Below, piece by piece: positions 1 through 64,000 of a stretch of 64,000 nucleotides of DNA. Position 1 is the first letter of the stretch; each line of letters starts with the position of its first letter. Made by a program: the position numbers and the translations under genes. Origin of the DNA: Pseudomonadales bacterium (GTDB lineage Bacteria > Pseudomonadota > Gammaproteobacteria > Pseudomonadales > Ketobacteraceae); assembly GCA_002708905.1 (NCBI GenBank), contig PAPM01000024.1, positions 62,001-126,000 on the forward strand. Reading direction: 5' to 3'. The notes under the pieces were generated by a model that had not been told where the DNA came from, did not search any database, and saw only the letters and a program-made list of their open reading frames with translations.

Positions 1-3000
1 CCGCACTGGTGTTGCAGCACGATGCGCTGCGGCTGCGTTTCGAGCGCACTGAGCATGGCGTGCGCCAATACCTGGCATCCGCTACCGAGATTGATAAACA
101 TGTGTCAATCCGGGAAATCACTCTGAATCAAGACGACGTGGATGGGCAGGTCATCACCGCGCATTGTGATCAAATTCAGGCGTCCTTGAACCTCCTGCAC
201 GGGCCTTTGTTGGCGGCCGGGTTGTTTAACCTGCCCGGGGGGCAGCGTAAGCTGCTTTTGGTGCTCCATCATTTGGTGGTAGACGGCGTGTCATGGCGTA
301 TTCTGCTTGAAGACTTTAACGCGGCGTTGGAATCAGCGCAGAAGCAGCAGGACATCAAGCTTGGGTATAAAACCACATCGTATAAACAATGGACCCAAGC
401 CCTGATCGACGGTGTCGAACTTGGTCATCTCAATAGCGAGATTGATTACTGGGAAACGGTTATCGAAAAAGAAAAACCGGCGCTACCCATCGACTATCCC
501 GGAGGCAGCGCGACGGTAGCAGAGACAGTGGTTCATTCTGTTAAGCTTGCAGAAGGTTTTACCCAGTCGCTGCTGCGGGATGTACATCAGTCCTACCGCA
601 CAGAAATAAATGACCTCCTGTTGACTGCACTGGCACGTACTATTTCTGACTGGAGTGGCAATCTTGAGATCTATCTTGAGCTGGAAGGTCACGGCAGGGA
701 ATCCTTCAGTGAGAAAATCGATCTCAGTCGAACCGTCGGCTGGTTTACCTCGGTGTATCCGGTACGACTGAAGTACGAGAATGGACAATCGGTCCAGGAT
801 AACCTGAAGTCCATTAAAGAACAGCTGCGCCATATACCCGGCAAAGGCTTTGGTTACGGTGCTCTGCGCTATTTGGGTGGCCCCAAGCAGAACAGCCTGT
901 TGTTGAAAGCACCCCGGGCCGATTTGGTGTTCAACTACCTTGGGCAGTTCAATTCGCTGATCGAGAATAACCCCTGGTTCACCGTTGCCGCAGAAAGCCG
1001 GGGACATGAGCACAGCCTGGAAAGTGTTGACCCGCATCCATTGAGTATCAACAGCTATATTGTTGGTGACCAGCTCCAGGTTGACTGGATCTACAGCCGA
1101 TCCCTGTTCAAACAGGAAACCATTGAAAAACTGGCTCAGCAGTATATTGCGGCCCTGGAACAATTGGTTCAGCACTGCGTCCAGTCTGATGTGTTTGGTT
1201 ACACGCCCTCAGATTTCCCATTATCCGGTTTGAATCAAGCACAAATCGACAGGCTGATCGGCAACCAGCGTGGTATCGATTCCGTGTATCCCCTTTCTCC
1301 CATGCAGGAGGGGATGTTGTTCCACAGTTTGTTTGACAATGATGATGGTGTTTACTTCGAACAGCTGAGTGTCGAGGTGCTTGGCGGAGTTAATCGGGAA
1401 ACACTCAAGAACGCCTGGTGTAGTGTTGTGAATCGCCATCCGGCTCTGCGCAGTGCATTCGTCTGGCAGGATATCGATCGTCCGTTGCAAATCGTCTACC
1501 ACGAAATCAATATGGAAATCGTGGAATTGGATTGGCGCCATCTGGGCGAAGCCCAAGTTCAGGAGAGGCTGGATGCCTGGCTGGAAAAAGATCGTCAACG
1601 GGGCTTTGACTTTGAACGCCCCGGGCTGATGCGGCTGGCCTGGGTGGACTTGCCAGGCAATCGTTCCAGGCTGATCTGGAGTTTCCATCATATTGTATTG
1701 GATGGATGGTCGCTGCCGCTGGTCATGGGTGAGGTTTTCCAGACCTACGGCCTGATGATGAAGGGTGAAGATCCCCGCTTGCCGCAAGCGGGAGGCTATG
1801 AAGACTTCATCTCCTACCTTGAAACAGTGGATAAGGGAGACGCGCTGCAATTCTGGAAGTTGTATCTGGCCGACTTTGAAGGTGCAACCCCTTTACCCAA
1901 CAAGCGTTCCTACACCATCAGCAGCGAAAAAACTTTCCTGGAGAATGAGCTGCTGTTGGACAACAGTTTCACCAGTCGATTGCAACAGTTTGCCCGTGAG
2001 CATCACGTCACCCTGAATACGGTGTTGCAGGCAGCCTGGGGCGTATTGTTATCCCGTTACAGTGGCGATCGTGATGTTGTATTCGGTACCACTGTGTCCG
2101 GCCGTCCCGCAGATCTGCCCAATGTTGAGAACATCGTTGGTCTGTTTATCAATACCTTGCCACTGCGCATCCAGCTTGACGGCTTAACCACTATCTTGCC
2201 GTTGTTGAAATCCATGCAGGATCAGCAGGTAGATCTGCGTCGATTTGAATTTACGCCGTTGGTGGACATTCACCGGGTTTCCGAAGTGCCGGGTGATCAA
2301 AGCCTGTTTGACAGCATTCTGGTTTTCGAAAATTATCCCGTAGGTGAGGCGGTGCACAGCGCCGATGAGCTGATTGACTTCGGTCACATCACTACCATCG
2401 AGCACACCAACTTTCCTATGACTGTGATTGTTGAGCCCAGCGAACAGCTGCGGGTGAAACTGTCCTACGACGCTTCATTGTTTGACAGTGTTACGATAGC
2501 TCGGGTTCTGGATCATCTTAAAACCCTGTTGCATGGGATTCTGTCCCAGCCGGATGTTCCCCTGTTACGTTTGCCGATGCTGAGCGAAGTGGAGCGTTCG
2601 CAGGTACTGCATGAATGGAATCCGGCCCCGGCCAATTACCCACGCAATCTGTGTCTGCACCAGATTTTTGAGCGTCATGCGAAAGCGCACCCTGACCGCG
2701 TAGCCTTGATCGAAGGGCCCACCGAGTTGAGTTACCAGGAACTCAATCGTCAGGCGAATCAGCTGGCCCGATATTTGGCAGATCTGGGAGTAGGGGACGG
2801 CGCTTATGTGGGAATAGCGCTCGAACGGTCCAGCAGAATGATCGTGAGTATTTTGGCGACGCTGAAACTGGGCGCCGCCTACGTCCCGTTGGACCCGGAT
2901 TACCCGGCGGAGCGGGTTGAATACATGTTGCGGGATACCCAGGCGCCTGTAGTGATTTCCATTACCGGTCTTGCTGCAAAGTTGCGCTCAATTGTTGCCA

Positions 3001-6000
3001 ATGACGATATCCAAAGCAACTTGCTGCTGTTGGATCAGGAGCAAGAGCAAATCAGTGGCAAAAGCGGTGAAAACATTTTGCCTGGATTTGCTACTGATCC
3101 TCGTCGCGATGCCTATGTCATCTACACTTCCGGTTCGACCGGGCGCCCCAAAGGGGTATTGGTGCGTCAGATCAGTGTGATTCGGTTGGTGTTGGACAGT
3201 AACTTCTTTACCCTGGATTCCACCGATCGGGTTTGTCACGTTTCGAATGTGTCTTTTGATGCTGCGATCTTCGATGTCTGGGCGCCGTTGTTGAATGGTG
3301 CCGCCATGGTGTTGTTTACCAAAGATCAGATTCTGAACCCGGATCTGTTCCTGGAAGAAATGACGCGCACCGGAGCCAATACGTCGTTTATCACGACTGC
3401 TTTGTTCAATATGTACATGTCCACTGAACAGAGAATCATCTCCAGGTTCAAATATCTGTTAGTGGGTGGCGAACCACTGGACCCCAGTGTGATTCGGGCT
3501 GCGATAAAGCAGTGTAAGCCGAAGCATTTGATGAACGGTTACGGGCCCACGGAAAACACAACGTTTTCCACCTATAAAGATATTACGTTTCTTCCTGAGC
3601 ATGCGACCACGGTGCCCGTGGGGCGTCCTATCAGTGGGTCAACCGGATATGTATTGGATGAGTTCCTGCAGCCGGTACCGATTGGCGTGAAAGGGGAACT
3701 CTACGTGGGTGGTGACGGTGTGGCCGTCGGTTACCTGAATGATCCTGAAAGAACGGAAAAATCCTTTATTCCTGATCCCTTTTCGTCTGATGCAGAAGCC
3801 AAGCTTTATCGCACAGGTGATATCGCCCGTTATAACGATGAAGGTGAAATTGAAATACTGGGGCGTGCCGATGATCAGGTGAAGGTGCGAGGCTTCCGTA
3901 TTGAGTTAAGTGAAGTTGAAGCCAACCTCAGCCGTATAGATATGGTGCAGGACGTGGTGGTTCTGGTTAAGCTGGATTCCGATAACCAGAAAAGGCTGGT
4001 TGCCTACGTTAAGCTGGAAGGTGAAGGCGACGCCCAATCGCTACGGCAGATGGCGTTGGAATATTTACCAAAGCACATGGTGCCGGCTTCCTTCACGGTT
4101 CTGAAGGAATTTCCCCTGACCTCCAATGGCAAGGTGGATAAACGGGCGTTGCCTGAGCCCGTCTTTGAAAACCATGGCGTTTCGGAATACGTTGCACCGA
4201 GAAATGAAAAAGAACGGCATCTGGCCAATATATGGGAGCAGGTGCTGAAGGCCGATACCGTGGGTATCCATGATAACTTCTTCGAGCTGGGCGGGGATTC
4301 AATCCTCAGTATCCAGATCATCAGCCGTGCCAAGCGGGCAGGCATCCACATCACAGCAAAGCAGATTTTTGATTACCAGACCATTGCTGAACTCAGTGAG
4401 GTGGCGCGGGAGCTGCAGGGCGTTGTGCTGGCTGAACAGGGTTTGGTTTCCGGCGAGATCCCCTTTAGCCCGATCCAACATTGGTTCCTGAGCCACCACC
4501 AGAACTCTCCACAGCATTTCAACCAATCGCTGATGTTGAAAGTGGATAAGCGGGTTCATGTTGAACAACTGGAAGTGTGCCTGGAATCCATCTTGTATCA
4601 ACATGACATGCTGAGGGCGCGCTTTAAGGAAGAGGGTGGAACCTGGCGTCAGTATTATGAACCGGTCGAGCAGGTATCTGTCTTGCTTGAGGACAGCTTT
4701 GAAGTGGTCAACCTGTCTGGTCTTCCCGAAAATCTTCGGGGTGACCAGATTGAGCATCTGGCCAACAAAGCGCAGGGAAATCTTGATCTGGAAAGCGGGC
4801 CCTTGGTGCGTTTTGTATACTTTGACCTTGGGGATTCAGAGCCCGCGCGTTTGGCCATCATCGTTCACCATCTGGTGATTGATGTCTTCTCCTGGCGTGT
4901 GATCCTGGAGGATCTGCAGACAGCTTTGGGGATGGCTCTGCGTGGTGCCAAGATTGATCTGGGCAGTAAGACAACTTCTTTTAAACAATGGTCTGAGGCT
5001 TTGTCCGCTCTGGCACAAACGGAAGAACTCGCGGGCGAATATGAGTATTGGTCTAGTGCGCAGGATGCTGACATAACGGCACTGCCTCAAACCGCCGATG
5101 GCGCCAACACGGTGGGGTCAGTGCAGGTGGTGGAACGTGCACTTTCGGCTGAACTGACAGATCGACTACTCAAGCAGTCTGGCAAAGCTTACCGAACAGA
5201 GATTAATGATCTGCTGCTGGCGGCCCTTTATCAGGCGGTGCGTGACTGGTCCGGGCAGACCGTGATGCAGGTGGACCTGGAGGGGCACGGGCGCGAGTTT
5301 ATCAGTGAGCAACTGGATATCAGCAGAACGGTTGGTTGGTTTACCAGCATCTACCCTGTGGTGCTTGCCGCCGATCATGACGATACCGGCGCAGTCATCA
5401 AATCGGTGAAACAGCGCTTGCGGGAAGTTCCGCGCAAAGGCCTCAGCTATGGCGTGTATCGTTACCTGAATGATGGTGCACTGCACACCGGCTCATCCTC
5501 GGCGATCAGTTTCAACTATCTCGGTCAGTTGGATAAGGTGGTGGAAGAGGGTGGACTGCTCTCTCAGGCTCCTGAAAGCTGTGGCGAAGAGATTGCCCGG
5601 GACGGTGAGCGACAGTATTTGCTTGAGATCAGCGCGCGGGTTCAGAACGGCCGGCTTTCGATGGCTTGGCGCTACAGCAGCAATTGCCATGACCAGGCCA
5701 CTATCGATCATGTCGCGGATACCTATCTGAGTTATCTTGCTGCCATAGTTGAACACTGTTGTGAGAGTGGCGCGTTTGGGTACACGCCATCCGATTTTCC
5801 CTTGGTAGCCATGGATCAACCCCAGGTAGATGCACTTGGGACGTTGCCCAATATCGAAACCATTCTGCCGCTTTCTCCCGTGCAGGAAGGCATGCTCTTC
5901 CATGCGCTGTATGAGCCCGGTTCCTGGGTTTACTTCGACCAGATTATTGTTCCTATACAGGGTGACGTGAACGAGGAGGCCATGTTCAATGCGTGGCGTG

Positions 6001-9000
6001 CCGTAGTCGCCCGACATCAGATCCTCCGTACCGGCTTTGTTTGGGAAGGTTTGACCAAACCGTTGCAGGTGGTGCTGGAGAATGTCGAGCTCGAGATACA
6101 ACGTTACGACTGGACCGCTGTTGATGCCGGGGCTGCTGAAGAAAAATTCCGGCGCCTGTTGCAAGATGACCGCAACCTTGGTTTTAACTTCAAGCGCCAT
6201 GGTGTGATGCGGTTGAGTTGGGTGTCGTTACCCGATGCTCAATACAGGTTGATCTGGAGCTTTCATCACATTCTGCTGGACGGATGGTCTATGCCGGTGG
6301 TGTTCGGCGAGTTGTTTGCGACCTATGAGGGGCTGGTTGCCCGGCAGGAAGTAGTGTTGCCGGCGGCACCCCGCTATCAGGACTTTATCAGTTGGTTAAC
6401 CTCTCAAAGCGAACAGGCGGCGTTTGATTTTTGGCGCAGTTACCTGGCAGGTTTTACCGCTCCGACGCCCATTCCAGTCCGCAACTCACCGGCTGTGGTG
6501 GAGGAGAAAGCGCGAAACCTGGATTCGGCTTCGCGCTATCGGGAGCAGGAAATCAGTATCAGTGGCAGCTTGTTGAAAGGGTTGCAGGATGTTGCCAAGC
6601 GTTATCGGGTGACATTGAATCATATTCTGCAAGGTGTGTGGGGATTGCTTCTTCATCGCTACAGCGGTGAGCACGATGTCTTGTTCGGCACAACCGTATC
6701 CGGGCGACCGGCTGAATTACCGGGAATTGAAGTAATGGTCGGGTTGTTCATTAATACCCTGCCGATGCGGTTGGAGGTAAAACACGGAGCCAACTTCATT
6801 GACTGGTTGCAGGAACAGCAATCACTGCAGTCCGAAATCAAGAATTTCGAATACAGTTCACTAGTGGAAGTTCAAAAGGCCAGTGCGCTGTCTTCCAAGC
6901 AGGCCTTGTTTGAATCCATATTGGTGTTTGAGAACTATCCCATTGATGAGGCTTTGGAAGAGACTCAGGCATCCCTGAACATCGGTGAGGTAGAAGCGTT
7001 CCAACAAACGAATTTCCCGCTGACCCTGATAGTGATACCGGGTAAAGAACTGGTGCTGCGCTTCTCCTACGACAGTTTCCTGTTTGAACAGGATACGGTT
7101 CAGCGCATGCTTACTCATATTGAGCATATGCTCTTGACCATCCAGGGAGCACCCGGTATTCGATTGCAGGATATTCCCCTGTTAAGTATGCGGGAAGAAC
7201 AGCAGTTGGTGCATACCTGGAATGACACGGGCTCACTGTTTGCCTCAGAGTCCACGTTGGTGCAATTGTTCGAACAGCAGGTGGCTAAACATCCCAACGC
7301 AGTTGCCTGGGAATATGGCAGTCAAAAGATTACGTACGAGCAGCTGAATCAGCGCGCCAACCGTTTGGCTCGTCAGTTGATCGAGTATGGGGTCAAGCCA
7401 GGTCAGGATGTCGCGATCAGTTTTGATCGGTCTCTGCATATGCTGAAAGCCATGTTGGCTGTGCTCAAAGCGGGTGCCGCGTACGTCCCCATTGATCCCG
7501 ACTACCCGCAGGATCGCATTGAACATATTTTACAGGACACGGCCGCACCGGTGTTGGTTACCTATGCTGCAAACCTGGACCATATGCAACAGATGTCCAC
7601 TGGAACCGGAACCCGGGTATTGAGCATTGAGTCCATACTGGAGAAATGCTCAGGCCTCTCTGACGACAATCTTAATACTGCGGTGGCGAAGGGCAGCCGT
7701 GCCCGCGCTTATGTGATCTATACATCCGGTTCAACCGGTAAACCCAAAGGTGTTTGTGTGCCCCAGGTGGCGGTCAGCCGCCTGGTGTTGAACACGGATT
7801 ATGTGGATCTGGAGCCGGGGCACCGTATGGGGCACGCATCCAACGTTTCGTTCGATGCCGCCACATTTGAATTCTGGGGCGCTTTGCTGAACGGGGGCAC
7901 GCTGGTGTGTGTGGACCGTGAAACGGCCCTGGACCCGCAAAGGTTCGCGGATACCATTATCCGTAACAATATCGAAGTGCTGTTTGTAACCACCGCATTG
8001 TTTAATGCGTTGTCGAAACAGAAAATCGATGTGTTTGCCGGATTGGAGTATTGCCTGTTTGGTGGCGAAGCCTGTGATCCCAACCAGGTGAAAGCGGTAA
8101 TAGAATCCGGCTCGGGTCCCAAACATCTTCTGCATGTTTATGGTCCTACCGAGAACACCACTTTCTCCACCTGGCATGAAGTCAAGCGCGTTTTACCAGG
8201 CTCCACGACGATTCCGATAGGCAAGCCGCTTGCGAACAGCACTCTTTATGTGTTGGATGACGCGTTGCGACCCGTACCCATTGGTGTTAACGGGGAAATC
8301 TATGTCGGGGGAATGGGGCTGGCGGATGGCTACCTGAACCGCGACGATCTTACTGCCTCGGCGTTTGTTGAAAACCCTTTCAAACCGGGGGAAAGGCTCT
8401 ATAAAACCGGAGACCTTGGGCGTTTGCTGTCGGATGGTGCACTGGAGATTTCCGGCCGTATTGATGACCAGGTAAAGATTCGGGGTTATCGCATCGAACT
8501 GGGCGAGATCGAAACGGCGTTGAATCAACTGTCAGAAGTCAAAGAGTCCTCTGTTGTCGTGCGAACGATGTCCAATGGCACCAAACAACTGGTTGGCTAT
8601 TGCGAGCGGCGTCATTCAGGGCTGCGTCATTCAGGAAAGGAACATTCCATTGCTGAACTAAAAGCCAAGCTGCGTCAGACCCTGCCGGATTATATGGTGC
8701 CGAGTGCTATCGTCATGGTGGATGCCCTGCCGCTAAATCCCAACGGTAAAGTCGATAAAAAAGCGTTGCCGGAGCCGACAGCAGAGCACTTCGTTGCCAA
8801 CCAGTTTGTTGCTCCCCGTAATGCCACCGAACAGGCGCTGGCGGAGGTCTGGCTGGAAGTGCTCGAGCTGGATCAGGTGGGTGTGTTCGATGATTTCTTT
8901 GATCTGGGCGGACACTCGCTGTTGATCAACAAGGTAGCTACCCGCCTTAAGCAGAAGCTGGGTATCGAACTGCCTTTGCGCACATTATTTGAAGTGCCCA

Positions 9001-9098
9001 CCATTGCGGCTTTGGCGGAAATTCTGCAAAGCCTGTCTACTCCGGCGGCGGATGAAGACGAGTGGGATGAAGAAGATTATGAGGAAGGTTCTCTATGA
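1..9098 (+). CDS. NRPS1, partial: E(end)-C-A-T-E-C-A-T
   Basis: Non-ribosomal peptide synthetase whose 5' part lies outside the window; the frame is open from base 3, so the GTG at 9 is not a real start. It opens inside an epimerization domain (HHLVVDGVSW near residue 90, VGWFTSVYPV near 245, FNYLGQF). Then follow C (about 424-860, HHIVLDGWS), A (880-1400, YTSGSTGRPKG), T (LGGDS, about 1440), E (1480-1925, HHLVIDVFSW), C (1950-2390, HHILLDGWS), A (2408-2920) and T (LGGHS). Both C domains have the PLSPxQEGMLFH signature usual after an E domain, so the donor residues are D-configured. Pocket residues read by hand are DAFFLGGTFK for M2 and DAFFLGVTFK for M3, which from family knowledge suggests Val/Ile-type residues. 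The C-terminus is strongly acidic and ends EEGSL, probably a docking tail. The stop overlaps the next start (ATGA). NRPS identity is certain; the substrates are inferred. Confidence 0.97.
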   Translation, partial: ALVLQHDALRLRFERTEHGVRQYLASATEIDKHVSIREITLNQDDVDGQVITAHCDQIQASLNLLHGPLLAAGLFNLPGGQRKLLLVLHHLVVDGVSWRILLEDFNAALESAQKQQDIKLGYKTTSYKQWTQALIDGVELGHLNSEIDYWETVIEKEKPALPIDYPGGSATVAETVVHSVKLAEGFTQSLLRDVHQSYRTEINDLLLTALARTISDWSGNLEIYLELEGHGRESFSEKIDLSRTVGWFTSVYPVRLKYENGQSVQDNLKSIKEQLRHIPGKGFGYGALRYLGGPKQNSLLLKAPRADLVFNYLGQFNSLIENNPWFTVAAESRGHEHSLESVDPHPLSINSYIVGDQLQVDWIYSRSLFKQETIEKLAQQYIAALEQLVQHCVQSDVFGYTPSDFPLSGLNQAQIDRLIGNQRGIDSVYPLSPMQEGMLFHSLFDNDDGVYFEQLSVEVLGGVNRETLKNAWCSVVNRHPALRSAFVWQDIDRPLQIVYHEINMEIVELDWRHLGEAQVQERLDAWLEKDRQRGFDFERPGLMRLAWVDLPGNRSRLIWSFHHIVLDGWSLPLVMGEVFQTYGLMMKGEDPRLPQAGGYEDFISYLETVDKGDALQFWKLYLADFEGATPLPNKRSYTISSEKTFLENELLLDNSFTSRLQQFAREHHVTLNTVLQAAWGVLLSRYSGDRDVVFGTTVSGRPADLPNVENIVGLFINTLPLRIQLDGLTTILPLLKSMQDQQVDLRRFEFTPLVDIHRVSEVPGDQSLFDSILVFENYPVGEAVHSADELIDFGHITTIEHTNFPMTVIVEPSEQLRVKLSYDASLFDSVTIARVLDHLKTLLHGILSQPDVPLLRLPMLSEVERSQVLHEWNPAPANYPRNLCLHQIFERHAKAHPDRVALIEGPTELSYQELNRQANQLARYLADLGVGDGAYVGIALERSSRMIVSILATLKLGAAYVPLDPDYPAERVEYMLRDTQAPVVISITGLAAKLRSIVANDDIQSNLLLLDQEQEQISGKSGENILPGFATDPRRDAYVIYTSGSTGRPKGVLVRQISVIRLVLDSNFFTLDSTDRVCHVSNVSFDAAIFDVWAPLLNGAAMVLFTKDQILNPDLFLEEMTRTGANTSFITTALFNMYMSTEQRIISRFKYLLVGGEPLDPSVIRAAIKQCKPKHLMNGYGPTENTTFSTYKDITFLPEHATTVPVGRPISGSTGYVLDEFLQPVPIGVKGELYVGGDGVAVGYLNDPERTEKSFIPDPFSSDAEAKLYRTGDIARYNDEGEIEILGRADDQVKVRGFRIELSEVEANLSRIDMVQDVVVLVKLDSDNQKRLVAYVKLEGEGDAQSLRQMALEYLPKHMVPASFTVLKEFPLTSNGKVDKRALPEPVFENHGVSEYVAPRNEKERHLANIWEQVLKADTVGIHDNFFELGGDSILSIQIISRAKRAGIHITAKQIFDYQTIAELSEVARELQGVVLAEQGLVSGEIPFSPIQHWFLSHHQNSPQHFNQSLMLKVDKRVHVEQLEVCLESILYQHDMLRARFKEEGGTWRQYYEPVEQVSVLLEDSFEVVNLSGLPENLRGDQIEHLANKAQGNLDLESGPLVRFVYFDLGDSEPARLAIIVHHLVIDVFSWRVILEDLQTALGMALRGAKIDLGSKTTSFKQWSEALSALAQTEELAGEYEYWSSAQDADITALPQTADGANTVGSVQVVERALSAELTDRLLKQSGKAYRTEINDLLLAALYQAVRDWSGQTVMQVDLEGHGREFISEQLDISRTVGWFTSIYPVVLAADHDDTGAVIKSVKQRLREVPRKGLSYGVYRYLNDGALHTGSSSAISFNYLGQLDKVVEEGGLLSQAPESCGEEIARDGERQYLLEISARVQNGRLSMAWRYSSNCHDQATIDHVADTYLSYLAAIVEHCCESGAFGYTPSDFPLVAMDQPQVDALGTLPNIETILPLSPVQEGMLFHALYEPGSWVYFDQIIVPIQGDVNEEAMFNAWRAVVARHQILRTGFVWEGLTKPLQVVLENVELEIQRYDWTAVDAGAAEEKFRRLLQDDRNLGFNFKRHGVMRLSWVSLPDAQYRLIWSFHHILLDGWSMPVVFGELFATYEGLVARQEVVLPAAPRYQDFISWLTSQSEQAAFDFWRSYLAGFTAPTPIPVRNSPAVVEEKARNLDSASRYREQEISISGSLLKGLQDVAKRYRVTLNHILQGVWGLLLHRYSGEHDVLFGTTVSGRPAELPGIEVMVGLFINTLPMRLEVKHGANFIDWLQEQQSLQSEIKNFEYSSLVEVQKASALSSKQALFESILVFENYPIDEALEETQASLNIGEVEAFQQTNFPLTLIVIPGKELVLRFSYDSFLFEQDTVQRMLTHIEHMLLTIQGAPGIRLQDIPLLSMREEQQLVHTWNDTGSLFASESTLVQLFEQQVAKHPNAVAWEYGSQKITYEQLNQRANRLARQLIEYGVKPGQDVAISFDRSLHMLKAMLAVLKAGAAYVPIDPDYPQDRIEHILQDTAAPVLVTYAANLDHMQQMSTGTGTRVLSIESILEKCSGLSDDNLNTAVAKGSRARAYVIYTSGSTGKPKGVCVPQVAVSRLVLNTDYVDLEPGHRMGHASNVSFDAATFEFWGALLNGGTLVCVDRETALDPQRFADTIIRNNIEVLFVTTALFNALSKQKIDVFAGLEYCLFGGEACDPNQVKAVIESGSGPKHLLHVYGPTENTTFSTWHEVKRVLPGSTTIPIGKPLANSTLYVLDDALRPVPIGVNGEIYVGGMGLADGYLNRDDLTASAFVENPFKPGERLYKTGDLGRLLSDGALEISGRIDDQVKIRGYRIELGEIETALNQLSEVKESSVVVRTMSNGTKQLVGYCERRHSGLRHSGKEHSIAELKAKLRQTLPDYMVPSAIVMVDALPLNPNGKVDKKALPEPTAEHFVANQFVAPRNATEQALAEVWLEVLELDQVGVFDDFFDLGGHSLLINKVATRLKQKLGIELPLRTLFEVPTIAALAEILQSLSTPAADEDEWDEEDYEEGSL

Positions 9099-12000
9099 CA
9101 GTTTATGAGCTGATGGCTAAGTTGGGTGCTGCCGGCATCAAACTATGGGTCGAAGAGGGCCAGCTCAAGTTTAAAGCCCCGAAGGGTGCCTTAACTCCTG
9201 ATCTGAAGCAGAACCTGATTGATAACAAGCAAGCGGTGATTGCCTTTTTGTCGGAGGCAAAAGTAGGTGAGTCCGGTGGCGACTCCCAGATTCCCCTTGC
9301 AGATCGATCCCAACCTGTGCCCTTGTCTCATGCTCAGCAAAGGCTGTGGTTTATTGAGCAGCTGACACCGGGTAGCAGTACTTTTCATATTCCCGCAGCG
9401 TTGTACCTGACGGGTATTCTCGATATCCAGGCGCTGGAGCGTGCGTTCCTCAAATTGGTGCAACGGCATGAAGCATTACGCACGGTCTTCCTCCAGGAAG
9501 GAGAAGAGCCCTGTCAGGTGGTGCGCGAGATGGAGCGCTTTTCGATTCCTTTTGAATCCCTGACGGAGCTGCCGGAGAGTGAGCGCCTTGCAGAGGTGAA
9601 GTCCCGGGTTGAGAGAGAAGTCCGCACCTCATTTAATTTAAACGAAGGGCCTTTGATCAGGGCTCGTCTGTATAAGCTGGACGACAACAAGCACGGGTTG
9701 ATCGTGACCATGCATCATATCGTCACTGACGGCTGGTCCATGGGGATATTCGTGCGGGAAATTTCCGCCCTTTACGCTGCAGAACGTATGGGGGCAGCAG
9801 CACCTTTACCTGAATTGCAGATTCAATATCCGGATTTCGCGGCATGGCAGCGGGAGTGGTTGCATGGGGATGAGCTGGAAAGGCAATTGGGTTATTGGCG
9901 GCGTAATCTGGATCATGCTCCTGCTCAACTGGCGCTACCCTTTGACCGCCCCAGGCCGGCATTGCAAACCCTTAACGGCGCGACCCGGCATCTGCAGCTA
10001 AATGATTCAATTGTTACCAAGTTGCGGGCGGTGGCGAGAGAGTTTGATACCACATTGTATGTGGTGATGTTAACTGCTTACAAAGTGGTTCTGTCCAAAT
10101 GGGCGCAGCAAAGTGATATTTGCGTCGGAATGCCTATTGCCGGGAGAACCCGGGCAGAAGTGGAAGGGCTGATTGGTTTTTTCGTAAATACCCTGGTGAT
10201 TCGCAGTCAATTTGGCAGCAACCCGACTTTTAGAGAACTGCTGGCGCAAGTAAAAGAAAAGGTACTGGGCGCCCAAGGGCATCAGGACGTTCCGTTCGAG
10301 GCCATCGTTGAGGAGCTGAACACACCCAGAAACCTGAGCTTTTCCCCTTTATACCAGGTTGCATTATCCCTCACCAGTGGCGATGGTACGGCAAAGAAAG
10401 CCGTCGTCGGAGGTTTGGAAATTGAGCCCATGCCCATTGACCTGGTGGCGGCTCGTTTGGACATGACCATGATGCTGGTGGACCACGGATCCAGTGTCGA
10501 CGGTATGCTGGAATACAACACGGACCTGTTTAACGCTGCCACCATTGAATTGTTCATTTCCCATTTTGAACGGGTGTTGGAATTGTTTGGCAACAATCTC
10601 GATACCAGCGTCGCTGCTTTACAGTTGTACGATAATAAGACGTTGCTTGAGAAGCTGGGTCACGCTCAGGGAGCAGAAACCGTGCTTCCACTCAGTCCCA
10701 TGCAAAGGGATTTCTGCCTGGACAGCTTGCGGGATCCGGATAGTAACCGTAACAGCATCGGTTATTTCGCCAGACTTCCTGATGTTGATTGTGCTGACGC
10801 AAGTATTACAGGAAAAATCCGTGATGCGTTGCAAAGTGTTGCGAACGCCAATCCATTTTTACGCAGCCGGGTGATACCCAGCGCTTTGCCGGGCAGTGAT
10901 GCGTTATATCAATCAATTCTGGAACAGGACTCTGTTCATTTTGAAATTCTGGATTGGTCAGGAAGCACTGGGCCAGAGCACGAACTCCGGGAAAAATTGA
11001 CCGCGCTGGCTTTACCCGGCTGGAACGTAGAGAGTGTTCAGCTGATCCGGCACTATCTGGTTAAAGCCGATAGCGATCAGTGTTATCTGGTGGTGGCGGC
11101 TCATCACTCCATTTTTGACGGAATCAGTAAGCTGCGTCATTTCCAACAGTTTGCACAGGCATTTAATGGCGAAGCTTTGCGCTCTGTTTCTACCTCGGAA
11201 ATTTCCGGTTGGCTGGTTGAGCGTACGTCCAAAACAGATCGTGCCGGTGGATTGGCGTACTGGTCCGGTGAGCTGGCAGACTACGAGCCTCCAGCCACCC
11301 GCAAACATCAGGTCGGGGCGACGGTTGTTCAGAACTGGTTGCTTAGCGGCGAGAGCCATCAGCAGCTGCTTGACTGGTGCAAGAAACACGCTGTCTCCAC
11401 TGCCAACTACTTGCGAACGCTCTATGCGCTTACTCTGCAACAGTGTTATTACCACTCGGACGAGTTCGTGCTGGTGGATGCAGCTGGCGGACGGGAAGCA
11501 AGCTCCCGGGATTGGGTCGGGTGTGCTTTTCAGTTTACACCTTATGTACAGCATAAGACACAGGCAGCCGGAGTAATTGAACTGCTGCAACAGAACCGGG
11601 CATGGAAGAAGACAGTGGGGGATGCCCAGTATCTGTCCATGCTGGCCCGTTCGTCATTGCTCTCCCGGGATGCACTTGAGTTCCAGTTTAACTATCGATT
11701 GCCTGATATTACCCAGTCCGTCCCCTGGTTGGGACAACAAACCGTTATCCATCCGGTGCAGCCTGATAATGCCGGCACAGTGAAGCTACTCGTAACGCCG
11801 GATGCGTCATCCATTGATTTGCGGCTGAGCTATCACGACGCTGAATTTGAAGGCTTCAAACTGTTGCAGCGGATGCAACAGGTGCATGCGCAAATCCAGG
11901 CAGGTGCTACCGAACTGCAGGCGCTCAAGTGGCTGTTGCCGGACGAGGAAACTAAGCTGCGTGGCTTTGCGGAAGGCGTCGAACAACCCATTGGCCCGAA

Positions 12001-15000
12001 CCTGTTGGAGCGCTTTAAGCAGCAAGTCAGTAGCCAGCCCGACTTGGTTGCGCTTATCTATCAAGGTGCTACCTTAACCTATCGGCAACTGGATGCACTG
12101 AGTAATCAGGTGGCTCACTTTCTTTTGTCGAAAGGGGTTACCGGGCAGAGTAAAGTGGCCTTGTGCGTTAGCCGTAACCTGAATTTGTTGCCCTTGTTCC
12201 TAGGGGTTGTTAAGTCCGGCGCTGCCTACGTGCCACTGGATGTGAATTATCCTGCGGAGCGCATTGCGTTTATCCTGGAGGATAGCGGCGCCGAGCTCTT
12301 AATAACGGAGTCCTGTGTTCAGGGCCGTTGGGCCCAGGATGGGGCACGACCGAATGCATCCAGCCTGATTCTGGCGGACGATCTCCAGGGCCTGGTGAGC
12401 GGATTCTCCAGCTCGACACCTGAGGTGTCCATTACCCCGGATTCCATCCTTTATTACGTTTACACTTCCGGTTCTACAGGGCAACCCAAAGGCGCCGGTG
12501 TATTTCATCGGGGTGAAGCCAATCTGCTGGATTGGTATCTCGGGCTGTTGCAACCCACCTGTGATGATCGTTTTCTGCTGATCTCCGCCATCGGGTTCGA
12601 TCTGACCCAGAAAAATTTGTTCGCCCCGATCTGCAGTGGCGCGGCATTGGTTCTGCCATCCCAGGAATCCTATGACCCGGATAGTCTGGCTTTGGATATT
12701 CAACAAAATGGCGTCACGATAGTGAATGGTGCGCCTTCCGCCTTTTATCCTTTGATCGATATGCCCGAAAAGATCACCACACTGCGGCATGTGGTGTTGG
12801 GCGGCGAACCCATACGTATTGATCTGATGCGGGGCTGGCTTGCCCATCAAAATCACAGTGCGCAGACAACGCTTACCAATAGCTATGGCCCTACCGAGTG
12901 CAGTGACGTTGTTGCATATCACTCCAGCACCCACTTGGCCGAGGGCTTGGATTCGATCCCAATCGGTAAGCCAGTCGCAAACACCCATCTGTATGTTGTG
13001 AACAAACAGGGTGCCATGATGCCTTTCGGGGCTGCAGGTGAGCTGAGAATCGCAGGCGCCGGTGTTGGCGCCGGATACTGGAACCGGGCTGAACTGAACG
13101 ACGATGTTTTCCTGGATTGTCCTTACCATAACGGCCGTTGGTATCGCACCGGAGATATCTGTCGGCTCAATCATGATATGGAAATCGAATACATTGGACG
13201 TTCTGATTTTCAGGTGAAGCTGCGCGGATTGCGAATCGAACTGGGAGAGATTGATACACAGCTTAAAGCACTTCCCGGTGTCAACGATGCCGTTTCCATT
13301 GTCAGGGACGATTTGCTGATTGGTTACGTACTGAGTGATTCTGTGGTGGACACCGTTCTTGCCAGGGAAGAGTTGGCGAAGCATCTGCCTGAATTTATGG
13401 TGCCCACTGCTATTGTCAGTGTGCCGGTCTGGCCGTTGACCCCCAATGGAAAGATTGATCGCAAAGCCTTGCCCGAACCTGCTCTTAATCAGCAACAGGA
13501 ATTTGTTGCCCCCCGTAATGACAGCGAACAACAAATTGCGGATATCTGGTGCCAGGTTCTCAAGCAAACTGAAATCAGCGTGAAAGCCAACTTTTTTGAA
13601 GCGGGCGGACATTCCCTGTTGGCCACTCAGGTGGTCTCCAGAATCCGCAAAGCGTTTGATGTGGAGATTTCGGTCAGGGCGCTGTTTGAAGCTCCCACCA
13701 TTGAAAAACTGGTGCGATACATCAGTACGGCCTCAACCCAGGGCGTGGACGCGCCACCACTGGTGGCTTTGGACCCACCGAACCGGGACACATTGTCTTT
13801 TGCGCAGTACCGGTTGTGGTTTGTGGATCAGTTAAACCAGGGGAGCAGTGAATACAACCTGCCATCGGCGCTGAAGATTTCGGGCCCATTGAATGTGGAC
13901 GTGCTGGATCGTGTGTTCGGTGAAATCATCGCCCGGCATGAGGTGTTGCGCACGAATTTTGGCGAGGCCGACGGTGTCCCTCAGCTACTGGTCCATGATC
14001 CCAAACCCTGGCGTTCAGAGATTTATGACCTGACGGCTTTGTCTGACGCTGAACAACAGAGTCGAATCACGCAATTGGTGGATGACGACGCGGCCCGTGT
14101 CTACGATCTGCAGCACGATGCATTGATCAGCACAGCCATCATCAAGCTCGCGGCAGACAGTCATATTCTGCTGCTGAATATGCACCACATTATTTCAGAC
14201 GGCTGGTCGTTAGGTGTCCTGGTTCAGGAAATTCAGGCGCTGTATCCGGCATTCTCTGCCAATCAATCGTCGCCGTTGCCGCCGCTCCCGATCCAGTATT
14301 CTGACTTCGCTGTCTGGCAACGCAACTGGTTGCAGGGAGAAACGCTGGATAACCTGCGGGAATATTGGCAGGAGGCTTTGCGTGGTGCGCCGGATGTGCT
14401 GCGTCTGCCCACAGACAAGCCCCGACCCAAGCACCAGACTTTCAACGGCGCCCACTATTCATTGGGACTAGGCAAGGCGTTGTCACAAAAGCTAAACCGG
14501 TTCTGTGAGCAGAACGATCTCACGCCCTTTATGGTGTTGATGGGGGCCTATCAGATTATGCTGTCCCGTTATGCGGGACAAAGGGACATCTGTGTGGGCA
14601 TCCCCATCGCCGGGCGCAATCGTGCGGAGCTGGAAGGGCTGATCGGCTTTTTCATTAACGGTTTGGTGATCCGGACCCGTATGGAGGACAACCCATCCGC
14701 AGAGGAATACCTGCAGCAGGTTAAAGAAGTGGCATTGGGCGCTTACGCGCACCAGGACATGCCGGCGGATCTTCTGCTGGATGCCATTAAAATGGAGCGT
14801 ACCGCCGACACCTCTCCAGGAGCGCAGATAGGCTTCGCCTTGCAGAATGTTTCCCAGGAAGATCTCCATGCAGAAACAGCAGGGTTGAGCATAGAAACCG
14901 TACCCAGAGAACACAAAACGGCAAAATACGAGTTGTCGTTGATTCTGCAGGAATCGGATGACGGATTCGGTGGTGTATTTGAGTACAATACCGATCTGTT

Positions 15001-18000
15001 CCTTGAATCCACTATTACAAGGATGACCAGCCACTTCACCCAGTTGGTGAGTGAGCTAATTGATCATCCGGACTACATGATCGATCAGCTGCCCATGTTC
15101 CCGCTGGACAGCCTGCACAGCCTGCTCAATCTGGATCCGGCTGAATGCGAACTGCGTGTTCTGTCCCCAATGCAGCGGGACATGTATCTGGACACCCTGC
15201 TGGAACCTGACACTTTAAAAAACAGTCTTGGTTACCACTTTATTACCGACGGTGAGTTTGATGTTGACTTATGGGTGCAGGCGAGCAAACAACTTGTTGC
15301 GCAATATCCGCTGTTAAAGGCCACCATCCAACGTTCCGATCTGCCCTATACTGACGTCGCCTATCTCAAGATTCCGTATGTTAAAGAGCCTGCGCTTGAT
15401 CTCACTGTAGAGGATTGGAGCGACCGCGATACCTCCGATGAAGCCGCAGCGCAATTTGCCCAGAGTCTGATCTGGCGACCCTATGATGTGCACGGCGAAC
15501 TTAGCCAGTATTATGTTTACAAGCTCAATGCCGGTCGTCATCTGGTGGTCTTCAGGATGAACCACATTGTGCTCGATGGCGCCGGTATGGCGGTACACCT
15601 GATGAACTCAATTGCTTGCGCGGAAGCACTGCAGTCCGGACAAGCCTACCAGCCCGCGCCCGACATTTTCGATCAGTACGTGGAAGACAACAGTCGTCGC
15701 ACCGACAGTTCCGCAGTGGTTCGCTATTGGAAGGAGCAAAGTAAAACGCTGGAGGCACTGGATTTTTCCTTGCCACCGGGTAGCCAGGGTTCCGGGACCC
15801 GTGTAGAACAGTCGTTACGCCTGTCAGACGCCCATTGGCAGAGGTTACAAACCTACTGTCGTGACAACAGAATTACCCCTTCGCTTTACTTTAAAGCCCT
15901 GTATGGCCTGTTGATTAACGCCTATTGCCGAGGTGAAGACGACTTTTATGTGTCGGAAGTGGTAGGCGGTCGTGTTGGACAGCACAAGCGGGCCTTCGGT
16001 AATTATTTTCAGGTGATGCCGGTGGTGTTTCCCAAGGAACTGTTTGTTGGACATTCCCGCGTCACCGCCTTATTTGATCATATTCGTCAGTATCGAAAAT
16101 CGCTGCGTGCCAATGCCAATATTTCGTTGTTGGCCCAGCGTCGCTTGCTGCCCCAGGGGCGGCTGCATTTCATGTTTAATTATTACAACTTCATTCCGAC
16201 CACCACCTTGTTCGGCACCGAAATCAAATTGAAAGCCTATCCCCAGGTTCAGGACGGGCCGGTGCAATTTGTGGTACATGAACAGGATGGCTGTCTGGAC
16301 CTCAATCTCATCTATCTTGATGACTTGTTTGCCGACTTGAATTTTCTGCAACGCATGGCGCAATTGAGCGAACAGATATTGGGCGGCGTTATGGATGTTC
16401 ATGGGTTGGAACTACGCCTGGCGAAAGAACAGCCCTTGACGGCCGCTGCCACGAACTGCAACACAACTTTTACCATGGCAACGGTGGTTCATGGCTTTCT
16501 GCAACAGGCGGAAGCAACCCCGGACGCTGTCGCAGTCAAACACGGCAACACCCAGTTGACCTATCGGCAGCTAAATCAGCAGTCTTCCGGCTTGGCCGCG
16601 CACTTGGTGGAGCAGGGCGTGCAACCGGGCTCTCGAGTGGGCATCTGTCTTGATCGCAGCGTGGATATGTTGGTATCCGTGTTGGCGGTATTGAAATGTG
16701 GCGCTGCTTATGTGCCTATGGATTCCAATTATCCAGCAGAACGCCTGGCCTATATCCTGGAAGACTCTTCTGCACCGGTGCTGATTACCCAGCAATGTGT
16801 ACGTGACCGAATCCAGGATGCTATCTCCGGTAAGTCCTGCAATGCCCTGGAGCTGGATAAGGACACCGCTTGGCGCGATTATGCCGAGGACAGGGTTCCT
16901 CAGATGCCGAACGGTCATGATGGCATCTATGTCATTTATACCTCTGGTTCCACCGGGCAACCCAAAGGCGCTCAGGTGACCCATGCAGGGGAAGTCAATC
17001 TGCAATCCTGGTATGTGAATGATCTGGGTATCAATGCAGATGACCGGTTCCTGCTGATCAGCGCGTTTGGCTTTGATCTGACGCAGAAAAACCTGTTTGC
17101 GCCATTGCTGGTGGGCGCGACTCTCGTGATTCCGGAGATGGAGGACTTCGACCTGAACCAGGTGGCAAACACAATTGCCGCTGAGCAGATTACCGTGGTG
17201 AACTGTGCGCCCAGTGCTTTCTATCCCATTGTTGAAGACAGCGCCATGGCGGGCTATCCGTTCTCCAGTTTGCGTTATCTGATCCTGGGCGGGGAGCCGA
17301 TTCGGCTTGATGCCTTGCAGGCCTGGTTGGATCAGTCCGGTTGTAAATTGATTAACAGCTATGGGCCGACGGAATGTACTGATGTCGTGGCCTACCATAT
17401 TTTCGACCGGCAGACCGATGGTTCCAGCCTTCCTATTGGTAAAGCAATTGCCGGGGCGGATTTGTACGTGGTCGACAGTGCGGATCATATTCTGCCTGCC
17501 GGTATTGTCGGTGAGTTATGTATTGCCGGTGATTGCGTGGGCTTGGGTTACGTCAACAAGCCGCAGCTTACCTCAGCGGTATTTCAGCAGAATCCCTATG
17601 GCGATGGGCTTTGGTATCGTACCGGCGATTTAGTGCGGCAGCGTCCTGATGGGGCCATTGACTACATCGGCCGCAAAGACTTCCAGGTCAAAATCCGTGG
17701 CTTGCGTATTGAACTTGGTGAAATAGAGACGGCCCTGAAAAAACTGCCGGGCGTCGTGGACAGCCTGACCCTGGTACGCAATGAACAGCTGATTGCCTAC
17801 GTGGTAGCCAATGAATCGCAATCCACTGAACAGGTGAGGGTACGGCTAAGGCAGGCCCTGCCGGAATATATGGTGCCAGCTGTCGTCATGACGCTACCCA
17901 GTTGGCCGTTGACGCCGAATGGCAAGATCGACCGCAAAGCACTTCCGGATCCGGATCATACCGGGCGACCGGCCTATGTGGCGCCGCGCAACGAAACTGA

Positions 18001-18280
18001 AGAAAAACTGGTCGAAATCTGGCGCGAGGTGCTGGGTGTAGACAAGATCGGTGTGCACGACAGTTTCTTCGATCTTGGGGGGCATTCATTGCTGGCCGCG
18101 AGAGCGGTGGCGAAGTTCAGGCAGGTGTTTGAGGTGGATATCCAGCTGAGGTCACTGTTTGAGCTGCACACGGTGGCCGATATTGCCCAGTACCTGGATA
18201 CCATGAAGTGGGCTGCACAAACGGCTGAGCAGGTGAGTAGCGGGCAGACTGAAGCAGGCAGGGACGAAGGTTTTCTGTAA
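9095..18280 (+). CDS. NRPS2: docking-C-C*-A-T-C-C*-A-T
   Basis: Two-module synthetase of 3061 residues, translationally coupled to NRPS1. Residues 1-52 form a TubC_N-type docking domain. Module 4: C (75-500, HHIVTDGWS), a second condensation-like domain C* (530-937, HHSIFDG), A (970-1460), T (AGGHSL). Module 5: C (1566-2000, HHIISDGWS), C* (2019-2430, with NHIVLDG in place of HHxxxDG), A (2461-2950), T (LGGHSL). Both A domains carry GFDLTQKN. Hand-read codes are DLKNVGSDVK and DLKNIGSDVK, which I cannot assign to a known residue. The first C has the QQRLWF signature and the second the related YRLWF form, both of the LCL type, so the incoming residues are expected to be L. The C-terminus ends DEGFL, like the other donor tails here. 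There is no E, methyltransferase or TE domain. The unusual point is two condensation-fold domains in each module. Confidence 0.97.
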   Translation: MTVYELMAKLGAAGIKLWVEEGQLKFKAPKGALTPDLKQNLIDNKQAVIAFLSEAKVGESGGDSQIPLADRSQPVPLSHAQQRLWFIEQLTPGSSTFHIPAALYLTGILDIQALERAFLKLVQRHEALRTVFLQEGEEPCQVVREMERFSIPFESLTELPESERLAEVKSRVEREVRTSFNLNEGPLIRARLYKLDDNKHGLIVTMHHIVTDGWSMGIFVREISALYAAERMGAAAPLPELQIQYPDFAAWQREWLHGDELERQLGYWRRNLDHAPAQLALPFDRPRPALQTLNGATRHLQLNDSIVTKLRAVAREFDTTLYVVMLTAYKVVLSKWAQQSDICVGMPIAGRTRAEVEGLIGFFVNTLVIRSQFGSNPTFRELLAQVKEKVLGAQGHQDVPFEAIVEELNTPRNLSFSPLYQVALSLTSGDGTAKKAVVGGLEIEPMPIDLVAARLDMTMMLVDHGSSVDGMLEYNTDLFNAATIELFISHFERVLELFGNNLDTSVAALQLYDNKTLLEKLGHAQGAETVLPLSPMQRDFCLDSLRDPDSNRNSIGYFARLPDVDCADASITGKIRDALQSVANANPFLRSRVIPSALPGSDALYQSILEQDSVHFEILDWSGSTGPEHELREKLTALALPGWNVESVQLIRHYLVKADSDQCYLVVAAHHSIFDGISKLRHFQQFAQAFNGEALRSVSTSEISGWLVERTSKTDRAGGLAYWSGELADYEPPATRKHQVGATVVQNWLLSGESHQQLLDWCKKHAVSTANYLRTLYALTLQQCYYHSDEFVLVDAAGGREASSRDWVGCAFQFTPYVQHKTQAAGVIELLQQNRAWKKTVGDAQYLSMLARSSLLSRDALEFQFNYRLPDITQSVPWLGQQTVIHPVQPDNAGTVKLLVTPDASSIDLRLSYHDAEFEGFKLLQRMQQVHAQIQAGATELQALKWLLPDEETKLRGFAEGVEQPIGPNLLERFKQQVSSQPDLVALIYQGATLTYRQLDALSNQVAHFLLSKGVTGQSKVALCVSRNLNLLPLFLGVVKSGAAYVPLDVNYPAERIAFILEDSGAELLITESCVQGRWAQDGARPNASSLILADDLQGLVSGFSSSTPEVSITPDSILYYVYTSGSTGQPKGAGVFHRGEANLLDWYLGLLQPTCDDRFLLISAIGFDLTQKNLFAPICSGAALVLPSQESYDPDSLALDIQQNGVTIVNGAPSAFYPLIDMPEKITTLRHVVLGGEPIRIDLMRGWLAHQNHSAQTTLTNSYGPTECSDVVAYHSSTHLAEGLDSIPIGKPVANTHLYVVNKQGAMMPFGAAGELRIAGAGVGAGYWNRAELNDDVFLDCPYHNGRWYRTGDICRLNHDMEIEYIGRSDFQVKLRGLRIELGEIDTQLKALPGVNDAVSIVRDDLLIGYVLSDSVVDTVLAREELAKHLPEFMVPTAIVSVPVWPLTPNGKIDRKALPEPALNQQQEFVAPRNDSEQQIADIWCQVLKQTEISVKANFFEAGGHSLLATQVVSRIRKAFDVEISVRALFEAPTIEKLVRYISTASTQGVDAPPLVALDPPNRDTLSFAQYRLWFVDQLNQGSSEYNLPSALKISGPLNVDVLDRVFGEIIARHEVLRTNFGEADGVPQLLVHDPKPWRSEIYDLTALSDAEQQSRITQLVDDDAARVYDLQHDALISTAIIKLAADSHILLLNMHHIISDGWSLGVLVQEIQALYPAFSANQSSPLPPLPIQYSDFAVWQRNWLQGETLDNLREYWQEALRGAPDVLRLPTDKPRPKHQTFNGAHYSLGLGKALSQKLNRFCEQNDLTPFMVLMGAYQIMLSRYAGQRDICVGIPIAGRNRAELEGLIGFFINGLVIRTRMEDNPSAEEYLQQVKEVALGAYAHQDMPADLLLDAIKMERTADTSPGAQIGFALQNVSQEDLHAETAGLSIETVPREHKTAKYELSLILQESDDGFGGVFEYNTDLFLESTITRMTSHFTQLVSELIDHPDYMIDQLPMFPLDSLHSLLNLDPAECELRVLSPMQRDMYLDTLLEPDTLKNSLGYHFITDGEFDVDLWVQASKQLVAQYPLLKATIQRSDLPYTDVAYLKIPYVKEPALDLTVEDWSDRDTSDEAAAQFAQSLIWRPYDVHGELSQYYVYKLNAGRHLVVFRMNHIVLDGAGMAVHLMNSIACAEALQSGQAYQPAPDIFDQYVEDNSRRTDSSAVVRYWKEQSKTLEALDFSLPPGSQGSGTRVEQSLRLSDAHWQRLQTYCRDNRITPSLYFKALYGLLINAYCRGEDDFYVSEVVGGRVGQHKRAFGNYFQVMPVVFPKELFVGHSRVTALFDHIRQYRKSLRANANISLLAQRRLLPQGRLHFMFNYYNFIPTTTLFGTEIKLKAYPQVQDGPVQFVVHEQDGCLDLNLIYLDDLFADLNFLQRMAQLSEQILGGVMDVHGLELRLAKEQPLTAAATNCNTTFTMATVVHGFLQQAEATPDAVAVKHGNTQLTYRQLNQQSSGLAAHLVEQGVQPGSRVGICLDRSVDMLVSVLAVLKCGAAYVPMDSNYPAERLAYILEDSSAPVLITQQCVRDRIQDAISGKSCNALELDKDTAWRDYAEDRVPQMPNGHDGIYVIYTSGSTGQPKGAQVTHAGEVNLQSWYVNDLGINADDRFLLISAFGFDLTQKNLFAPLLVGATLVIPEMEDFDLNQVANTIAAEQITVVNCAPSAFYPIVEDSAMAGYPFSSLRYLILGGEPIRLDALQAWLDQSGCKLINSYGPTECTDVVAYHIFDRQTDGSSLPIGKAIAGADLYVVDSADHILPAGIVGELCIAGDCVGLGYVNKPQLTSAVFQQNPYGDGLWYRTGDLVRQRPDGAIDYIGRKDFQVKIRGLRIELGEIETALKKLPGVVDSLTLVRNEQLIAYVVANESQSTEQVRVRLRQALPEYMVPAVVMTLPSWPLTPNGKIDRKALPDPDHTGRPAYVAPRNETEEKLVEIWREVLGVDKIGVHDSFFDLGGHSLLAARAVAKFRQVFEVDIQLRSLFELHTVADIAQYLDTMKWAAQTAEQVSSGQTEAGRDEGFL
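10681..11905 (+). other. C* domain of module 4 (inserted condensation-like domain)
   Basis: Condensation-fold domain lying between the normal C and the A domain of module 4. It starts with LPLSPMQRDFCLDSL and has an intact HHSIFDG motif at 11102-11122. It lacks the WS residues that follow HHxxxDG in the first C domain. Boundaries are approximate. Confidence 0.8.
15151..16385 (+). other. C* domain of module 5, first His replaced
   Basis: Second condensation-like domain of module 5, starting VLSPMQRDMYLDTL. The active-site motif at 15560-15580 reads NHIVLDG: the first His is Asn, while the second His (catalytic in true C domains) and the DG remain. Boundaries are approximate. Confidence 0.8.
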
Positions 18281-18379
18281 GATTCAGGAAGCGGTACAAC
18301 AATTCCGTCTGCAGGGGGTCATAGAGGTTATACTTGGTTAGGAAGAATAACTAAAACTCTAAGCGATTTAGGTGTTATC

Positions 18380-20161
18380 GTGGAGGCGACCCGCTGTTAT
18401 AGCTTGGCCTGGTTGTGGACATTCGTCATGTTGATGCATGCCGCGGCCGCCTTTGGCGAGCCTGAATATAGCATTACAGAAATTGCGGTCTTTGAGCAGC
18501 GGGATGAATCGGCCAATCCTGTTGCCACCAAAAATGCAGAGCAACTCAGGCAACTGTTTGAGTTTAAAAGGGAAACTACCGGTACCAACAAGGGTTATGC
18601 CTTTTCTCCCCATTGGGTCTTGATAGCAGTTGATGATGCCGTAGGTCGATGGCCTGCAAAGGGCGAATTGTGGCTCCAATACGGGTATCCGCCCGTTGAT
18701 TTCATTACCGTATATGCGTCCAATGGAAGTGGTTGGGTCCAGATTGGCAGCACAGGGGACCAATCACCCTGGAAAACCCGCCAGCGCCAAGGCCCCAATT
18801 ATTATTTCCTGATACCTCCCGGCACCACAGATGTTCTGGTTCGTTTACAGACCATTGGCTCACTTCAGTTCCCCTTTACGTTTTATTCTGGCGACCAGCT
18901 GGATCAGTCCCTTCTGGACGGAGCGGTGGTTAACGGGCTGTTTTTCGGCGCCCTGATCATCATGATTTTCTATAACCTGTTCGTGTTTTTAATGGCCAGG
19001 GACCCGGCCTACCTGTATTACGTCATTCTCTTATCCGCCATAACAGTCTTCAAGTTAGCGGTTACCGGATATGGTGGAATGTACTTCTGGAAGGAAGACC
19101 CGGCCTGGATAAATGGTCATATCCAGCCTATCTCAGTCGGTGTCTGCCTGACTTTTGTCGTGCTCTTTACGCGGCGTATGCTGGATATCCGCACTTTGAG
19201 CGCCAAACTGGATCTGGTGTTGGTGATTGCATGCTGGGGCAGTGCGCTTGTGGCTGTGACGGGGTTCTTTGTATCCCGCGGTATCATGGTTATAGTCACC
19301 TCCACCTGGCCGTCGTTGGTGGTGTTGGTGGTGATCGCCGCCGGAGTGCTTGCCTTGGTGAAAAATCAGTTGGGCTCGCGGATCTTCGTTGCCGCCTGGG
19401 GGGCCGGCCTGGTGGGGGCGGTATTGTTCTCCGCGCAGCAGCAGGGCTGGCTGCCGGCTAATGAGCTGACGGTGAACTCGCTGAAACTGGGTATTGTGTT
19501 AAATGTCGTGCTGCTTTCCTTTGCCTTGGCTTCCCAGATCCGTAAATTACGCAATGAAAAGGAAAACTATGAGAAAGAAGCCAAGCAGAATTATGAGTTG
19601 GCTTTGGTGGACGCCCTGACCGGCATACCCAATCGTCGCGCCTTTGATGAGCGGCTGGAGCGGGAAATTGAACGGGCGCGCCGGGATAACCGGCCCATCG
19701 CATTGATGATGATCGACGTGGATTACTTCAAGAATTTTAATGACGCCTACGGCCACCAGCAGGGTGATGACACCCTGGTGCGGGCTGCACTGATTATGCG
19801 GAATTGTCTGCGGCGGCCTTCAGACAGCCTGTTTCGCTATGGTGGGGAGGAGTTCAGTGTGGTGCTCCCGGACACGGATGAAGCGGGTGCCCGCCATACC
19901 GGGGACCGGGTAATGAGTGCTATCCGCAAACTGGCGATTCCCCACAGTGAAAGCCCTTTCAAGCATGTTACCGTCAGCATAGGGGTAGCCGTCGCCAAAA
20001 ATGCTAATATTGAAGCTGAGGATTTTATCCAGATTGCCGATCAGGCACTCTATCAGGCGAAGCGGAAAGGGCGTAACACCCTGGTTTTGACCGAGCAACG
20101 AGAGAACCCGGTGGTTAATATTGGCGATTATTTCAAAAACACACCAAAAGACACTCTGTAA
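18380..20161 (+). CDS. 7TMR-DISM membrane diguanylate cyclase (GGDEF)
   Basis: Membrane sensor that would make cyclic di-GMP from two GTP. The N-terminal signal segment (about 8-25) is followed by a periplasmic DISM-type sensing domain to about 175. Seven predicted membrane helices span about 183-385, then comes a short charged coiled linker (386-408) and a GGDEF domain (409-575). The active site reads GGEEF (488-492). An RxxD inhibitory site (R479-D482) lies five residues upstream, so product feedback is expected. The start is a GTG with AGG seven bases upstream. The gene sits on the same strand between NRPS2 (99-nt gap) and NRPS3 (124-nt gap), an unusual place for such a protein. It may link peptide production to surface or biofilm state, but this is inferred from position only. 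The ligand of the DISM domain is unknown. Confidence 0.95.
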   Translation: MEATRCYSLAWLWTFVMLMHAAAAFGEPEYSITEIAVFEQRDESANPVATKNAEQLRQLFEFKRETTGTNKGYAFSPHWVLIAVDDAVGRWPAKGELWLQYGYPPVDFITVYASNGSGWVQIGSTGDQSPWKTRQRQGPNYYFLIPPGTTDVLVRLQTIGSLQFPFTFYSGDQLDQSLLDGAVVNGLFFGALIIMIFYNLFVFLMARDPAYLYYVILLSAITVFKLAVTGYGGMYFWKEDPAWINGHIQPISVGVCLTFVVLFTRRMLDIRTLSAKLDLVLVIACWGSALVAVTGFFVSRGIMVIVTSTWPSLVVLVVIAAGVLALVKNQLGSRIFVAAWGAGLVGAVLFSAQQQGWLPANELTVNSLKLGIVLNVVLLSFALASQIRKLRNEKENYEKEAKQNYELALVDALTGIPNRRAFDERLEREIERARRDNRPIALMMIDVDYFKNFNDAYGHQQGDDTLVRAALIMRNCLRRPSDSLFRYGGEEFSVVLPDTDEAGARHTGDRVMSAIRKLAIPHSESPFKHVTVSIGVAVAKNANIEAEDFIQIADQALYQAKRKGRNTLVLTEQRENPVVNIGDYFKNTPKDTL

Positions 20162-20248
20162 CCCCTTTAAACTTCCCGATAAATCCACGAAAATTAACAG
20201 TTTACCTCATCCTGATCAGCACGCACCGCGTCAGGCGTAAACGGTACG

Positions 20249-20254
20249 TATACT
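20249..20254 (+). promoter_or_regulatory. possible -10 element upstream of NRPS3
   Basis: A TATACT hexamer lies 31 nt before the NRPS3 start, in the 124-nt gap after the GGDEF gene. I see no convincing -35 at 16-18 nt spacing. The same hexamer occurs at 18329-18334 before the GGDEF gene. This is weak evidence that the cluster has internal promoters. Confidence 0.25.
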
Positions 20255-20285
20255 AATAACAATAACAGCGGAACACAGGAAGAAT

Positions 20286-23200
20286 ATGAACGTAGTTGAG
20301 TTTCTGGCTTCTCTCGCGAAACAAGACATTCGTCTTTGGCTGGAAGGTGAAAACCTGCGCTTTAGTGCCCCCGAAGGTGCTTTTACCCCTGAAATTCGCG
20401 ACAAGGTTGTGGCCAACAAGCCTGCCATCATTGAATTCCTGAAGCAGGCCCGGAAACTCAACGAATCCGCAATTGAACCCGTTTCCCGTGACCAGCCTCT
20501 GGTGACATCCTATGGTCAGCAACGCCTCTGGATTCTCGATCAGTTAAATCCCAATGACGTTACCTACAATATGTCCAGTGCCTTGCGCATCAAGGGACCT
20601 TTGAACGGGGATGTGCTGGAGAAAGTGTTGCGGGAACTGGTGAAGCGGCATGAATCCCTGCGCACCTGCTTTGATGATAATGATGGCGAGCCGGTACAGA
20701 AGGTGCTGCCCCCGGAAAGCTGGCAACTGCATCGCCAGGATCTGTCCCCATTAGCTGAGGCTGACCAGCAATCGGCGGTGGAGAAAGCGGTCAATGCCGA
20801 TACTCTGACGCCCTATGATTTGAAAACCGGCCCCCTGTTTCGTGCCAGTCTGCTGCGCTTTGCTGCGGACCATCATGTATTGGTGGCCGGTATGCACCAT
20901 ATTATTTCCGATGCCTGGTCCATGGAGGTACTGGTCAAAGAACTCAGTATTCTCTACATGGCATTTTCCAGTGGCATGGGGTCGCCGTTGCCGGCACTTC
21001 CCATTCAATATGCCGATTACTCTGCCTGGCAGCGCCAGCAGATGGACAGCGGGGAAATGCAGAAGCACCTGCAGTACTGGCAGGAAACTTTAACCGGAGC
21101 GCCTTCGGTGCTGGCGTTGCCCACTGATCGACCCCGCCAGGATATTCCTTCCAATAACGGCGCGCTGAAAGTGGTGCCGTTTCCGCAAGAATTGGCGGCC
21201 CGCATCAATCGAGCCTGCAGCGAGTTAGACGTTACCCCTTTCATGTTCCTGTTAGGTGCCTGGCAACTCTTATTGGGTCGTTACGCCGACAGTCGTGACG
21301 TGGTGATTGGCTCACCCATTGCCGGTCGCAGTCGCAGTGAAGTTCAGGAGTTGATTGGTTTCTTCGTCAACCTGTTGCTGATGCGGTTGGACTTGTCCGG
21401 TAATCCAACGGTGGAAGCGTTTTACCAGCGCGTTAAAACCATGGCACTGGGTGCGTTCAGTCATCAGGATCTGCCGGTGGACCGGCTGCTTGAAGTAATG
21501 GAAGTGGAACGTCAGCCCGGTTATCCACCTTTGGCTCAGGCTGCATTCCAGCTCATCAATTTACAGGATGCCGGTTCATCCAATCCGTTTGGCGAAACGC
21601 CGGTACAGATTGAAGCCATTCCCGCCAGTCATGTTGCCGCGCGTATGGACATGGTGCTGGGTGTGGCGAAGACCGGAGATCAGTACGAAGCCAGCTTGGA
21701 ATACAACACGGATTTATTTAACGACGCCACTGTGTCCAGCATGATGGACCAGTATTTGTTCCTGTTGGATGCGTTGGCAGCGGATAAATCACAACTGGTA
21801 GATGACATCCGGTTGTACGACGACAGCCACCTCCTGCAACAGTTGGGTTTCGATGCTGCAACTCACGATCTGTTGCCTCTCAATGCCAATCAACGCTCCA
21901 TGGTGCTGGACCAGTTGGCACACCCGGATACCATTCAGAACGCCTATGGTATTTACGCGGATCTGCCATCCCGCCCTGATGTGGCATTGCTGCAGCGATC
22001 CATTCAGACTGTGGTTGACGCCTGCCCGGTGTTGCGCACCAGGCTGGTAGAGTGTCAGTTGCCTGCGGCCGATCTGGCTTACGCCATCATGCCGAAGTCC
22101 CTGCCGGTTGAATTGGAGGTGGTGGACTTAAATCATGAACATTGGTTGGGTTACAGCACCCATTCAGCCGCCATGAAGCTGATGCATCGTCCCTATAATG
22201 TATTCAGAGATCCATTGGTTCGTTATTTTCTGCTGCACAAAGAAAATCAATATCGATTGGTTGTTGCCTGTCACCACATTGTGCTGGATGGTGCGTCCAC
22301 CTATCTGTTGATGGAACGGGTACTGGGTACTTATGCCCGTTGGCTTTCAGGGGAACAGGTCGAACCGGCTTTGGATCAGGGCGCATTGCATTTTCTGCAA
22401 TGGAGCAAACCGGTTTCCGACAGTCCTCAGGTGCTGGATTATTGGGCTCAGAAAGCAGCTACGGTTGAACCCCTTAATTATTCCGTCAGCGACCGCCATC
22501 GGGAACCGGGGCACGAGTCTGAGTTCGGTGACGTGCTGGATAGCGTTGTCTTGGACCACAGGCAAGTTGCAACCCTGCGCGAGCATTGCCTACAACACAA
22601 TATTAATCTGCCGCTGTATTTTAAAACCCTGTTTGGACTCATGTTGCAACACTATTGTCGACCGGATACGGGGTTTGCGTTTGCCGAGTTTTTTGCCTGC
22701 CGCCAAAACGAATGGGCGGATTCCCTAGGCTGCTTTTATCAGCAATTCCCCTCGGTGGTGCCTGCTGAACTGCTGGGCTCAGAGGCAACGCTGGCTGATT
22801 GGCATAATGCGCTGAAACAAAGCCGCGATGCCGCACGCCAGTATCGCACAGTTTCTCTGCAGGGGCAGCAACAAGTGATGCCTTCCGGGCGCGCCACCTT
22901 CATGTTCAACTTCTACAACTTTGTCAGCCGCATCCAGATTGGTGGAGACTGCATCCAGCCGGTGATGTCAGCCCCTAAAGTGGATGGTGGCGTCCAGCTG
23001 ATTGTAAAAGATATGGGGCCGGAGCTGGAACTGGAGTTGCGTTACGACGCCGCGGTGTTCAACGGTTTTCAGTTCCTGCCTCGGTTGCTGCATCTGAATG
23101 AACAGATCCAGTTCGAAGAATTAAATGCGGCGGCTGACCTGCAGTTCCTGTCCGCTGCCGAGTTGATGGCTGCCCAGACCCATGCTCAAACGTTGGAACT

Positions 23201-26200
23201 GGTGCCGCAGGACAATGTGGTGCGGCGTTTCGAAATGGCTGCGGAGCAGTACGCCGATAACGTGGCAGTGATCAGCGGCACTGGGCAACTTTCCTACGCC
23301 GAATTGAACGCTAAAGCCAATCAACTTGCCCACCACTTGTTAGCTCAAGGTGTCGGAGCTGGTACCCGGGTGGGGGTTTGTCTGGATCGGAGTGCTGAAC
23401 TGCTGGTCGCTGTGTTAGGGGTTCTTAAGGCAGGAGCGGCCTATGTGCCATTGGACCCAGCTTATCCCAAAGAACGCCTTGCCTTTATGTTGGAGGATGC
23501 AGCGGCGCCTTTGGTGATTACCATGGCGCAGCATGTGGAGGCACTGGGGGCAACTCCCGAAAAACTTCTCACACTGGATACTGCTGCCGAGGTGATCGCA
23601 TCTCAACCGGTATCCAATCCAGGCGTGGAGATCAATCCGGATAGTCAAATTTATGTGATTTATACATCCGGTTCCACCGGGCGTCCAAAAGGCGCCATGG
23701 TCAAGCACAGTGGCGAAGCCAATCTTCAGCACTGGTATCTGGATCTGTTGGGGTTGACCCAGGAAGATTGTACTCTGCTGGTCAGTGCGGTGGGTTTCGA
23801 TCTGACCCAAAAGAATCTGTTTGCTCCCTTGCTGGTGGGCGCATCCATTGTGATGCCCGCCATGGATTTGTATGACGAGCATGAGCTGCTGAATCTGATC
23901 CGGGAACATAACGTCACCTGGGTGAACTGCGCGCCCAGTGCGTTTTATCCCATCGCTGAGTTGGCTGCGTCTGAAGGGTACAAATCGCTTCGTTCCATTC
24001 GTTATCTGGTTTTAGGGGGCGAGCCTATTCGCTTGTCTCCGCTTTATCACTGGCTTACCAGTGCCAACTCCCGGGCACAGCTGGTGAACAGTTACGGACC
24101 GACGGAATGTACAGATGTTGTGTCCTATCATGTGTTGGACTTGATCGAAAGCGATCACCAGATGATTCCCATCGGCAAGCCGGTACCCAATACCCAATTG
24201 TTTATTCTGAACGAGAATCTGCAGCAGGTGGTACCCGGATGTGTGGGTGAGATTTGTGTTGCCGGTGCGGGCGTCGGGCTTGGCTACATCAACCGACAGG
24301 AGCTTACTGACCAGGCTTTTGTTGATACCCGTTTGTGTGCCGGCAAAGTTTATCGAACCGGCGATCTGGGCCGTTTGCTACCTAATGGGGAAATCGAATA
24401 CATCGGTCGTAAGGACTTCCAGATCAAGTTGCGCGGTCTGCGTATTGAATTGGGTGAAATTGAAGTTGCGTTGAAGCGCCTTCCCGGGGTTACAGATAGC
24501 CTGGTGCTGGTGCACGAAGACCGCCTGATTGCCTATTTGGTTGCAGCGTCGGAACCTGACGCCTGGCGCGATGCGCTCAGGGATCACTTGCCGGAGTATA
24601 TGATTCCCTCGTTGTTGATTTGCGTTGATGCCTGGCCGCTGACCCCGAATGGCAAAGTGGATCGTAAAGCGCTGCCCGACCCGGAACAGGCCGTGGCGGA
24701 ACTGCAGGTTTATGTGGCACCAAGAACAGCAACGGAACAGAAGCTGGCCAAGATCTGGCAGGAGGTGCTTCAGCGCAGCCATATCGGCGTGCTGGATAAC
24801 CTGTTCGATGTGGGTGGCAATTCATTGCTCGCTACCCGTATTGTATCCCGCATCAAAAAGCAGTTTGAAATTCCCCTCAGTGTGCGGGAGTTATTTGTTG
24901 CGCCTACCATCGCTGAACTTGCCATGGCGGTGGAGCGGGCCAGTCAAACCAAGGGTGTTCCTCCCATTGAACCCATTAAGGATGACGCGCCGATCCCGCT
25001 GTCCTATGCACAACAACGTTTGTGGTTCCTGGATCAACTGGAACCCGGCAGTACCGCCTACAATATGCCGGGTGCCTTCAGGTTGCATGGGCGAATCAAC
25101 GTGCGGGCACTGCAACAGTCAGTGTATGCCATCGTTTCGCGCCATGACGTGTTGCGCACCACCATGCAGCTGGTCGAAGATGAGCCGGTCCAGGTGGTGG
25201 CGCCCGCTGCTGACTGGTCAATGCAGGTGGTGGAGCTGGCTTCTGAAACCGCACAACAGCAACAGGTGCGGATCGACCAGGAGGTGGAAGCCCTTTACGG
25301 ACACGCCTTCAACCTGAGCGCGGGGCCGCTGTTCTACGTCAAATTGTTGGTGCTGGGGGCTGAGGACTATGTGCTGCTCATCAATATGCATCACATTGTT
25401 TCCGATGGTTGGTCCAACGGTATTCTAATGCGCGAGCTGGGAATGCTTTATGATGCCTATTCCCATGGCCGTTCCTCTCCATTACCCGATCTGAAAATTC
25501 AGTACACGGATTTTGCCCGCTGGCAGAGGCAGTGGTTGTCCGGTGACGAACTGGAACGCCAGGTCAGCTATTGGCGAACCGCCCTGGCGGGCGTGGAAGT
25601 GTTAAACCTGCCCACCAATCATCCCCGTACCGTCGACACCGGGTTCGCTGGTAACGTGCTTGGTTTTTCTTTGGATGTATCGCTTACCAGAAAGCTGAAC
25701 CGGTTGACCAAAAAACAAGGTGTCAGTCTGTATATGACGGCACTTTCCGCCTATATGGTGTTGCTCTCCAAATATACCGGGCAGCAGGATATCGCGGTGG
25801 GAAGTCCCATTGCCAACCGCAACTTTGAGGAAATCGAACCGGTTATTGGTTTCTTTGTAAATACCCTGGTGGTCCGTGGTGAGCTGGACTCCGGAATGCG
25901 TTTTAGCGATTTGCTGCAACAGATTCAACAGAAGACACTGGACAGCTATGCCCATCAGGACGTGCCGTTCGAACGTCTGGTAGATGAGTTGGTCAAGGAG
26001 CGGGATATGCTCCATTCGCCCTTGTTCCAGGTGTTGTTCTCCCTGCAAAACGTGGGCGTGGATACCAGTGCATCTATTCCGGGCATTGAGCTGCAATCCA
26101 TTGCCAATAATCAGGTGGTTGCCAAGTTTGACCTTGAATTCAGTTTGATGGAGCAGGGCGACATCATTGCAGGTGAAGTGGTGTATCGAACCGGATTGTT

Positions 26201-29200
26201 TGAAAAAGCCTTTATCCAGCGTTTGATCTCACATTACATTCAGGTTCTCGAAACCATCGTCGACCAGCCTGATGTCCCGCTGGATGAGATCTCTCTGGTT
26301 TCGCCGGATGAAATGCAACAGCTGCATGGCTGGAACGCCACGGATCAGGAATATGACCGCAACGTTACCATCCATCAGTTGATTGAAGCTCAGGTGGACC
26401 GTACTCCCCATGCACCTGCCATCGTGCACGGCGAATCAACACTGACCTATTTGGAGTTGGAGCAACGGGCCAACCAACTGGCTCGCTATCTAATGCAGAC
26501 CGGCGTCCTGCCCGGTCATGTGGTGGCGCTGATGCTGCCCCGTTCGCCGGAACTGATGGTTTCCATTCTGGCGGTGATGAAGGCCGGTGCGACGTATTTG
26601 CCTTTGGACCCATCCTATCCGGTGGAGCGGATCGACTACATGCTGGCGGACTCCGGTGTGTCGGTGTTGCTGGTTGACGGGGCAATTGAAAGCTCGATCA
26701 AGGTAAAGACCTGCCTGGTTTTGCCCGAAATTTCCGCCCAATTGGATGAGCTGAGTTCCGAGCGGTTACCGCTGCAGGGCAGTGCAGATACTCTGCTTTA
26801 TGTGATCTACACCTCGGGGTCCACGGGCAAACCGAAGGGAACCGGGGCCCGTCATCGGGCCGAGGTTAACCTGCTCAATTGGTATTGTCGTGATTTCGGC
26901 ATGACAGCAACCGATCGTGTGCTGCTGATCAGTGCCGTGGGTTTTGATCTTACCCAAAAGAATTTCTTTGCACCCCTGGTGTCCGGTGCGGCGTTGGTCA
27001 TGCCCCGCAGTCACCATTACGACCCCTATGAGTTGCTGGAGGATTCTGCCCGGCACAGGGTGACCTGGATAAACTGCGCACCCAATGCGTTCTATCCGTT
27101 GTTGGATGAAGATCCGGGTTTCAGCAAGCTGCAAACTTTGCGCTGGGTTTTTCTGGGTGGTGAGCCGATTGATTTTGACCGGGTGTCCAAATGGCTGGAG
27201 CAGGGCAAAGGGCAGTTGGTAAACAGCTACGGTCCCACCGAGTGTGCGGATATCGCTACTTTCCATATTGTTGAAGGGCTGGATAAATACAAAGCCGGCA
27301 GCATTCCCATTGGGGCTGCTATCGACAACGTTAAACTCTATATTGTCGATGAAAAGTACAAACTGGTACCCCAAGGCGTGCCCGGTGAACTGTGCATCGG
27401 CGGCGAAAGCGTTGGACCCGGCTACTTCAACAATGACGAGCAAACAGCGGAAAAATTTATCGCCAATCCGTTTATGGATGATGGCTCGAAAATGTACCGT
27501 ACAGGAGACTTGGCGCGCTACCTCAGTAACGGTGAAATCGAATATCTGGGACGGATCGATTCCCAGGTGAAAATTCGGGGCTTCCGCATAGAGCCCGGTG
27601 AAATCGAAATGCTGCTGCGTCAAATGGACGGTGTCACGGCCAGTTGTGTAGTGGTGCGTGAAGACGCATCAGGTCAGAAAATTCTGGTGGGCTACGTGGT
27701 TTCAGATAAGGACTACAGTCAAGCGGCATTCCGCGCCTTCCTGCAGCCGCATTTGCCCGAATTCATGATCCCAGCTGCCGTGGTGGCATTGGATGCCATG
27801 CCTTTAACACCCAATGGCAAAGTGGCCAAGAATCAGTTGCCGCCTCCGGTAATTGAATCAGAGTCCCAGCGTGAGTTGGTAGCCCCAGCAAATGAAACAG
27901 AAGCCAAGGTGTTGGCGATCTGGAAAACCATCCTGCAACGGGAGGATCTTTCCGTTGAGGACGATTTCTTTGCTGTGGGTGGGCAGTCTCTGCTGGCGAC
28001 CCAGGTGATGTCCCGCCTGCGTCGTGAATTCCAGGTGAATGTGCCCCTGCGCGCGTTATTTGAAGCGCCCACGATTCGCAATATTGCCAATCAGGTTGAG
28101 CTGGCATTGGCTTGCCAGGCATCCGCGTTGCCCCCGGTTGAAAGCGTGGATCGTAATGGGCATCTGCCATTGTCGTTTGTGCAACAACAATTGTGGCTGC
28201 TCGATCAGCTGGACCCCGGAACCGCCGCCTACAATATGCCGGTGGCATTAAGAATTCATGGTGATTTGGATGTGGCAGCGTTTACCCAAAGCTTCAATCA
28301 GATCATCGCCCGCCATGAAACTCTGCGTACCAATTTTTCAGTGGTGCAGGGTGAACCGGTCGCTGTGATTCACCCTGCATCTGAGTGGGATTTGGAAATT
28401 CGGGACCTGTCTGACCTGGATTCCATGGCAAAAGATGAGGCGCTGCAGGCGTTGATCCACCAGCAGATGGATCTGGGCTTTGATCTCAGTTCGGATCGGC
28501 TGCTGCGCGGTGTTCTGGTCAAACTCAGTGCTGATCCAGGGCAAAAAGAATTCGCCTTTGTCGGCGCCATTCACCACATTGTATCTGACGGTTGGTCACT
28601 GAATGTGATGACCGCAGAGTTGATGGAGCTATACCAGGCGGCAATAGAGCAACGCCAGCCTCGGTTGCCTGAGCTGGACATACAATACGTGGACGTCGCC
28701 GCCTGGCAACGCAAATGGTTAACCGGCGACACGCTGGCAGAGCATGTCCAATACTGGCGTGAACGTCTCAATAACGATGGTCAGGTGTTGCAGTTACAGA
28801 CGGATTACCCTCGTCCTGCAGTGATGACCAGCAATGGTGCCGTGGCAAAGGCTCAGGTCACACCGGCAGTGGTACAACGGATTAATGCCCTGGCTAAGGA
28901 AGAAGGGGCAACCCTGTTTATGGTGTTGGTAACGGCCTACCAGCTCCTGCTGCAGAAATACACCGGCCAGGATCGTATCAACGTAGGTACGCCCATTGCC
29001 GGGCGGGATTCAGTTGAGACGGAACGTTTAGTCGGCTTCTTTATCAACACAGTGGTGTTGTCCACTGAGGTGAACCCGAACATTACCGTGCGCGAACTGC
29101 TGCGTCAGGTGCGGGAAGTTACCTTGGGAGCCTATGCCCATCAAGCGTTGCCGTTTGAAAAATTGGTAGAAGAGTTACGTCCACCCAGAGATTCATCCAG

Positions 29201-31421
29201 AACGCCTTTTTTCCAGGTGTTTATCAACTTGTTGAACCTGCCGCCGCAATCCGACGGTAACTTCGCACTGAACATTGAGCCGTTGTTGCAGGAAGACAAC
29301 CATAGCCATGCCAAATATGACTTTAACCTGTATGTGAGCGAAGAGGGCGATGGCAGTCTCGATCTGGTGATGGTGTACAACACCGATTTGTATCGGGCGG
29401 ACACCGCCCAGCGTTTCCTGGATGGTTTCTCTTATTTACTGGACGCTATTACGCAGAATGCGGAATGCCCGTTGGCAGAAGTCAGTCTGTTGGCGCAGGG
29501 TAAACCCCAGTGGTTACCTGACCTGACGCAGGCGCCGGAGAAGAAGCAATATCCCAGCCCTGTTGAGTTGTTCCTGCAACATGCAAAACAGAACAGTAAT
29601 GAGGTTGCTGTGCGTTGGCAGGGTGATGGCCAGGGTCAATCTATTAGCTATGGTGAGCTGGAGTTGCAGAGTCGTAGCATTGCCTCTGCACTTTTGCAGC
29701 GTGGTATTGGCCAGGATGACGTGGTGTCCATTTTGGCTGTTCGTTCTCCCGCGTTGATTACATCATTGTTGGGTGTCTTAAGGGCCGGAGCAGCTTTTAA
29801 TATTCTTGATTCGGGCTATCCCGTAGACCGACTGCAGGCCATACTGGCAGAAGCCAGGCCGGCTTTGTTGCTGGATGCCACGGAGCAATCCACAGACCCG
29901 GACCAGTTGCAGCAGGCACTGGGTATAACACCCGTTGCTCTTACTGCTCTGGCAGCGGAAGGTGGCGACGCCGAAGGTTTCGAGGAAAATCACGATCCCA
30001 ACTCGCTGGCGTATCTGGCGTTTACGTCGGGTTCTACAGGCAAACCCAAAGGCATCAGAGCTGACTTCGCGCCGGTTTCGCATTTTGTTGAATGGTACCG
30101 AACCACCTATCAGATTCAGCCTTCTGATCGTATTAGTATGATGTCGGGGTTGGCCCATGATCCGTTATTGCGGGACATTTTTGTCCCTCTGGCGGTAGGT
30201 GCCAGCATTGTGATTCCCGACCCCGAATGGATGCTCAACCCCGAGACCCTCTTCACCTGGTTTGATGAAAATAAAGTGAGCGTCGCACATATGACGCCCT
30301 CCATGGCCCGTCTGGTTTTGGATACCGCACCGCGCATTGCAACTAGCGACGCCAGTGGTAGCGGGGAATCCATTGCAGCATTAAGCAGTTTGCGTTTGCT
30401 GGGCATTGGTGGCGACCGTCTCTCCCGAGCGCTTGTGTCGCAACTGATGGCGTTTGCTCCCAATGCTCAGATTGCCGGGTTCTACGGAGCCACCGAAACG
30501 CCACAGGTGATGGCGGCGTTTAATGCTGTGGACGTCGACAGGTTACCGGAGTACATGCCCATCGGTCGCGGTATTGATACTGTCGACATTCTGGTTCTGG
30601 ACCAACAAGGAAACTTGTGTGGCCCGGGACAAGTGGGTGAAATCGCCATCAGAACGCCTTTTCTGAGTCAGGGTTATCTGGATGCGGATGAATCTGTGTT
30701 CCAACTTAACCGTCACTCCCACGAGGTTTCCGACCGTGTCTACCACACCGGAGATAAAGGCCGTTATCGCACTGACGGACTGGTTGAGTTCCTGGGGCGA
30801 CTGGATCAGCAGATAAAAATTCGCGGCTTCCGGGTGGAACCGCAAGAGGTGGAAACCGCGATTGTCCAGGCCTTGGGTGCATCTGCCTCATCAGTCGTTG
30901 TAGGTGGCAAGGATCCCCGCGGGGATGATTGTCTGATTGCCTACGTGGCTTGTGAATCCGAGTCGTTCAACGACGCGCTGCGACTCCAGTTACGCAGTCA
31001 GCTGCCGGAGTATATGGTCCCCTCGTTGTTTATCGCCGTGGATTCTATTCCGCTGACCCGCAATGGCAAGGTGGACAAACGTCGCCTCCCCAACCCGGAT
31101 GATCATTGGGTTGCAAAAGAGTACGTGGCGCCTCGTTCTGAGACAGAGCGGGAGATCGCCGATATCTGGCAGGCAGTACTTAAAGTGGATCAGATCAGCG
31201 TGGTGGATAATTTCTTTGACGTGGGCGGGCATTCTTTATTGGCGGTGCAGATTGTCTCCCGGGTAAAAGAGAAGTACCAGATTGAGTTCTCCATGCGGCG
31301 CCTGATGGAGATAGCCTCCATCGAGGGTATGGCGAGTTATGTGGAGAACGCCCTGTGGGTGCGGGGCACAGGCAATCAGGATGAGGACGGAGATGAAGAC
31401 TTTGAAGAGCTCGAAATTTAA
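20286..31421 (+). CDS. NRPS3: docking-C-C*-A-T-C-A-T-C-A-T
   Basis: Three-module synthetase of 3711 residues. The ATG is preceded by AGGA with a 5-nt gap. Residues 1-55 are a TubC_N docking domain. Module 6: C (71-511, HHIISDAWS, where the usual Gly of HHxxxDG is Ala), C* (527-944, HHIVLDG), A (977-1465, code DLKNVGSDVK), T (VGGNSL). Module 7: C (1569-2005, HHIVSDGWS), A (2032-2518, code DLKNFGSDIK), T (VGGQSL). Module 8: C (2625-3061), A (3090-3600), T (VGGHSL). The module-8 A domain is of a different lineage: it has LAFTSGSTGKPKG and AHDPLLRDIF, resembling Lys2-type aminoadipate domains. Its code, DPRHGGFQVK, recalls the McyE code for Glu linked through the gamma-carboxylate. An acidic residue activated at its distal carboxylate is therefore plausible. 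The C-terminus is acidic and ends FEELEI, a likely docking tail for NRPS4. Confidence 0.97.
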   Translation: MNVVEFLASLAKQDIRLWLEGENLRFSAPEGAFTPEIRDKVVANKPAIIEFLKQARKLNESAIEPVSRDQPLVTSYGQQRLWILDQLNPNDVTYNMSSALRIKGPLNGDVLEKVLRELVKRHESLRTCFDDNDGEPVQKVLPPESWQLHRQDLSPLAEADQQSAVEKAVNADTLTPYDLKTGPLFRASLLRFAADHHVLVAGMHHIISDAWSMEVLVKELSILYMAFSSGMGSPLPALPIQYADYSAWQRQQMDSGEMQKHLQYWQETLTGAPSVLALPTDRPRQDIPSNNGALKVVPFPQELAARINRACSELDVTPFMFLLGAWQLLLGRYADSRDVVIGSPIAGRSRSEVQELIGFFVNLLLMRLDLSGNPTVEAFYQRVKTMALGAFSHQDLPVDRLLEVMEVERQPGYPPLAQAAFQLINLQDAGSSNPFGETPVQIEAIPASHVAARMDMVLGVAKTGDQYEASLEYNTDLFNDATVSSMMDQYLFLLDALAADKSQLVDDIRLYDDSHLLQQLGFDAATHDLLPLNANQRSMVLDQLAHPDTIQNAYGIYADLPSRPDVALLQRSIQTVVDACPVLRTRLVECQLPAADLAYAIMPKSLPVELEVVDLNHEHWLGYSTHSAAMKLMHRPYNVFRDPLVRYFLLHKENQYRLVVACHHIVLDGASTYLLMERVLGTYARWLSGEQVEPALDQGALHFLQWSKPVSDSPQVLDYWAQKAATVEPLNYSVSDRHREPGHESEFGDVLDSVVLDHRQVATLREHCLQHNINLPLYFKTLFGLMLQHYCRPDTGFAFAEFFACRQNEWADSLGCFYQQFPSVVPAELLGSEATLADWHNALKQSRDAARQYRTVSLQGQQQVMPSGRATFMFNFYNFVSRIQIGGDCIQPVMSAPKVDGGVQLIVKDMGPELELELRYDAAVFNGFQFLPRLLHLNEQIQFEELNAAADLQFLSAAELMAAQTHAQTLELVPQDNVVRRFEMAAEQYADNVAVISGTGQLSYAELNAKANQLAHHLLAQGVGAGTRVGVCLDRSAELLVAVLGVLKAGAAYVPLDPAYPKERLAFMLEDAAAPLVITMAQHVEALGATPEKLLTLDTAAEVIASQPVSNPGVEINPDSQIYVIYTSGSTGRPKGAMVKHSGEANLQHWYLDLLGLTQEDCTLLVSAVGFDLTQKNLFAPLLVGASIVMPAMDLYDEHELLNLIREHNVTWVNCAPSAFYPIAELAASEGYKSLRSIRYLVLGGEPIRLSPLYHWLTSANSRAQLVNSYGPTECTDVVSYHVLDLIESDHQMIPIGKPVPNTQLFILNENLQQVVPGCVGEICVAGAGVGLGYINRQELTDQAFVDTRLCAGKVYRTGDLGRLLPNGEIEYIGRKDFQIKLRGLRIELGEIEVALKRLPGVTDSLVLVHEDRLIAYLVAASEPDAWRDALRDHLPEYMIPSLLICVDAWPLTPNGKVDRKALPDPEQAVAELQVYVAPRTATEQKLAKIWQEVLQRSHIGVLDNLFDVGGNSLLATRIVSRIKKQFEIPLSVRELFVAPTIAELAMAVERASQTKGVPPIEPIKDDAPIPLSYAQQRLWFLDQLEPGSTAYNMPGAFRLHGRINVRALQQSVYAIVSRHDVLRTTMQLVEDEPVQVVAPAADWSMQVVELASETAQQQQVRIDQEVEALYGHAFNLSAGPLFYVKLLVLGAEDYVLLINMHHIVSDGWSNGILMRELGMLYDAYSHGRSSPLPDLKIQYTDFARWQRQWLSGDELERQVSYWRTALAGVEVLNLPTNHPRTVDTGFAGNVLGFSLDVSLTRKLNRLTKKQGVSLYMTALSAYMVLLSKYTGQQDIAVGSPIANRNFEEIEPVIGFFVNTLVVRGELDSGMRFSDLLQQIQQKTLDSYAHQDVPFERLVDELVKERDMLHSPLFQVLFSLQNVGVDTSASIPGIELQSIANNQVVAKFDLEFSLMEQGDIIAGEVVYRTGLFEKAFIQRLISHYIQVLETIVDQPDVPLDEISLVSPDEMQQLHGWNATDQEYDRNVTIHQLIEAQVDRTPHAPAIVHGESTLTYLELEQRANQLARYLMQTGVLPGHVVALMLPRSPELMVSILAVMKAGATYLPLDPSYPVERIDYMLADSGVSVLLVDGAIESSIKVKTCLVLPEISAQLDELSSERLPLQGSADTLLYVIYTSGSTGKPKGTGARHRAEVNLLNWYCRDFGMTATDRVLLISAVGFDLTQKNFFAPLVSGAALVMPRSHHYDPYELLEDSARHRVTWINCAPNAFYPLLDEDPGFSKLQTLRWVFLGGEPIDFDRVSKWLEQGKGQLVNSYGPTECADIATFHIVEGLDKYKAGSIPIGAAIDNVKLYIVDEKYKLVPQGVPGELCIGGESVGPGYFNNDEQTAEKFIANPFMDDGSKMYRTGDLARYLSNGEIEYLGRIDSQVKIRGFRIEPGEIEMLLRQMDGVTASCVVVREDASGQKILVGYVVSDKDYSQAAFRAFLQPHLPEFMIPAAVVALDAMPLTPNGKVAKNQLPPPVIESESQRELVAPANETEAKVLAIWKTILQREDLSVEDDFFAVGGQSLLATQVMSRLRREFQVNVPLRALFEAPTIRNIANQVELALACQASALPPVESVDRNGHLPLSFVQQQLWLLDQLDPGTAAYNMPVALRIHGDLDVAAFTQSFNQIIARHETLRTNFSVVQGEPVAVIHPASEWDLEIRDLSDLDSMAKDEALQALIHQQMDLGFDLSSDRLLRGVLVKLSADPGQKEFAFVGAIHHIVSDGWSLNVMTAELMELYQAAIEQRQPRLPELDIQYVDVAAWQRKWLTGDTLAEHVQYWRERLNNDGQVLQLQTDYPRPAVMTSNGAVAKAQVTPAVVQRINALAKEEGATLFMVLVTAYQLLLQKYTGQDRINVGTPIAGRDSVETERLVGFFINTVVLSTEVNPNITVRELLRQVREVTLGAYAHQALPFEKLVEELRPPRDSSRTPFFQVFINLLNLPPQSDGNFALNIEPLLQEDNHSHAKYDFNLYVSEEGDGSLDLVMVYNTDLYRADTAQRFLDGFSYLLDAITQNAECPLAEVSLLAQGKPQWLPDLTQAPEKKQYPSPVELFLQHAKQNSNEVAVRWQGDGQGQSISYGELELQSRSIASALLQRGIGQDDVVSILAVRSPALITSLLGVLRAGAAFNILDSGYPVDRLQAILAEARPALLLDATEQSTDPDQLQQALGITPVALTALAAEGGDAEGFEENHDPNSLAYLAFTSGSTGKPKGIRADFAPVSHFVEWYRTTYQIQPSDRISMMSGLAHDPLLRDIFVPLAVGASIVIPDPEWMLNPETLFTWFDENKVSVAHMTPSMARLVLDTAPRIATSDASGSGESIAALSSLRLLGIGGDRLSRALVSQLMAFAPNAQIAGFYGATETPQVMAAFNAVDVDRLPEYMPIGRGIDTVDILVLDQQGNLCGPGQVGEIAIRTPFLSQGYLDADESVFQLNRHSHEVSDRVYHTGDKGRYRTDGLVEFLGRLDQQIKIRGFRVEPQEVETAIVQALGASASSVVVGGKDPRGDDCLIAYVACESESFNDALRLQLRSQLPEYMVPSLFIAVDSIPLTRNGKVDKRRLPNPDDHWVAKEYVAPRSETEREIADIWQAVLKVDQISVVDNFFDVGGHSLLAVQIVSRVKEKYQIEFSMRRLMEIASIEGMASYVENALWVRGTGNQDEDGDEDFEELEI
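21866..23117 (+). other. C* domain of module 6
   Basis: Second condensation-like domain of module 6, starting LLPLNANQRSMVLDQL. HHIVLDG is intact at 22272-22292, whereas the normal C domain before it has HHIISDA at 20895-20915. Boundaries are approximate. Confidence 0.8.
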
Positions 31422-31462
31422 GGGGCGGTAATGGTCCACTTTTGGCTCACCACAAAGAACGA

Positions 31463-31477
31463 TAAGAACAATTCTTA
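31463..31477. repeat. small palindrome upstream of NRPS4
   Basis: TAAGAA-CAA-TTCTTA is a perfect 6-bp inverted repeat with a 3-nt centre, 31 nt before the NRPS4 start in an 87-nt gap. It could be an operator half-site pair, but A/T-rich palindromes of this size also arise by chance. Confidence 0.3.
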
Positions 31478-31508
31478 CCAGGTAAAGTGACAGGAAAACT
31501 TTTGCTAT

Positions 31509-34500
31509 ATGAACGTGCTTGATCTGCTGACCAGCCTACGCAAAGCCAATATCCAGATTTCTCTGGTAGATGAGAAGCTGAAGATAAAGGCACCCAAAGG
31601 CGCTGTTACCCCTGAGATCAAGCAGCAACTCAGCGACGCTAAAGAAGAGATCATCGCGTTTTTGAAGGAGGCTGCTGCGCCAACCCAGGCAGCATCTTCA
31701 ATCCCGGTTGTTGATCGTAACGGCGAGCTGCCTCTTTCCTACACGCAAGCTGCGTTATGGACCCTGGACAGAATGAGTCCGGGTGGTATTGCCTATAATC
31801 TGCCGATGGCGTTCAAATTTTATGGCGGTTTGGATGCATCAATATTAGAGAGGGCTATACAGACCGTTATCCAGCGTCACGAAATTCTACGTTTGGTGGT
31901 GGCGGAAAATGAATCCGGGGAACCCGTGGCTGAGTTTGCTGAGGTAGCTCAGTACCAACTGCCGGTGCATGATCTGGTAGTGAATTCTGAAACCGAATAT
32001 GACTCGGAAATAAAAGCGGCCGTCGATCATTATGCGTTAAAACCCTTTGACCTCGCCGAAGGGCCGTTATATCGCTTTGATTTGGTGAAAATCGGGGGGG
32101 CGTTGGCAGAACCCCATGACCTGTTGGTGGTGTGCTTGCACCATATTATTTCTGACGGGTTATCGCAGAATCTTTTGGTCCGTGAAATAGCGATGCTGTA
32201 CGCGGCCTATGTTCAGGGAGCCCCGTCGCCGCTGCCTGCTTTGTCCATTCAATATGTGGATTACGCTGCCTGGCAACGTGAGCTGCTGACTGGCGACAAG
32301 CTGGAGCAGGAGATTGCCTTCTGGAAGCAGCAATTGCAGGGTGTTCCTTCACTGTTGGCGCTGCCCACCGACCGCCCCAGACCATTGATTCAAACCAGTC
32401 ATGGCGCCCGCTACCATTTTTCTGTACCGGCGGACTCAGCCAAACAGATTATCCAGTATACCCAGGAGCAGGGTTATACCGTTTTTATGGGGCTGATGGC
32501 GGCACTGCAAATGGTGTTGTCACGCCATGCAGGCCAAACCGATTTTTGTATTGGTATGCCCACGGCGGGCCGGCATCATAAGGAAGTTGAGAATCTGATT
32601 GGCTTCTTCGTCAATGGGGTGTTGGTGAGAGCTGACCTTAACGGTAACCTGACCTGGAAAACCCATCTTGCCAGGGTGAAGCAGCGGTTGCTGGATGTGC
32701 TGTCTCACCAGGAAACGCCGGCCCAGCTGATCATCGATCACCTGGATGTCCCCCGTAATCCCAGTTACCCGCCGCTGGCGCAAGTGGGATTCCAGTTGCA
32801 GAATTTCTCCGGTTCGGTACAGGCTGCCAGCGATGAAACGGCTATGCTGGACGCATTCCGCAAGATGACTAATCTGTCCATGGAGCCGGTCAAGCTGGAA
32901 GAAGCAGACTCCAAGTTTGACATGATCGTCAGCATTGCCCAGAACGATTCCGATCTCAGCGGATATGTGGAATACAACACGGATCTGTTTGACGAACACA
33001 CCATTGCCAGGCTCATGGCGCATTTTAATCAGGCAGTTGAGAGCCTGGTTAACGATGTGGATGAACGGCTTGATAATATTCCTTTGGATGGCCGCGATGA
33101 TCTTGCCGCTGAGTTGGGCCTGGCTGAAGGCGAAACATTGTGCCGCTTAACCACCACGCAAATGGCCTTTGTGCAGGATATCGAGCTTCGCCCCGAAACG
33201 CGGCAGTATGCAGTGGGCTTCCGTTATGAGATACCCAAGCAGGTGGATCATGGGGCGTTACAGGCTGCCATTAATCAGGTTATTCGATGTCATGAAGTGC
33301 TGAGAGCACGGTTCGTGCGTTGTGATCTGCCATGGGCGGATTCGGCCTACCAAGTGTTTCGTCCGGATTATACCGTCACTCTGGAGCGAATCGATCTTGG
33401 TGCCCGCGATGATGCAGCGGAATTTGTCGAGCATCACTTCGATAAGTGGTGTTACCGCGCACACGATATTTTTAACGACGAGTTGATTCGTTTCCAGCTC
33501 ATTGTCAGCGGTAACCGTAGCTGGCTGCTTTTGTCCTGCCACCATATCATCCTGGATGGGATGTCGGGGATGGCCATGTTGCGCAAGATTATCGCGGGAT
33601 ATGAAAGCCTGATCCGGGGAGAGTCGCTCCCGGTTTTCGAGAACCATTTTGTTGCCTATGTGGCTCGCCACCATGAAACCGTGGATGCAGACGAGGCCGT
33701 GGCATTTTGGCAGGAAAAGAGTGCTGAGGTTGCTCCGCTGGTGTTCTCAAATCCCACCGCTTGGCCGGCAAAGCGGGAGTATCAGATTCTCTCTCACGCA
33801 ATTGATGATTCACTATTAACCGAGATAAGCAGCTACTGCAGAAAACAAAAGAGCCACCCGAGCATCCTCTACCGTCTGGTTGCTGCTCTGATGATTCAGC
33901 AATACTGCCGTCCGGAAGCGGACTTTATATTGTGGGATATCCAGTCCGGCCGCTCGGCTGCAGAGGAAGCGTCCATCGGTGTCTTCTACCAGCAGGTCCC
34001 CTATATAATTCCTCTGGAGTTGTTGTCCGGTGACAACAAGGCCGGTGACTTCTTCGGGCAACAGCGCCGTTATCGACGAGAAATCAAAGACTTTACTCAT
34101 CTGTCCTTAGCGAAGCTCAATCAGCTGTTTCCAGCTGGTTCCTTAAGTTTCCAATACAACTATTTCAACTTTTTGGAGCCTGTGGAAATCGATGGGGTTT
34201 CCACCTTGCCTTATACCTTTTCATCCCATGTGGATAATACGGTTCAGGTATTCGTTAAGGATTATGGCGATTCACTTGAATTTGAACTTTGGTTTGATGG
34301 CCGGGTGTTTGTACCCCTTGATTTCCTGGCGCGTATGGAACAGGTTACCCGCCAGCTGATTGGAAAGCCGGATATCCCTCTTTCTGAGATTCGTTTCGAC
34401 CTGCTTGGAGAGCGTCGTCAGCTGGCTCAATGGAACGAAAACGAGCAGGCTCTCGACTACCGTAATATTGTCGAATGGTACCAGGACTCCGTAACCCGGC

Positions 34501-37500
34501 ATGCCGAACAAACGGCGTTGATACACGACACTACGGAATTAACCTATAGCCGGCTCGACTCTTTAGTTAATCAACTGGCAAACTGCCTGGTTGAGCAGGG
34601 CGTCGCTCCCCAGGATCGGGTAGGTGTTTTGCTGGGGCGCTCCCAATGGTCTGTCATATCGGTTCTGGCTGTTCTGAAAACCGGAGCGACTTACATTCCT
34701 ATTGAACCCTCGTATCCCTGTGAGCGGGTGGAATACATTCTTTCTGATTCCAAGGCCTCATTGTTGATTACCGAGTCTTGCCTGCAGGAGAAGGTAACCG
34801 GGTACGTGGGCAAGAAACTGGAGATTGATGATCTTTCTTCTGGGCTGCAAGTTTATAGCGATGCCTTTACGTTGCCTGATATCAAAGCGGACGATTCGAT
34901 CTACGCCATATACACTTCCGGCTCGACCGGCAAACCCAAAGGTGCGTTGGTTTCCCATATTGGCGAAGTTAATCTGCAGCAATGGTATACCTCACTTTGT
35001 GGTTTCGATGAAACTGATCGTACACTGATTATCAGTGCTTTCGGCTTTGACCTGACCCAGAAAAATCTGTTTGCGCCACTGTTGTGTGGTGGTGCAGTGG
35101 TTATCCCGAAGATGGATGAATTTGATGCGTCGGTTGTGGCGGCAGAAATCCATCGTCACCGCATTACCCACATCAACTGTGCGCCCAGTGCGCTCTATTC
35201 CATAGTGGAAGATTGTGATCAGCAGCGGGCCAGTGAATTGCAATCCCTACGCTGGGTGTTTCTGGGTGGTGAGCCCATTCGACTCTCCGCATTACATCAG
35301 TGGCTGCAGTTTCCCACTACCATGGCCCAGGTCGTCAATAGTTACGGACCCACAGAGTGCACGGATGTGGTGTCCTATCACGTACTGCATAACATCGCCT
35401 CTGAAAACACCTTGATTCCCATTGGCAAGCCCATCTGCAATACCGACCTCTATATTCTGGACAGCAACCTGTTGCCTACCCCAATGGGTGCAGTGGGTGA
35501 AATCTGCATTGGTGGTTTAGGCGTAGGTAAGGGCTATATCGGTCGAGACGACCTCAATACTGAAGTGTTTGTGAAGAGCCCGGTTCATCAGGAGATAATA
35601 TACAAAACCGGTGATTTGGGGCGTTTTATTCCTGACGGCAGTATCGAATACATTGGACGTAAGGATTTCCAGGTTAAGGTTCGCGGGCTGCGTATCGAAC
35701 TGGGAGAGGTGGAGACGGCTATCAAGTCTCTGCCGGATATGACCGACGCTGTGGTCCTGGTAAAAGACGACGCCCTGGTTGGTTATGGCTTAAATGCCAA
35801 TGGTTTAATGGTGCAGGACTGGCAGTCTCAATTGCGGTCAAAATTGCCCGACTACATGGTGCCGGCTCACCTGATTGTGCTTGAGCAATGGCCCCTAACC
35901 CCTAATGGCAAAATCGACCGCAAGGCGTTACCCGAACCCAGTGCGCTGGATTCAGGCCAGGAATACGTTGCTCCACGTAACGAGTTGGAAACCAGCATTG
36001 CCGAAATCTGGGCGCAGGTACTTAAGCTTGATCGCGTAGGTGTTGTGGAGAGCTTTTTCGATCTAGGTGGTCATTCACTGTTGGCAAACCAAATCGTCTC
36101 TCGCATTCGGAAGCTTTACAGTATTGAACTGCCTATTCGTGACCTGATGCTGTACCCCACGGTGGAGCAACTCGCCAACCGGGTGCTCAAAGCGCAGCGA
36201 TCCGAACAACTGGGAGAGATCGTACCTGTGCCTCGGGATCAACGCATCCCGTTATCGGCTTCCCAACAACGTCTGTGGCTGCTTGACCGGATTGAGCCGG
36301 GTAACCCAGCCTACCATGTGCCATCCGTGGTGACCGTAAAGGGCCCTATTCAACTGGATTTGATCCAGGCGGCATTTGCCCAGGTGGTCAACCGCAATGA
36401 AGGGCTGAGGGCGATTTTTCAGGAAGATGAAAACGGCCCTTACCAAACTTTTTTACGCGAATCAGACTGGCAACTGCAAGTAGTCGACGCCACCGGCTTC
36501 GACGCGGCTGCCGTTGAAAAACAAGTGGCCGCCCTGGTGCTTAAGCCCTTTGATCTCGAACAGGGTCCGTTGTTCCGGGCTGGAGTACTGAAGCGATCTG
36601 AGGAAGAGCACCTGCTGGTTGTGGTGTTGCATCATGTGGTCACTGATGGTTGGTCGAACGGATTGTTGGTACGTCAGCTGGGTGAAACCTATATACAACT
36701 GTTGTCTGGGAATACGCTGGTGCAGCCAGCTGCTTCAATACAGTATGCCGACTTTGCTGCCTGGCAACATCAATATCTGCAGGAGACCTTGGATGCAAAG
36801 ATGGCCTTCTGGAAACGTGCTCTTGATGAAGTTGCTGCGTTAGAACTGCCCCTGGATTTTCAACGGCCTTCCGTGCAGACGTTTGCCGGATCGAATATCA
36901 GCTTTACGCTACCCAAAACCGCCAGTGATGCATTGAACCAATTAGCCAATCGTTTTCAGGTGACGCCATTTATGGTGTTGTTGGCCGCCTATGGTGCGTT
37001 GTTGCAGCGCTACTCCGGCCAGGAACGCTTTGCTGTGGGCACGCCTGTGGCAGGGCGCGATCGTCCTGAGTTGGAGGAGGTCGTTGGCTTTTTCGTTAAT
37101 ACCGTGGCAATCCCTCTGTCACCGCAACCGCAACATTCGTTCTCAGAATTGCTGGAGCAGGTAAAAGACACTTCCCTGGGTTGTTTCGAGCATCAGGATA
37201 TACCTTTTGAGCAGATCGTCGAAGAACTCAATCCCCTTCGGGATATGAGCCGCTCACCGCTGTTTCAGGTTATGCTGGCTTATCAGGACATTCCTTTGGG
37301 CGAGGCCGGAGTCAATGCAGGACAATTAGGGAATCTTGCGCTGGAGCCTTATGATCTTGAGCTGAACACTGCAAAATTTGAACAGACTCTGACGTTGTGG
37401 CCGAGCGCTGACGGAATTTCCGGCTCATTAACTTATAACACGGATTTGTTCTCCAAGGCATCGGCCCAGCAGTTTGTTGCTCATTTTACTCGATTCTGCG

Positions 37501-40500
37501 AGCAGGCATTCGTACACCCCGAAACTGCACTGCATAAGGTCGATGTGTTGTCCGAGCAGGAAAGAGATCAACAGTTAATTATCTGGAACCAATCGCAGCA
37601 CGAGTACCGGGCAGATCGTGTTGAGAACCTGATTGCCGAGGCTGGATCAAAGTTTCCGGATGCCGTAGCGGTGAGTCAGGGCCACCAACAGTTAACCTAT
37701 CGCGTATTGCAAACCAGCTCTGACGCGGTGGCACAAACGCTAGTGAATTCCGGGATTAAGCGATCAGATTTTGTCGGCGTGGTGCTCGATCGTAATTTAC
37801 ACCTGATGTCCGTTATCCTGGGTGTAATGAAAAGTGGCGCAGTCTACGTGCCCATAGACGCTGCTTATCCAGAGGATCGGATTCGTTATATTTGTGAGCA
37901 ATCGGGTATTCAGACCGTTATTTCACTACCTCACCTGATTGAGAATCTGCCGGATGAGTTACAAATTTTGAATCTGGCGGATTTACCGCAGTGGTGTGAG
38001 ACGGAAACATCCATTCCATCTACAGAATATCTGGATGACGACCTCATCTATGTAATTTACACCAGTGGTTCCACCGGAAAACCCAAAGGAACAGGCGCCT
38101 ATCACCGCAGTGAAGCCAATTTGCTTTCCTGGTACACCGGTCAATTCAACATGACGGCCAATGACCGTGTGTTGCTGTTGAGTGCTATCGGTTTCGACCT
38201 CACTCAGAAAAATTTGTTTGCACCATTAACCTGTGGTGCCCGCCTGGTGGTGCCGGATTTCCAGGAATACGATCCGGCGCGGATTGTCGATGTCGTCGAA
38301 CAGGAAGAGATTACCTGGATCAATTGCGCCCCCAGTGCCTTCTATCCACTGGTTGATAATCCGGATGACTGGCACAGGTTGACCTCTCTTCGCTATGTGT
38401 TTCTCGGCGGGGAGCCCATTAACATGGGGCGGCTTGCCGGTTGGTTAATGCAATCAAGCTGCCAGCTGGTGAACAGTTATGGTCCGACCGAATGCGCGGA
38501 CATCGCTTCCTGGCATGCCATCGATCCGCAGACTGATATCGAAAAGCCGGCAATACCCATTGGACGGCCAAACTATAACGTCCAGTTGTACGTTTTGGGG
38601 GAGCATCAGGAACTGTTACCCAAGGGCGCCATTGGTGAACTGTGCATAGGCGGAGACGGTGTTGGCCCGGGCTACCTGAATCAGCCGGAGCTTACCGATC
38701 AGGTCTTCATTGAGAATCCCTTTAAGCCAGGCAGTAAACTGTATCGAACCGGTGACCGGGTGCGTTACCAGTCGGATGGCGCTGTCGTCTATCTTGGTCG
38801 CCGTGATCATCAGATTAAACTTCGCGGTTACCGGGTTGAAGCTGGCGAGATCCAGGCAGTCATTAACCGGCATGATCGGGTCAAAGAGTCCCTGGTGGAC
38901 GTACTCAAGAATCCGGCTGGTGTCGATCAGTTGGTGGCCTGGGTTGCCACTGACGTTGCTACGGACATTGCCACTGAAACCGCACCCCTGATATCAGATC
39001 TGAAGACTTTGGCCAGAACTCATCTGCCGAGCTTCATGGTGCCGGACTCATGGGTGGCCATATCTGCGTTTAAATTGACTGCCAATGGTAAGATCGACCG
39101 CAAAGCGCTGCCCAAGCCCGACTGGGCGGACCGGAGCGAAACCTATGTAGCGCCTCGTAACGAACTGGAAGTCGCGCTGGCTGAGATCTGGATGCAGGTC
39201 CTCCATCTGGATCAGATTGGCGTACATGATAATTTCTTTGAGCTGGGCGGGCATTCCCTGTTGGCGACGCAGGTGGCGTCCCGGGTCAGGTCAAAGCTGA
39301 ATTTGGCACTTCCCATTCGAGATCTGATGGCGCAGCCCACCATTGCAGAGCTGGCACCACGCCTGACTGCACTGGCGCTGGAAGATGAATTACCCCTGGT
39401 GGCTGTGGATCGTGGGCAACGGCTGCCTCTGTCTTTTGCGCAGCAGCGGTTGTGGTTGCTGGATAAGATCGATTCCGAGTCTCTTGCTTATACCGTACCT
39501 TCAATCATTCGGGTAAGAGGACCACTTAAACCTTCGATTCTGGAATCGGCACTGTCACAAGTGCTGAATCGCCATGAGGGGTTAAGAACTGTTTTCCATG
39601 AAGATGAAGAAGGACCCTATCAAGTCATTCTCGACGCCCAGGCATGGCCTTTACCTCTGGTAGATGTAGAGCATGAGGCGGGAACAACTGATACGTCTGC
39701 GATTCTGGCTGAGTGCAAGCGCCTCATGGCTATTGAATTGATGACGCCGTTTGATCTGGTCCAGGGGCCGTTGTTCCGCAGCAAATTATTCAAGCTGGCG
39801 GAAGATGATTATGTTTTCCTGGTGGCCATTCACCACGTGGTTACCGATGGCTGGTCCATGAATGTATTAATTCAGGATTTGGCCCAGGCCTATGTGCAGC
39901 TCGACCTCCATGACGAGGTGTTCTTTGACAGAATGCCGTTCCAGTACGCGGACTTTGCAGTATGGCAGAGAAACCGACTGGATAAATCGGAACAACAGCG
40001 GCTGCTTGATTACTGGAAGCAACAACTGGATGGGGTGGAACCGCTTAATCTACCACTGGATTTCCAGCGGCCGGCGGTACAAAGTTATCACGGCCACACC
40101 GTTCGCTTTGGTATCCCAAAGTCCACCCGTCAGGCCCTTCATGACCTGGCCGTAAAGAACAGTACCTCACTGTTTGCTTCCCTTCTAAGTGGATTCTTTA
40201 TCCTGTTGCGTCAGTATTCCGGGCAGAGTGATTTCTGCATAGGAACACCGGTGGCTGGGCGCGAACGGGCGGAGTTGGAGAAAGTGGTCGGCTTCTTCGT
40301 CAACACCCTGGCAATTCGAGCGGATGTGTCCGCCCGGGACAGCTTCAGTTCAGTACTCTATCGAGTCAAACATGCCGTGATGGATGGTCTTGCTCATCAG
40401 GAAATGCCTTTTGAGCAAATTGTGGAAGAGGTTGATCCAACACGGGATATGAGTCGCTCACCGATCTTCCAGGTAATGCTTGCTTATCAAAACCTGCCTC

Positions 40501-43500
40501 AGGAACAGCAGGCGCTGTCAGGTTCCGAAAATCTGGGTGATATCCAGCTGGAAGCGTTTGATCCCGGCGTGGATTCCAGCAAGTATGAGCTCACCATGAC
40601 TTTGTGGGAATCAGTGGACGGGCTGGGGGGATCGCTCCAGTACAATACGGATCTGTTCAAAACAGAGACCATCGATAGGATGGTCTCTCATTTCGTCTCG
40701 CTGCTCGAACAGGCGGCGGCTCAACCGGAAACACCAGTTTATCAACTGGACTTTCTGACAGAGGAGGAACGGGATCAGCAGTTGATCGAGTGGAATCTGA
40801 CGGAGGTGGACTATGACCGTGAAATCACCCTCGATCAGGCACTTTCAAAGGCACTGCAGCAACATGCTGAACAAATTGCTATCCGCTGCGGCTCTGAGTC
40901 GCTGACCTATCATCAGCTCGATCGTTACTCCAATAAAGTTGCCGCGTTGTTGCAACAAAAGGGCATCCGGGCGGGTGATAAAGTGGCGTTCTGTTTGGAT
41001 CGCAACTTGCACTTAATGACGGTTTTGATCGGCATCATCAAGGCCGGCGCAACCTATGTTCCACTGGACGCATCCTATCCAAAGCAACGGTTGAACTACA
41101 TACTGGAAAACGCTCAAGCCGGTGTGGTTCTGACACAACAACACTTGCGTTCAGCATTGCCGGATGCGGGTCAGGTGTTGGTGTGGGAAGAGCTGCTAAC
41201 CGATATCGACGCGCTGCCCGAAATGATAAACCCGGTTCAGGTGAGCCCCGAACAACTGCTTTACATGATCTTTACGTCAGGCTCAACCGGGAATCCCAAG
41301 GGAACCGGTGCTTACCATCGTTCTGAGATGAACCTGCTCAATTGGTATATAAGTGAATTTAATATGGTGGCATCCGATCGGGTGCTCCTGTTGTCTGCCG
41401 TTGGATTCGATCTGACCCAGAAAAACCTGTTTGCACCATTGTTGCAAGGCGCCAGCCTGATTGTTCCGGACTTTAATGAATTCGATGTCCAGAAGCTTAC
41501 CACTATCATCGACAACGAACGGGTTACCTGGCTGAATTGCGCGCCCAGCGCGTTCTATGCAATTCAGGATGAACCTGCGGATTGGCATAAGCTGGATACG
41601 TTGCGCCTTCTGTTCCTGGGTGGTGAGCCTATCAATGTCCCGCGTATTGCTGACTGGCTGAAGCATTCCCGCTGTCAGCTCATTAACAGCTACGGCCCGA
41701 CAGAATGCGCTGATATAGCAGCCTGGTATCCGGTTGATGTGGAGCGGGACTACAACGCTCCGGCTTTGCCTATTGGTCGTCCCAATTACAATGTGCAATT
41801 GTATGTGTTGGGGGATGAGCAGGAATTGTTGCCCACGGGAGCTATTGGGGAACTCTATATTGCAGGGGATGGCGTTGGCCCCGGTTATATCAATAATGCC
41901 GAACAGACGCAGGCAGCATTCCTGCCGAATCCCTACGCAAGGGCAACACAGATTTATAGAACCGGGGATCGGGTTCGTTACCGTACCGACGGTAACGTTG
42001 AATACCTAGGTCGACGGGATCATCAGATTAAATTGCGCGGATATCGCATTGAAGCGGGAGAGATCCAGTCTGTCATCAACCATGCCAGGAATGTCAAAGA
42101 CAGCCTGGTGGATGTGATTAAGGATGAAAACGGTATCCAGCGTCTGATTGCCTGGGTGGTGTTGGATGATCTACAGCAGGACTCCGATATGGCACTGAAA
42201 CAGGCATGCCATGATAAGCTTCCGGCTTTTATGGTGCCTGAACACTGGCTTTTGCTGTCTGAATTCCCGCTGACCCCCAATGGGAAAGTGGATCGCAAGG
42301 CACTGCCTAAGCCTCAAGTTCAGACTGATCATGAATATGTGGCTCCGCAGTCTGAGCAAGAAGCCGCTCTCAGCAAGTTGTGGGCAAGCATCCTGGGCGT
42401 TGATCAGGTTGGTGTAACCGATAACTTCTTTAACCTCGGCGGTCAGTCTTTGCTGGCCACCCGCTTGGTGAGTAGAATGTCACGTACGCTGGGTGTTTCC
42501 ATCCAGGTCAGGCAGCTTTTTGAAAATCCCAGCATCCGTTCTTTGTTACGACACCTGGAACACCAATCGAGTATTTTAGATCGACCCGCCATATCGAAAC
42601 GCCCCAACCCGGATCACGCCCCGCTGTCGTTTGGCCAGCAGAGACTGTGGTTCTTTGAGCAGATGAATCCGGGTACTCAGGCGAATAACATGCCGGTCGC
42701 CATCCGCGTCAAAGGGCATCTGGATTATGCGGTTCTGGAAAAGGCGTTTGTCGAGCTGATTCGCCGTCACGAGTCCTTACGTACCTGTTTTGCCACTGAT
42801 GATTCCGGCAATCCAGTCCAGATTATTCAGCAGAAAGTCGACTTCCGATTAAGTCAGGTGGATCTTTCCGATCTTGCGCCTCAAGCACGGGAAGATCAGC
42901 TTGGTTCTTTACTGGTGAGCAACAGCAACACGCCGATCTCTCTGCATCAAGCACCGCTGATTCGTGCCAGTATTGTTAGAACTGCAGCGAACCCACAAGA
43001 GCAGACTTTATTGCTGTGCATGCACCACATTGTTTCCGATGGTGCCTCCCAGGTAGTTCTGTTCCGGGAGCTTATGACCCTTTATATCGCCTATCTTTCC
43101 GGTCAACCCTCACCGCTACCTGAACTCAGAATCCAGTACCCGGATTTTGCCTACTGGCAACGGCGGTGGTTGGATGAACAATCGATGTCGCAGCAGCTCA
43201 GTTACTGGAAACAGCAACTACAGGGCGCACCGGCATTATTGGATTTACCTTTGGATAAGCCCAGGCCCAAGGTGCAAACGACCCATGGCGCCACAGTCAG
43301 TGCGGTATTCCCGTCGCCTCTGACAGAGAAACTTCGCAAAACCTGCGAGGAGAAGGGTGTTACGCCGTTTATGGCCACCTTACTGGCTTGGCAGGTTTTG
43401 TTAAGCCGGTTCAGCGGGCAGAAGGATATCCTGGTGGGTGTGCCTACTCTGGGGCGACACACGCCGGAGCTGGAAAACGTCATCGGTTTCTTCATACAGA

Positions 43501-46500
43501 GTCTGGTGTTGCGTGGTACTTTCGACCGCAACCCACTGCTAAGTGATGCCCTTGCGGCGACGAAGGAAACCGTTCTGCAGGGATTCTCCAACGGAGATGT
43601 GCCCGTTGATAAGATTGTTGAGCATTTGGGAGTCGCCCGCAATCCTGCCTATTCACCGCTGGTTCAGGTAGCCTTTCAATTATTGGACAGCGCTGGTTTC
43701 AATGCAGCACAACTGGCGGATCAAGCCAAGGTTGGGGATTTGGAAGTGGAGGTCCTGGGGGCTGATACGGCTTCGGCGAAGTTTGATCTTACCCTCAATC
43801 TGACACTGGATGGCGATCAACTGGGAGCATCACTGGAATACAATACTGATCTGTTCCTGGAATCCACAGCAAAAAATTTACTGGTCGGCTTCCAGCATGT
43901 GTGCGAGCAGATTGTGGAGGAGGGCCATAAACCGGTCGCCGCCGTGGAGATAATCGCTGCGGATCAACTGCTCGCAGAACTGGATTTGAATTCCAGCGAA
44001 TATGAGTCTGTGCAGCCCCTGTCGTCAATGCAATACGACATGTTCATGGATAACCTGGTGAACCCGAATTCATTGCAGAGCAGTCACGGCTGGAATATCC
44101 ATATTCATCGTCCCCTGGATCTTGATTTATGGCAGCGAGCCTTGCACACAGTGGTTCAACAACAGCCCATGATGCGTTCCCGGTTTGTAGCCGCGCAAAA
44201 GGCCAGTCTGGATATGGGGTATCTGGCCATCGCAAAAGAGTCCTTTCCCCAGATAGAGCTGATTGATAAGAGCGATGGTCCAGTGTCTGAGAGTGAGTTG
44301 GAGCAGCTTATTATACGGCTGATCTACAAGCCCTACGCTATCCAGAATGACGACCTGATTTCATACTACGTGGTAAAACTCACTGCAGATCACTACGTGG
44401 TAATCAGCGCTGTACATCACGCTATACTCGATGGCGCATCACTCAATGTTTTGTGGCTGCAATGGACAGAAGCTTACGAACGTCTGCTACAGGGACAGGG
44501 CTACGATATTGATGCTGTTCCCTTCGCTGAGTTTGCCCTTGTCGATCGCAGCATCATGGATACGGCACCGGTGTTGTCTTTCTGGCAGGAGAAACTGGCT
44601 GCCGTGGAGCCACTTTCGTTCTCTGTGCCGTCTCCGGTTCCACAGCCTTCCCATTTCGTCACAAAAGAGCTGTTTCTCAGTGATGACCATTGGGTTGCCG
44701 TCAAAGCTTTTTGTCGCCAGCAACGGATTACGCCTTCACTGTATTTCAAGTGTCTGTACGGTTATGTGGTGCAACAGTATTGTCGTGCTGATACGGACTT
44801 CTCCATTCAGGAAACCATGGGTGGCCGCATTAAAGGGCACTATGATGCCATGGGCTGTTATATTCAGGAGATTCCGTTCGTCTTTAGCAAGTCTTCGTTG
44901 GCGTCGGAGCAAAGGTTTGTTGATGTTCTTGAGTACGCCCGTCATTTCCAAAAAGACATCAAGGATTATAGGCTCATCTCCATCGGCAAGCAGTTGGAGT
45001 TGTCGCCAAAAGGTCGCATTGGTTTTATGTACAACTTCTACCAGTTCCTGGCCCAGTCTGAATTCTTGGGCGAGTCCTTCAGTCCGGAGGGAACCCCCAG
45101 CGACCCAGCCAACAATGTCCAGTTCGTAGTGACGGAAGTGGCGGGAAAGCTGAAGCTTAATCTGTTCTATCATGGCCACTTGTTTACCGACTTGGGCATG
45201 CTGCACAGGATCAATGCGTTGAGTGAACAGGTGCTCAGTGCGCCGGACATAAAGCTGAGTGAACTTGATTTGGTTGCCGATCCTGCAGAAAGAATCAGGC
45301 TGTTGGAAGATTGGAATAACACGGCCCGCGATTATGATCTCAGTCTGTGTGTTCACCAGAAATTCGAACTGCAGGTTGAGCGTGTACCGCACGCCATAGC
45401 CATTTCCGATGATCTTGGCTCTTTGACCTACGCTGAGCTGAACCAACGGGCAAATCAGCTGGCACATTACCTGATTGATCGCGGTATTCGCGAGAATGAT
45501 CTGGTGGGCTTGTGTGCCGAGCGCTCCTGCGCGTTTCTGGTGGGCATATTGGGAATCATGAAAGCCGGGGCGGCTTATGTTCCCATGGACCCTAAATATC
45601 CGGATGATCGGATCGAGTACATGATCCAGAATTCCGCCGTATCGGTTTTGATAACGCAGCAGCATCTGCGTGAGAAATCCAATGCAGTGGCAGATGGGGT
45701 ACATCGGGTGTGTCTGGATCAGGATTGGCCGGAGATTACCAAGTGCTCCCACAACAATCCTAATCTTGCTGTCGGTCCGCGTAATCGCGCCTACATGATT
45801 TACACATCCGACTCCACCGGCCTACCCAAAGGCGCGATTGTTCGTCATGATGGCGCCTTGAACCATATTGAAGCCGAGTGCGAGGTACTTGAGTTCCCGG
45901 GTGAGTTCAGTTTCCTGCAAACGGCCCCTTCCTCATCAGATATATCCGTGTGGCAGTTTGTTGGGCCGGTTACCCGAGGTGGCCAAGTGGTGGTATTGGA
46001 TGACGTCACCCATTCCAGAAAACTGTTTGAGCTGGTGAAACGGCATCGAATAGACGTTGTTGAATTGGTGCCCGTGGCGCTGCAGTTGTTGATGGAGCAT
46101 GTTCGACAATTACCACAGAGTGAGCGCAGTCTAAAGGACTTGAAATGGATGATGGCCACCGGTGAAGCCGTATCAGTGGAGTTGGTGAACGATTGGCTTG
46201 CCTTGTATCCCGATATTCCAGTGGTGAACGCCTATGGTCCAACGGAAGCGGCAGATGACGTCATTCAATGCTCCATTCATCAGCCGTTACCGGATTCGCA
46301 GAAATCTGTACCCATTGGTAAACCTTTAGGTAACCTTTCGGTTTACATCGTCGACGATCAACTGCGGCTGGTGCCTGCCGGTGTGCCGGGTGAAATCTGT
46401 ATTGGTGGTATCGGGGTGGGTGAAGGTTACTGGCAGAATCCGGAGAAAACCGCCGACGCCTTTGTCCCCGATCCGTTTATCGGCACTGGTGATACACGCA

Positions 46501-47933
46501 TGTACCGCACCGGTGATCTGGGCCGCTGGTTGAGCGATGGTAGCGTGGAATATCTGGATCGCGTGGATAACCAGGTGAAGGTACGTGGCTTCCGCATCGA
46601 ACTGGGTGAAGTGGAAGCAGCGCTTTCGGCACTGCAGGGTGTTCGTGAGAACGTGGTCATCGTGCGGGATGATCTACCCGGTGGTAAAGCACTGGCGGCC
46701 TATGTAGTACCGGCCCAGGAAGAATTAACCGGCTCCACCCTTGATCCACAGGTTCTGCGTGCGCAGTTAAGGGAGTCCCTGCCGGATTTCATGGTGCCTG
46801 CCGCCATCACGATCATGGACGCCTTGCCGTTAACCCCGGCAGGTAAAGTGGATCGGAAAGCGCTTCCCAGACCGGTTGCCATTCAACTGGGTGGGGCTGA
46901 GTATGTACCGCCAAGAAACGATATCGAAAGATTGTTGGTGGAAATTTGGGAATCACTGATGCCGGTTGAGCGCATTGGCGTGACGGACAACTTCTTTGAG
47001 CTGGGTGGGCATTCGTTGGTTGGTGTAAGAATCATGGCCAAGGTGAACAAAGCCTTTAATCTGCAGTTACAAGTGGCCGCCCTGTTGAGCACACAAACCA
47101 TCGAGAATTTGGCGCAATTGATTTCCGCAGGGGAGAGCACGGACCAATTGTTGGTGCCCATAGCCGAATCAGATCATCCCGCCATCTTTATGATCCACCC
47201 GGTGGGAGGCGACGTGTTGTGTTACGCCGATCTGGCGCGGGCGATGCAGGATCATTTCTCGGTGTACGGTATTCGTGCCAAGGGGCTGGATGGCAGTGCG
47301 CCGGCCGCCAGCCTCGCCGAAATGGTTGATAGCTATGTTGAGGCCATTCTTCAGGTTCAGACCGCAGGCCCCTACATACTTTTGGGACAATCGCTGGGAG
47401 GCGTGCTGGGATGGGCTGTGGCCGCCAGACTGGAGGCATTGGGTCATGAAGTGGCGCATCTGGTGATGCTGGATACGTTCAGTCCCCAGCACCTTAAAGC
47501 CGCCCATGACTCAGATACAGACATTCTGGGCAAGGCTCTGGGGATTGGTCTTACTGCCGGCCCGGAAATAAAAAATGACGGCAATACAGAGGCTTATCTG
47601 GCTCAACTATACAATTATGGCGTACAATCCGGTGTCGTTCCCCATGAGATGGGGCTGGCACAATTTGAAACGCTGTATCGTGTGTCACTACAAAACCACA
47701 CCGTTGCATCACAATATGAAGTGGAAAATATCGCGGCGGCGGTGCATCATTTCACAGCGGCTGATAATGTTACCGGAGGTCATTCCGGAGACAGCTGGAA
47801 AGGGGTTCTACCCGGTCTGGTTACGCAGGAAGTCGCTGGAGGCCATGAATCCATGATGCAAGGTGAGTTAGCCAAAAGCCTGGCAGCGTCGATCAAAAGT
47901 CGGCTCCAACTTGATAACAACAATAATGAATGA
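31509..47933 (+). CDS. NRPS4: docking-C-C*-A-T-(C-A-T)x2-C-C*-A-T-TE
   Basis: Terminal four-module synthetase of 5474 residues. It has a TubC_N docking domain (1-55). Module 9: C (73-522, HHIISDGLS), C* (542-955), A (981-1477, code DLKNFGSDVK), T. Modules 10 and 11: C (HHVVTDGWS in both), A (2034-2535 and 3103-3600, both DLKNFGSDIK), T. Module 12: C (3703-4144, HHIVSDGAS), C* (4166-4580, HHAILDG), A (4613-5120), T (LGGHSL). A type I thioesterase (5215-5467) follows, with nucleophile motif GQSLGG, Asp in MLDTF and His in GGHESM. The module-12 code reads DIWEMTADDK, one residue from the known Dab code DIWELTADDK. The next gene is a Dab-type aminotransferase, which agrees with this. Its A3 loop reads TSDSTG instead of TSGSTG. 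The TE would release the peptide by hydrolysis or cyclization; which of these cannot be told from sequence. Confidence 0.97.
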   Translation: MNVLDLLTSLRKANIQISLVDEKLKIKAPKGAVTPEIKQQLSDAKEEIIAFLKEAAAPTQAASSIPVVDRNGELPLSYTQAALWTLDRMSPGGIAYNLPMAFKFYGGLDASILERAIQTVIQRHEILRLVVAENESGEPVAEFAEVAQYQLPVHDLVVNSETEYDSEIKAAVDHYALKPFDLAEGPLYRFDLVKIGGALAEPHDLLVVCLHHIISDGLSQNLLVREIAMLYAAYVQGAPSPLPALSIQYVDYAAWQRELLTGDKLEQEIAFWKQQLQGVPSLLALPTDRPRPLIQTSHGARYHFSVPADSAKQIIQYTQEQGYTVFMGLMAALQMVLSRHAGQTDFCIGMPTAGRHHKEVENLIGFFVNGVLVRADLNGNLTWKTHLARVKQRLLDVLSHQETPAQLIIDHLDVPRNPSYPPLAQVGFQLQNFSGSVQAASDETAMLDAFRKMTNLSMEPVKLEEADSKFDMIVSIAQNDSDLSGYVEYNTDLFDEHTIARLMAHFNQAVESLVNDVDERLDNIPLDGRDDLAAELGLAEGETLCRLTTTQMAFVQDIELRPETRQYAVGFRYEIPKQVDHGALQAAINQVIRCHEVLRARFVRCDLPWADSAYQVFRPDYTVTLERIDLGARDDAAEFVEHHFDKWCYRAHDIFNDELIRFQLIVSGNRSWLLLSCHHIILDGMSGMAMLRKIIAGYESLIRGESLPVFENHFVAYVARHHETVDADEAVAFWQEKSAEVAPLVFSNPTAWPAKREYQILSHAIDDSLLTEISSYCRKQKSHPSILYRLVAALMIQQYCRPEADFILWDIQSGRSAAEEASIGVFYQQVPYIIPLELLSGDNKAGDFFGQQRRYRREIKDFTHLSLAKLNQLFPAGSLSFQYNYFNFLEPVEIDGVSTLPYTFSSHVDNTVQVFVKDYGDSLEFELWFDGRVFVPLDFLARMEQVTRQLIGKPDIPLSEIRFDLLGERRQLAQWNENEQALDYRNIVEWYQDSVTRHAEQTALIHDTTELTYSRLDSLVNQLANCLVEQGVAPQDRVGVLLGRSQWSVISVLAVLKTGATYIPIEPSYPCERVEYILSDSKASLLITESCLQEKVTGYVGKKLEIDDLSSGLQVYSDAFTLPDIKADDSIYAIYTSGSTGKPKGALVSHIGEVNLQQWYTSLCGFDETDRTLIISAFGFDLTQKNLFAPLLCGGAVVIPKMDEFDASVVAAEIHRHRITHINCAPSALYSIVEDCDQQRASELQSLRWVFLGGEPIRLSALHQWLQFPTTMAQVVNSYGPTECTDVVSYHVLHNIASENTLIPIGKPICNTDLYILDSNLLPTPMGAVGEICIGGLGVGKGYIGRDDLNTEVFVKSPVHQEIIYKTGDLGRFIPDGSIEYIGRKDFQVKVRGLRIELGEVETAIKSLPDMTDAVVLVKDDALVGYGLNANGLMVQDWQSQLRSKLPDYMVPAHLIVLEQWPLTPNGKIDRKALPEPSALDSGQEYVAPRNELETSIAEIWAQVLKLDRVGVVESFFDLGGHSLLANQIVSRIRKLYSIELPIRDLMLYPTVEQLANRVLKAQRSEQLGEIVPVPRDQRIPLSASQQRLWLLDRIEPGNPAYHVPSVVTVKGPIQLDLIQAAFAQVVNRNEGLRAIFQEDENGPYQTFLRESDWQLQVVDATGFDAAAVEKQVAALVLKPFDLEQGPLFRAGVLKRSEEEHLLVVVLHHVVTDGWSNGLLVRQLGETYIQLLSGNTLVQPAASIQYADFAAWQHQYLQETLDAKMAFWKRALDEVAALELPLDFQRPSVQTFAGSNISFTLPKTASDALNQLANRFQVTPFMVLLAAYGALLQRYSGQERFAVGTPVAGRDRPELEEVVGFFVNTVAIPLSPQPQHSFSELLEQVKDTSLGCFEHQDIPFEQIVEELNPLRDMSRSPLFQVMLAYQDIPLGEAGVNAGQLGNLALEPYDLELNTAKFEQTLTLWPSADGISGSLTYNTDLFSKASAQQFVAHFTRFCEQAFVHPETALHKVDVLSEQERDQQLIIWNQSQHEYRADRVENLIAEAGSKFPDAVAVSQGHQQLTYRVLQTSSDAVAQTLVNSGIKRSDFVGVVLDRNLHLMSVILGVMKSGAVYVPIDAAYPEDRIRYICEQSGIQTVISLPHLIENLPDELQILNLADLPQWCETETSIPSTEYLDDDLIYVIYTSGSTGKPKGTGAYHRSEANLLSWYTGQFNMTANDRVLLLSAIGFDLTQKNLFAPLTCGARLVVPDFQEYDPARIVDVVEQEEITWINCAPSAFYPLVDNPDDWHRLTSLRYVFLGGEPINMGRLAGWLMQSSCQLVNSYGPTECADIASWHAIDPQTDIEKPAIPIGRPNYNVQLYVLGEHQELLPKGAIGELCIGGDGVGPGYLNQPELTDQVFIENPFKPGSKLYRTGDRVRYQSDGAVVYLGRRDHQIKLRGYRVEAGEIQAVINRHDRVKESLVDVLKNPAGVDQLVAWVATDVATDIATETAPLISDLKTLARTHLPSFMVPDSWVAISAFKLTANGKIDRKALPKPDWADRSETYVAPRNELEVALAEIWMQVLHLDQIGVHDNFFELGGHSLLATQVASRVRSKLNLALPIRDLMAQPTIAELAPRLTALALEDELPLVAVDRGQRLPLSFAQQRLWLLDKIDSESLAYTVPSIIRVRGPLKPSILESALSQVLNRHEGLRTVFHEDEEGPYQVILDAQAWPLPLVDVEHEAGTTDTSAILAECKRLMAIELMTPFDLVQGPLFRSKLFKLAEDDYVFLVAIHHVVTDGWSMNVLIQDLAQAYVQLDLHDEVFFDRMPFQYADFAVWQRNRLDKSEQQRLLDYWKQQLDGVEPLNLPLDFQRPAVQSYHGHTVRFGIPKSTRQALHDLAVKNSTSLFASLLSGFFILLRQYSGQSDFCIGTPVAGRERAELEKVVGFFVNTLAIRADVSARDSFSSVLYRVKHAVMDGLAHQEMPFEQIVEEVDPTRDMSRSPIFQVMLAYQNLPQEQQALSGSENLGDIQLEAFDPGVDSSKYELTMTLWESVDGLGGSLQYNTDLFKTETIDRMVSHFVSLLEQAAAQPETPVYQLDFLTEEERDQQLIEWNLTEVDYDREITLDQALSKALQQHAEQIAIRCGSESLTYHQLDRYSNKVAALLQQKGIRAGDKVAFCLDRNLHLMTVLIGIIKAGATYVPLDASYPKQRLNYILENAQAGVVLTQQHLRSALPDAGQVLVWEELLTDIDALPEMINPVQVSPEQLLYMIFTSGSTGNPKGTGAYHRSEMNLLNWYISEFNMVASDRVLLLSAVGFDLTQKNLFAPLLQGASLIVPDFNEFDVQKLTTIIDNERVTWLNCAPSAFYAIQDEPADWHKLDTLRLLFLGGEPINVPRIADWLKHSRCQLINSYGPTECADIAAWYPVDVERDYNAPALPIGRPNYNVQLYVLGDEQELLPTGAIGELYIAGDGVGPGYINNAEQTQAAFLPNPYARATQIYRTGDRVRYRTDGNVEYLGRRDHQIKLRGYRIEAGEIQSVINHARNVKDSLVDVIKDENGIQRLIAWVVLDDLQQDSDMALKQACHDKLPAFMVPEHWLLLSEFPLTPNGKVDRKALPKPQVQTDHEYVAPQSEQEAALSKLWASILGVDQVGVTDNFFNLGGQSLLATRLVSRMSRTLGVSIQVRQLFENPSIRSLLRHLEHQSSILDRPAISKRPNPDHAPLSFGQQRLWFFEQMNPGTQANNMPVAIRVKGHLDYAVLEKAFVELIRRHESLRTCFATDDSGNPVQIIQQKVDFRLSQVDLSDLAPQAREDQLGSLLVSNSNTPISLHQAPLIRASIVRTAANPQEQTLLLCMHHIVSDGASQVVLFRELMTLYIAYLSGQPSPLPELRIQYPDFAYWQRRWLDEQSMSQQLSYWKQQLQGAPALLDLPLDKPRPKVQTTHGATVSAVFPSPLTEKLRKTCEEKGVTPFMATLLAWQVLLSRFSGQKDILVGVPTLGRHTPELENVIGFFIQSLVLRGTFDRNPLLSDALAATKETVLQGFSNGDVPVDKIVEHLGVARNPAYSPLVQVAFQLLDSAGFNAAQLADQAKVGDLEVEVLGADTASAKFDLTLNLTLDGDQLGASLEYNTDLFLESTAKNLLVGFQHVCEQIVEEGHKPVAAVEIIAADQLLAELDLNSSEYESVQPLSSMQYDMFMDNLVNPNSLQSSHGWNIHIHRPLDLDLWQRALHTVVQQQPMMRSRFVAAQKASLDMGYLAIAKESFPQIELIDKSDGPVSESELEQLIIRLIYKPYAIQNDDLISYYVVKLTADHYVVISAVHHAILDGASLNVLWLQWTEAYERLLQGQGYDIDAVPFAEFALVDRSIMDTAPVLSFWQEKLAAVEPLSFSVPSPVPQPSHFVTKELFLSDDHWVAVKAFCRQQRITPSLYFKCLYGYVVQQYCRADTDFSIQETMGGRIKGHYDAMGCYIQEIPFVFSKSSLASEQRFVDVLEYARHFQKDIKDYRLISIGKQLELSPKGRIGFMYNFYQFLAQSEFLGESFSPEGTPSDPANNVQFVVTEVAGKLKLNLFYHGHLFTDLGMLHRINALSEQVLSAPDIKLSELDLVADPAERIRLLEDWNNTARDYDLSLCVHQKFELQVERVPHAIAISDDLGSLTYAELNQRANQLAHYLIDRGIRENDLVGLCAERSCAFLVGILGIMKAGAAYVPMDPKYPDDRIEYMIQNSAVSVLITQQHLREKSNAVADGVHRVCLDQDWPEITKCSHNNPNLAVGPRNRAYMIYTSDSTGLPKGAIVRHDGALNHIEAECEVLEFPGEFSFLQTAPSSSDISVWQFVGPVTRGGQVVVLDDVTHSRKLFELVKRHRIDVVELVPVALQLLMEHVRQLPQSERSLKDLKWMMATGEAVSVELVNDWLALYPDIPVVNAYGPTEAADDVIQCSIHQPLPDSQKSVPIGKPLGNLSVYIVDDQLRLVPAGVPGEICIGGIGVGEGYWQNPEKTADAFVPDPFIGTGDTRMYRTGDLGRWLSDGSVEYLDRVDNQVKVRGFRIELGEVEAALSALQGVRENVVIVRDDLPGGKALAAYVVPAQEELTGSTLDPQVLRAQLRESLPDFMVPAAITIMDALPLTPAGKVDRKALPRPVAIQLGGAEYVPPRNDIERLLVEIWESLMPVERIGVTDNFFELGGHSLVGVRIMAKVNKAFNLQLQVAALLSTQTIENLAQLISAGESTDQLLVPIAESDHPAIFMIHPVGGDVLCYADLARAMQDHFSVYGIRAKGLDGSAPAASLAEMVDSYVEAILQVQTAGPYILLGQSLGGVLGWAVAARLEALGHEVAHLVMLDTFSPQHLKAAHDSDTDILGKALGIGLTAGPEIKNDGNTEAYLAQLYNYGVQSGVVPHEMGLAQFETLYRVSLQNHTVASQYEVENIAAAVHHFTAADNVTGGHSGDSWKGVLPGLVTQEVAGGHESMMQGELAKSLAASIKSRLQLDNNNNE
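33133..34372 (+). other. C* domain of module 9
   Basis: Second condensation-like domain of module 9, starting LCRLTTTQMAFVQDIEL, more diverged at its N-terminal motif than the other C* domains. HHIILDG is intact at 33540-33560. Boundaries are approximate. Confidence 0.78.
44005..45249 (+). other. C* domain of module 12 (Dab module)
   Basis: Second condensation-like domain of module 12, starting VQPLSSMQYDMFMDNL. HHAILDG is intact at 44415-44435. It is the only C* followed by an A domain outside the GFDLTQKN group. Boundaries are approximate. Confidence 0.8.
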
Positions 47934-47935
47934 GG
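47932..47935 (+). promoter_or_regulatory. ribosome binding site deciding the aminotransferase start
   Basis: GAGG lies six bases before the ATG at 47942. The alternative in-frame ATG at 47930 overlaps the NRPS4 stop and has no Shine-Dalgarno sequence. Confidence 0.6.
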
Positions 47936-47941
47936 CATCGA

Positions 47942-49198
47942 ATGCTAGTTGATGTATTTCAGCAGTATGAATCCGAAGTACGTTCCTATTGCCGGGCTTT
48001 TCCAACCGTTTTTACTAAAGCCAAGGGTGCTTATATTCAGTCACAGGATGGCGAGCGCTACCTGGACTTCTTTGCTGGCGCCGGTGCATTGAATTTCGGT
48101 CACAACCCTGACTTAATCAAGCAGCGCTTAATCGAATATTTACAGGAAGACGGCATTCTTCATGGCTTGGATATGTACACCGATGCCAAGGGCCACTTTC
48201 TGGAGATCCTGCAGGAATCAATTCTCAAGCCCAGGAATTTGGATTACCGAGTTCAGTTTTGCGGCCCTACCGGGACCAATGCCGTTGAAGCTGCCCTCAA
48301 AATCGCCCGCAAAGTAAAAGGGCGTCGCAACATCTTCGCCTTTCAGGGTGGATACCACGGTATGACTCTGGGTGCTTTGGCCTGCACCGGCAACAGCTAT
48401 AACCGCAAAGGGGCAGGAACGGCCCTGCCGGATGTCACCTTCATGCCGTTCCCATTCGGACCCATGAAGGAGATCGATACCATCGCGTATATGGATGCGG
48501 TTCTGTCCGACACCAGTTCCGGAATCGAAAAGCCTGCGGCCATGGTGCTTGAAACGGTGCAAGCTGAAGGTGGTGTCGTAGTGGCCCCGGTCGAGTGGCT
48601 CAAGAAATTGCGCCAGCTATGCGATAAGCACGATATCCTCATGATTGTTGACGATATCCAGGTGGGCTGCGGACGTAGCGGCGACTTCTTCAGTTTTGAA
48701 CGTGCCGACATTATCCCCGATATCGTTACACTCTCAAAATCGATCAGCGGTTGTGGCTTGCCGCTGGCAATTGTATTGCTGAAACCGGAACTGGATAAGT
48801 GGCAGCCGGGTGAACACAACGGTACGTTCCGCGGAAATCAACTGGCTTTTATCAGTGGCGCGGCCGGCATAGAACTCTTTCAATCGCTGAATATACCGGC
48901 TCAGGTAGCGGAAAAAGCCAGACTGATTGAAACAGAGCTGCAATCCATGATTGATAATCTTGATCCCAGAATGGAGCTGCGGGGCCTGGGCATGATATGG
49001 GGGGTTGATCTGTCACCTCTGAAGAACGAGAAACTGATTGATCAGATTACGACTAACTGTTTTGAGAAAGGGCTGATTATCGAGAATGCCGGCCGTAAAG
49101 GGCAGGTGTTGAAGCTGCTCCCACCTTTAACCATCACTCAGGATGAGCTGCTGACCGGTTTGCACATTATCGAACGAGCCGTAAAGAAAGCCCTTTAA
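47942..49198 (+). CDS. 2,4-diaminobutyrate:2-oxoglutarate aminotransferase (EctB-like)
   Basis: PLP-dependent class III aminotransferase of 418 residues, the normal length for the EctB/Dab family. It would transfer an amino group from glutamate to aspartate semialdehyde to give L-2,4-diaminobutyrate. Visible marks are YESEVRSYCRAFPTVF at the N-terminus, which is typical of EctB, CGPTGTNAVEAALK, the GGYHGMTLGAL PLP region, DDIQVGCGRSG and the Schiff-base lysine in TLSKSISG (K266 from this start). I chose the ATG at 47942 over 47930 because of its GAGG and because EctB proteins begin close to this point. No ectA or ectC follows, so ectoine synthesis is unlikely here. The gene is coupled to NRPS4, whose last A domain reads as Dab-specific, so it most likely supplies that residue. 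Family call is secure; the exact substrate is inferred. Confidence 0.92.
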   Translation: MLVDVFQQYESEVRSYCRAFPTVFTKAKGAYIQSQDGERYLDFFAGAGALNFGHNPDLIKQRLIEYLQEDGILHGLDMYTDAKGHFLEILQESILKPRNLDYRVQFCGPTGTNAVEAALKIARKVKGRRNIFAFQGGYHGMTLGALACTGNSYNRKGAGTALPDVTFMPFPFGPMKEIDTIAYMDAVLSDTSSGIEKPAAMVLETVQAEGGVVVAPVEWLKKLRQLCDKHDILMIVDDIQVGCGRSGDFFSFERADIIPDIVTLSKSISGCGLPLAIVLLKPELDKWQPGEHNGTFRGNQLAFISGAAGIELFQSLNIPAQVAEKARLIETELQSMIDNLDPRMELRGLGMIWGVDLSPLKNEKLIDQITTNCFEKGLIIENAGRKGQVLKLLPPLTITQDELLTGLHIIERAVKKAL

Positions 49199-49211
49199 TA
49201 GGGCTTTTTTA
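49187..49211 (+). terminator. Rho-independent terminator after the NRPS/aminotransferase operon
   Basis: A 7-bp stem AAAGCCC/GGGCTTT encloses a 7-nt loop containing the aminotransferase stop codon and runs into a T tract. It lies between two convergent genes and reads into the last codon of the opposite gene. It may work in both directions, although the T tract on the other strand is interrupted. Confidence 0.8.
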
Positions 49212-50405
49212 TTTCAAGCCGTCCAATGTTTCAGACAGCTCGTGACAGAATGCTTTTAGTTCTGCCATAGTGCAGGCCGCTCTCGGGCAGCCGATAATAA
49301 TGTTGGTGATGTCATTGTAACTGCAAGCCGCCACATAAAGCGGGCGGTTTTCAAATGGAATTGGTACGCCGAATTGGGAAGTCGGTTTAAAGCCTTCGCA
49401 GCTGAAAAGATCGTTGTTCACCTCACCCATGTAGCTGACAATACCGGACCCTCTATATCGCTGCTGTTTGTGCAATCGTTTTAGTGTGTCCGGGTGCACC
49501 TGGAATATCGGTTTTGGCATCCACTTCAGGTATTTATAGCTGCTTTTAAAGGGTGCCAAATCAATTTTCTGCCGCATCGCCCGTACTATCTCAGAGCGAA
49601 TCTGATTGATCGTGGTATCGTTCTGGATTTCCAGATCAATTGCACCGCTGCAATTAGCGACGGTAAAACCTTCAGACTTATCCATGTAACGGCGAAGATC
49701 GGCGGGTATGCGAAACATTACATTGCCTTCGCCAAAATGCTTGCGGGCCAATTGTGCACAGGCAAAAAGAACTTTGGCCGTGAATTTGTTCTTGTCGCCC
49801 TTCCAATCGAAACGGTACCACTGGCAACCGGACAGTGTTTCGTTCACTGTGCCTTTGATAACCGGGATGCACCTTTTGACATCCGCAACCAATTCGGGGT
49901 GTTCTTCCCGGATTGCGATGTCCCATTCCGTCATCTTGGATTCCGAGCCAACCAGGGGTTCACCCCGAAGCGCTCGAAACACCTCATTCATCAAATGAAC
50001 AGTACCTCGTCCATCGGTAATGGCGTGATGAGTCCTGAACAGGATGTGAAGGCCTTTACGGGTGCGGATTTTCGCGATCTGGCATGGTGGTTCATGTCTA
50101 AGATCAATCGGATTACCCAGTAGGGGAGCTCCTTCTGACGACGCGCTATCCCAGTCGGGCGCTTCCAGTTCTTCCACTGAGGGGAGCATTCCCTCGACCC
50201 AGCGTCGCCACCCCCAATAACCGCTTAAACGGAGTTTGAATCCAGGGTTGGCTTCCACCGCAGTGGCCAGTGCTGTCCGCAATCGATCTGTGTCAATATC
50301 ACCATCGCCAATGACAAAGAACTGATTTACAGTGGGTGAATAATGAGGCTTGTCAGCGGCGATATACGTGAATTCAATAGGTGAAGGAAACCGATAAAAA
50401 CTCAT
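49209..50405 (-). CDS. stand-alone condensation/acyltransferase-fold protein
   Basis: A 398-residue protein of the CoA-dependent acyltransferase superfamily, which includes NRPS C domains, PapA-type and wax-ester-type acyltransferases. The catalytic motif is HHAITDG at residues 126-132. It is shorter than an NRPS C domain (about 450) and has no carrier domain. No signal peptide or membrane segment is seen, so it should act in the cytoplasm. It lies convergent to the NRPS operon and divergent from the MFS gene, inside the cluster. It could acylate or esterify the peptide, act as a free-standing amide synthase, or be an unrelated acyltransferase. The acceptor and donor cannot be told from sequence. 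The start codon has a short A/T-rich divergent promoter region upstream. Confidence 0.85.
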   Translation of the reverse strand: MSFYRFPSPIEFTYIAADKPHYSPTVNQFFVIGDGDIDTDRLRTALATAVEANPGFKLRLSGYWGWRRWVEGMLPSVEELEAPDWDSASSEGAPLLGNPIDLRHEPPCQIAKIRTRKGLHILFRTHHAITDGRGTVHLMNEVFRALRGEPLVGSESKMTEWDIAIREEHPELVADVKRCIPVIKGTVNETLSGCQWYRFDWKGDKNKFTAKVLFACAQLARKHFGEGNVMFRIPADLRRYMDKSEGFTVANCSGAIDLEIQNDTTINQIRSEIVRAMRQKIDLAPFKSSYKYLKWMPKPIFQVHPDTLKRLHKQQRYRGSGIVSYMGEVNNDLFSCEGFKPTSQFGVPIPFENRPLYVAACSYNDITNIIIGCPRAACTMAELKAFCHELSETLDGLK

Positions 50406-50507
50406 AGAATCGTTATTATTGTTACTTGATGGCTAACTATACCATGCCGGGAATATAAGGTACTATGTCAGACCTAACTAAAATAATAATCGCGGTCCTG
50501 TAAATTG
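50406..50507. promoter_or_regulatory. divergent promoter region
   Basis: An A/T-rich stretch of 102 nt separates the divergent acyltransferase-fold and MFS genes, so promoters for both must lie here or further upstream. TATAAG at 50454-50459 and TACTAT at 50461-50466 are possible -10 elements, but I cannot pair either with a good -35. Confidence 0.5.
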
Positions 50508-51818
50508 ATGTCAGGCTTGAAACTCTTCTATTTCGTTCTTTTTGGTCAATCCATTTCTTTGTTAGGCTCTTCCCTTACCGGGTTCGCTCTTGGTGTCTGG
50601 GTTTATCAAACCAGCGAATCTGTGATGGATTTCACAACCATCCTGGTTGCTTCAACGCTTCCCGGGATTGTTCTCGGGCCTTTCATCGGTTCCTGGATTG
50701 ATAGACTCGATCGTAAAAGCCTGCTGGTGGGTGCCCAGGGTGGCAGCGCCGCGGTTATCGTTATTCTCACAGCGCTATTTCACTTCGATATGCTGGGCTT
50801 TTGGCACATCATTGTACTGGTGGCGTTTGCTTCCTTGTTTGCCACCGTGCTACAGGTCGGCTTCTCATCAACCGTCACCTTGATCGTGCCCACAGATGAT
50901 CTCAGCAAGGCCAACGCGGCTCTGGGGTTGGTGCTGGGGGTAGTGCAATTGTCCGGCCCATTTTTGGCGGGCAAGGCTCTGGACACCATCGGTATTTCTA
51001 CCATCCTGCTGATTGATATAGCGAGCTTTCTGTTCGGGCTAATCACGTTGCTGGTCGTCTCGGTACCGAATCTGCCGAAAAAGGTATCCCAAGTCAGGAC
51101 ATCGGTCTGGGAGGAAGTGAAAGAGGGGTACTATTTCCTTAAATCCAAGCCGGGTGTGCTTGGAGGATTGTATCTGTTTACGCTGATTTTATTTAATGTG
51201 TCGGCGGTGCAGGCGCTTATCACACCGTTGGTACTCTCTTACGCTTCACCCAGCGAAGCCGGCTTGATTATGTCTGTCGCGGGGGCCGGGGTGTTGGTCG
51301 GGGGTGGAATAATGATGGCCTGGCGTGGTCCCGAAAGACGTATGTTCGGGATATTGGGGGCGGCGTTGGCAATCGCTGCAATCCTGGTTCTGCTGCCCAT
51401 ATTCACCAATCTGGTTTGGATTGGTTTCTGGGCTTTTATGATTATGGTGCTTGCTCCGGTTGCGACGGTTTGTAGCCAGACTTTGTGGCAACGCAAAGTG
51501 CCTGTGCATTTTCATGGTCGCGCTTTCAGCTTGCGTAATACCATAATGAAAGCAGCCCAGCCGCTCGGGTATTTGAGTGCAGGTTTTCTGTATCAAAGCG
51601 TGTTTGGACCCTTAATGGAGGAGGGCGCCCTCCTGGCTGAGGTTTTTGGTCCGATCTGGGGGGTTGGGGAAGGAAGGGGAATTGCTTTATTAATCAGTCT
51701 GTTTGGCGTGTTAAGTATCTTTATGGTGTTGCTGGCCTGGGGTACGCCGGCAATCCGGCTGGCTGACACCGCATTGCCCGATGAAAACCTGGAAAGCAGC
51801 GTTAAGGCGACTGCCTAG
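50508..51818 (+). CDS. MFS transporter, EntS-like exporter
   Basis: Major facilitator superfamily permease of 437 residues with about 12 hydrophobic helices. It starts with a helix containing LFGQSISLLGSSLTGFALG and has the loop 2-3 signature GSWIDRLDRKSLL typical of drug and siderophore exporters of the MFS_3/EntS group. I start at the ATG at 50508; a TTG one codon earlier is also open, and neither has a strong Shine-Dalgarno sequence. Its position between the NRPS operon and the type II thioesterase suggests it exports the peptide. A general drug efflux role is the alternative. It sits in the inner membrane. Confidence 0.92.
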   Translation: MSGLKLFYFVLFGQSISLLGSSLTGFALGVWVYQTSESVMDFTTILVASTLPGIVLGPFIGSWIDRLDRKSLLVGAQGGSAAVIVILTALFHFDMLGFWHIIVLVAFASLFATVLQVGFSSTVTLIVPTDDLSKANAALGLVLGVVQLSGPFLAGKALDTIGISTILLIDIASFLFGLITLLVVSVPNLPKKVSQVRTSVWEEVKEGYYFLKSKPGVLGGLYLFTLILFNVSAVQALITPLVLSYASPSEAGLIMSVAGAGVLVGGGIMMAWRGPERRMFGILGAALAIAAILVLLPIFTNLVWIGFWAFMIMVLAPVATVCSQTLWQRKVPVHFHGRAFSLRNTIMKAAQPLGYLSAGFLYQSVFGPLMEEGALLAEVFGPIWGVGEGRGIALLISLFGVLSIFMVLLAWGTPAIRLADTALPDENLESSVKATA

Positions 51819-51906
51819 TCATTTTCTGTGTGTCCGCTCTTGGCGTTCTGTGTGAATTGTGTAACGCGCTGTTTTTAAAGTGTTAAATTTTCCCGATTCT
51901 CGTATC

Positions 51907-51945
51907 AAGCGTTTGACGCCCGATATATCCAGGCGTTAAATGCTT
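51907..51945. repeat. 14-bp stem hairpin without T tract
   Basis: AAGCGTTTGACGCC pairs with GGCGTTAAATGCTT across an 11-nt loop; 12 Watson-Crick pairs and two G-T pairs complete the stem. No T run follows on either strand, so it is not a standard intrinsic terminator. It may be an RNA structure or a protein-binding palindrome. Confidence 0.6.
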
Positions 51946-52089
51946 AGTAGATATACATAAATCAGTTTCAAATGGACTTGGGACGAACGTTCAGTTATTA
52001 TCGGTTAGTCTTCGATCAGTAAGGCTGCTTTCTTTTACCAATTGGGGGATCAAGCGACTAGAGGCTTAATCTCGGTATGGCAAGCAGTA

Positions 52090-52118
52090 TTGATAGAACC
52101 TTATTTGATAGAACCTTA
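52090..52118 (+). repeat. tandem 14-bp direct repeat upstream of thioesterase
   Basis: TTGATAGAACCTTA occurs at 52090-52103 and again at 52105-52118, one base apart and about 40 nt before the thioesterase start. The 15-nt period is not a whole number of helical turns. It may be a regulator site or a local duplication. Confidence 0.6.
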
Positions 52119-52159
52119 GTAGCCAAGCACAAACAATAATAAAACGGTGGTTCAAAGGC

Positions 52160-52969
52160 ATGATGGCAACTCAATCCAGTATTCCGCTGCGCAGTAATTG
52201 GTTTCAGGTGGCACGCCCTGTTACGAATCCCCGTATTCGCCTGTTTTGTTTCTCCTACGCAGGGGGAAATGCATCTACCTATCGTGATTGGCACACGCGT
52301 TTACCGAAAGATGTAGAGGTGTGTTCAGTGCAGCTGCCCGGGCGTGGCAATCGTTTCAAGGAAAAAGCCTTCACTGACCTGGATACGCTGCTGAACTCGC
52401 TGATTCCTGAAATTGAACCCTTCACCTCGACTCCCTATGCTTTTTTTGGTCACAGCATGGGGGCTCAGGTTGCATTTGAGTTAGCGCGCAAGCTGCGTGA
52501 TAAAGGCTGCCCACAGCCAAAATGCCTGATTGTTTCGGGCCGTCGGGCTCCACAGCGCCAGAAAAAAGCCAAGCCCATTTATTCGTTGCCGGAGACGGAG
52601 TTTCGGGAGGAAATCCGCCGCCTCAATGGCACTCCCGAAGAGGCGCTGAACAACCCTGAGCTTATGGATCTGGTCAGCCCAATCCTGCGCGCCGATTTTC
52701 AGCTTATAGAAACTTGGATTTACCAACCCTCTGATCCTATTGACGTTCCTGTGATGGCGCTTGGTGGTGTCAAGGATAACCAGGTGTCCATGGATGACCT
52801 GGAAGACTGGAGTAAGGTAACCAAGGGGCCTTTCTGTCTGGAGCTGTTTTCGGGTGATCACTTTTTCATCAATCAGGTCACGGATTCTCTGCTGACAACG
52901 GTTAATCACGCCATTGAGTCGGTGCTTGAAGGTGCTGAAGAGCTGTTAGCAAATCGCAAAACTTCCTGA
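52160..52969 (+). CDS. type II thioesterase (NRPS proofreading)
   Basis: Free-standing alpha/beta-hydrolase of 269 residues, of the GrsT/RifR family and usual length. Such enzymes clear mis-primed acyl groups from carrier domains. Marks are FCFSYAGGNAS near the N-terminus, QLPGRGNRF, the nucleophile elbow GHSMG (Ser99), a late Asp in GGVKDNQVS and His in SGDHFFIN. Two adjacent ATGs (52160 and 52163) are possible starts; AAAGG ends one base before the first and four before the second, so the second is somewhat better spaced. It is the last gene on the + strand that clearly belongs to the NRPS cluster. It has its own upstream region with repeats, so may be separately regulated. Confidence 0.95.
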   Translation: MMATQSSIPLRSNWFQVARPVTNPRIRLFCFSYAGGNASTYRDWHTRLPKDVEVCSVQLPGRGNRFKEKAFTDLDTLLNSLIPEIEPFTSTPYAFFGHSMGAQVAFELARKLRDKGCPQPKCLIVSGRRAPQRQKKAKPIYSLPETEFREEIRRLNGTPEEALNNPELMDLVSPILRADFQLIETWIYQPSDPIDVPVMALGGVKDNQVSMDDLEDWSKVTKGPFCLELFSGDHFFINQVTDSLLTTVNHAIESVLEGAEELLANRKTS

Positions 52970-53195
52970 CAAATCACTATCCTTTCGTTTCCTGTTTTAG
53001 CTAGTCGACACTCGGGTTAGTTGCTAGAGTATGTGTATTGCAAATAGTTTTCGCATCTATTTAAAAATCAACGTTATTTCGGATAAGATGCAGTTCACTG
53101 TGGTCTAAAGCCCACGCAGATTTTCCTCACCTTTGCTCAACCATGACCCTGGATTGTGTCTGAGTGGGGGCGAGCGCTTACAAGAAGACTAGAAA

Positions 53196-54848
53196 ATGAC
53201 AAAAGCTTTGAAATTTCTCTTGCCCGTTGCGGCAATTGCTTTGGGAATAGTCGTATCGGTGGTGTTGTTTATGTCGCGACCTAAAGTCGAGCATAAGCCA
53301 CTGAATATCAAGCCACCTTTGGTGACGGTGACAGAAGTCCGGGCAACCAGTCAAAGCATCCCCGTTTTTACCCGTGGCACCGTTACCCCCGGTACGGAAA
53401 TCCAGCTGATGTCTGAAGTCAGTGGTCAAGTGCTCGAATTGTCCCCTAATTTTGCCAACGGTGGTTTCTTCCGCAAGGGCGAAGTGCTGATCAAGGTCGA
53501 TCCCATTGAATATGAGGTGAATATCAAACGGGCGGAGGCCAGCAAGGCCCAGGCCTATCAGGCCTTTTTGCAGGCCAAGGCCGAGAGGGATGCCAGAAGC
53601 AAGGTAAGGAACAACAGCAGCGCTTTGGCGAAATATGAAGTCCAGTTCAATCAAGCCAAAGCGCAACTGGAAGCGGCTGAGGCAGAGTTACAAGCGGTAA
53701 AACTGCAAAGAGATCGCACCACGGTCCGCGCGCCGTTTGATGGCCGCGTGCGGCTGGCTGCCCTGAACGTGGGACAATATGTGCGTCCAGGTCAACAAAT
53801 GGGTTCCATCTACGCAGTGGATGTCGCGGAGGTTCGTTTACCACTCTCCGATCGCCAATTGAGTTTGGTGGACGTTCCCAATCGGTTTCAGGATGCGCTG
53901 ACACGAAAACTGCCTGAAGTCACGCTGACTGAGAAATTCGCAGGGCGAACCTATACCTGGAAAGGGCAGGTGGTTCGAGCAGAAGGTGGGGTGGATGAGC
54001 GTAATCGGCTGCTTTATGTGGTGGCCCAGGTGCATGACCCCTATGCTGCAGATCCCAACCAACCGGGACGTCCGGAACTGGTGGCAGGGTCTTTCGTGGA
54101 GGCCACCATCGACGGCCGCCGTTTTGAAAAAGTATTCGAGGTGCCCCGTAAAGCGCTTCGCAACAGTTCTCAGTTGTGGGTAGTGGATGGCAACAGCCAG
54201 TTGCGTGAGCGTGATGTTGCCATTATTTATAAAGGTAAGGACAGTATCTACATCAGCTCCGGTTTGCAGGATGGTGATCGAGTTGTATTAAGCCAGATGG
54301 ACATTGCTGTCGATGGAATGACAGTGCGCACCAAGGCCGAGGAACACTTCGAATACGAGGTTGAGCCGGAAAAAACCGATAACCTGTTTGGCTCCGCTCA
54401 GACATCTCAACCCCAGAACCTTTCGCTGAATGATCCCCGGGTTCAGCAGATGGCCGAGCAGGCTAAGAAAGCCTATGAAAACCTGGACGACAGCCAAAAG
54501 CAGGAACTGAAGGAAAGCGCCCAGGAGTTGGTGCAGCAGGCTAAAAATCTGCAGGCCGCTCTGCAGCCAAAATCCAGGGATTCGGCGAAAGCCGACCCGG
54601 TTAAGCCGGAGACCGTCGAAGCTCCTCCGGCTCAGGAAGAGCCCGTATCCATGTCTCCCCTTGCTGCGCAGATTGCAGAAGACCTCGCTTCTGACGAGAG
54701 TGCTGTAGAGCCGCCAGCCCCTGAGGTGGCCGTCAAACAACCCCTGCCCAAGCCGGTGATTTCTGAAACGCCAACCAAACAGTCCGGTGGCAAAATCACA
54801 ATCTCCATCGTCAGCGCTCCTGAACCTTTGGTGGAAGCCGTACAATGA
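53196..54848 (+). CDS. RND efflux periplasmic adaptor (HlyD/MFP family) with long C-terminal tail
   Basis: Membrane fusion protein of 550 residues. An N-terminal membrane anchor (about 5-28) is followed by a biotinyl-lipoyl-like half (EIQLMSEVSGQVLEL), a coiled-coil hairpin (about 105-170), the second lipoyl half (RAPFDGRVRLAALNVGQYV) and beta-barrel and membrane-proximal domains to about 385. These features are standard for the family, which normally has 350-420 residues. The remaining 160 or so residues are unusual: a helical, Gln/Glu/Lys-rich part (LNDPRVQQMAEQAKKAYENL), then a Pro/Ala/Glu-rich part, ending in a short beta-like segment (GGKITISIVSAPEPL). The stop overlaps the permease start (ATGA), so adaptor and pump are coupled. 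No outer-membrane channel gene is seen here. The substrate is unknown; the NRPS peptide is possible because of proximity only. Confidence 0.93.
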   Translation: MTKALKFLLPVAAIALGIVVSVVLFMSRPKVEHKPLNIKPPLVTVTEVRATSQSIPVFTRGTVTPGTEIQLMSEVSGQVLELSPNFANGGFFRKGEVLIKVDPIEYEVNIKRAEASKAQAYQAFLQAKAERDARSKVRNNSSALAKYEVQFNQAKAQLEAAEAELQAVKLQRDRTTVRAPFDGRVRLAALNVGQYVRPGQQMGSIYAVDVAEVRLPLSDRQLSLVDVPNRFQDALTRKLPEVTLTEKFAGRTYTWKGQVVRAEGGVDERNRLLYVVAQVHDPYAADPNQPGRPELVAGSFVEATIDGRRFEKVFEVPRKALRNSSQLWVVDGNSQLRERDVAIIYKGKDSIYISSGLQDGDRVVLSQMDIAVDGMTVRTKAEEHFEYEVEPEKTDNLFGSAQTSQPQNLSLNDPRVQQMAEQAKKAYENLDDSQKQELKESAQELVQQAKNLQAALQPKSRDSAKADPVKPETVEAPPAQEEPVSMSPLAAQIAEDLASDESAVEPPAPEVAVKQPLPKPVISETPTKQSGGKITISIVSAPEPLVEAVQ

Positions 54849-57800
54849 ACGCAATTATTGCCTGGTTTGCGGAGAATAAAGTCGCCGCCAATCTGTTAAT
54901 GGTGTTTATTGTGGTGGCTGGGTTTATCAGCCTGCAGGACACCCGTAAGGAAATACTTCCCAACATCTCGTTGGATCTGATCACGATTACGGTCCCTTAT
55001 CCCGGTGCGTCTCCCGAGGATGTGGAGAAATCGGTACTGAATCGTATTGAGTCCGCCATATACGACCTCGAGGGAATCAAGACTTTGTCCTCAAAGGCCA
55101 CTGAGCACCTTGGCGTGTTAACGCTGGAGGTCGCCTATGGTCATGACAGCAAAAACCTGCTCAATGAAATTAAAGCCAGAGTGGATGGTATCGGCACTTT
55201 CCCAGCCGATGTGGAACGACCCATCGTGCGCGAGATTTCTGTGCGAAATATGGTTGCCTATGTGGTGATCTCGGGCAATGCGGACGAGCGCTCCCTGAAT
55301 AACCTGGCGTCCCAGATTCAGGAAGACCTGACCACCCGCCCCAATATAACCCAGGTGTCGCTAGCATCAAGCCGGCCTTATGAAATTGCAATCGAGGTGT
55401 CGGAAGGTGCTTTACAGCGCTATGGTATGAGCTTCCTGGAAGTGGCAAATGCCGTGCGGCAGAGTTCTGTGGACCTGCCGACCGGGGTTATAAAAACCGC
55501 GCAAGGCAACGTCTCGGTAAAAGCAAAGGGTCAGGTCTATTGGGGAGAGGACTTCGAAGATATCGTGATCCGTGCGCTTCCTGACGGGGCCCAGGTTTTG
55601 GTGCGTGATGTGGCAACCGTTCTGGATGGATTTAAAGACGGTGGCTCCCTTAGCGAATTCAACGGCCGGCCTGCTGTTGCCCTCTCTGTGTATCGCGTGG
55701 GCGACCAGAATATACTGGACGTTTCCCGTGAGCTGCACGAATACGTGAAAAATCCTTCCATTTATGTTCCCGAGGGAATACATCTGGATGTCTGGCAGGA
55801 TTCCTCGGTTTATTTTAAGAGTCGCATGGACCTGCTGAGCGAAAATGCCATGAGCGGTTTGGCATTGGTGTTCGTGATACTGCTCCTGTTCCTGCGGGCG
55901 CAGCTTTCTTTCTGGGTAAGCCTGGGCATTCCCATCTCATTCATGGGCGCCTTCATGATGTTGCCTTATTTTGATGGCTCCCTGAATATGATCTCCCTGT
56001 TTGCCTTCATTCTGGTGCTGGGCATAGTGGTGGACGATGCCATTATTGTCGGGGAGAACGTATTTTCGAAACATCGTGAAGGGATTACGGGTGTTCAGGG
56101 TGCGATTCTGGGCGCTCAGGAAGTTCAGAAGCCCGTTATCTTCTCTGTGCTGACCACTATCATCGCGTTTGCTCCCCTAATTATGCTTCCCGGACCTGAG
56201 GGTAAGCTGATGAAGGTGATTCCCATCGTGGTGATATGTACCCTGATATTCTCATTGATTGAGTCGTTGCTGGTTTTGCCTTCCCACGTTTCGGGCATAT
56301 CCTCCGATGAATTTGATCGCTTTCCGGTAATCGGGTTTATCCAGAAAAAGTTCTCTGTGGGTTTGGAAAAGTTTGTCGATAACATCTACAGCCCATTCCT
56401 GGAGTTGTGTCTGCGTTGGCGTTACACAACGCTGTTTGGGTTTATTGCCATTTTGATTGTGGCCCTTTCTTTAATGGCCTCCGGCTGGCTGAAAGTGGTG
56501 TTTTTCTCCACCATCGAAGCGGACACTGCGAGTGCCACCATCAGTTTTGCTCAGAACACTACGCCTGAAGCGGTCCGTGATGGCATCAAACGGGTCGAGC
56601 GTGCAGCGATGGATCTCAAAGATGACCTGCGCACAGAGACCGGCTCAGAGCAAATACTGAATGTCTTCACTGCGTTCACCAGTGACACTTCCGGTCGAAT
56701 CGTGGTGGAAATGGCTCCCTCTGAGAATCGAAAAATGTCCGGCCAGAAATTGATTCGGCAGTGGGAAGAGGGCGTCGGTGATATTCATGATGTTGTTGAA
56801 CTTGAGTTTAAAGCGACCTTGAATCAGCCTGGCTCCATCTTGGATATAGAGCTGGCATCCAGCAGTCTGAGTGATCTGAAGCTGGCGGCGGATGGATTAA
56901 AGGAACGCATGGCGTCGATTAACGGCTTATACCAGATTACCGACTCTTTCCAGAGAGGAAAACAGGAACTGCAGATTGAGTTGAAACCGCTGGCGCGCAA
57001 CTTGGGGCTGAACCTGGACGATGTGGCAATGCAGGTTCGCCAGGCCTACCACGGGGCGGACGTTCAGAACATTCAGCGCGGCGAGCAGGACATCAAAGTA
57101 GTGGTTCGCTATCCGGCGGAGGAGAGAAGCTCGCTGTGGTACCTCGAAAACATGTCCATCCGGATGCGCGATGGTTCCACTGTGCCGCTGCTGACCGTTG
57201 CTGATATCGAATATGGTGAAGGTGCTGCGCAAATCAATCGTCATAATCGGCGCCGGGTCATCCGGGTTCGCGCCAAGTTGGATGATAGTGTGACTTCCAC
57301 TGAAAAAGTCATGTTTGCCCTGAAACAGGAGTATTTGAATACCATCCCGGAAAACTTCCCGGGGATGAGTTGGGATATTTCCGGCGTGCAGAAAGAGAAG
57401 GATGAGTTTAAAGAATTTCTGGGTAAAGCCTACTGGATTGCCATCCTCGGAATGTACGTGATGATGGCCACCTTATTCCGCTCCTACACTCAGCCGCTGA
57501 TGGTCATGTTCGCTATTCCTTTTGGTATTATTGGAGCGTTACTCGGCCATTTGTTGGCGGGCATGCAGATAACCTTGTGGTCGTTGGTGGGCATGATTGC
57601 CGTAAGTGGAATCGTTGTGAACGACAACCTTGTGCTGGTGGATTTCATGAACCGGAACAGGGAGAAAGGCATTGCGCTGATGGAGTCGATTCGCCAGGCG
57701 GGCGGTGCGCGATTCAGACCCATTATGCTGACCTCCCTCACCACTTTCGGGGGCTTGGTTCCACTAATGATGGAATCCAGTTTGCAGGCACAGTTCCTGA

Positions 57801-58186
57801 TTCCAATGGCGATATCGATCGCATTTGGTGTGTTGTTCGCTACCCTGGTGAGTTTGGTGCTGGTCCCTGCTACTTACTATATTCTTCACGATACCCAAGT
57901 TGCAGTCCGGGAAGCTGCGCTATTCTTTAGCGGTGCCAAAAAGAAATCGGTATCTGTTGCTGAAGAGGTTGACCAGACGTTTGACAGCGAATCAGAAGAC
58001 GATTCTGGAAAGCTGCAATGGCATGTCGGTTTGGATGAAGCTTACGAGCTTGGCCATAGGGAAGGGTTGAAGGGGGATGTGCCCAGAGTATCGCCCTTTG
58101 AACTTGAAGTGCTGTCTGCCAGCTGGGAAGCCGGATGGGATGATGGTCATGAAGAGTTCCTCGCCAATAATAAAGCGTCGACCTAA
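54845..58186 (+). CDS. RND efflux permease with RMF-like C-terminal extension
   Basis: Proton-driven inner-membrane pump of the HAE1/AcrB-type RND family, 1113 residues against the usual 1020-1050. It has the N-terminal helix (VAANLLMVFIVVAGF), two large periplasmic loops (porter signature VPYPGASPEDVEKSV), and the TM4 proton-relay acidic pair in GIVVDDAIIVGEN. The second half repeats the helix bundle (GMIAVSGIVVNDNLVLVDF). After the last helix there are about 70 extra cytoplasmic residues. The last part, about 1062-1108, reads AYELGHREGLKG, then PF, then SWEAGWDDGH, which resembles the layout of ribosome modulation factor. It is translated with the upstream adaptor, and the MORN lipoprotein starts 10 nt after its stop. 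The pump call is secure, the substrate unknown. Confidence 0.94.
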   Translation: MNAIIAWFAENKVAANLLMVFIVVAGFISLQDTRKEILPNISLDLITITVPYPGASPEDVEKSVLNRIESAIYDLEGIKTLSSKATEHLGVLTLEVAYGHDSKNLLNEIKARVDGIGTFPADVERPIVREISVRNMVAYVVISGNADERSLNNLASQIQEDLTTRPNITQVSLASSRPYEIAIEVSEGALQRYGMSFLEVANAVRQSSVDLPTGVIKTAQGNVSVKAKGQVYWGEDFEDIVIRALPDGAQVLVRDVATVLDGFKDGGSLSEFNGRPAVALSVYRVGDQNILDVSRELHEYVKNPSIYVPEGIHLDVWQDSSVYFKSRMDLLSENAMSGLALVFVILLLFLRAQLSFWVSLGIPISFMGAFMMLPYFDGSLNMISLFAFILVLGIVVDDAIIVGENVFSKHREGITGVQGAILGAQEVQKPVIFSVLTTIIAFAPLIMLPGPEGKLMKVIPIVVICTLIFSLIESLLVLPSHVSGISSDEFDRFPVIGFIQKKFSVGLEKFVDNIYSPFLELCLRWRYTTLFGFIAILIVALSLMASGWLKVVFFSTIEADTASATISFAQNTTPEAVRDGIKRVERAAMDLKDDLRTETGSEQILNVFTAFTSDTSGRIVVEMAPSENRKMSGQKLIRQWEEGVGDIHDVVELEFKATLNQPGSILDIELASSSLSDLKLAADGLKERMASINGLYQITDSFQRGKQELQIELKPLARNLGLNLDDVAMQVRQAYHGADVQNIQRGEQDIKVVVRYPAEERSSLWYLENMSIRMRDGSTVPLLTVADIEYGEGAAQINRHNRRRVIRVRAKLDDSVTSTEKVMFALKQEYLNTIPENFPGMSWDISGVQKEKDEFKEFLGKAYWIAILGMYVMMATLFRSYTQPLMVMFAIPFGIIGALLGHLLAGMQITLWSLVGMIAVSGIVVNDNLVLVDFMNRNREKGIALMESIRQAGGARFRPIMLTSLTTFGGLVPLMMESSLQAQFLIPMAISIAFGVLFATLVSLVLVPATYYILHDTQVAVREAALFFSGAKKKSVSVAEEVDQTFDSESEDDSGKLQWHVGLDEAYELGHREGLKGDVPRVSPFELEVLSASWEAGWDDGHEEFLANNKAST

Positions 58187-58190
58187 GGAA
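58185..58190 (+). promoter_or_regulatory. ribosome binding site pointing to a TTG start
   Basis: AAGGAA overlaps the RND stop region and lies six bases before the in-frame TTG at 58197. The next ATG (58215) has AAGG only two bases away, which is too close. Confidence 0.5.
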
Positions 58191-58196
58191 ATTCAT

Positions 58197-59321
58197 TTGA
58201 ACACTGGTAAGGTGATGAAGTCTGTGCCTATTAATGTAAACCGTTTTGTAACTGTCTTTGCTGTCATTGTCAGCGTGTTTCTCGCGGCGTGCTCCGATGA
58301 TGAGGGCGGCTTGGCAAAAGTTGAGAGTGGGAAAACGGAGCAAGGCGAGTCAACCAGTGAGGTGCACAGGCTGGAAGACGGCAGCACTTACCAGGGCCAA
58401 CTGCAAAATGGCGACAAGAATGGCCAGGGTATCTACATGTGGCCTAACGGCGACCGTTATGACGGTGAATGGAAAAACGGACTGATGTCCGGTCAGGGAA
58501 CTTTCGAAGATAACCAAGGCCACGTCTATTCCGGGCAATGGCAGAAAGGCGTTTTTCATGGCCGGGGAATATATCGATGGCCGAGCGGAAGCCGCTACGA
58601 GGGTGGATTCGTCAATGGCAAGAAAGAGGGTGTTGGAACCTACGAATGGGCTGATGGAAGAGTCTATCGTGGAGAGTTTAAAAACGATTTGAAGCACGGC
58701 AGCGGTACCTACACCTGGCCCGATGGGCGTAAGTATATGGGCGAGTTTGCCAACGACCTCCGTACCGGGCGCGGCAAAATGCTGTATCCCGATGGTGAAA
58801 TCTACGAAGGCCAGTTTGTGGACGGTGTTCGTAGCGGCCAGGGAACGAGAACCCAGAGCGATGGCGTGGTTTATGAGGGCCAATTCCAGGATGATATGGC
58901 GGAAGGGCAGGGCAAAATGGAGTGGCCTACTGGTGAGTTTTACCAAGGCCAGTTTGTTGCGGATCTGCCCAGTGGGATGGGCATCAAGCAATGGCCCAGC
59001 GGCAACCGCTACGAAGGTGAGTTCAAGTCCGGGGTTATGGACGGGCGTGGTGTCTTAACCTTTGCCGACGGCCGTGTGTATGATGGCCAGTTCAATATGG
59101 GCAAGCGTTCCGGCAAAGGCACCCTGGCGTGGCCAAGTGGAGAGAAATACGCCGGAGAGTTTGTTGACGGCATGAGGGAAGGGCGGGGTGTTTTCACTTG
59201 GCCGGATGGCAGCAAATTCGTTGGTGGTTTTCAGCAAAACGCCTTGCACGGCCGAGGTGTTTGCTCAATGGATGGTGCTGATACTCCTTGCCGTTTTGAT
59301 CGTGGCGTGCGAATCGAATAG
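58197..59321 (+). CDS. MORN-repeat lipoprotein
   Basis: Predicted outer-membrane lipoprotein built almost wholly of MORN repeats. From the TTG start at 58197 a signal peptide with lipobox FLAAC ends at Cys32. Ser at +2 favours transfer to the outer membrane. Thirteen repeats of about 23 residues follow (YxGxF/W...G.G...W..G pattern), from YQGQL to FVGGF. A longer reading frame begins at 58077 inside the permease gene, but it would bury the signal peptide. The start is TTG or the ATG at 58215; both keep the lipobox. MORN repeats form extended beta-hairpin rods that bind lipids or proteins. The gene is 10 nt downstream of the RND pump and likely co-transcribed, so a role at the pump or envelope is possible. 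No catalytic domain is present. Confidence 0.88.
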   Translation: MNTGKVMKSVPINVNRFVTVFAVIVSVFLAACSDDEGGLAKVESGKTEQGESTSEVHRLEDGSTYQGQLQNGDKNGQGIYMWPNGDRYDGEWKNGLMSGQGTFEDNQGHVYSGQWQKGVFHGRGIYRWPSGSRYEGGFVNGKKEGVGTYEWADGRVYRGEFKNDLKHGSGTYTWPDGRKYMGEFANDLRTGRGKMLYPDGEIYEGQFVDGVRSGQGTRTQSDGVVYEGQFQDDMAEGQGKMEWPTGEFYQGQFVADLPSGMGIKQWPSGNRYEGEFKSGVMDGRGVLTFADGRVYDGQFNMGKRSGKGTLAWPSGEKYAGEFVDGMREGRGVFTWPDGSKFVGGFQQNALHGRGVCSMDGADTPCRFDRGVRIE

Positions 59322-59326
59322 TAAGG

Positions 59327-60295
59327 TCAGGACTTCAATGCGGAGAGTGCTTCTTTCGCACTCTGGAAACGCTTGTTAGGGTCTGGGTCCAGCATACGTG
59401 CGACGAAAGCCGATGTCTTGGCGTCTGTCGCGTCTAACAGGAAGTCATCCTTCTGGCGTTGATTGGAAGCGGCAAACAGCACCTTGTCCCGTTTGGTGCT
59501 GCCTTCATTCCAGCGCCGGTTTTTAAGCAATTCATATAGAAGAATGCCCGCCTGATAGAGATCGCTGCGGTGATCCCATTTCTCCCCTCTGGCCTGTTCC
59601 GGCGAAATAAACGAGGGCTTGGCCAGCCATTGGTAGGCTTCCTTGTTGGCTTGCTTCTGGAAATGGGAGCACCCGAAATCCACCAGATAAATCTTCTGTT
59701 TGGTATCAATCAGGATGTTTTCCGAGCTGATATCCCCGTGTACCACAGGCTTGAGGCTAGTGTGAAGGTAGTGCAGTTGTTCCAATAGCTGCGCCACAAT
59801 ATCCTTTGCTAATTCCTTGACCAGAGCAGGGGGGAAGCGCTGTTGCTCCTGGGATAGGTTGATCAGCTGAAAGCCCTCAATAAACTCGTAGGCGTAGTAA
59901 GCCTTGCCATCAATGAGGCCCCGGGAACGGTATTTTGGCAGCTGAGGATGGTGTAACTCTCTTACGATCTGGCTTTCAGTGGTAAATTGGCGCCTCACTG
60001 CCTGATGATTAAGCCATTGTTCTCTAACCATTTTTACCGCGAGTTTGGGCTTACCCTGTTCCAGTGGAATGCCCTTCATAACGATACAGATCCCACCCTC
60101 AGTGAACGGTTCCATTCGATAACGCCCAATATTGAGCTGGACCTCAAAGGGCCGTTGAGCATTAGCTGCTGGCGGGGCTTGGATTGGCTTGGCTGCTGGT
60201 TTGCGAGGCGCCTGCGGGCGACGTTCGGGGCCGGCGTCTTTGGTTTCGTTTTGCTGCTTTTTTGAGCGCCAAGAGAAAAGCCACGTCAGATTCAT
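59327..60295 (-). CDS. Ser/Thr protein kinase (Hanks type)
   Basis: Eukaryotic-like kinase of 322 residues. A basic, Pro/Ala-rich N-terminal stretch (about 11-47) precedes the kinase domain (56-320). Visible catalytic residues are the glycine-loop region FTEGGICIV (64-72), VAIK-type Lys88 in LAVKMV, Glu107, a catalytic loop HGDISSENIL (Asp188, Asn193; HGD replaces the usual HRD, with Arg replaced by Gly), DFG (206-208) and SPEQARGE near the activation end. The set appears complete enough for activity. There is no PASTA or other sensor domain, and no clear membrane anchor apart from a short aromatic N-terminus (LTWLFSW). It converges on the MORN gene with a 5-nt gap and is divergent from the Tad-like operon. 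Its target is unknown; a link to the pilus-like operon is only positional. Confidence 0.93.
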   Translation of the reverse strand: MNLTWLFSWRSKKQQNETKDAGPERRPQAPRKPAAKPIQAPPAANAQRPFEVQLNIGRYRMEPFTEGGICIVMKGIPLEQGKPKLAVKMVREQWLNHQAVRRQFTTESQIVRELHHPQLPKYRSRGLIDGKAYYAYEFIEGFQLINLSQEQQRFPPALVKELAKDIVAQLLEQLHYLHTSLKPVVHGDISSENILIDTKQKIYLVDFGCSHFQKQANKEAYQWLAKPSFISPEQARGEKWDHRSDLYQAGILLYELLKNRRWNEGSTKRDKVLFAASNQRQKDDFLLDATDAKTSAFVARMLDPDPNKRFQSAKEALSALKS

Positions 60296-60682
60296 AGAGA
60301 AGTTGAGCCCTTAAAAGCCGAAACAGAAGTAATAAGTTGTTTTTCTTAGATAACCTAATAGTTTACACGCTAGTCTGTGAATCGCAAAGAATCCATGTGT
60401 GTCTAAAAAATGATCTGTTGGATGTGGGCTTAGTGTCAATATTTCGTCGACTTGGTCGGGTTCAAGCTTGCGTTCGTCGGAAATCTGGTAATTCTGTTTC
60501 ACTCTTCTATTGACTAATAAAGAGTCGAAAAGCAGTATATGAAGCATCGTTCTTTGTCTATTTCTTTGACGGCAATAGCTTTAAAAGGCTAGCCAAAGCG
60601 ATGCAAAATAAGTAAAGTACTTTTCGAGTCCAGCTCAAAAAAAGTACTAAGAAAGAAAACAACTATAAAGGGGCTAATTCCT
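60296..60682. other. divergent intergenic region, kinase and Tad-like operon
   Basis: A 387-nt A/T-rich region between divergent genes. It should hold promoters for both, but I cannot name convincing hexamers. It contains the inverted repeat at 60616-60648. A 78-codon frame on the - strand (60311-60547) has no recognisable features and I do not call it. Confidence 0.6.
60616..60648. repeat. inverted repeat upstream of the pilin-like gene
   Basis: AGTACTTTT and AAAAGTACT form a 9-bp inverted repeat, with GAG/CTC able to extend pairing inside. It ends 20 nt before the ribosome binding site of the pilin-like gene, so it could be an operator or a leader hairpin. Confidence 0.5.
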
Positions 60683-60994
60683 GTGAATACTAAATCTTCT
60701 CGCAAAATGTCCAATAAAAGAATCACCGGCCAGGGTATGTCTGAGTACCTGGTAATCGTAGGTTTGCTGGCTGTGGCCGGTATCGCTGCGATGGGATTGA
60801 TGGGTGGTTCGGTTCGTCAAACTCTTGCAGCGTTTGCGTCTGAGTTTTCCGGTAACGATCCATCTGCAAACCGTGATGCCGCTCGAGATAACGCATTGAA
60901 TTCAGGTCGTACTGCAGTAGCCGGACTTGATAACTACGAAGATAACAACGACCAACTGGGTGCAACGACTGGTGTCACTGTGGCAAACCCGTAA
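60683..60994 (+). CDS. small Flp/TadE-type pilin-like protein
   Basis: A 103-residue protein with a short basic N-terminus and then GQGMSEYLVIVGLLAVAGI. This matches the G/Q-x-x-x-x-E-Y processing site and hydrophobic stem of class IV prepilins and Flp/Tad pseudopilins. Cleavage would fall after the Gly, leaving an N-terminal Gln and Glu at +5 (GQGMSEY). The tail is hydrophilic, Asn/Asp-rich and without cysteines. The GTG start is supported by AAAGGGG nine bases upstream. It heads an operon with TadG-like and TadE-like genes. At about 100 residues it is longer than classical Flp pilins (50-70). It is likely a secreted, membrane-processed structural subunit, but assembly genes (ATPase, secretin) are not in the window. 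Confidence 0.8.
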   Translation: MNTKSSRKMSNKRITGQGMSEYLVIVGLLAVAGIAAMGLMGGSVRQTLAAFASEFSGNDPSANRDAARDNALNSGRTAVAGLDNYEDNNDQLGATTGVTVANP

Positions 60995-61023
60995 AACCCA
61001 AAGGCAACTGGATGTTTTTCCTG

Positions 61024-61053
61024 GTACGGCGCTGGCTTAAGCTTGCGCCGTAC
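61024..61053. repeat. perfect 9-bp hairpin after the pilin-like gene
   Basis: GTACGGCGC and GCGCCGTAC flank a 12-nt loop that itself contains the palindrome GCTTAAGC. It lies between the pilin-like stop and the TadG-like start. There is no T tract, so an mRNA-stabilising or partial attenuation role is more likely than full termination. Confidence 0.7.
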
Positions 61054-61118
61054 ATGCCTAGTAAATATAAGCAAAGTCTTCACTCTTTCCTGATAGAAAA
61101 ACAATAAGAAAGATGTAA

Positions 61119-62720
61119 ATGAAAAGATCTCCGTCGTTTTTTCGTTCATCAGAAGCTGGTCAGGTTTTCCCTTTGGCTTTGGCAGTCTTGGTGGTTGCTT
61201 GTGTAACCTTCTTTCTGGTTTTCAACAGTGGTCGTGCTGTTAACGAGAAAATCAATCTTGTTAATGCGGCCGACGCATCGGCGTATTCGGGCGCCCAAAT
61301 TGCCGCCAGGCATCTCAATTTCATGGCTTATACCAACCGTGCAATGATTGCGAACGAAGCAGCCATTGGCCATTTGTACAGCTTTCAGGTTGAAGTCAAT
61401 CTGCTCGGTAATATCGTCCAGGAAGGCGTTGGTGGTGGTGGCTTAATTGGTGATTTCGTCCGTCTGCTCATAAACGCTATTGTACCCGGTTTTCAAAATG
61501 CACTGGATGTCTTGGCTCAGGTGGTTCAGCCCCTCGTCGATGGTTCCAAGGTCTTTACCGGCATGTTGTCGCTCATGTTGGATGCCAACAACGCGACCTT
61601 TTCCAATTTTCAGGAGCAGGCCTACATGGACCTGATCCAGACTGACCCTCTCGATCGGCAAACGGTTGTTGATAAAGCCATGAATGCGGTGGCCTCTTCA
61701 TACATTGAACGCGCAAACGCGCCGATCAGTGTTAACGATAATGATGTGCTGCAGAATATTATCCTTGAGTCTGAAAATGAATCTGTGGTGGCAGCAGCCA
61801 CCCAAGCTGCGGGTGGTTCTGCGCAGCAGTTATGCGAAATGATCATGTTCGCAACCCCTGGGGTTGAGTCAGGCGACCCGCTGGGGACGGCGTTTGCAGC
61901 TCGCTCCCAAAATTGTCGGCAGGTGGTTAATGGAGGCGCGAGTTTAAGTATTTCAGTTCCTGGGACGCCTTTGGCTCCGGAAGCGGACGGTGGTTTGATG
62001 ATTGATGCGATTCGGCAGTCTACCGGAGAGATGGCAAATGCTACCTGGATCCGAGATCGCAATGTGGACAATTACTCGTTCTTCGGGCTCTTCAGGGTTG
62101 ACCGTGCAGGTAGCACCGAGGTTCAGTACAACAATGCAACGGGAAATATCAACTGGGTGGCTGATGAAGATAGCTTTCGATTAAAGCTGGCGGGGATACC
62201 ATTCTTCAGAACCACCGATTCCGGTAATGCGGCCGCTAACGTGGAAGAGGCAACCGCCATGGTGGATGACCTGGCAATCCAGGGGCTCCGGTTGTTTGGC
62301 TTGTGCGAGGAAGGCGGGGCGGTTGATTGTAATGAGCTTGCTGAAAATCAGTACGATAGCATACAGCGGTTCGCTGCTCTGGATCCCACTCGTCAAAGTG
62401 TGGTGATTACAGCGTTTCTCGATCAGAGTAATTGCTCAGATCATGTGGGCTACGATGACAATGGAAATCGAATTGAAGGATGGCAGGATGAGCTGGCGAT
62501 GTTTGATGACAACTTTTGCGACAAGAGAGTCTACGCTATAGGTCAGGCGGAAGTCTATTTCCAAAGACCAGACTGTTATGAGCAGGGTAATGCCAGTTGT
62601 TTTGCCAGTGATAATGGATTCTCTCGTATCGATAACGGTAACACAGTAGAACTTCCCAATTTGTATAATCCCTTCTGGCATGCGCGCTTGGTTGCTACCA
62701 GTGTCGGAGGTGGTCAGTGA
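61119..62720 (+). CDS. TadG-like pilus assembly protein
   Basis: A 533-residue protein with an N-terminal basic stretch and one membrane helix (about 15-34, AGQVFPLALAVLVVACVTFF). It is followed by the family hallmark NAADASAYSGAQIAARHLNF and AYTNRAMIANEAAIG (about 50-85). This hallmark marks Putative Flp pilus-assembly TadE/G-like proteins. The rest is a large periplasmic part rich in Asn/Asp/Gly with several cysteines that could form disulfides; I see no clear von Willebrand MIDAS motif. The ATG at 61119 fits the start of the basic segment. The stop overlaps the next start (GTGA). It probably acts as a minor pseudopilin-like component in the inner membrane and periplasm. Confidence 0.8.
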   Translation: MKRSPSFFRSSEAGQVFPLALAVLVVACVTFFLVFNSGRAVNEKINLVNAADASAYSGAQIAARHLNFMAYTNRAMIANEAAIGHLYSFQVEVNLLGNIVQEGVGGGGLIGDFVRLLINAIVPGFQNALDVLAQVVQPLVDGSKVFTGMLSLMLDANNATFSNFQEQAYMDLIQTDPLDRQTVVDKAMNAVASSYIERANAPISVNDNDVLQNIILESENESVVAAATQAAGGSAQQLCEMIMFATPGVESGDPLGTAFAARSQNCRQVVNGGASLSISVPGTPLAPEADGGLMIDAIRQSTGEMANATWIRDRNVDNYSFFGLFRVDRAGSTEVQYNNATGNINWVADEDSFRLKLAGIPFFRTTDSGNAAANVEEATAMVDDLAIQGLRLFGLCEEGGAVDCNELAENQYDSIQRFAALDPTRQSVVITAFLDQSNCSDHVGYDDNGNRIEGWQDELAMFDDNFCDKRVYAIGQAEVYFQRPDCYEQGNASCFASDNGFSRIDNGNTVELPNLYNPFWHARLVATSVGGGQ

Positions 62721-63547
62721 AGTCGATAAAGCAGTTCCGTGGGCAGGCCTTATCTGAATTTATTGTCTACATGGCATGGGTAATCCCCTTTGTCTTTATG
62801 GTCGCTGCGATTGTTCAAATGATGAAGGTGCAAACCCAGACTCACAAAGCGGCCCGCTATGTTGCATGGGAGCGCACCTCCTACACAGGTCCCGAATACC
62901 AAAATCGCATTAATGATCCTATAGATGGTTTTGATAGAGAGGTGGCATTAAGATTTTTTGATAACGAAAACACAGGGTTCGCTTCAGCCGCTGGGGGTGG
63001 TTCAGCCGGGGGCGCCGCTTCGGGTCGTTGGCTTGATTGGAACTCAGGGCAATCTATTGTCAATCTGGAATCGGGTATCCAGGTGCGAGAGCCAGATGAT
63101 GGTGATACGTTTATCAATGATGCGACTGGTTTTCTGGAGTCCAATTCTTCCCAGGTAAACTGGATGAGGGACAGGGGCGATGTCGAGTTGAACTCGATAG
63201 CGGCAGCCTCATTGCAAGTCGATTTCAATCCTGAGAATACCTATGCATTGACTGCGTCTGAAGGGTTTACACCGCACGTCGATGCTTCTTACGTGCTGAT
63301 CGCGGACAGCTGGTCACCGGGTAATAATGCTGTTTACTCAGACCGGGTCAGGGGAGTAAGGGAGTCTGTGTACAGTAATGCCCAACGATGGTACCAGAAT
63401 ACCCAGGCAACGCGTTTCCTGGCTCCGATATTTAACGAGATTGATGAGAAGCTGTTCGTTAACGATGGCGATTCATTTGAGATGGTATCCGGAAGCCAGT
63501 CTAACGGGATACCGGGGGCATACCTTGAACCTTACGTAGCACCTTAG
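62717..63547 (+). CDS. TadE-like pseudopilin
   Basis: A 276-residue protein beginning with a short basic segment and RGQALSEFIVYMAWVIPFVFM, the TadE-type motif with conserved Glu followed by a membrane helix. The periplasmic part follows, containing a Gly/Ala/Ser-rich loop (about 90-105) and no cysteines. The GTG start overlaps the TadG-like stop, and GGAGG lies six bases upstream, which fixes this start. The KAARYVAWERT segment just after the helix is typical of larger TadE-like proteins. It likely forms a minor subunit together with the two preceding genes. The exact role is unknown. Confidence 0.78.
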   Translation: MKSIKQFRGQALSEFIVYMAWVIPFVFMVAAIVQMMKVQTQTHKAARYVAWERTSYTGPEYQNRINDPIDGFDREVALRFFDNENTGFASAAGGGSAGGAASGRWLDWNSGQSIVNLESGIQVREPDDGDTFINDATGFLESNSSQVNWMRDRGDVELNSIAAASLQVDFNPENTYALTASEGFTPHVDASYVLIADSWSPGNNAVYSDRVRGVRESVYSNAQRWYQNTQATRFLAPIFNEIDEKLFVNDGDSFEMVSGSQSNGIPGAYLEPYVAP

Positions 63548-63573
63548 CGCGGCTACGTCTGCAGTAGGTTGTC

Positions 63574-64000
63574 ATGAGCTTTACCAAATCAGCACATGTT
63601 TTGTGCGTTCTCCTGATGTTGTTAATGGCGGGCCCCGGCTTCTGTGGGCTCAGGGACCCATTGAGTGTGGAGTTGCCTGAACTGGAGGTGATTGATGGGG
63701 CGAGTTGGTATTGGGCTGGTCGACGTATGGCCGTTAACAACGTTCCTATGTCCATTAAATTATTCTCATACCCAGGTAAGCCAGAAGATGTTAAGGCTTA
63801 TTACCTCAGCTTGCTGAAAGTTAAGGGACACGGGAAACTCAGTCAGAAAGCCATTGGCGATATGGCTATAATAGGCTTCCAGTTGGATGGATTTCAGTAC
63901 TCCGTGCAGTTTTCCCAGCAAGGTGACCTGGTGGATGGAAAAATTGTTGTCACTCCCTCTCCCTTAAACTATCGGGAGAGTAAGAATACTGGTTTGCCGT
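63574..64000 (+). CDS. secreted protein of unknown function, 3' end outside window
   Basis: An open frame from the ATG at 63574 to the window edge, 142 codons visible. It begins with a Sec-type signal peptide (MSFTKSAHVLCVLLMLLMAG, cleavage expected near GFCG). The rest is soluble and mixed alpha/beta in character, with no domain I recognise. It lies 26 nt after the TadE-like gene on the same strand and probably belongs to the same operon. It would be exported to the periplasm. No lipobox is evident, although a Cys lies near the cleavage site (GFCGL). Confidence 0.75.
   Translation, partial: MSFTKSAHVLCVLLMLLMAGPGFCGLRDPLSVELPELEVIDGASWYWAGRRMAVNNVPMSIKLFSYPGKPEDVKAYYLSLLKVKGHGKLSQKAIGDMAIIGFQLDGFQYSVQFSQQGDLVDGKIVVTPSPLNYRESKNTGLP

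Follow-up and report, generated by a model that had tools for sequence, protein, structure and literature searches.

Five modules of a 14-module lipopeptide-type assembly line of Ketobacter exhibit the architecture C-C*-A-T, in which C* is a second, full-length condensation-fold domain with its catalytic motif kept. C* is probably an in-line acyltransferase for the side chain of the residue loaded by its own module, acting before the ordinary C domain adds the peptide. More broadly, this separate gammaproteobacterial C subfamily seems, on balance, to be a programmable in-line side-chain acyltransferase, giving multi-acyl lipopeptides at chosen positions.

The window, the whole stretch of 64,000 nucleotides that was analyzed, holds eleven complete modules, as the first-pass annotation had counted. 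That annotation also picked out the same five C* modules but numbered them 4, 5, 6, 9, and 12; they are modules 6, 7, 8, 11, and 14 of 14, because the line begins approximately 12 kb to the left of the window with FAAL-T, followed by modules 1 to 3. Each of the six genomes of the genus to which the window belongs contains the line. Synthetase genes and C/C* pairs are given below (C located by profile, C* by PF00668 and a subfamily profile; homoserine and Dab identities are assignments from specificity codes).

3..9098, + strand, NRPS gene, modules 3-5, 3' part (gene start at C23:58562, left of the window)
9095..18280, + strand, NRPS gene, modules 6-7
9299..10633, + strand, LCL-type C paired with C* of module 6
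10673..11968, + strand, C* of module 6 (HHSIFDG; homoserine-type A, code DLKNVGSDVK)
13769..15100, + strand, LCL-type C paired with C* of module 7
15146..16441, + strand, C* of module 7 (NHIVLDG; homoserine-type A, code DLKNIGSDVK)
20286..31421, + strand, NRPS gene, modules 8-10
20481..21821, + strand, LCL-type C paired with C* of module 8
21861..23171, + strand, C* of module 8 (HHIVLDG; homoserine-type A, code DLKNVGSDVK)
31509..47933, + strand, NRPS gene, modules 11-14 plus a thioesterase-like terminus (recognized by eye)
31707..33086, + strand, LCL-type C paired with C* of module 11
33132..34439, + strand, C* of module 11 (HHIILDG; homoserine-type A, code DLKNFGSDVK)
42606..43955, + strand, LCL-type C paired with C* of module 14
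43998..45314, + strand, C* of module 14 (HHAILDG; Dab-type A, code DIWEMTADD)

PF00668 matched all five C* domains in a whole-genome search (67.7-114.9 bits, E 1.1e-18 to 5.3e-33) and on slices (70.8-115.6 bits, cut-off 30.6), and chance is excluded by these values. The alignment in the whole-genome search spans approximately 290 to 300 of the PF00668 positions in four of the five; full length rests on the profile built on the C* subfamily, from which the limits were taken, and on an AlphaFold model of the module 14 domain (mean pLDDT 90.1). These limits lie within 70 bases of the earlier ones at every end, and with the same profile each C* of the window has an ordinary LCL-type C before it and an A domain after it, so that the initial description of five full-length domains between C and A stands. 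Motif reading likewise agreed with it: HH is intact in four and replaced by NH (NHIVLDG) in one, and none of the five has lost the second, catalytic His, the Asp, or the Gly.

Phylogenetic analysis resolved C* as a clade of its own (133/133 monophyletic, support 1.0), separate from the clades of LCL, DCL, epimerization, dual, and interface-like domains and from most starters. The first-pass annotation had named a position inside the ordinary LCL clade as refuting its reading; instead, all 139 LCL domains grouped apart from it (support 0.947). DCL and dual domains also grouped apart (39/39, support 0.965), with C* as their neighbor, and are its nearest relatives in the tree (support 0.946), rather than the four starters that group together. 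Those four of the five starters form another clade (0.987), and one starter (G083) adjoins C* (0.887). X and modAA sequences were compared by PDB profile, and modAA also by fold. PDB profile scores for C* were highest with bacitracin synthase (171 bits, best chain) and the PvdL C3 domain behind an E domain (152), followed by the RzmA starter (73), AmbE (58.5), the CDA starter (47), and an X domain (45); the top fold matches, tied with many others, were the CDA and RzmA starters. The proximity to DCL/dual domains in tree and PDB profiles, together with a glycine-like code in G035 (below), was counted against side-chain acylation.

Four candidate starter columns were picked on five starters and then tried on ten more, where two failed (N351 5/10, Q416 1/10). 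The remaining residues, Gly36 and Arg409, occur in 123/133 and 129/133 C* domains, 12/15 and 10/15 starters, and 0/35 and 6/35 DCL domains, respectively, and both fall outside the four commonest residues in 60 LCL domains; keeping these two starter-typical residues was counted for side-chain acylation. The motif xHxxxDG is kept in 125/133 C* domains and the catalytic His in 130/133 (124/127 internal, 6/6 first-module). This retention argues against C* being a catalytically dead spacer, gatekeeper, or dimer contact, as does the tracking of a residue's side chain described below, which would not be expected of a spacer. Such a role has a precedent in VibF C1, a non-catalytic C domain aiding subunit contact (PMC5577590), and the motif is lost in two C* domains (HdN1 module 6, where it reads HESVMDS, and G009); it is nonetheless improbable.

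The residue activated in C* modules was strongly biased. A nucleophilic side chain, a class defined after the first C* codes had been seen, was activated in 114 of 115 coded C* modules as compared to 36 of 78 non-C* modules of the same contigs (Fisher 1.3e-19), counts that are not independent because modules duplicate as units. The bias persisted without homoserine (27/28 versus 11/53 modules, 1.2e-11) and with one genome per genus (58/59 versus 18/55). By specificity code, residues at C* modules were homoserine-type (87), Dab-type (19), Lys-like (2), and Orn-like (1), with Ser and Thr also represented. The one exception is a C* module in G035 with the glycine-like code DILQLGVIW; conversely, 25 homoserine-type modules have no C*. 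Neighbors of C* residues were unbiased among coded modules, both upstream (p 0.44) and downstream (p 1.0). That C* tracks its own residue, not the neighbors, supports side-chain acylation, and tree and A-domain codes together uphold the initial view of C* as a distinct condensation-fold domain marking selected residues. The C domains preceding C* also segregate from other C domains, with 4 label changes where shuffling gave a mean of 64; such a split would be expected of domains that receive a modified acceptor. The C/C* pairing may be plain linkage.

The same codes bear on a modAA-type dehydrating or eliminating function, which the first-pass annotation had offered as a cryptic dehydratase. 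This alternative is highly improbable, because the Dab-type (19), Lys-like (2), and Orn-like (1) residues among the 115 cannot lose water; in addition, Ser/Thr types account for just 7 of the 57 coded residues upstream of C*, and the AmbE profile score is 58.5 bits versus 171 for the best chain.

Initially, C* had been proposed to recruit a hydroxylase in trans, and the window to hold no hydroxylase gene. The latter is correct for the families searched, TauD and P450, genes of which were also looked for and not found in the left flank (C23:1-62000); the genome's two TauD matches lie on contigs C26 and C41, and the one P450 match on C23 lies at 155102. Recruitment of a TauD-like or P450 hydroxylase by an interface- or X-type C* would fit the shared fold and extra position beside A, the TauD matches in 16 of 31 C* genomes and P450 matches in 16 of 20 searched, and the presence in G011 of two TauD genes and an interface-like domain within a siderophore-like cluster. 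It is, however, poorly supported by clade, catalytic His, and genomes lacking matches, and we consider it an improbable explanation. The interface-like domains, a set of our own assignment from A code and sequence plus, for two of five (G011, Nostoc NIES-3756), a TauD gene within the stretch, formed a separate clade (5/5, support 0.983) with the catalytic His in 0/5. No TauD match was present in 15 of the 31 C* genomes, including the one-contig HdN1 (seven of the 15 are at least 90% complete, eight less than 90%), and no P450 match in 4 of 20 (G030, G492, G505, and G620); G030 (96% complete) and G492 (85%) contain C* with neither match. Moreover, most C*-marked residues are of homoserine or Dab type rather than Asp or His. 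Identity of C* as an interface (I) domain was rejected on its different clade (support 1.0) and the TauD-less genomes, and identity as an X domain is disfavored by its xHxxxDG motif and the genomes without P450 match; X domains carry HRxxxDD (PMC11546977).

In five genomes (G008, G010, G012, G014, and G035), C* is the sole C domain of a protein's first module; six such domains are apparently the first C of a line, whereas internal C* domains, including all five of the window, are not. In G008, G014, and G035, the first-module-C* protein lacks the docking-like N terminus of the other two synthetase proteins, the thioesterase end is on a different protein, and no FAAL-like A match was found in the cluster stretches read. 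First-module C* domains nest inside a clade of internal ones (65 members, support 0.92). An apparent initiating module with C* only and no fatty-acyl ligase seen suggests that the subfamily is apparently able to use an outside acyl donor.

From residue bias, retained His, and first-module C*, the evidence favors a second bond-forming step, an alternative in the first-pass annotation, and we infer the reaction, donor, order of steps, and product as follows. The A domain would charge the carrier protein with homoserine (or Dab, Ser, Thr, Lys, or Orn); an external acyl-CoA or acyl-ACP would supply the group that C*, at its HHxxxDG site, transfers to the side-chain OH or NH2; and the ordinary C domain further upstream would then couple the alpha-amine of the modified residue to the peptide. 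The predicted product is a 14-residue N-acylated lipopeptide bearing as many as five additional, perhaps fatty, acyl groups, as four O-acyl-homoserines (6, 7, 8, and 11) and one N4-acyl-Dab (14). A different regiochemistry is unlikely: in an icosalide-like manner, C* would acylate the alpha-amine, leaving the upstream C to extend via the side chain or a hydroxyacyl group, or C* would form an ester or isopeptide branch from the peptidyl donor. The alpha-amine is the only site open to a first-module C* preceding a Val/Ile-like A domain, its acylation too would give a doubly acylated residue, and a starter C inside module 3 of the icosalide synthetase has been shown in vitro to acylate the Ser that follows it (PMC8949500); yet hydroxyacyl insertion would need no nucleophilic side chain, and C domains paired with C* score as ordinary LCL type.

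Downstream of the synthetase genes lie the following.

47930..49198, + strand, diaminobutyrate-2-oxoglutarate transaminase (NCBIfam PRK09264 628.7 bits, cut-off 438; EctB 591.8, cut-off 552.2)
49209..50405, - strand, stand-alone condensation/acyltransferase-like protein (HHAITDG; PF00668 25.5 bits, below the 30.6 cut-off)
52160..52969, + strand, stand-alone thioesterase, type II by position (PF00975 173.8 bits)

The transaminase probably supplies the Dab for module 14, and its position adjoining the Dab-type module was counted for side-chain acylation.

If side-chain acylation by C* is correct, the C-C*-A order would let genome readers predict sites of extra acyl chains in lipopeptides, engineers would gain a transplantable unit for side-chain lipidation, and a multi-acylated, homoserine-rich peptide from a line present in six genomes of the genus would be accounted for. 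Ketobacter are alkane-degraders, for which a surface-active product would make sense. No account of such C-C*-A modules was found in the titles and passages of open-licence full texts; PMC10212144 mentions 18 curated C/E subtypes.

Among known systems, starter C domains of the CDA, RzmA, and surfactin type resemble C* in a presumed outside acyl donor, HHxxxDG, Gly36 with Arg409, the apparent first-module position of some C*, and the CDA/RzmA structures among tied top folds. Unlike them, C* forms its own clade nearer DCL/dual domains, is mostly internal behind a normal C, and is tied to nucleophilic side chains. The icosalide synthetase of Burkholderia gladioli similarly has an extra acylating C in an internal module (PMC8949500), but there beta-hydroxy acids enter the chain in one internal event, as compared to up to five with a side-chain bias in the C* line. 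DCL and dual C/E domains are closest to C* by tree and profile, although the C* modules of the window follow no E domain and C* stands behind an LCL C of the same module. Interface domains of beta-hydroxylated siderophore synthetases, reportedly described by Reitz in 2019, are likewise extra condensation-fold domains near A that are said to mark selected residues; the interface-like set differs from C* in clade, absence of the catalytic His, and Asp/Asn- and His-type codes.

The NRPS cluster, carried by a 5.4-Mb genome, starts left of the window (at C23:49667, on the contig whose positions C23:62001–126000 make up the window) and extends through module 14. The line opens with an A-like domain and carrier, which we take, from a signature, to be FAAL-T, and proceeds through modules 1–3 and onward to 14, with E domains in modules 3 and 4 and, after module 14, a thioesterase-like end recognised by eye. 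Modules 6, 7, 8, 11 and 14 have the order C-C*-A-T, C* being an additional condensation-fold domain. The five such modules described in the first-pass annotation were confirmed, as PF00668 detects all five C* domains and each has the catalytic His, Asp and Gly. Pairwise identity is 21–34% among them and 12–21% to the line's other C and E domains. Between NRPS genes (window 18380–20161) lies a gene for a 7TM-DISM diguanylate cyclase (GGDEF 177.5 bits), and ORFs near this junction begin differently, by eye, in HdN1 (G006) and G008. A further protein is encoded at:

window 49209–50405, minus strand: stand-alone condensation/WS-DGAT-like protein, motif HHAITDG

Its relatives adjoin the cluster in genomes G002 and G004; in HdN1 the distance to the end of the NRPS genes is ~12.6 kb, and no relative was found in G008. 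ORF lists read by eye place small pilin- or Tad-like-looking proteins at window 60683–63999, downstream of efflux genes, with comparable gene order in G002, G004 and G008.

Within the condensation superfamily, C* is a new form, distinct and informative. It falls outside the LCL, DCL, E and interface-like groups, as its own clade with support of 1.0 in both trees: a FastTree of 276 domains (79 C*, 139 LCL, 27 DCL and 23 E among them), with C* monophyletic (79/79) and apart from LCL, DCL and E, and a tree of 261 domains including starters, dual C/E and interface-like domains, which united 133/133 C* next to DCL plus dual domains (0.946). A 20-sequence profile (E 1e-45) located C* in 28 of the 390 genomes searched from its order, in six families, and in four of a 369-genome class sample, the window's own genome being counted in both; a plasmid collection yielded no true C*. 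All six genomes belonging to the window's genus have five C*-like places each. Domains were assigned to C* or to another C type according to which of four profiles scored best; with a five-sequence profile, the scores of ordinary C domains ran up to about 135 bits (for a DCL domain in G011), against about 152 for the weakest C* that was accepted. The motif is lost in two C* domains, L031 (G006:C1, module 6; HESVMDS) and L037 (G009:C22:115355; LKGLLDD), possibly natural inactive variants. Membrane-protein-like ORFs with a DDY-containing start, perhaps GT-C type glycosyltransferases, were noticed by eye beside C* clusters, and none within the window:

G008:C17:36523–38349, one ORF
G008:C58:59788–61680, one ORF
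G014:C23:999–2606, one ORF
G035:C39:90921–92714, one ORF
G006:C1:1941522–1943438 and 1949948–1951864, two ORFs

Modules 1–5 have codes that look Ala-, Thr-, Val-, Ile/Val- and Ile-like, and codes in other lines were read as probable Lys, Orn, Gly, Gln, Asp or Ile/Val types. The module 14 code, DIWEMTADD, is of the DIWE..ADD kind that we take to specify Dab, a reading supported by the diaminobutyrate transaminase encoded next to it, whose scores exceed the NCBIfam cut-offs. The A domain of module 10 (window 29781–30827) has the unusual code DPRHGGFQV, of a DPRH... kind kept in related clusters, and modules 6, 7, 8, 9, 11, 12 and 13 have a DLKN-type code. DLKNFGSDVK and DLKNVGSDVK appear as homoserine codes in PMC7524897 and PMC12283262, and the latter also gives the Thr code and a Ser code nearly identical to that seen here.

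Among 115 coded internal C* modules (57 contigs, 29 genomes), which share ancestry and are not independent, residues were homoserine-type (87), Dab-type (19), Ser (3), Thr (2), Lys-like (2), Orn-like (1) and glycine-like (1), the last being the sole exception to a nucleophilic side chain, versus 36 nucleophilic residues in 78 C*-less modules of the same contigs. The nucleophile class was defined after the first set of codes, and stretches gathered later conformed to it. With one genome per genus, the counts were 58/59 with C* and 18/55 without. No bias was detected in the residue before (p 0.44) or after (p 1.0) the C* module, so the rule applies to the residue loaded by that module itself. 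Genome G505, of another family (L192–L198; 2.6 Mb, 94% complete), has C*-bearing open frames of 12,141, 6,896 and 6,875 residues. In the longest, C* precedes homoserine-type modules and one Thr module, and is absent before Gly-, Gln-, Asp- and Ile/Val-like modules; exceptions lacking C* are two other Thr modules and, on a different protein, one homoserine-type module. Homoserine-type modules without C* numbered 25 overall, 19 with the code DLKNFGSDI, which never stands behind C* in this set. On comparative evidence, C* is most likely an in-line side-chain acyltransferase, a predicted chemistry that we favour with moderate confidence.

The first-pass annotation instead inferred that C* marks residues for modification in trans, by analogy with recruiters of TauD-like or P450 hydroxylases, a reading that the results make improbable. 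Although TauD matches occur somewhere in 16 of 31 C* genomes and P450 matches in 16 of 20 searched, TauD is unmatched in 15 (9/22 C* genomes of a first set, in which 24 were searched and two lacked C*, and 6/9 of a second), seven of them at least 90% complete, including one-contig HdN1. P450 is unmatched in 4/20, and G030 (96% complete) and G492 (85%) match neither. The window's genome has two TauD matches, on contigs C26 and C41, and the P450 closest to the cluster (C23:155102) is 45 kb past the NRPS end. Moreover, the domains that we labelled interface-like (four cyanobacterial, one from a siderophore-like cluster of G011), which precede Asp/Asn- or His-type A domains and in two of five cases share their stretch with a TauD gene, form a different clade of five (0.983) with the catalytic His in 0/5, compared with 130/133 for C*. 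The G011 cluster (C6, L091–L092) has two TauD genes and its interface-like domain before a His-type A; that genome also has C*.

If C* is an acyltransferase, the upstream C domain would accept a residue already modified by C*. Compatible with this order, C*-paired (n=122) and single (n=83) C domains are nearly fully separate in their tree, with 4 label changes versus a mean of 64 (minimum 54) in 200 shuffles; but if C-C*-A were inherited as one block, the segregation would be identical. Paired C domains of G505 and G620 arose within the clade of single C domains, and two single C domains sit within a clade of paired ones.

C* also occurs in apparent first modules. A second cluster in G008, G014 and G035 encodes three synthetase proteins, one with a thioesterase-like end; by eye, that protein and one other start with a TubC-like docking segment. 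The third opens C*-A-T-E and is most simply read as the initiator, since it lacks the segment and the thioesterase end is on another protein. C* is the sole C domain of its first module (289–316 bits vs 38–74 for LCL). The same protein start is present in G010 and G012, and G035 has an additional C*-A-T protein with a different code. These C* domains nest within a clade of 65 members (support 0.92), the rest of which are internal C*. In G008, G014 and G035, the DNA read around these clusters gave no FAAL-like A match with a profile that scores the window's own FAAL-like domain at 86 bits. By analogy, a first-module C* would acylate the alpha-amine using an outside donor; if such a donor is usable, we infer that an internal C* could acylate a side chain. 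This arrangement is reminiscent of RzmA, for which PMC7804268 describes acyl-CoA as donor and a cluster without a ligase.
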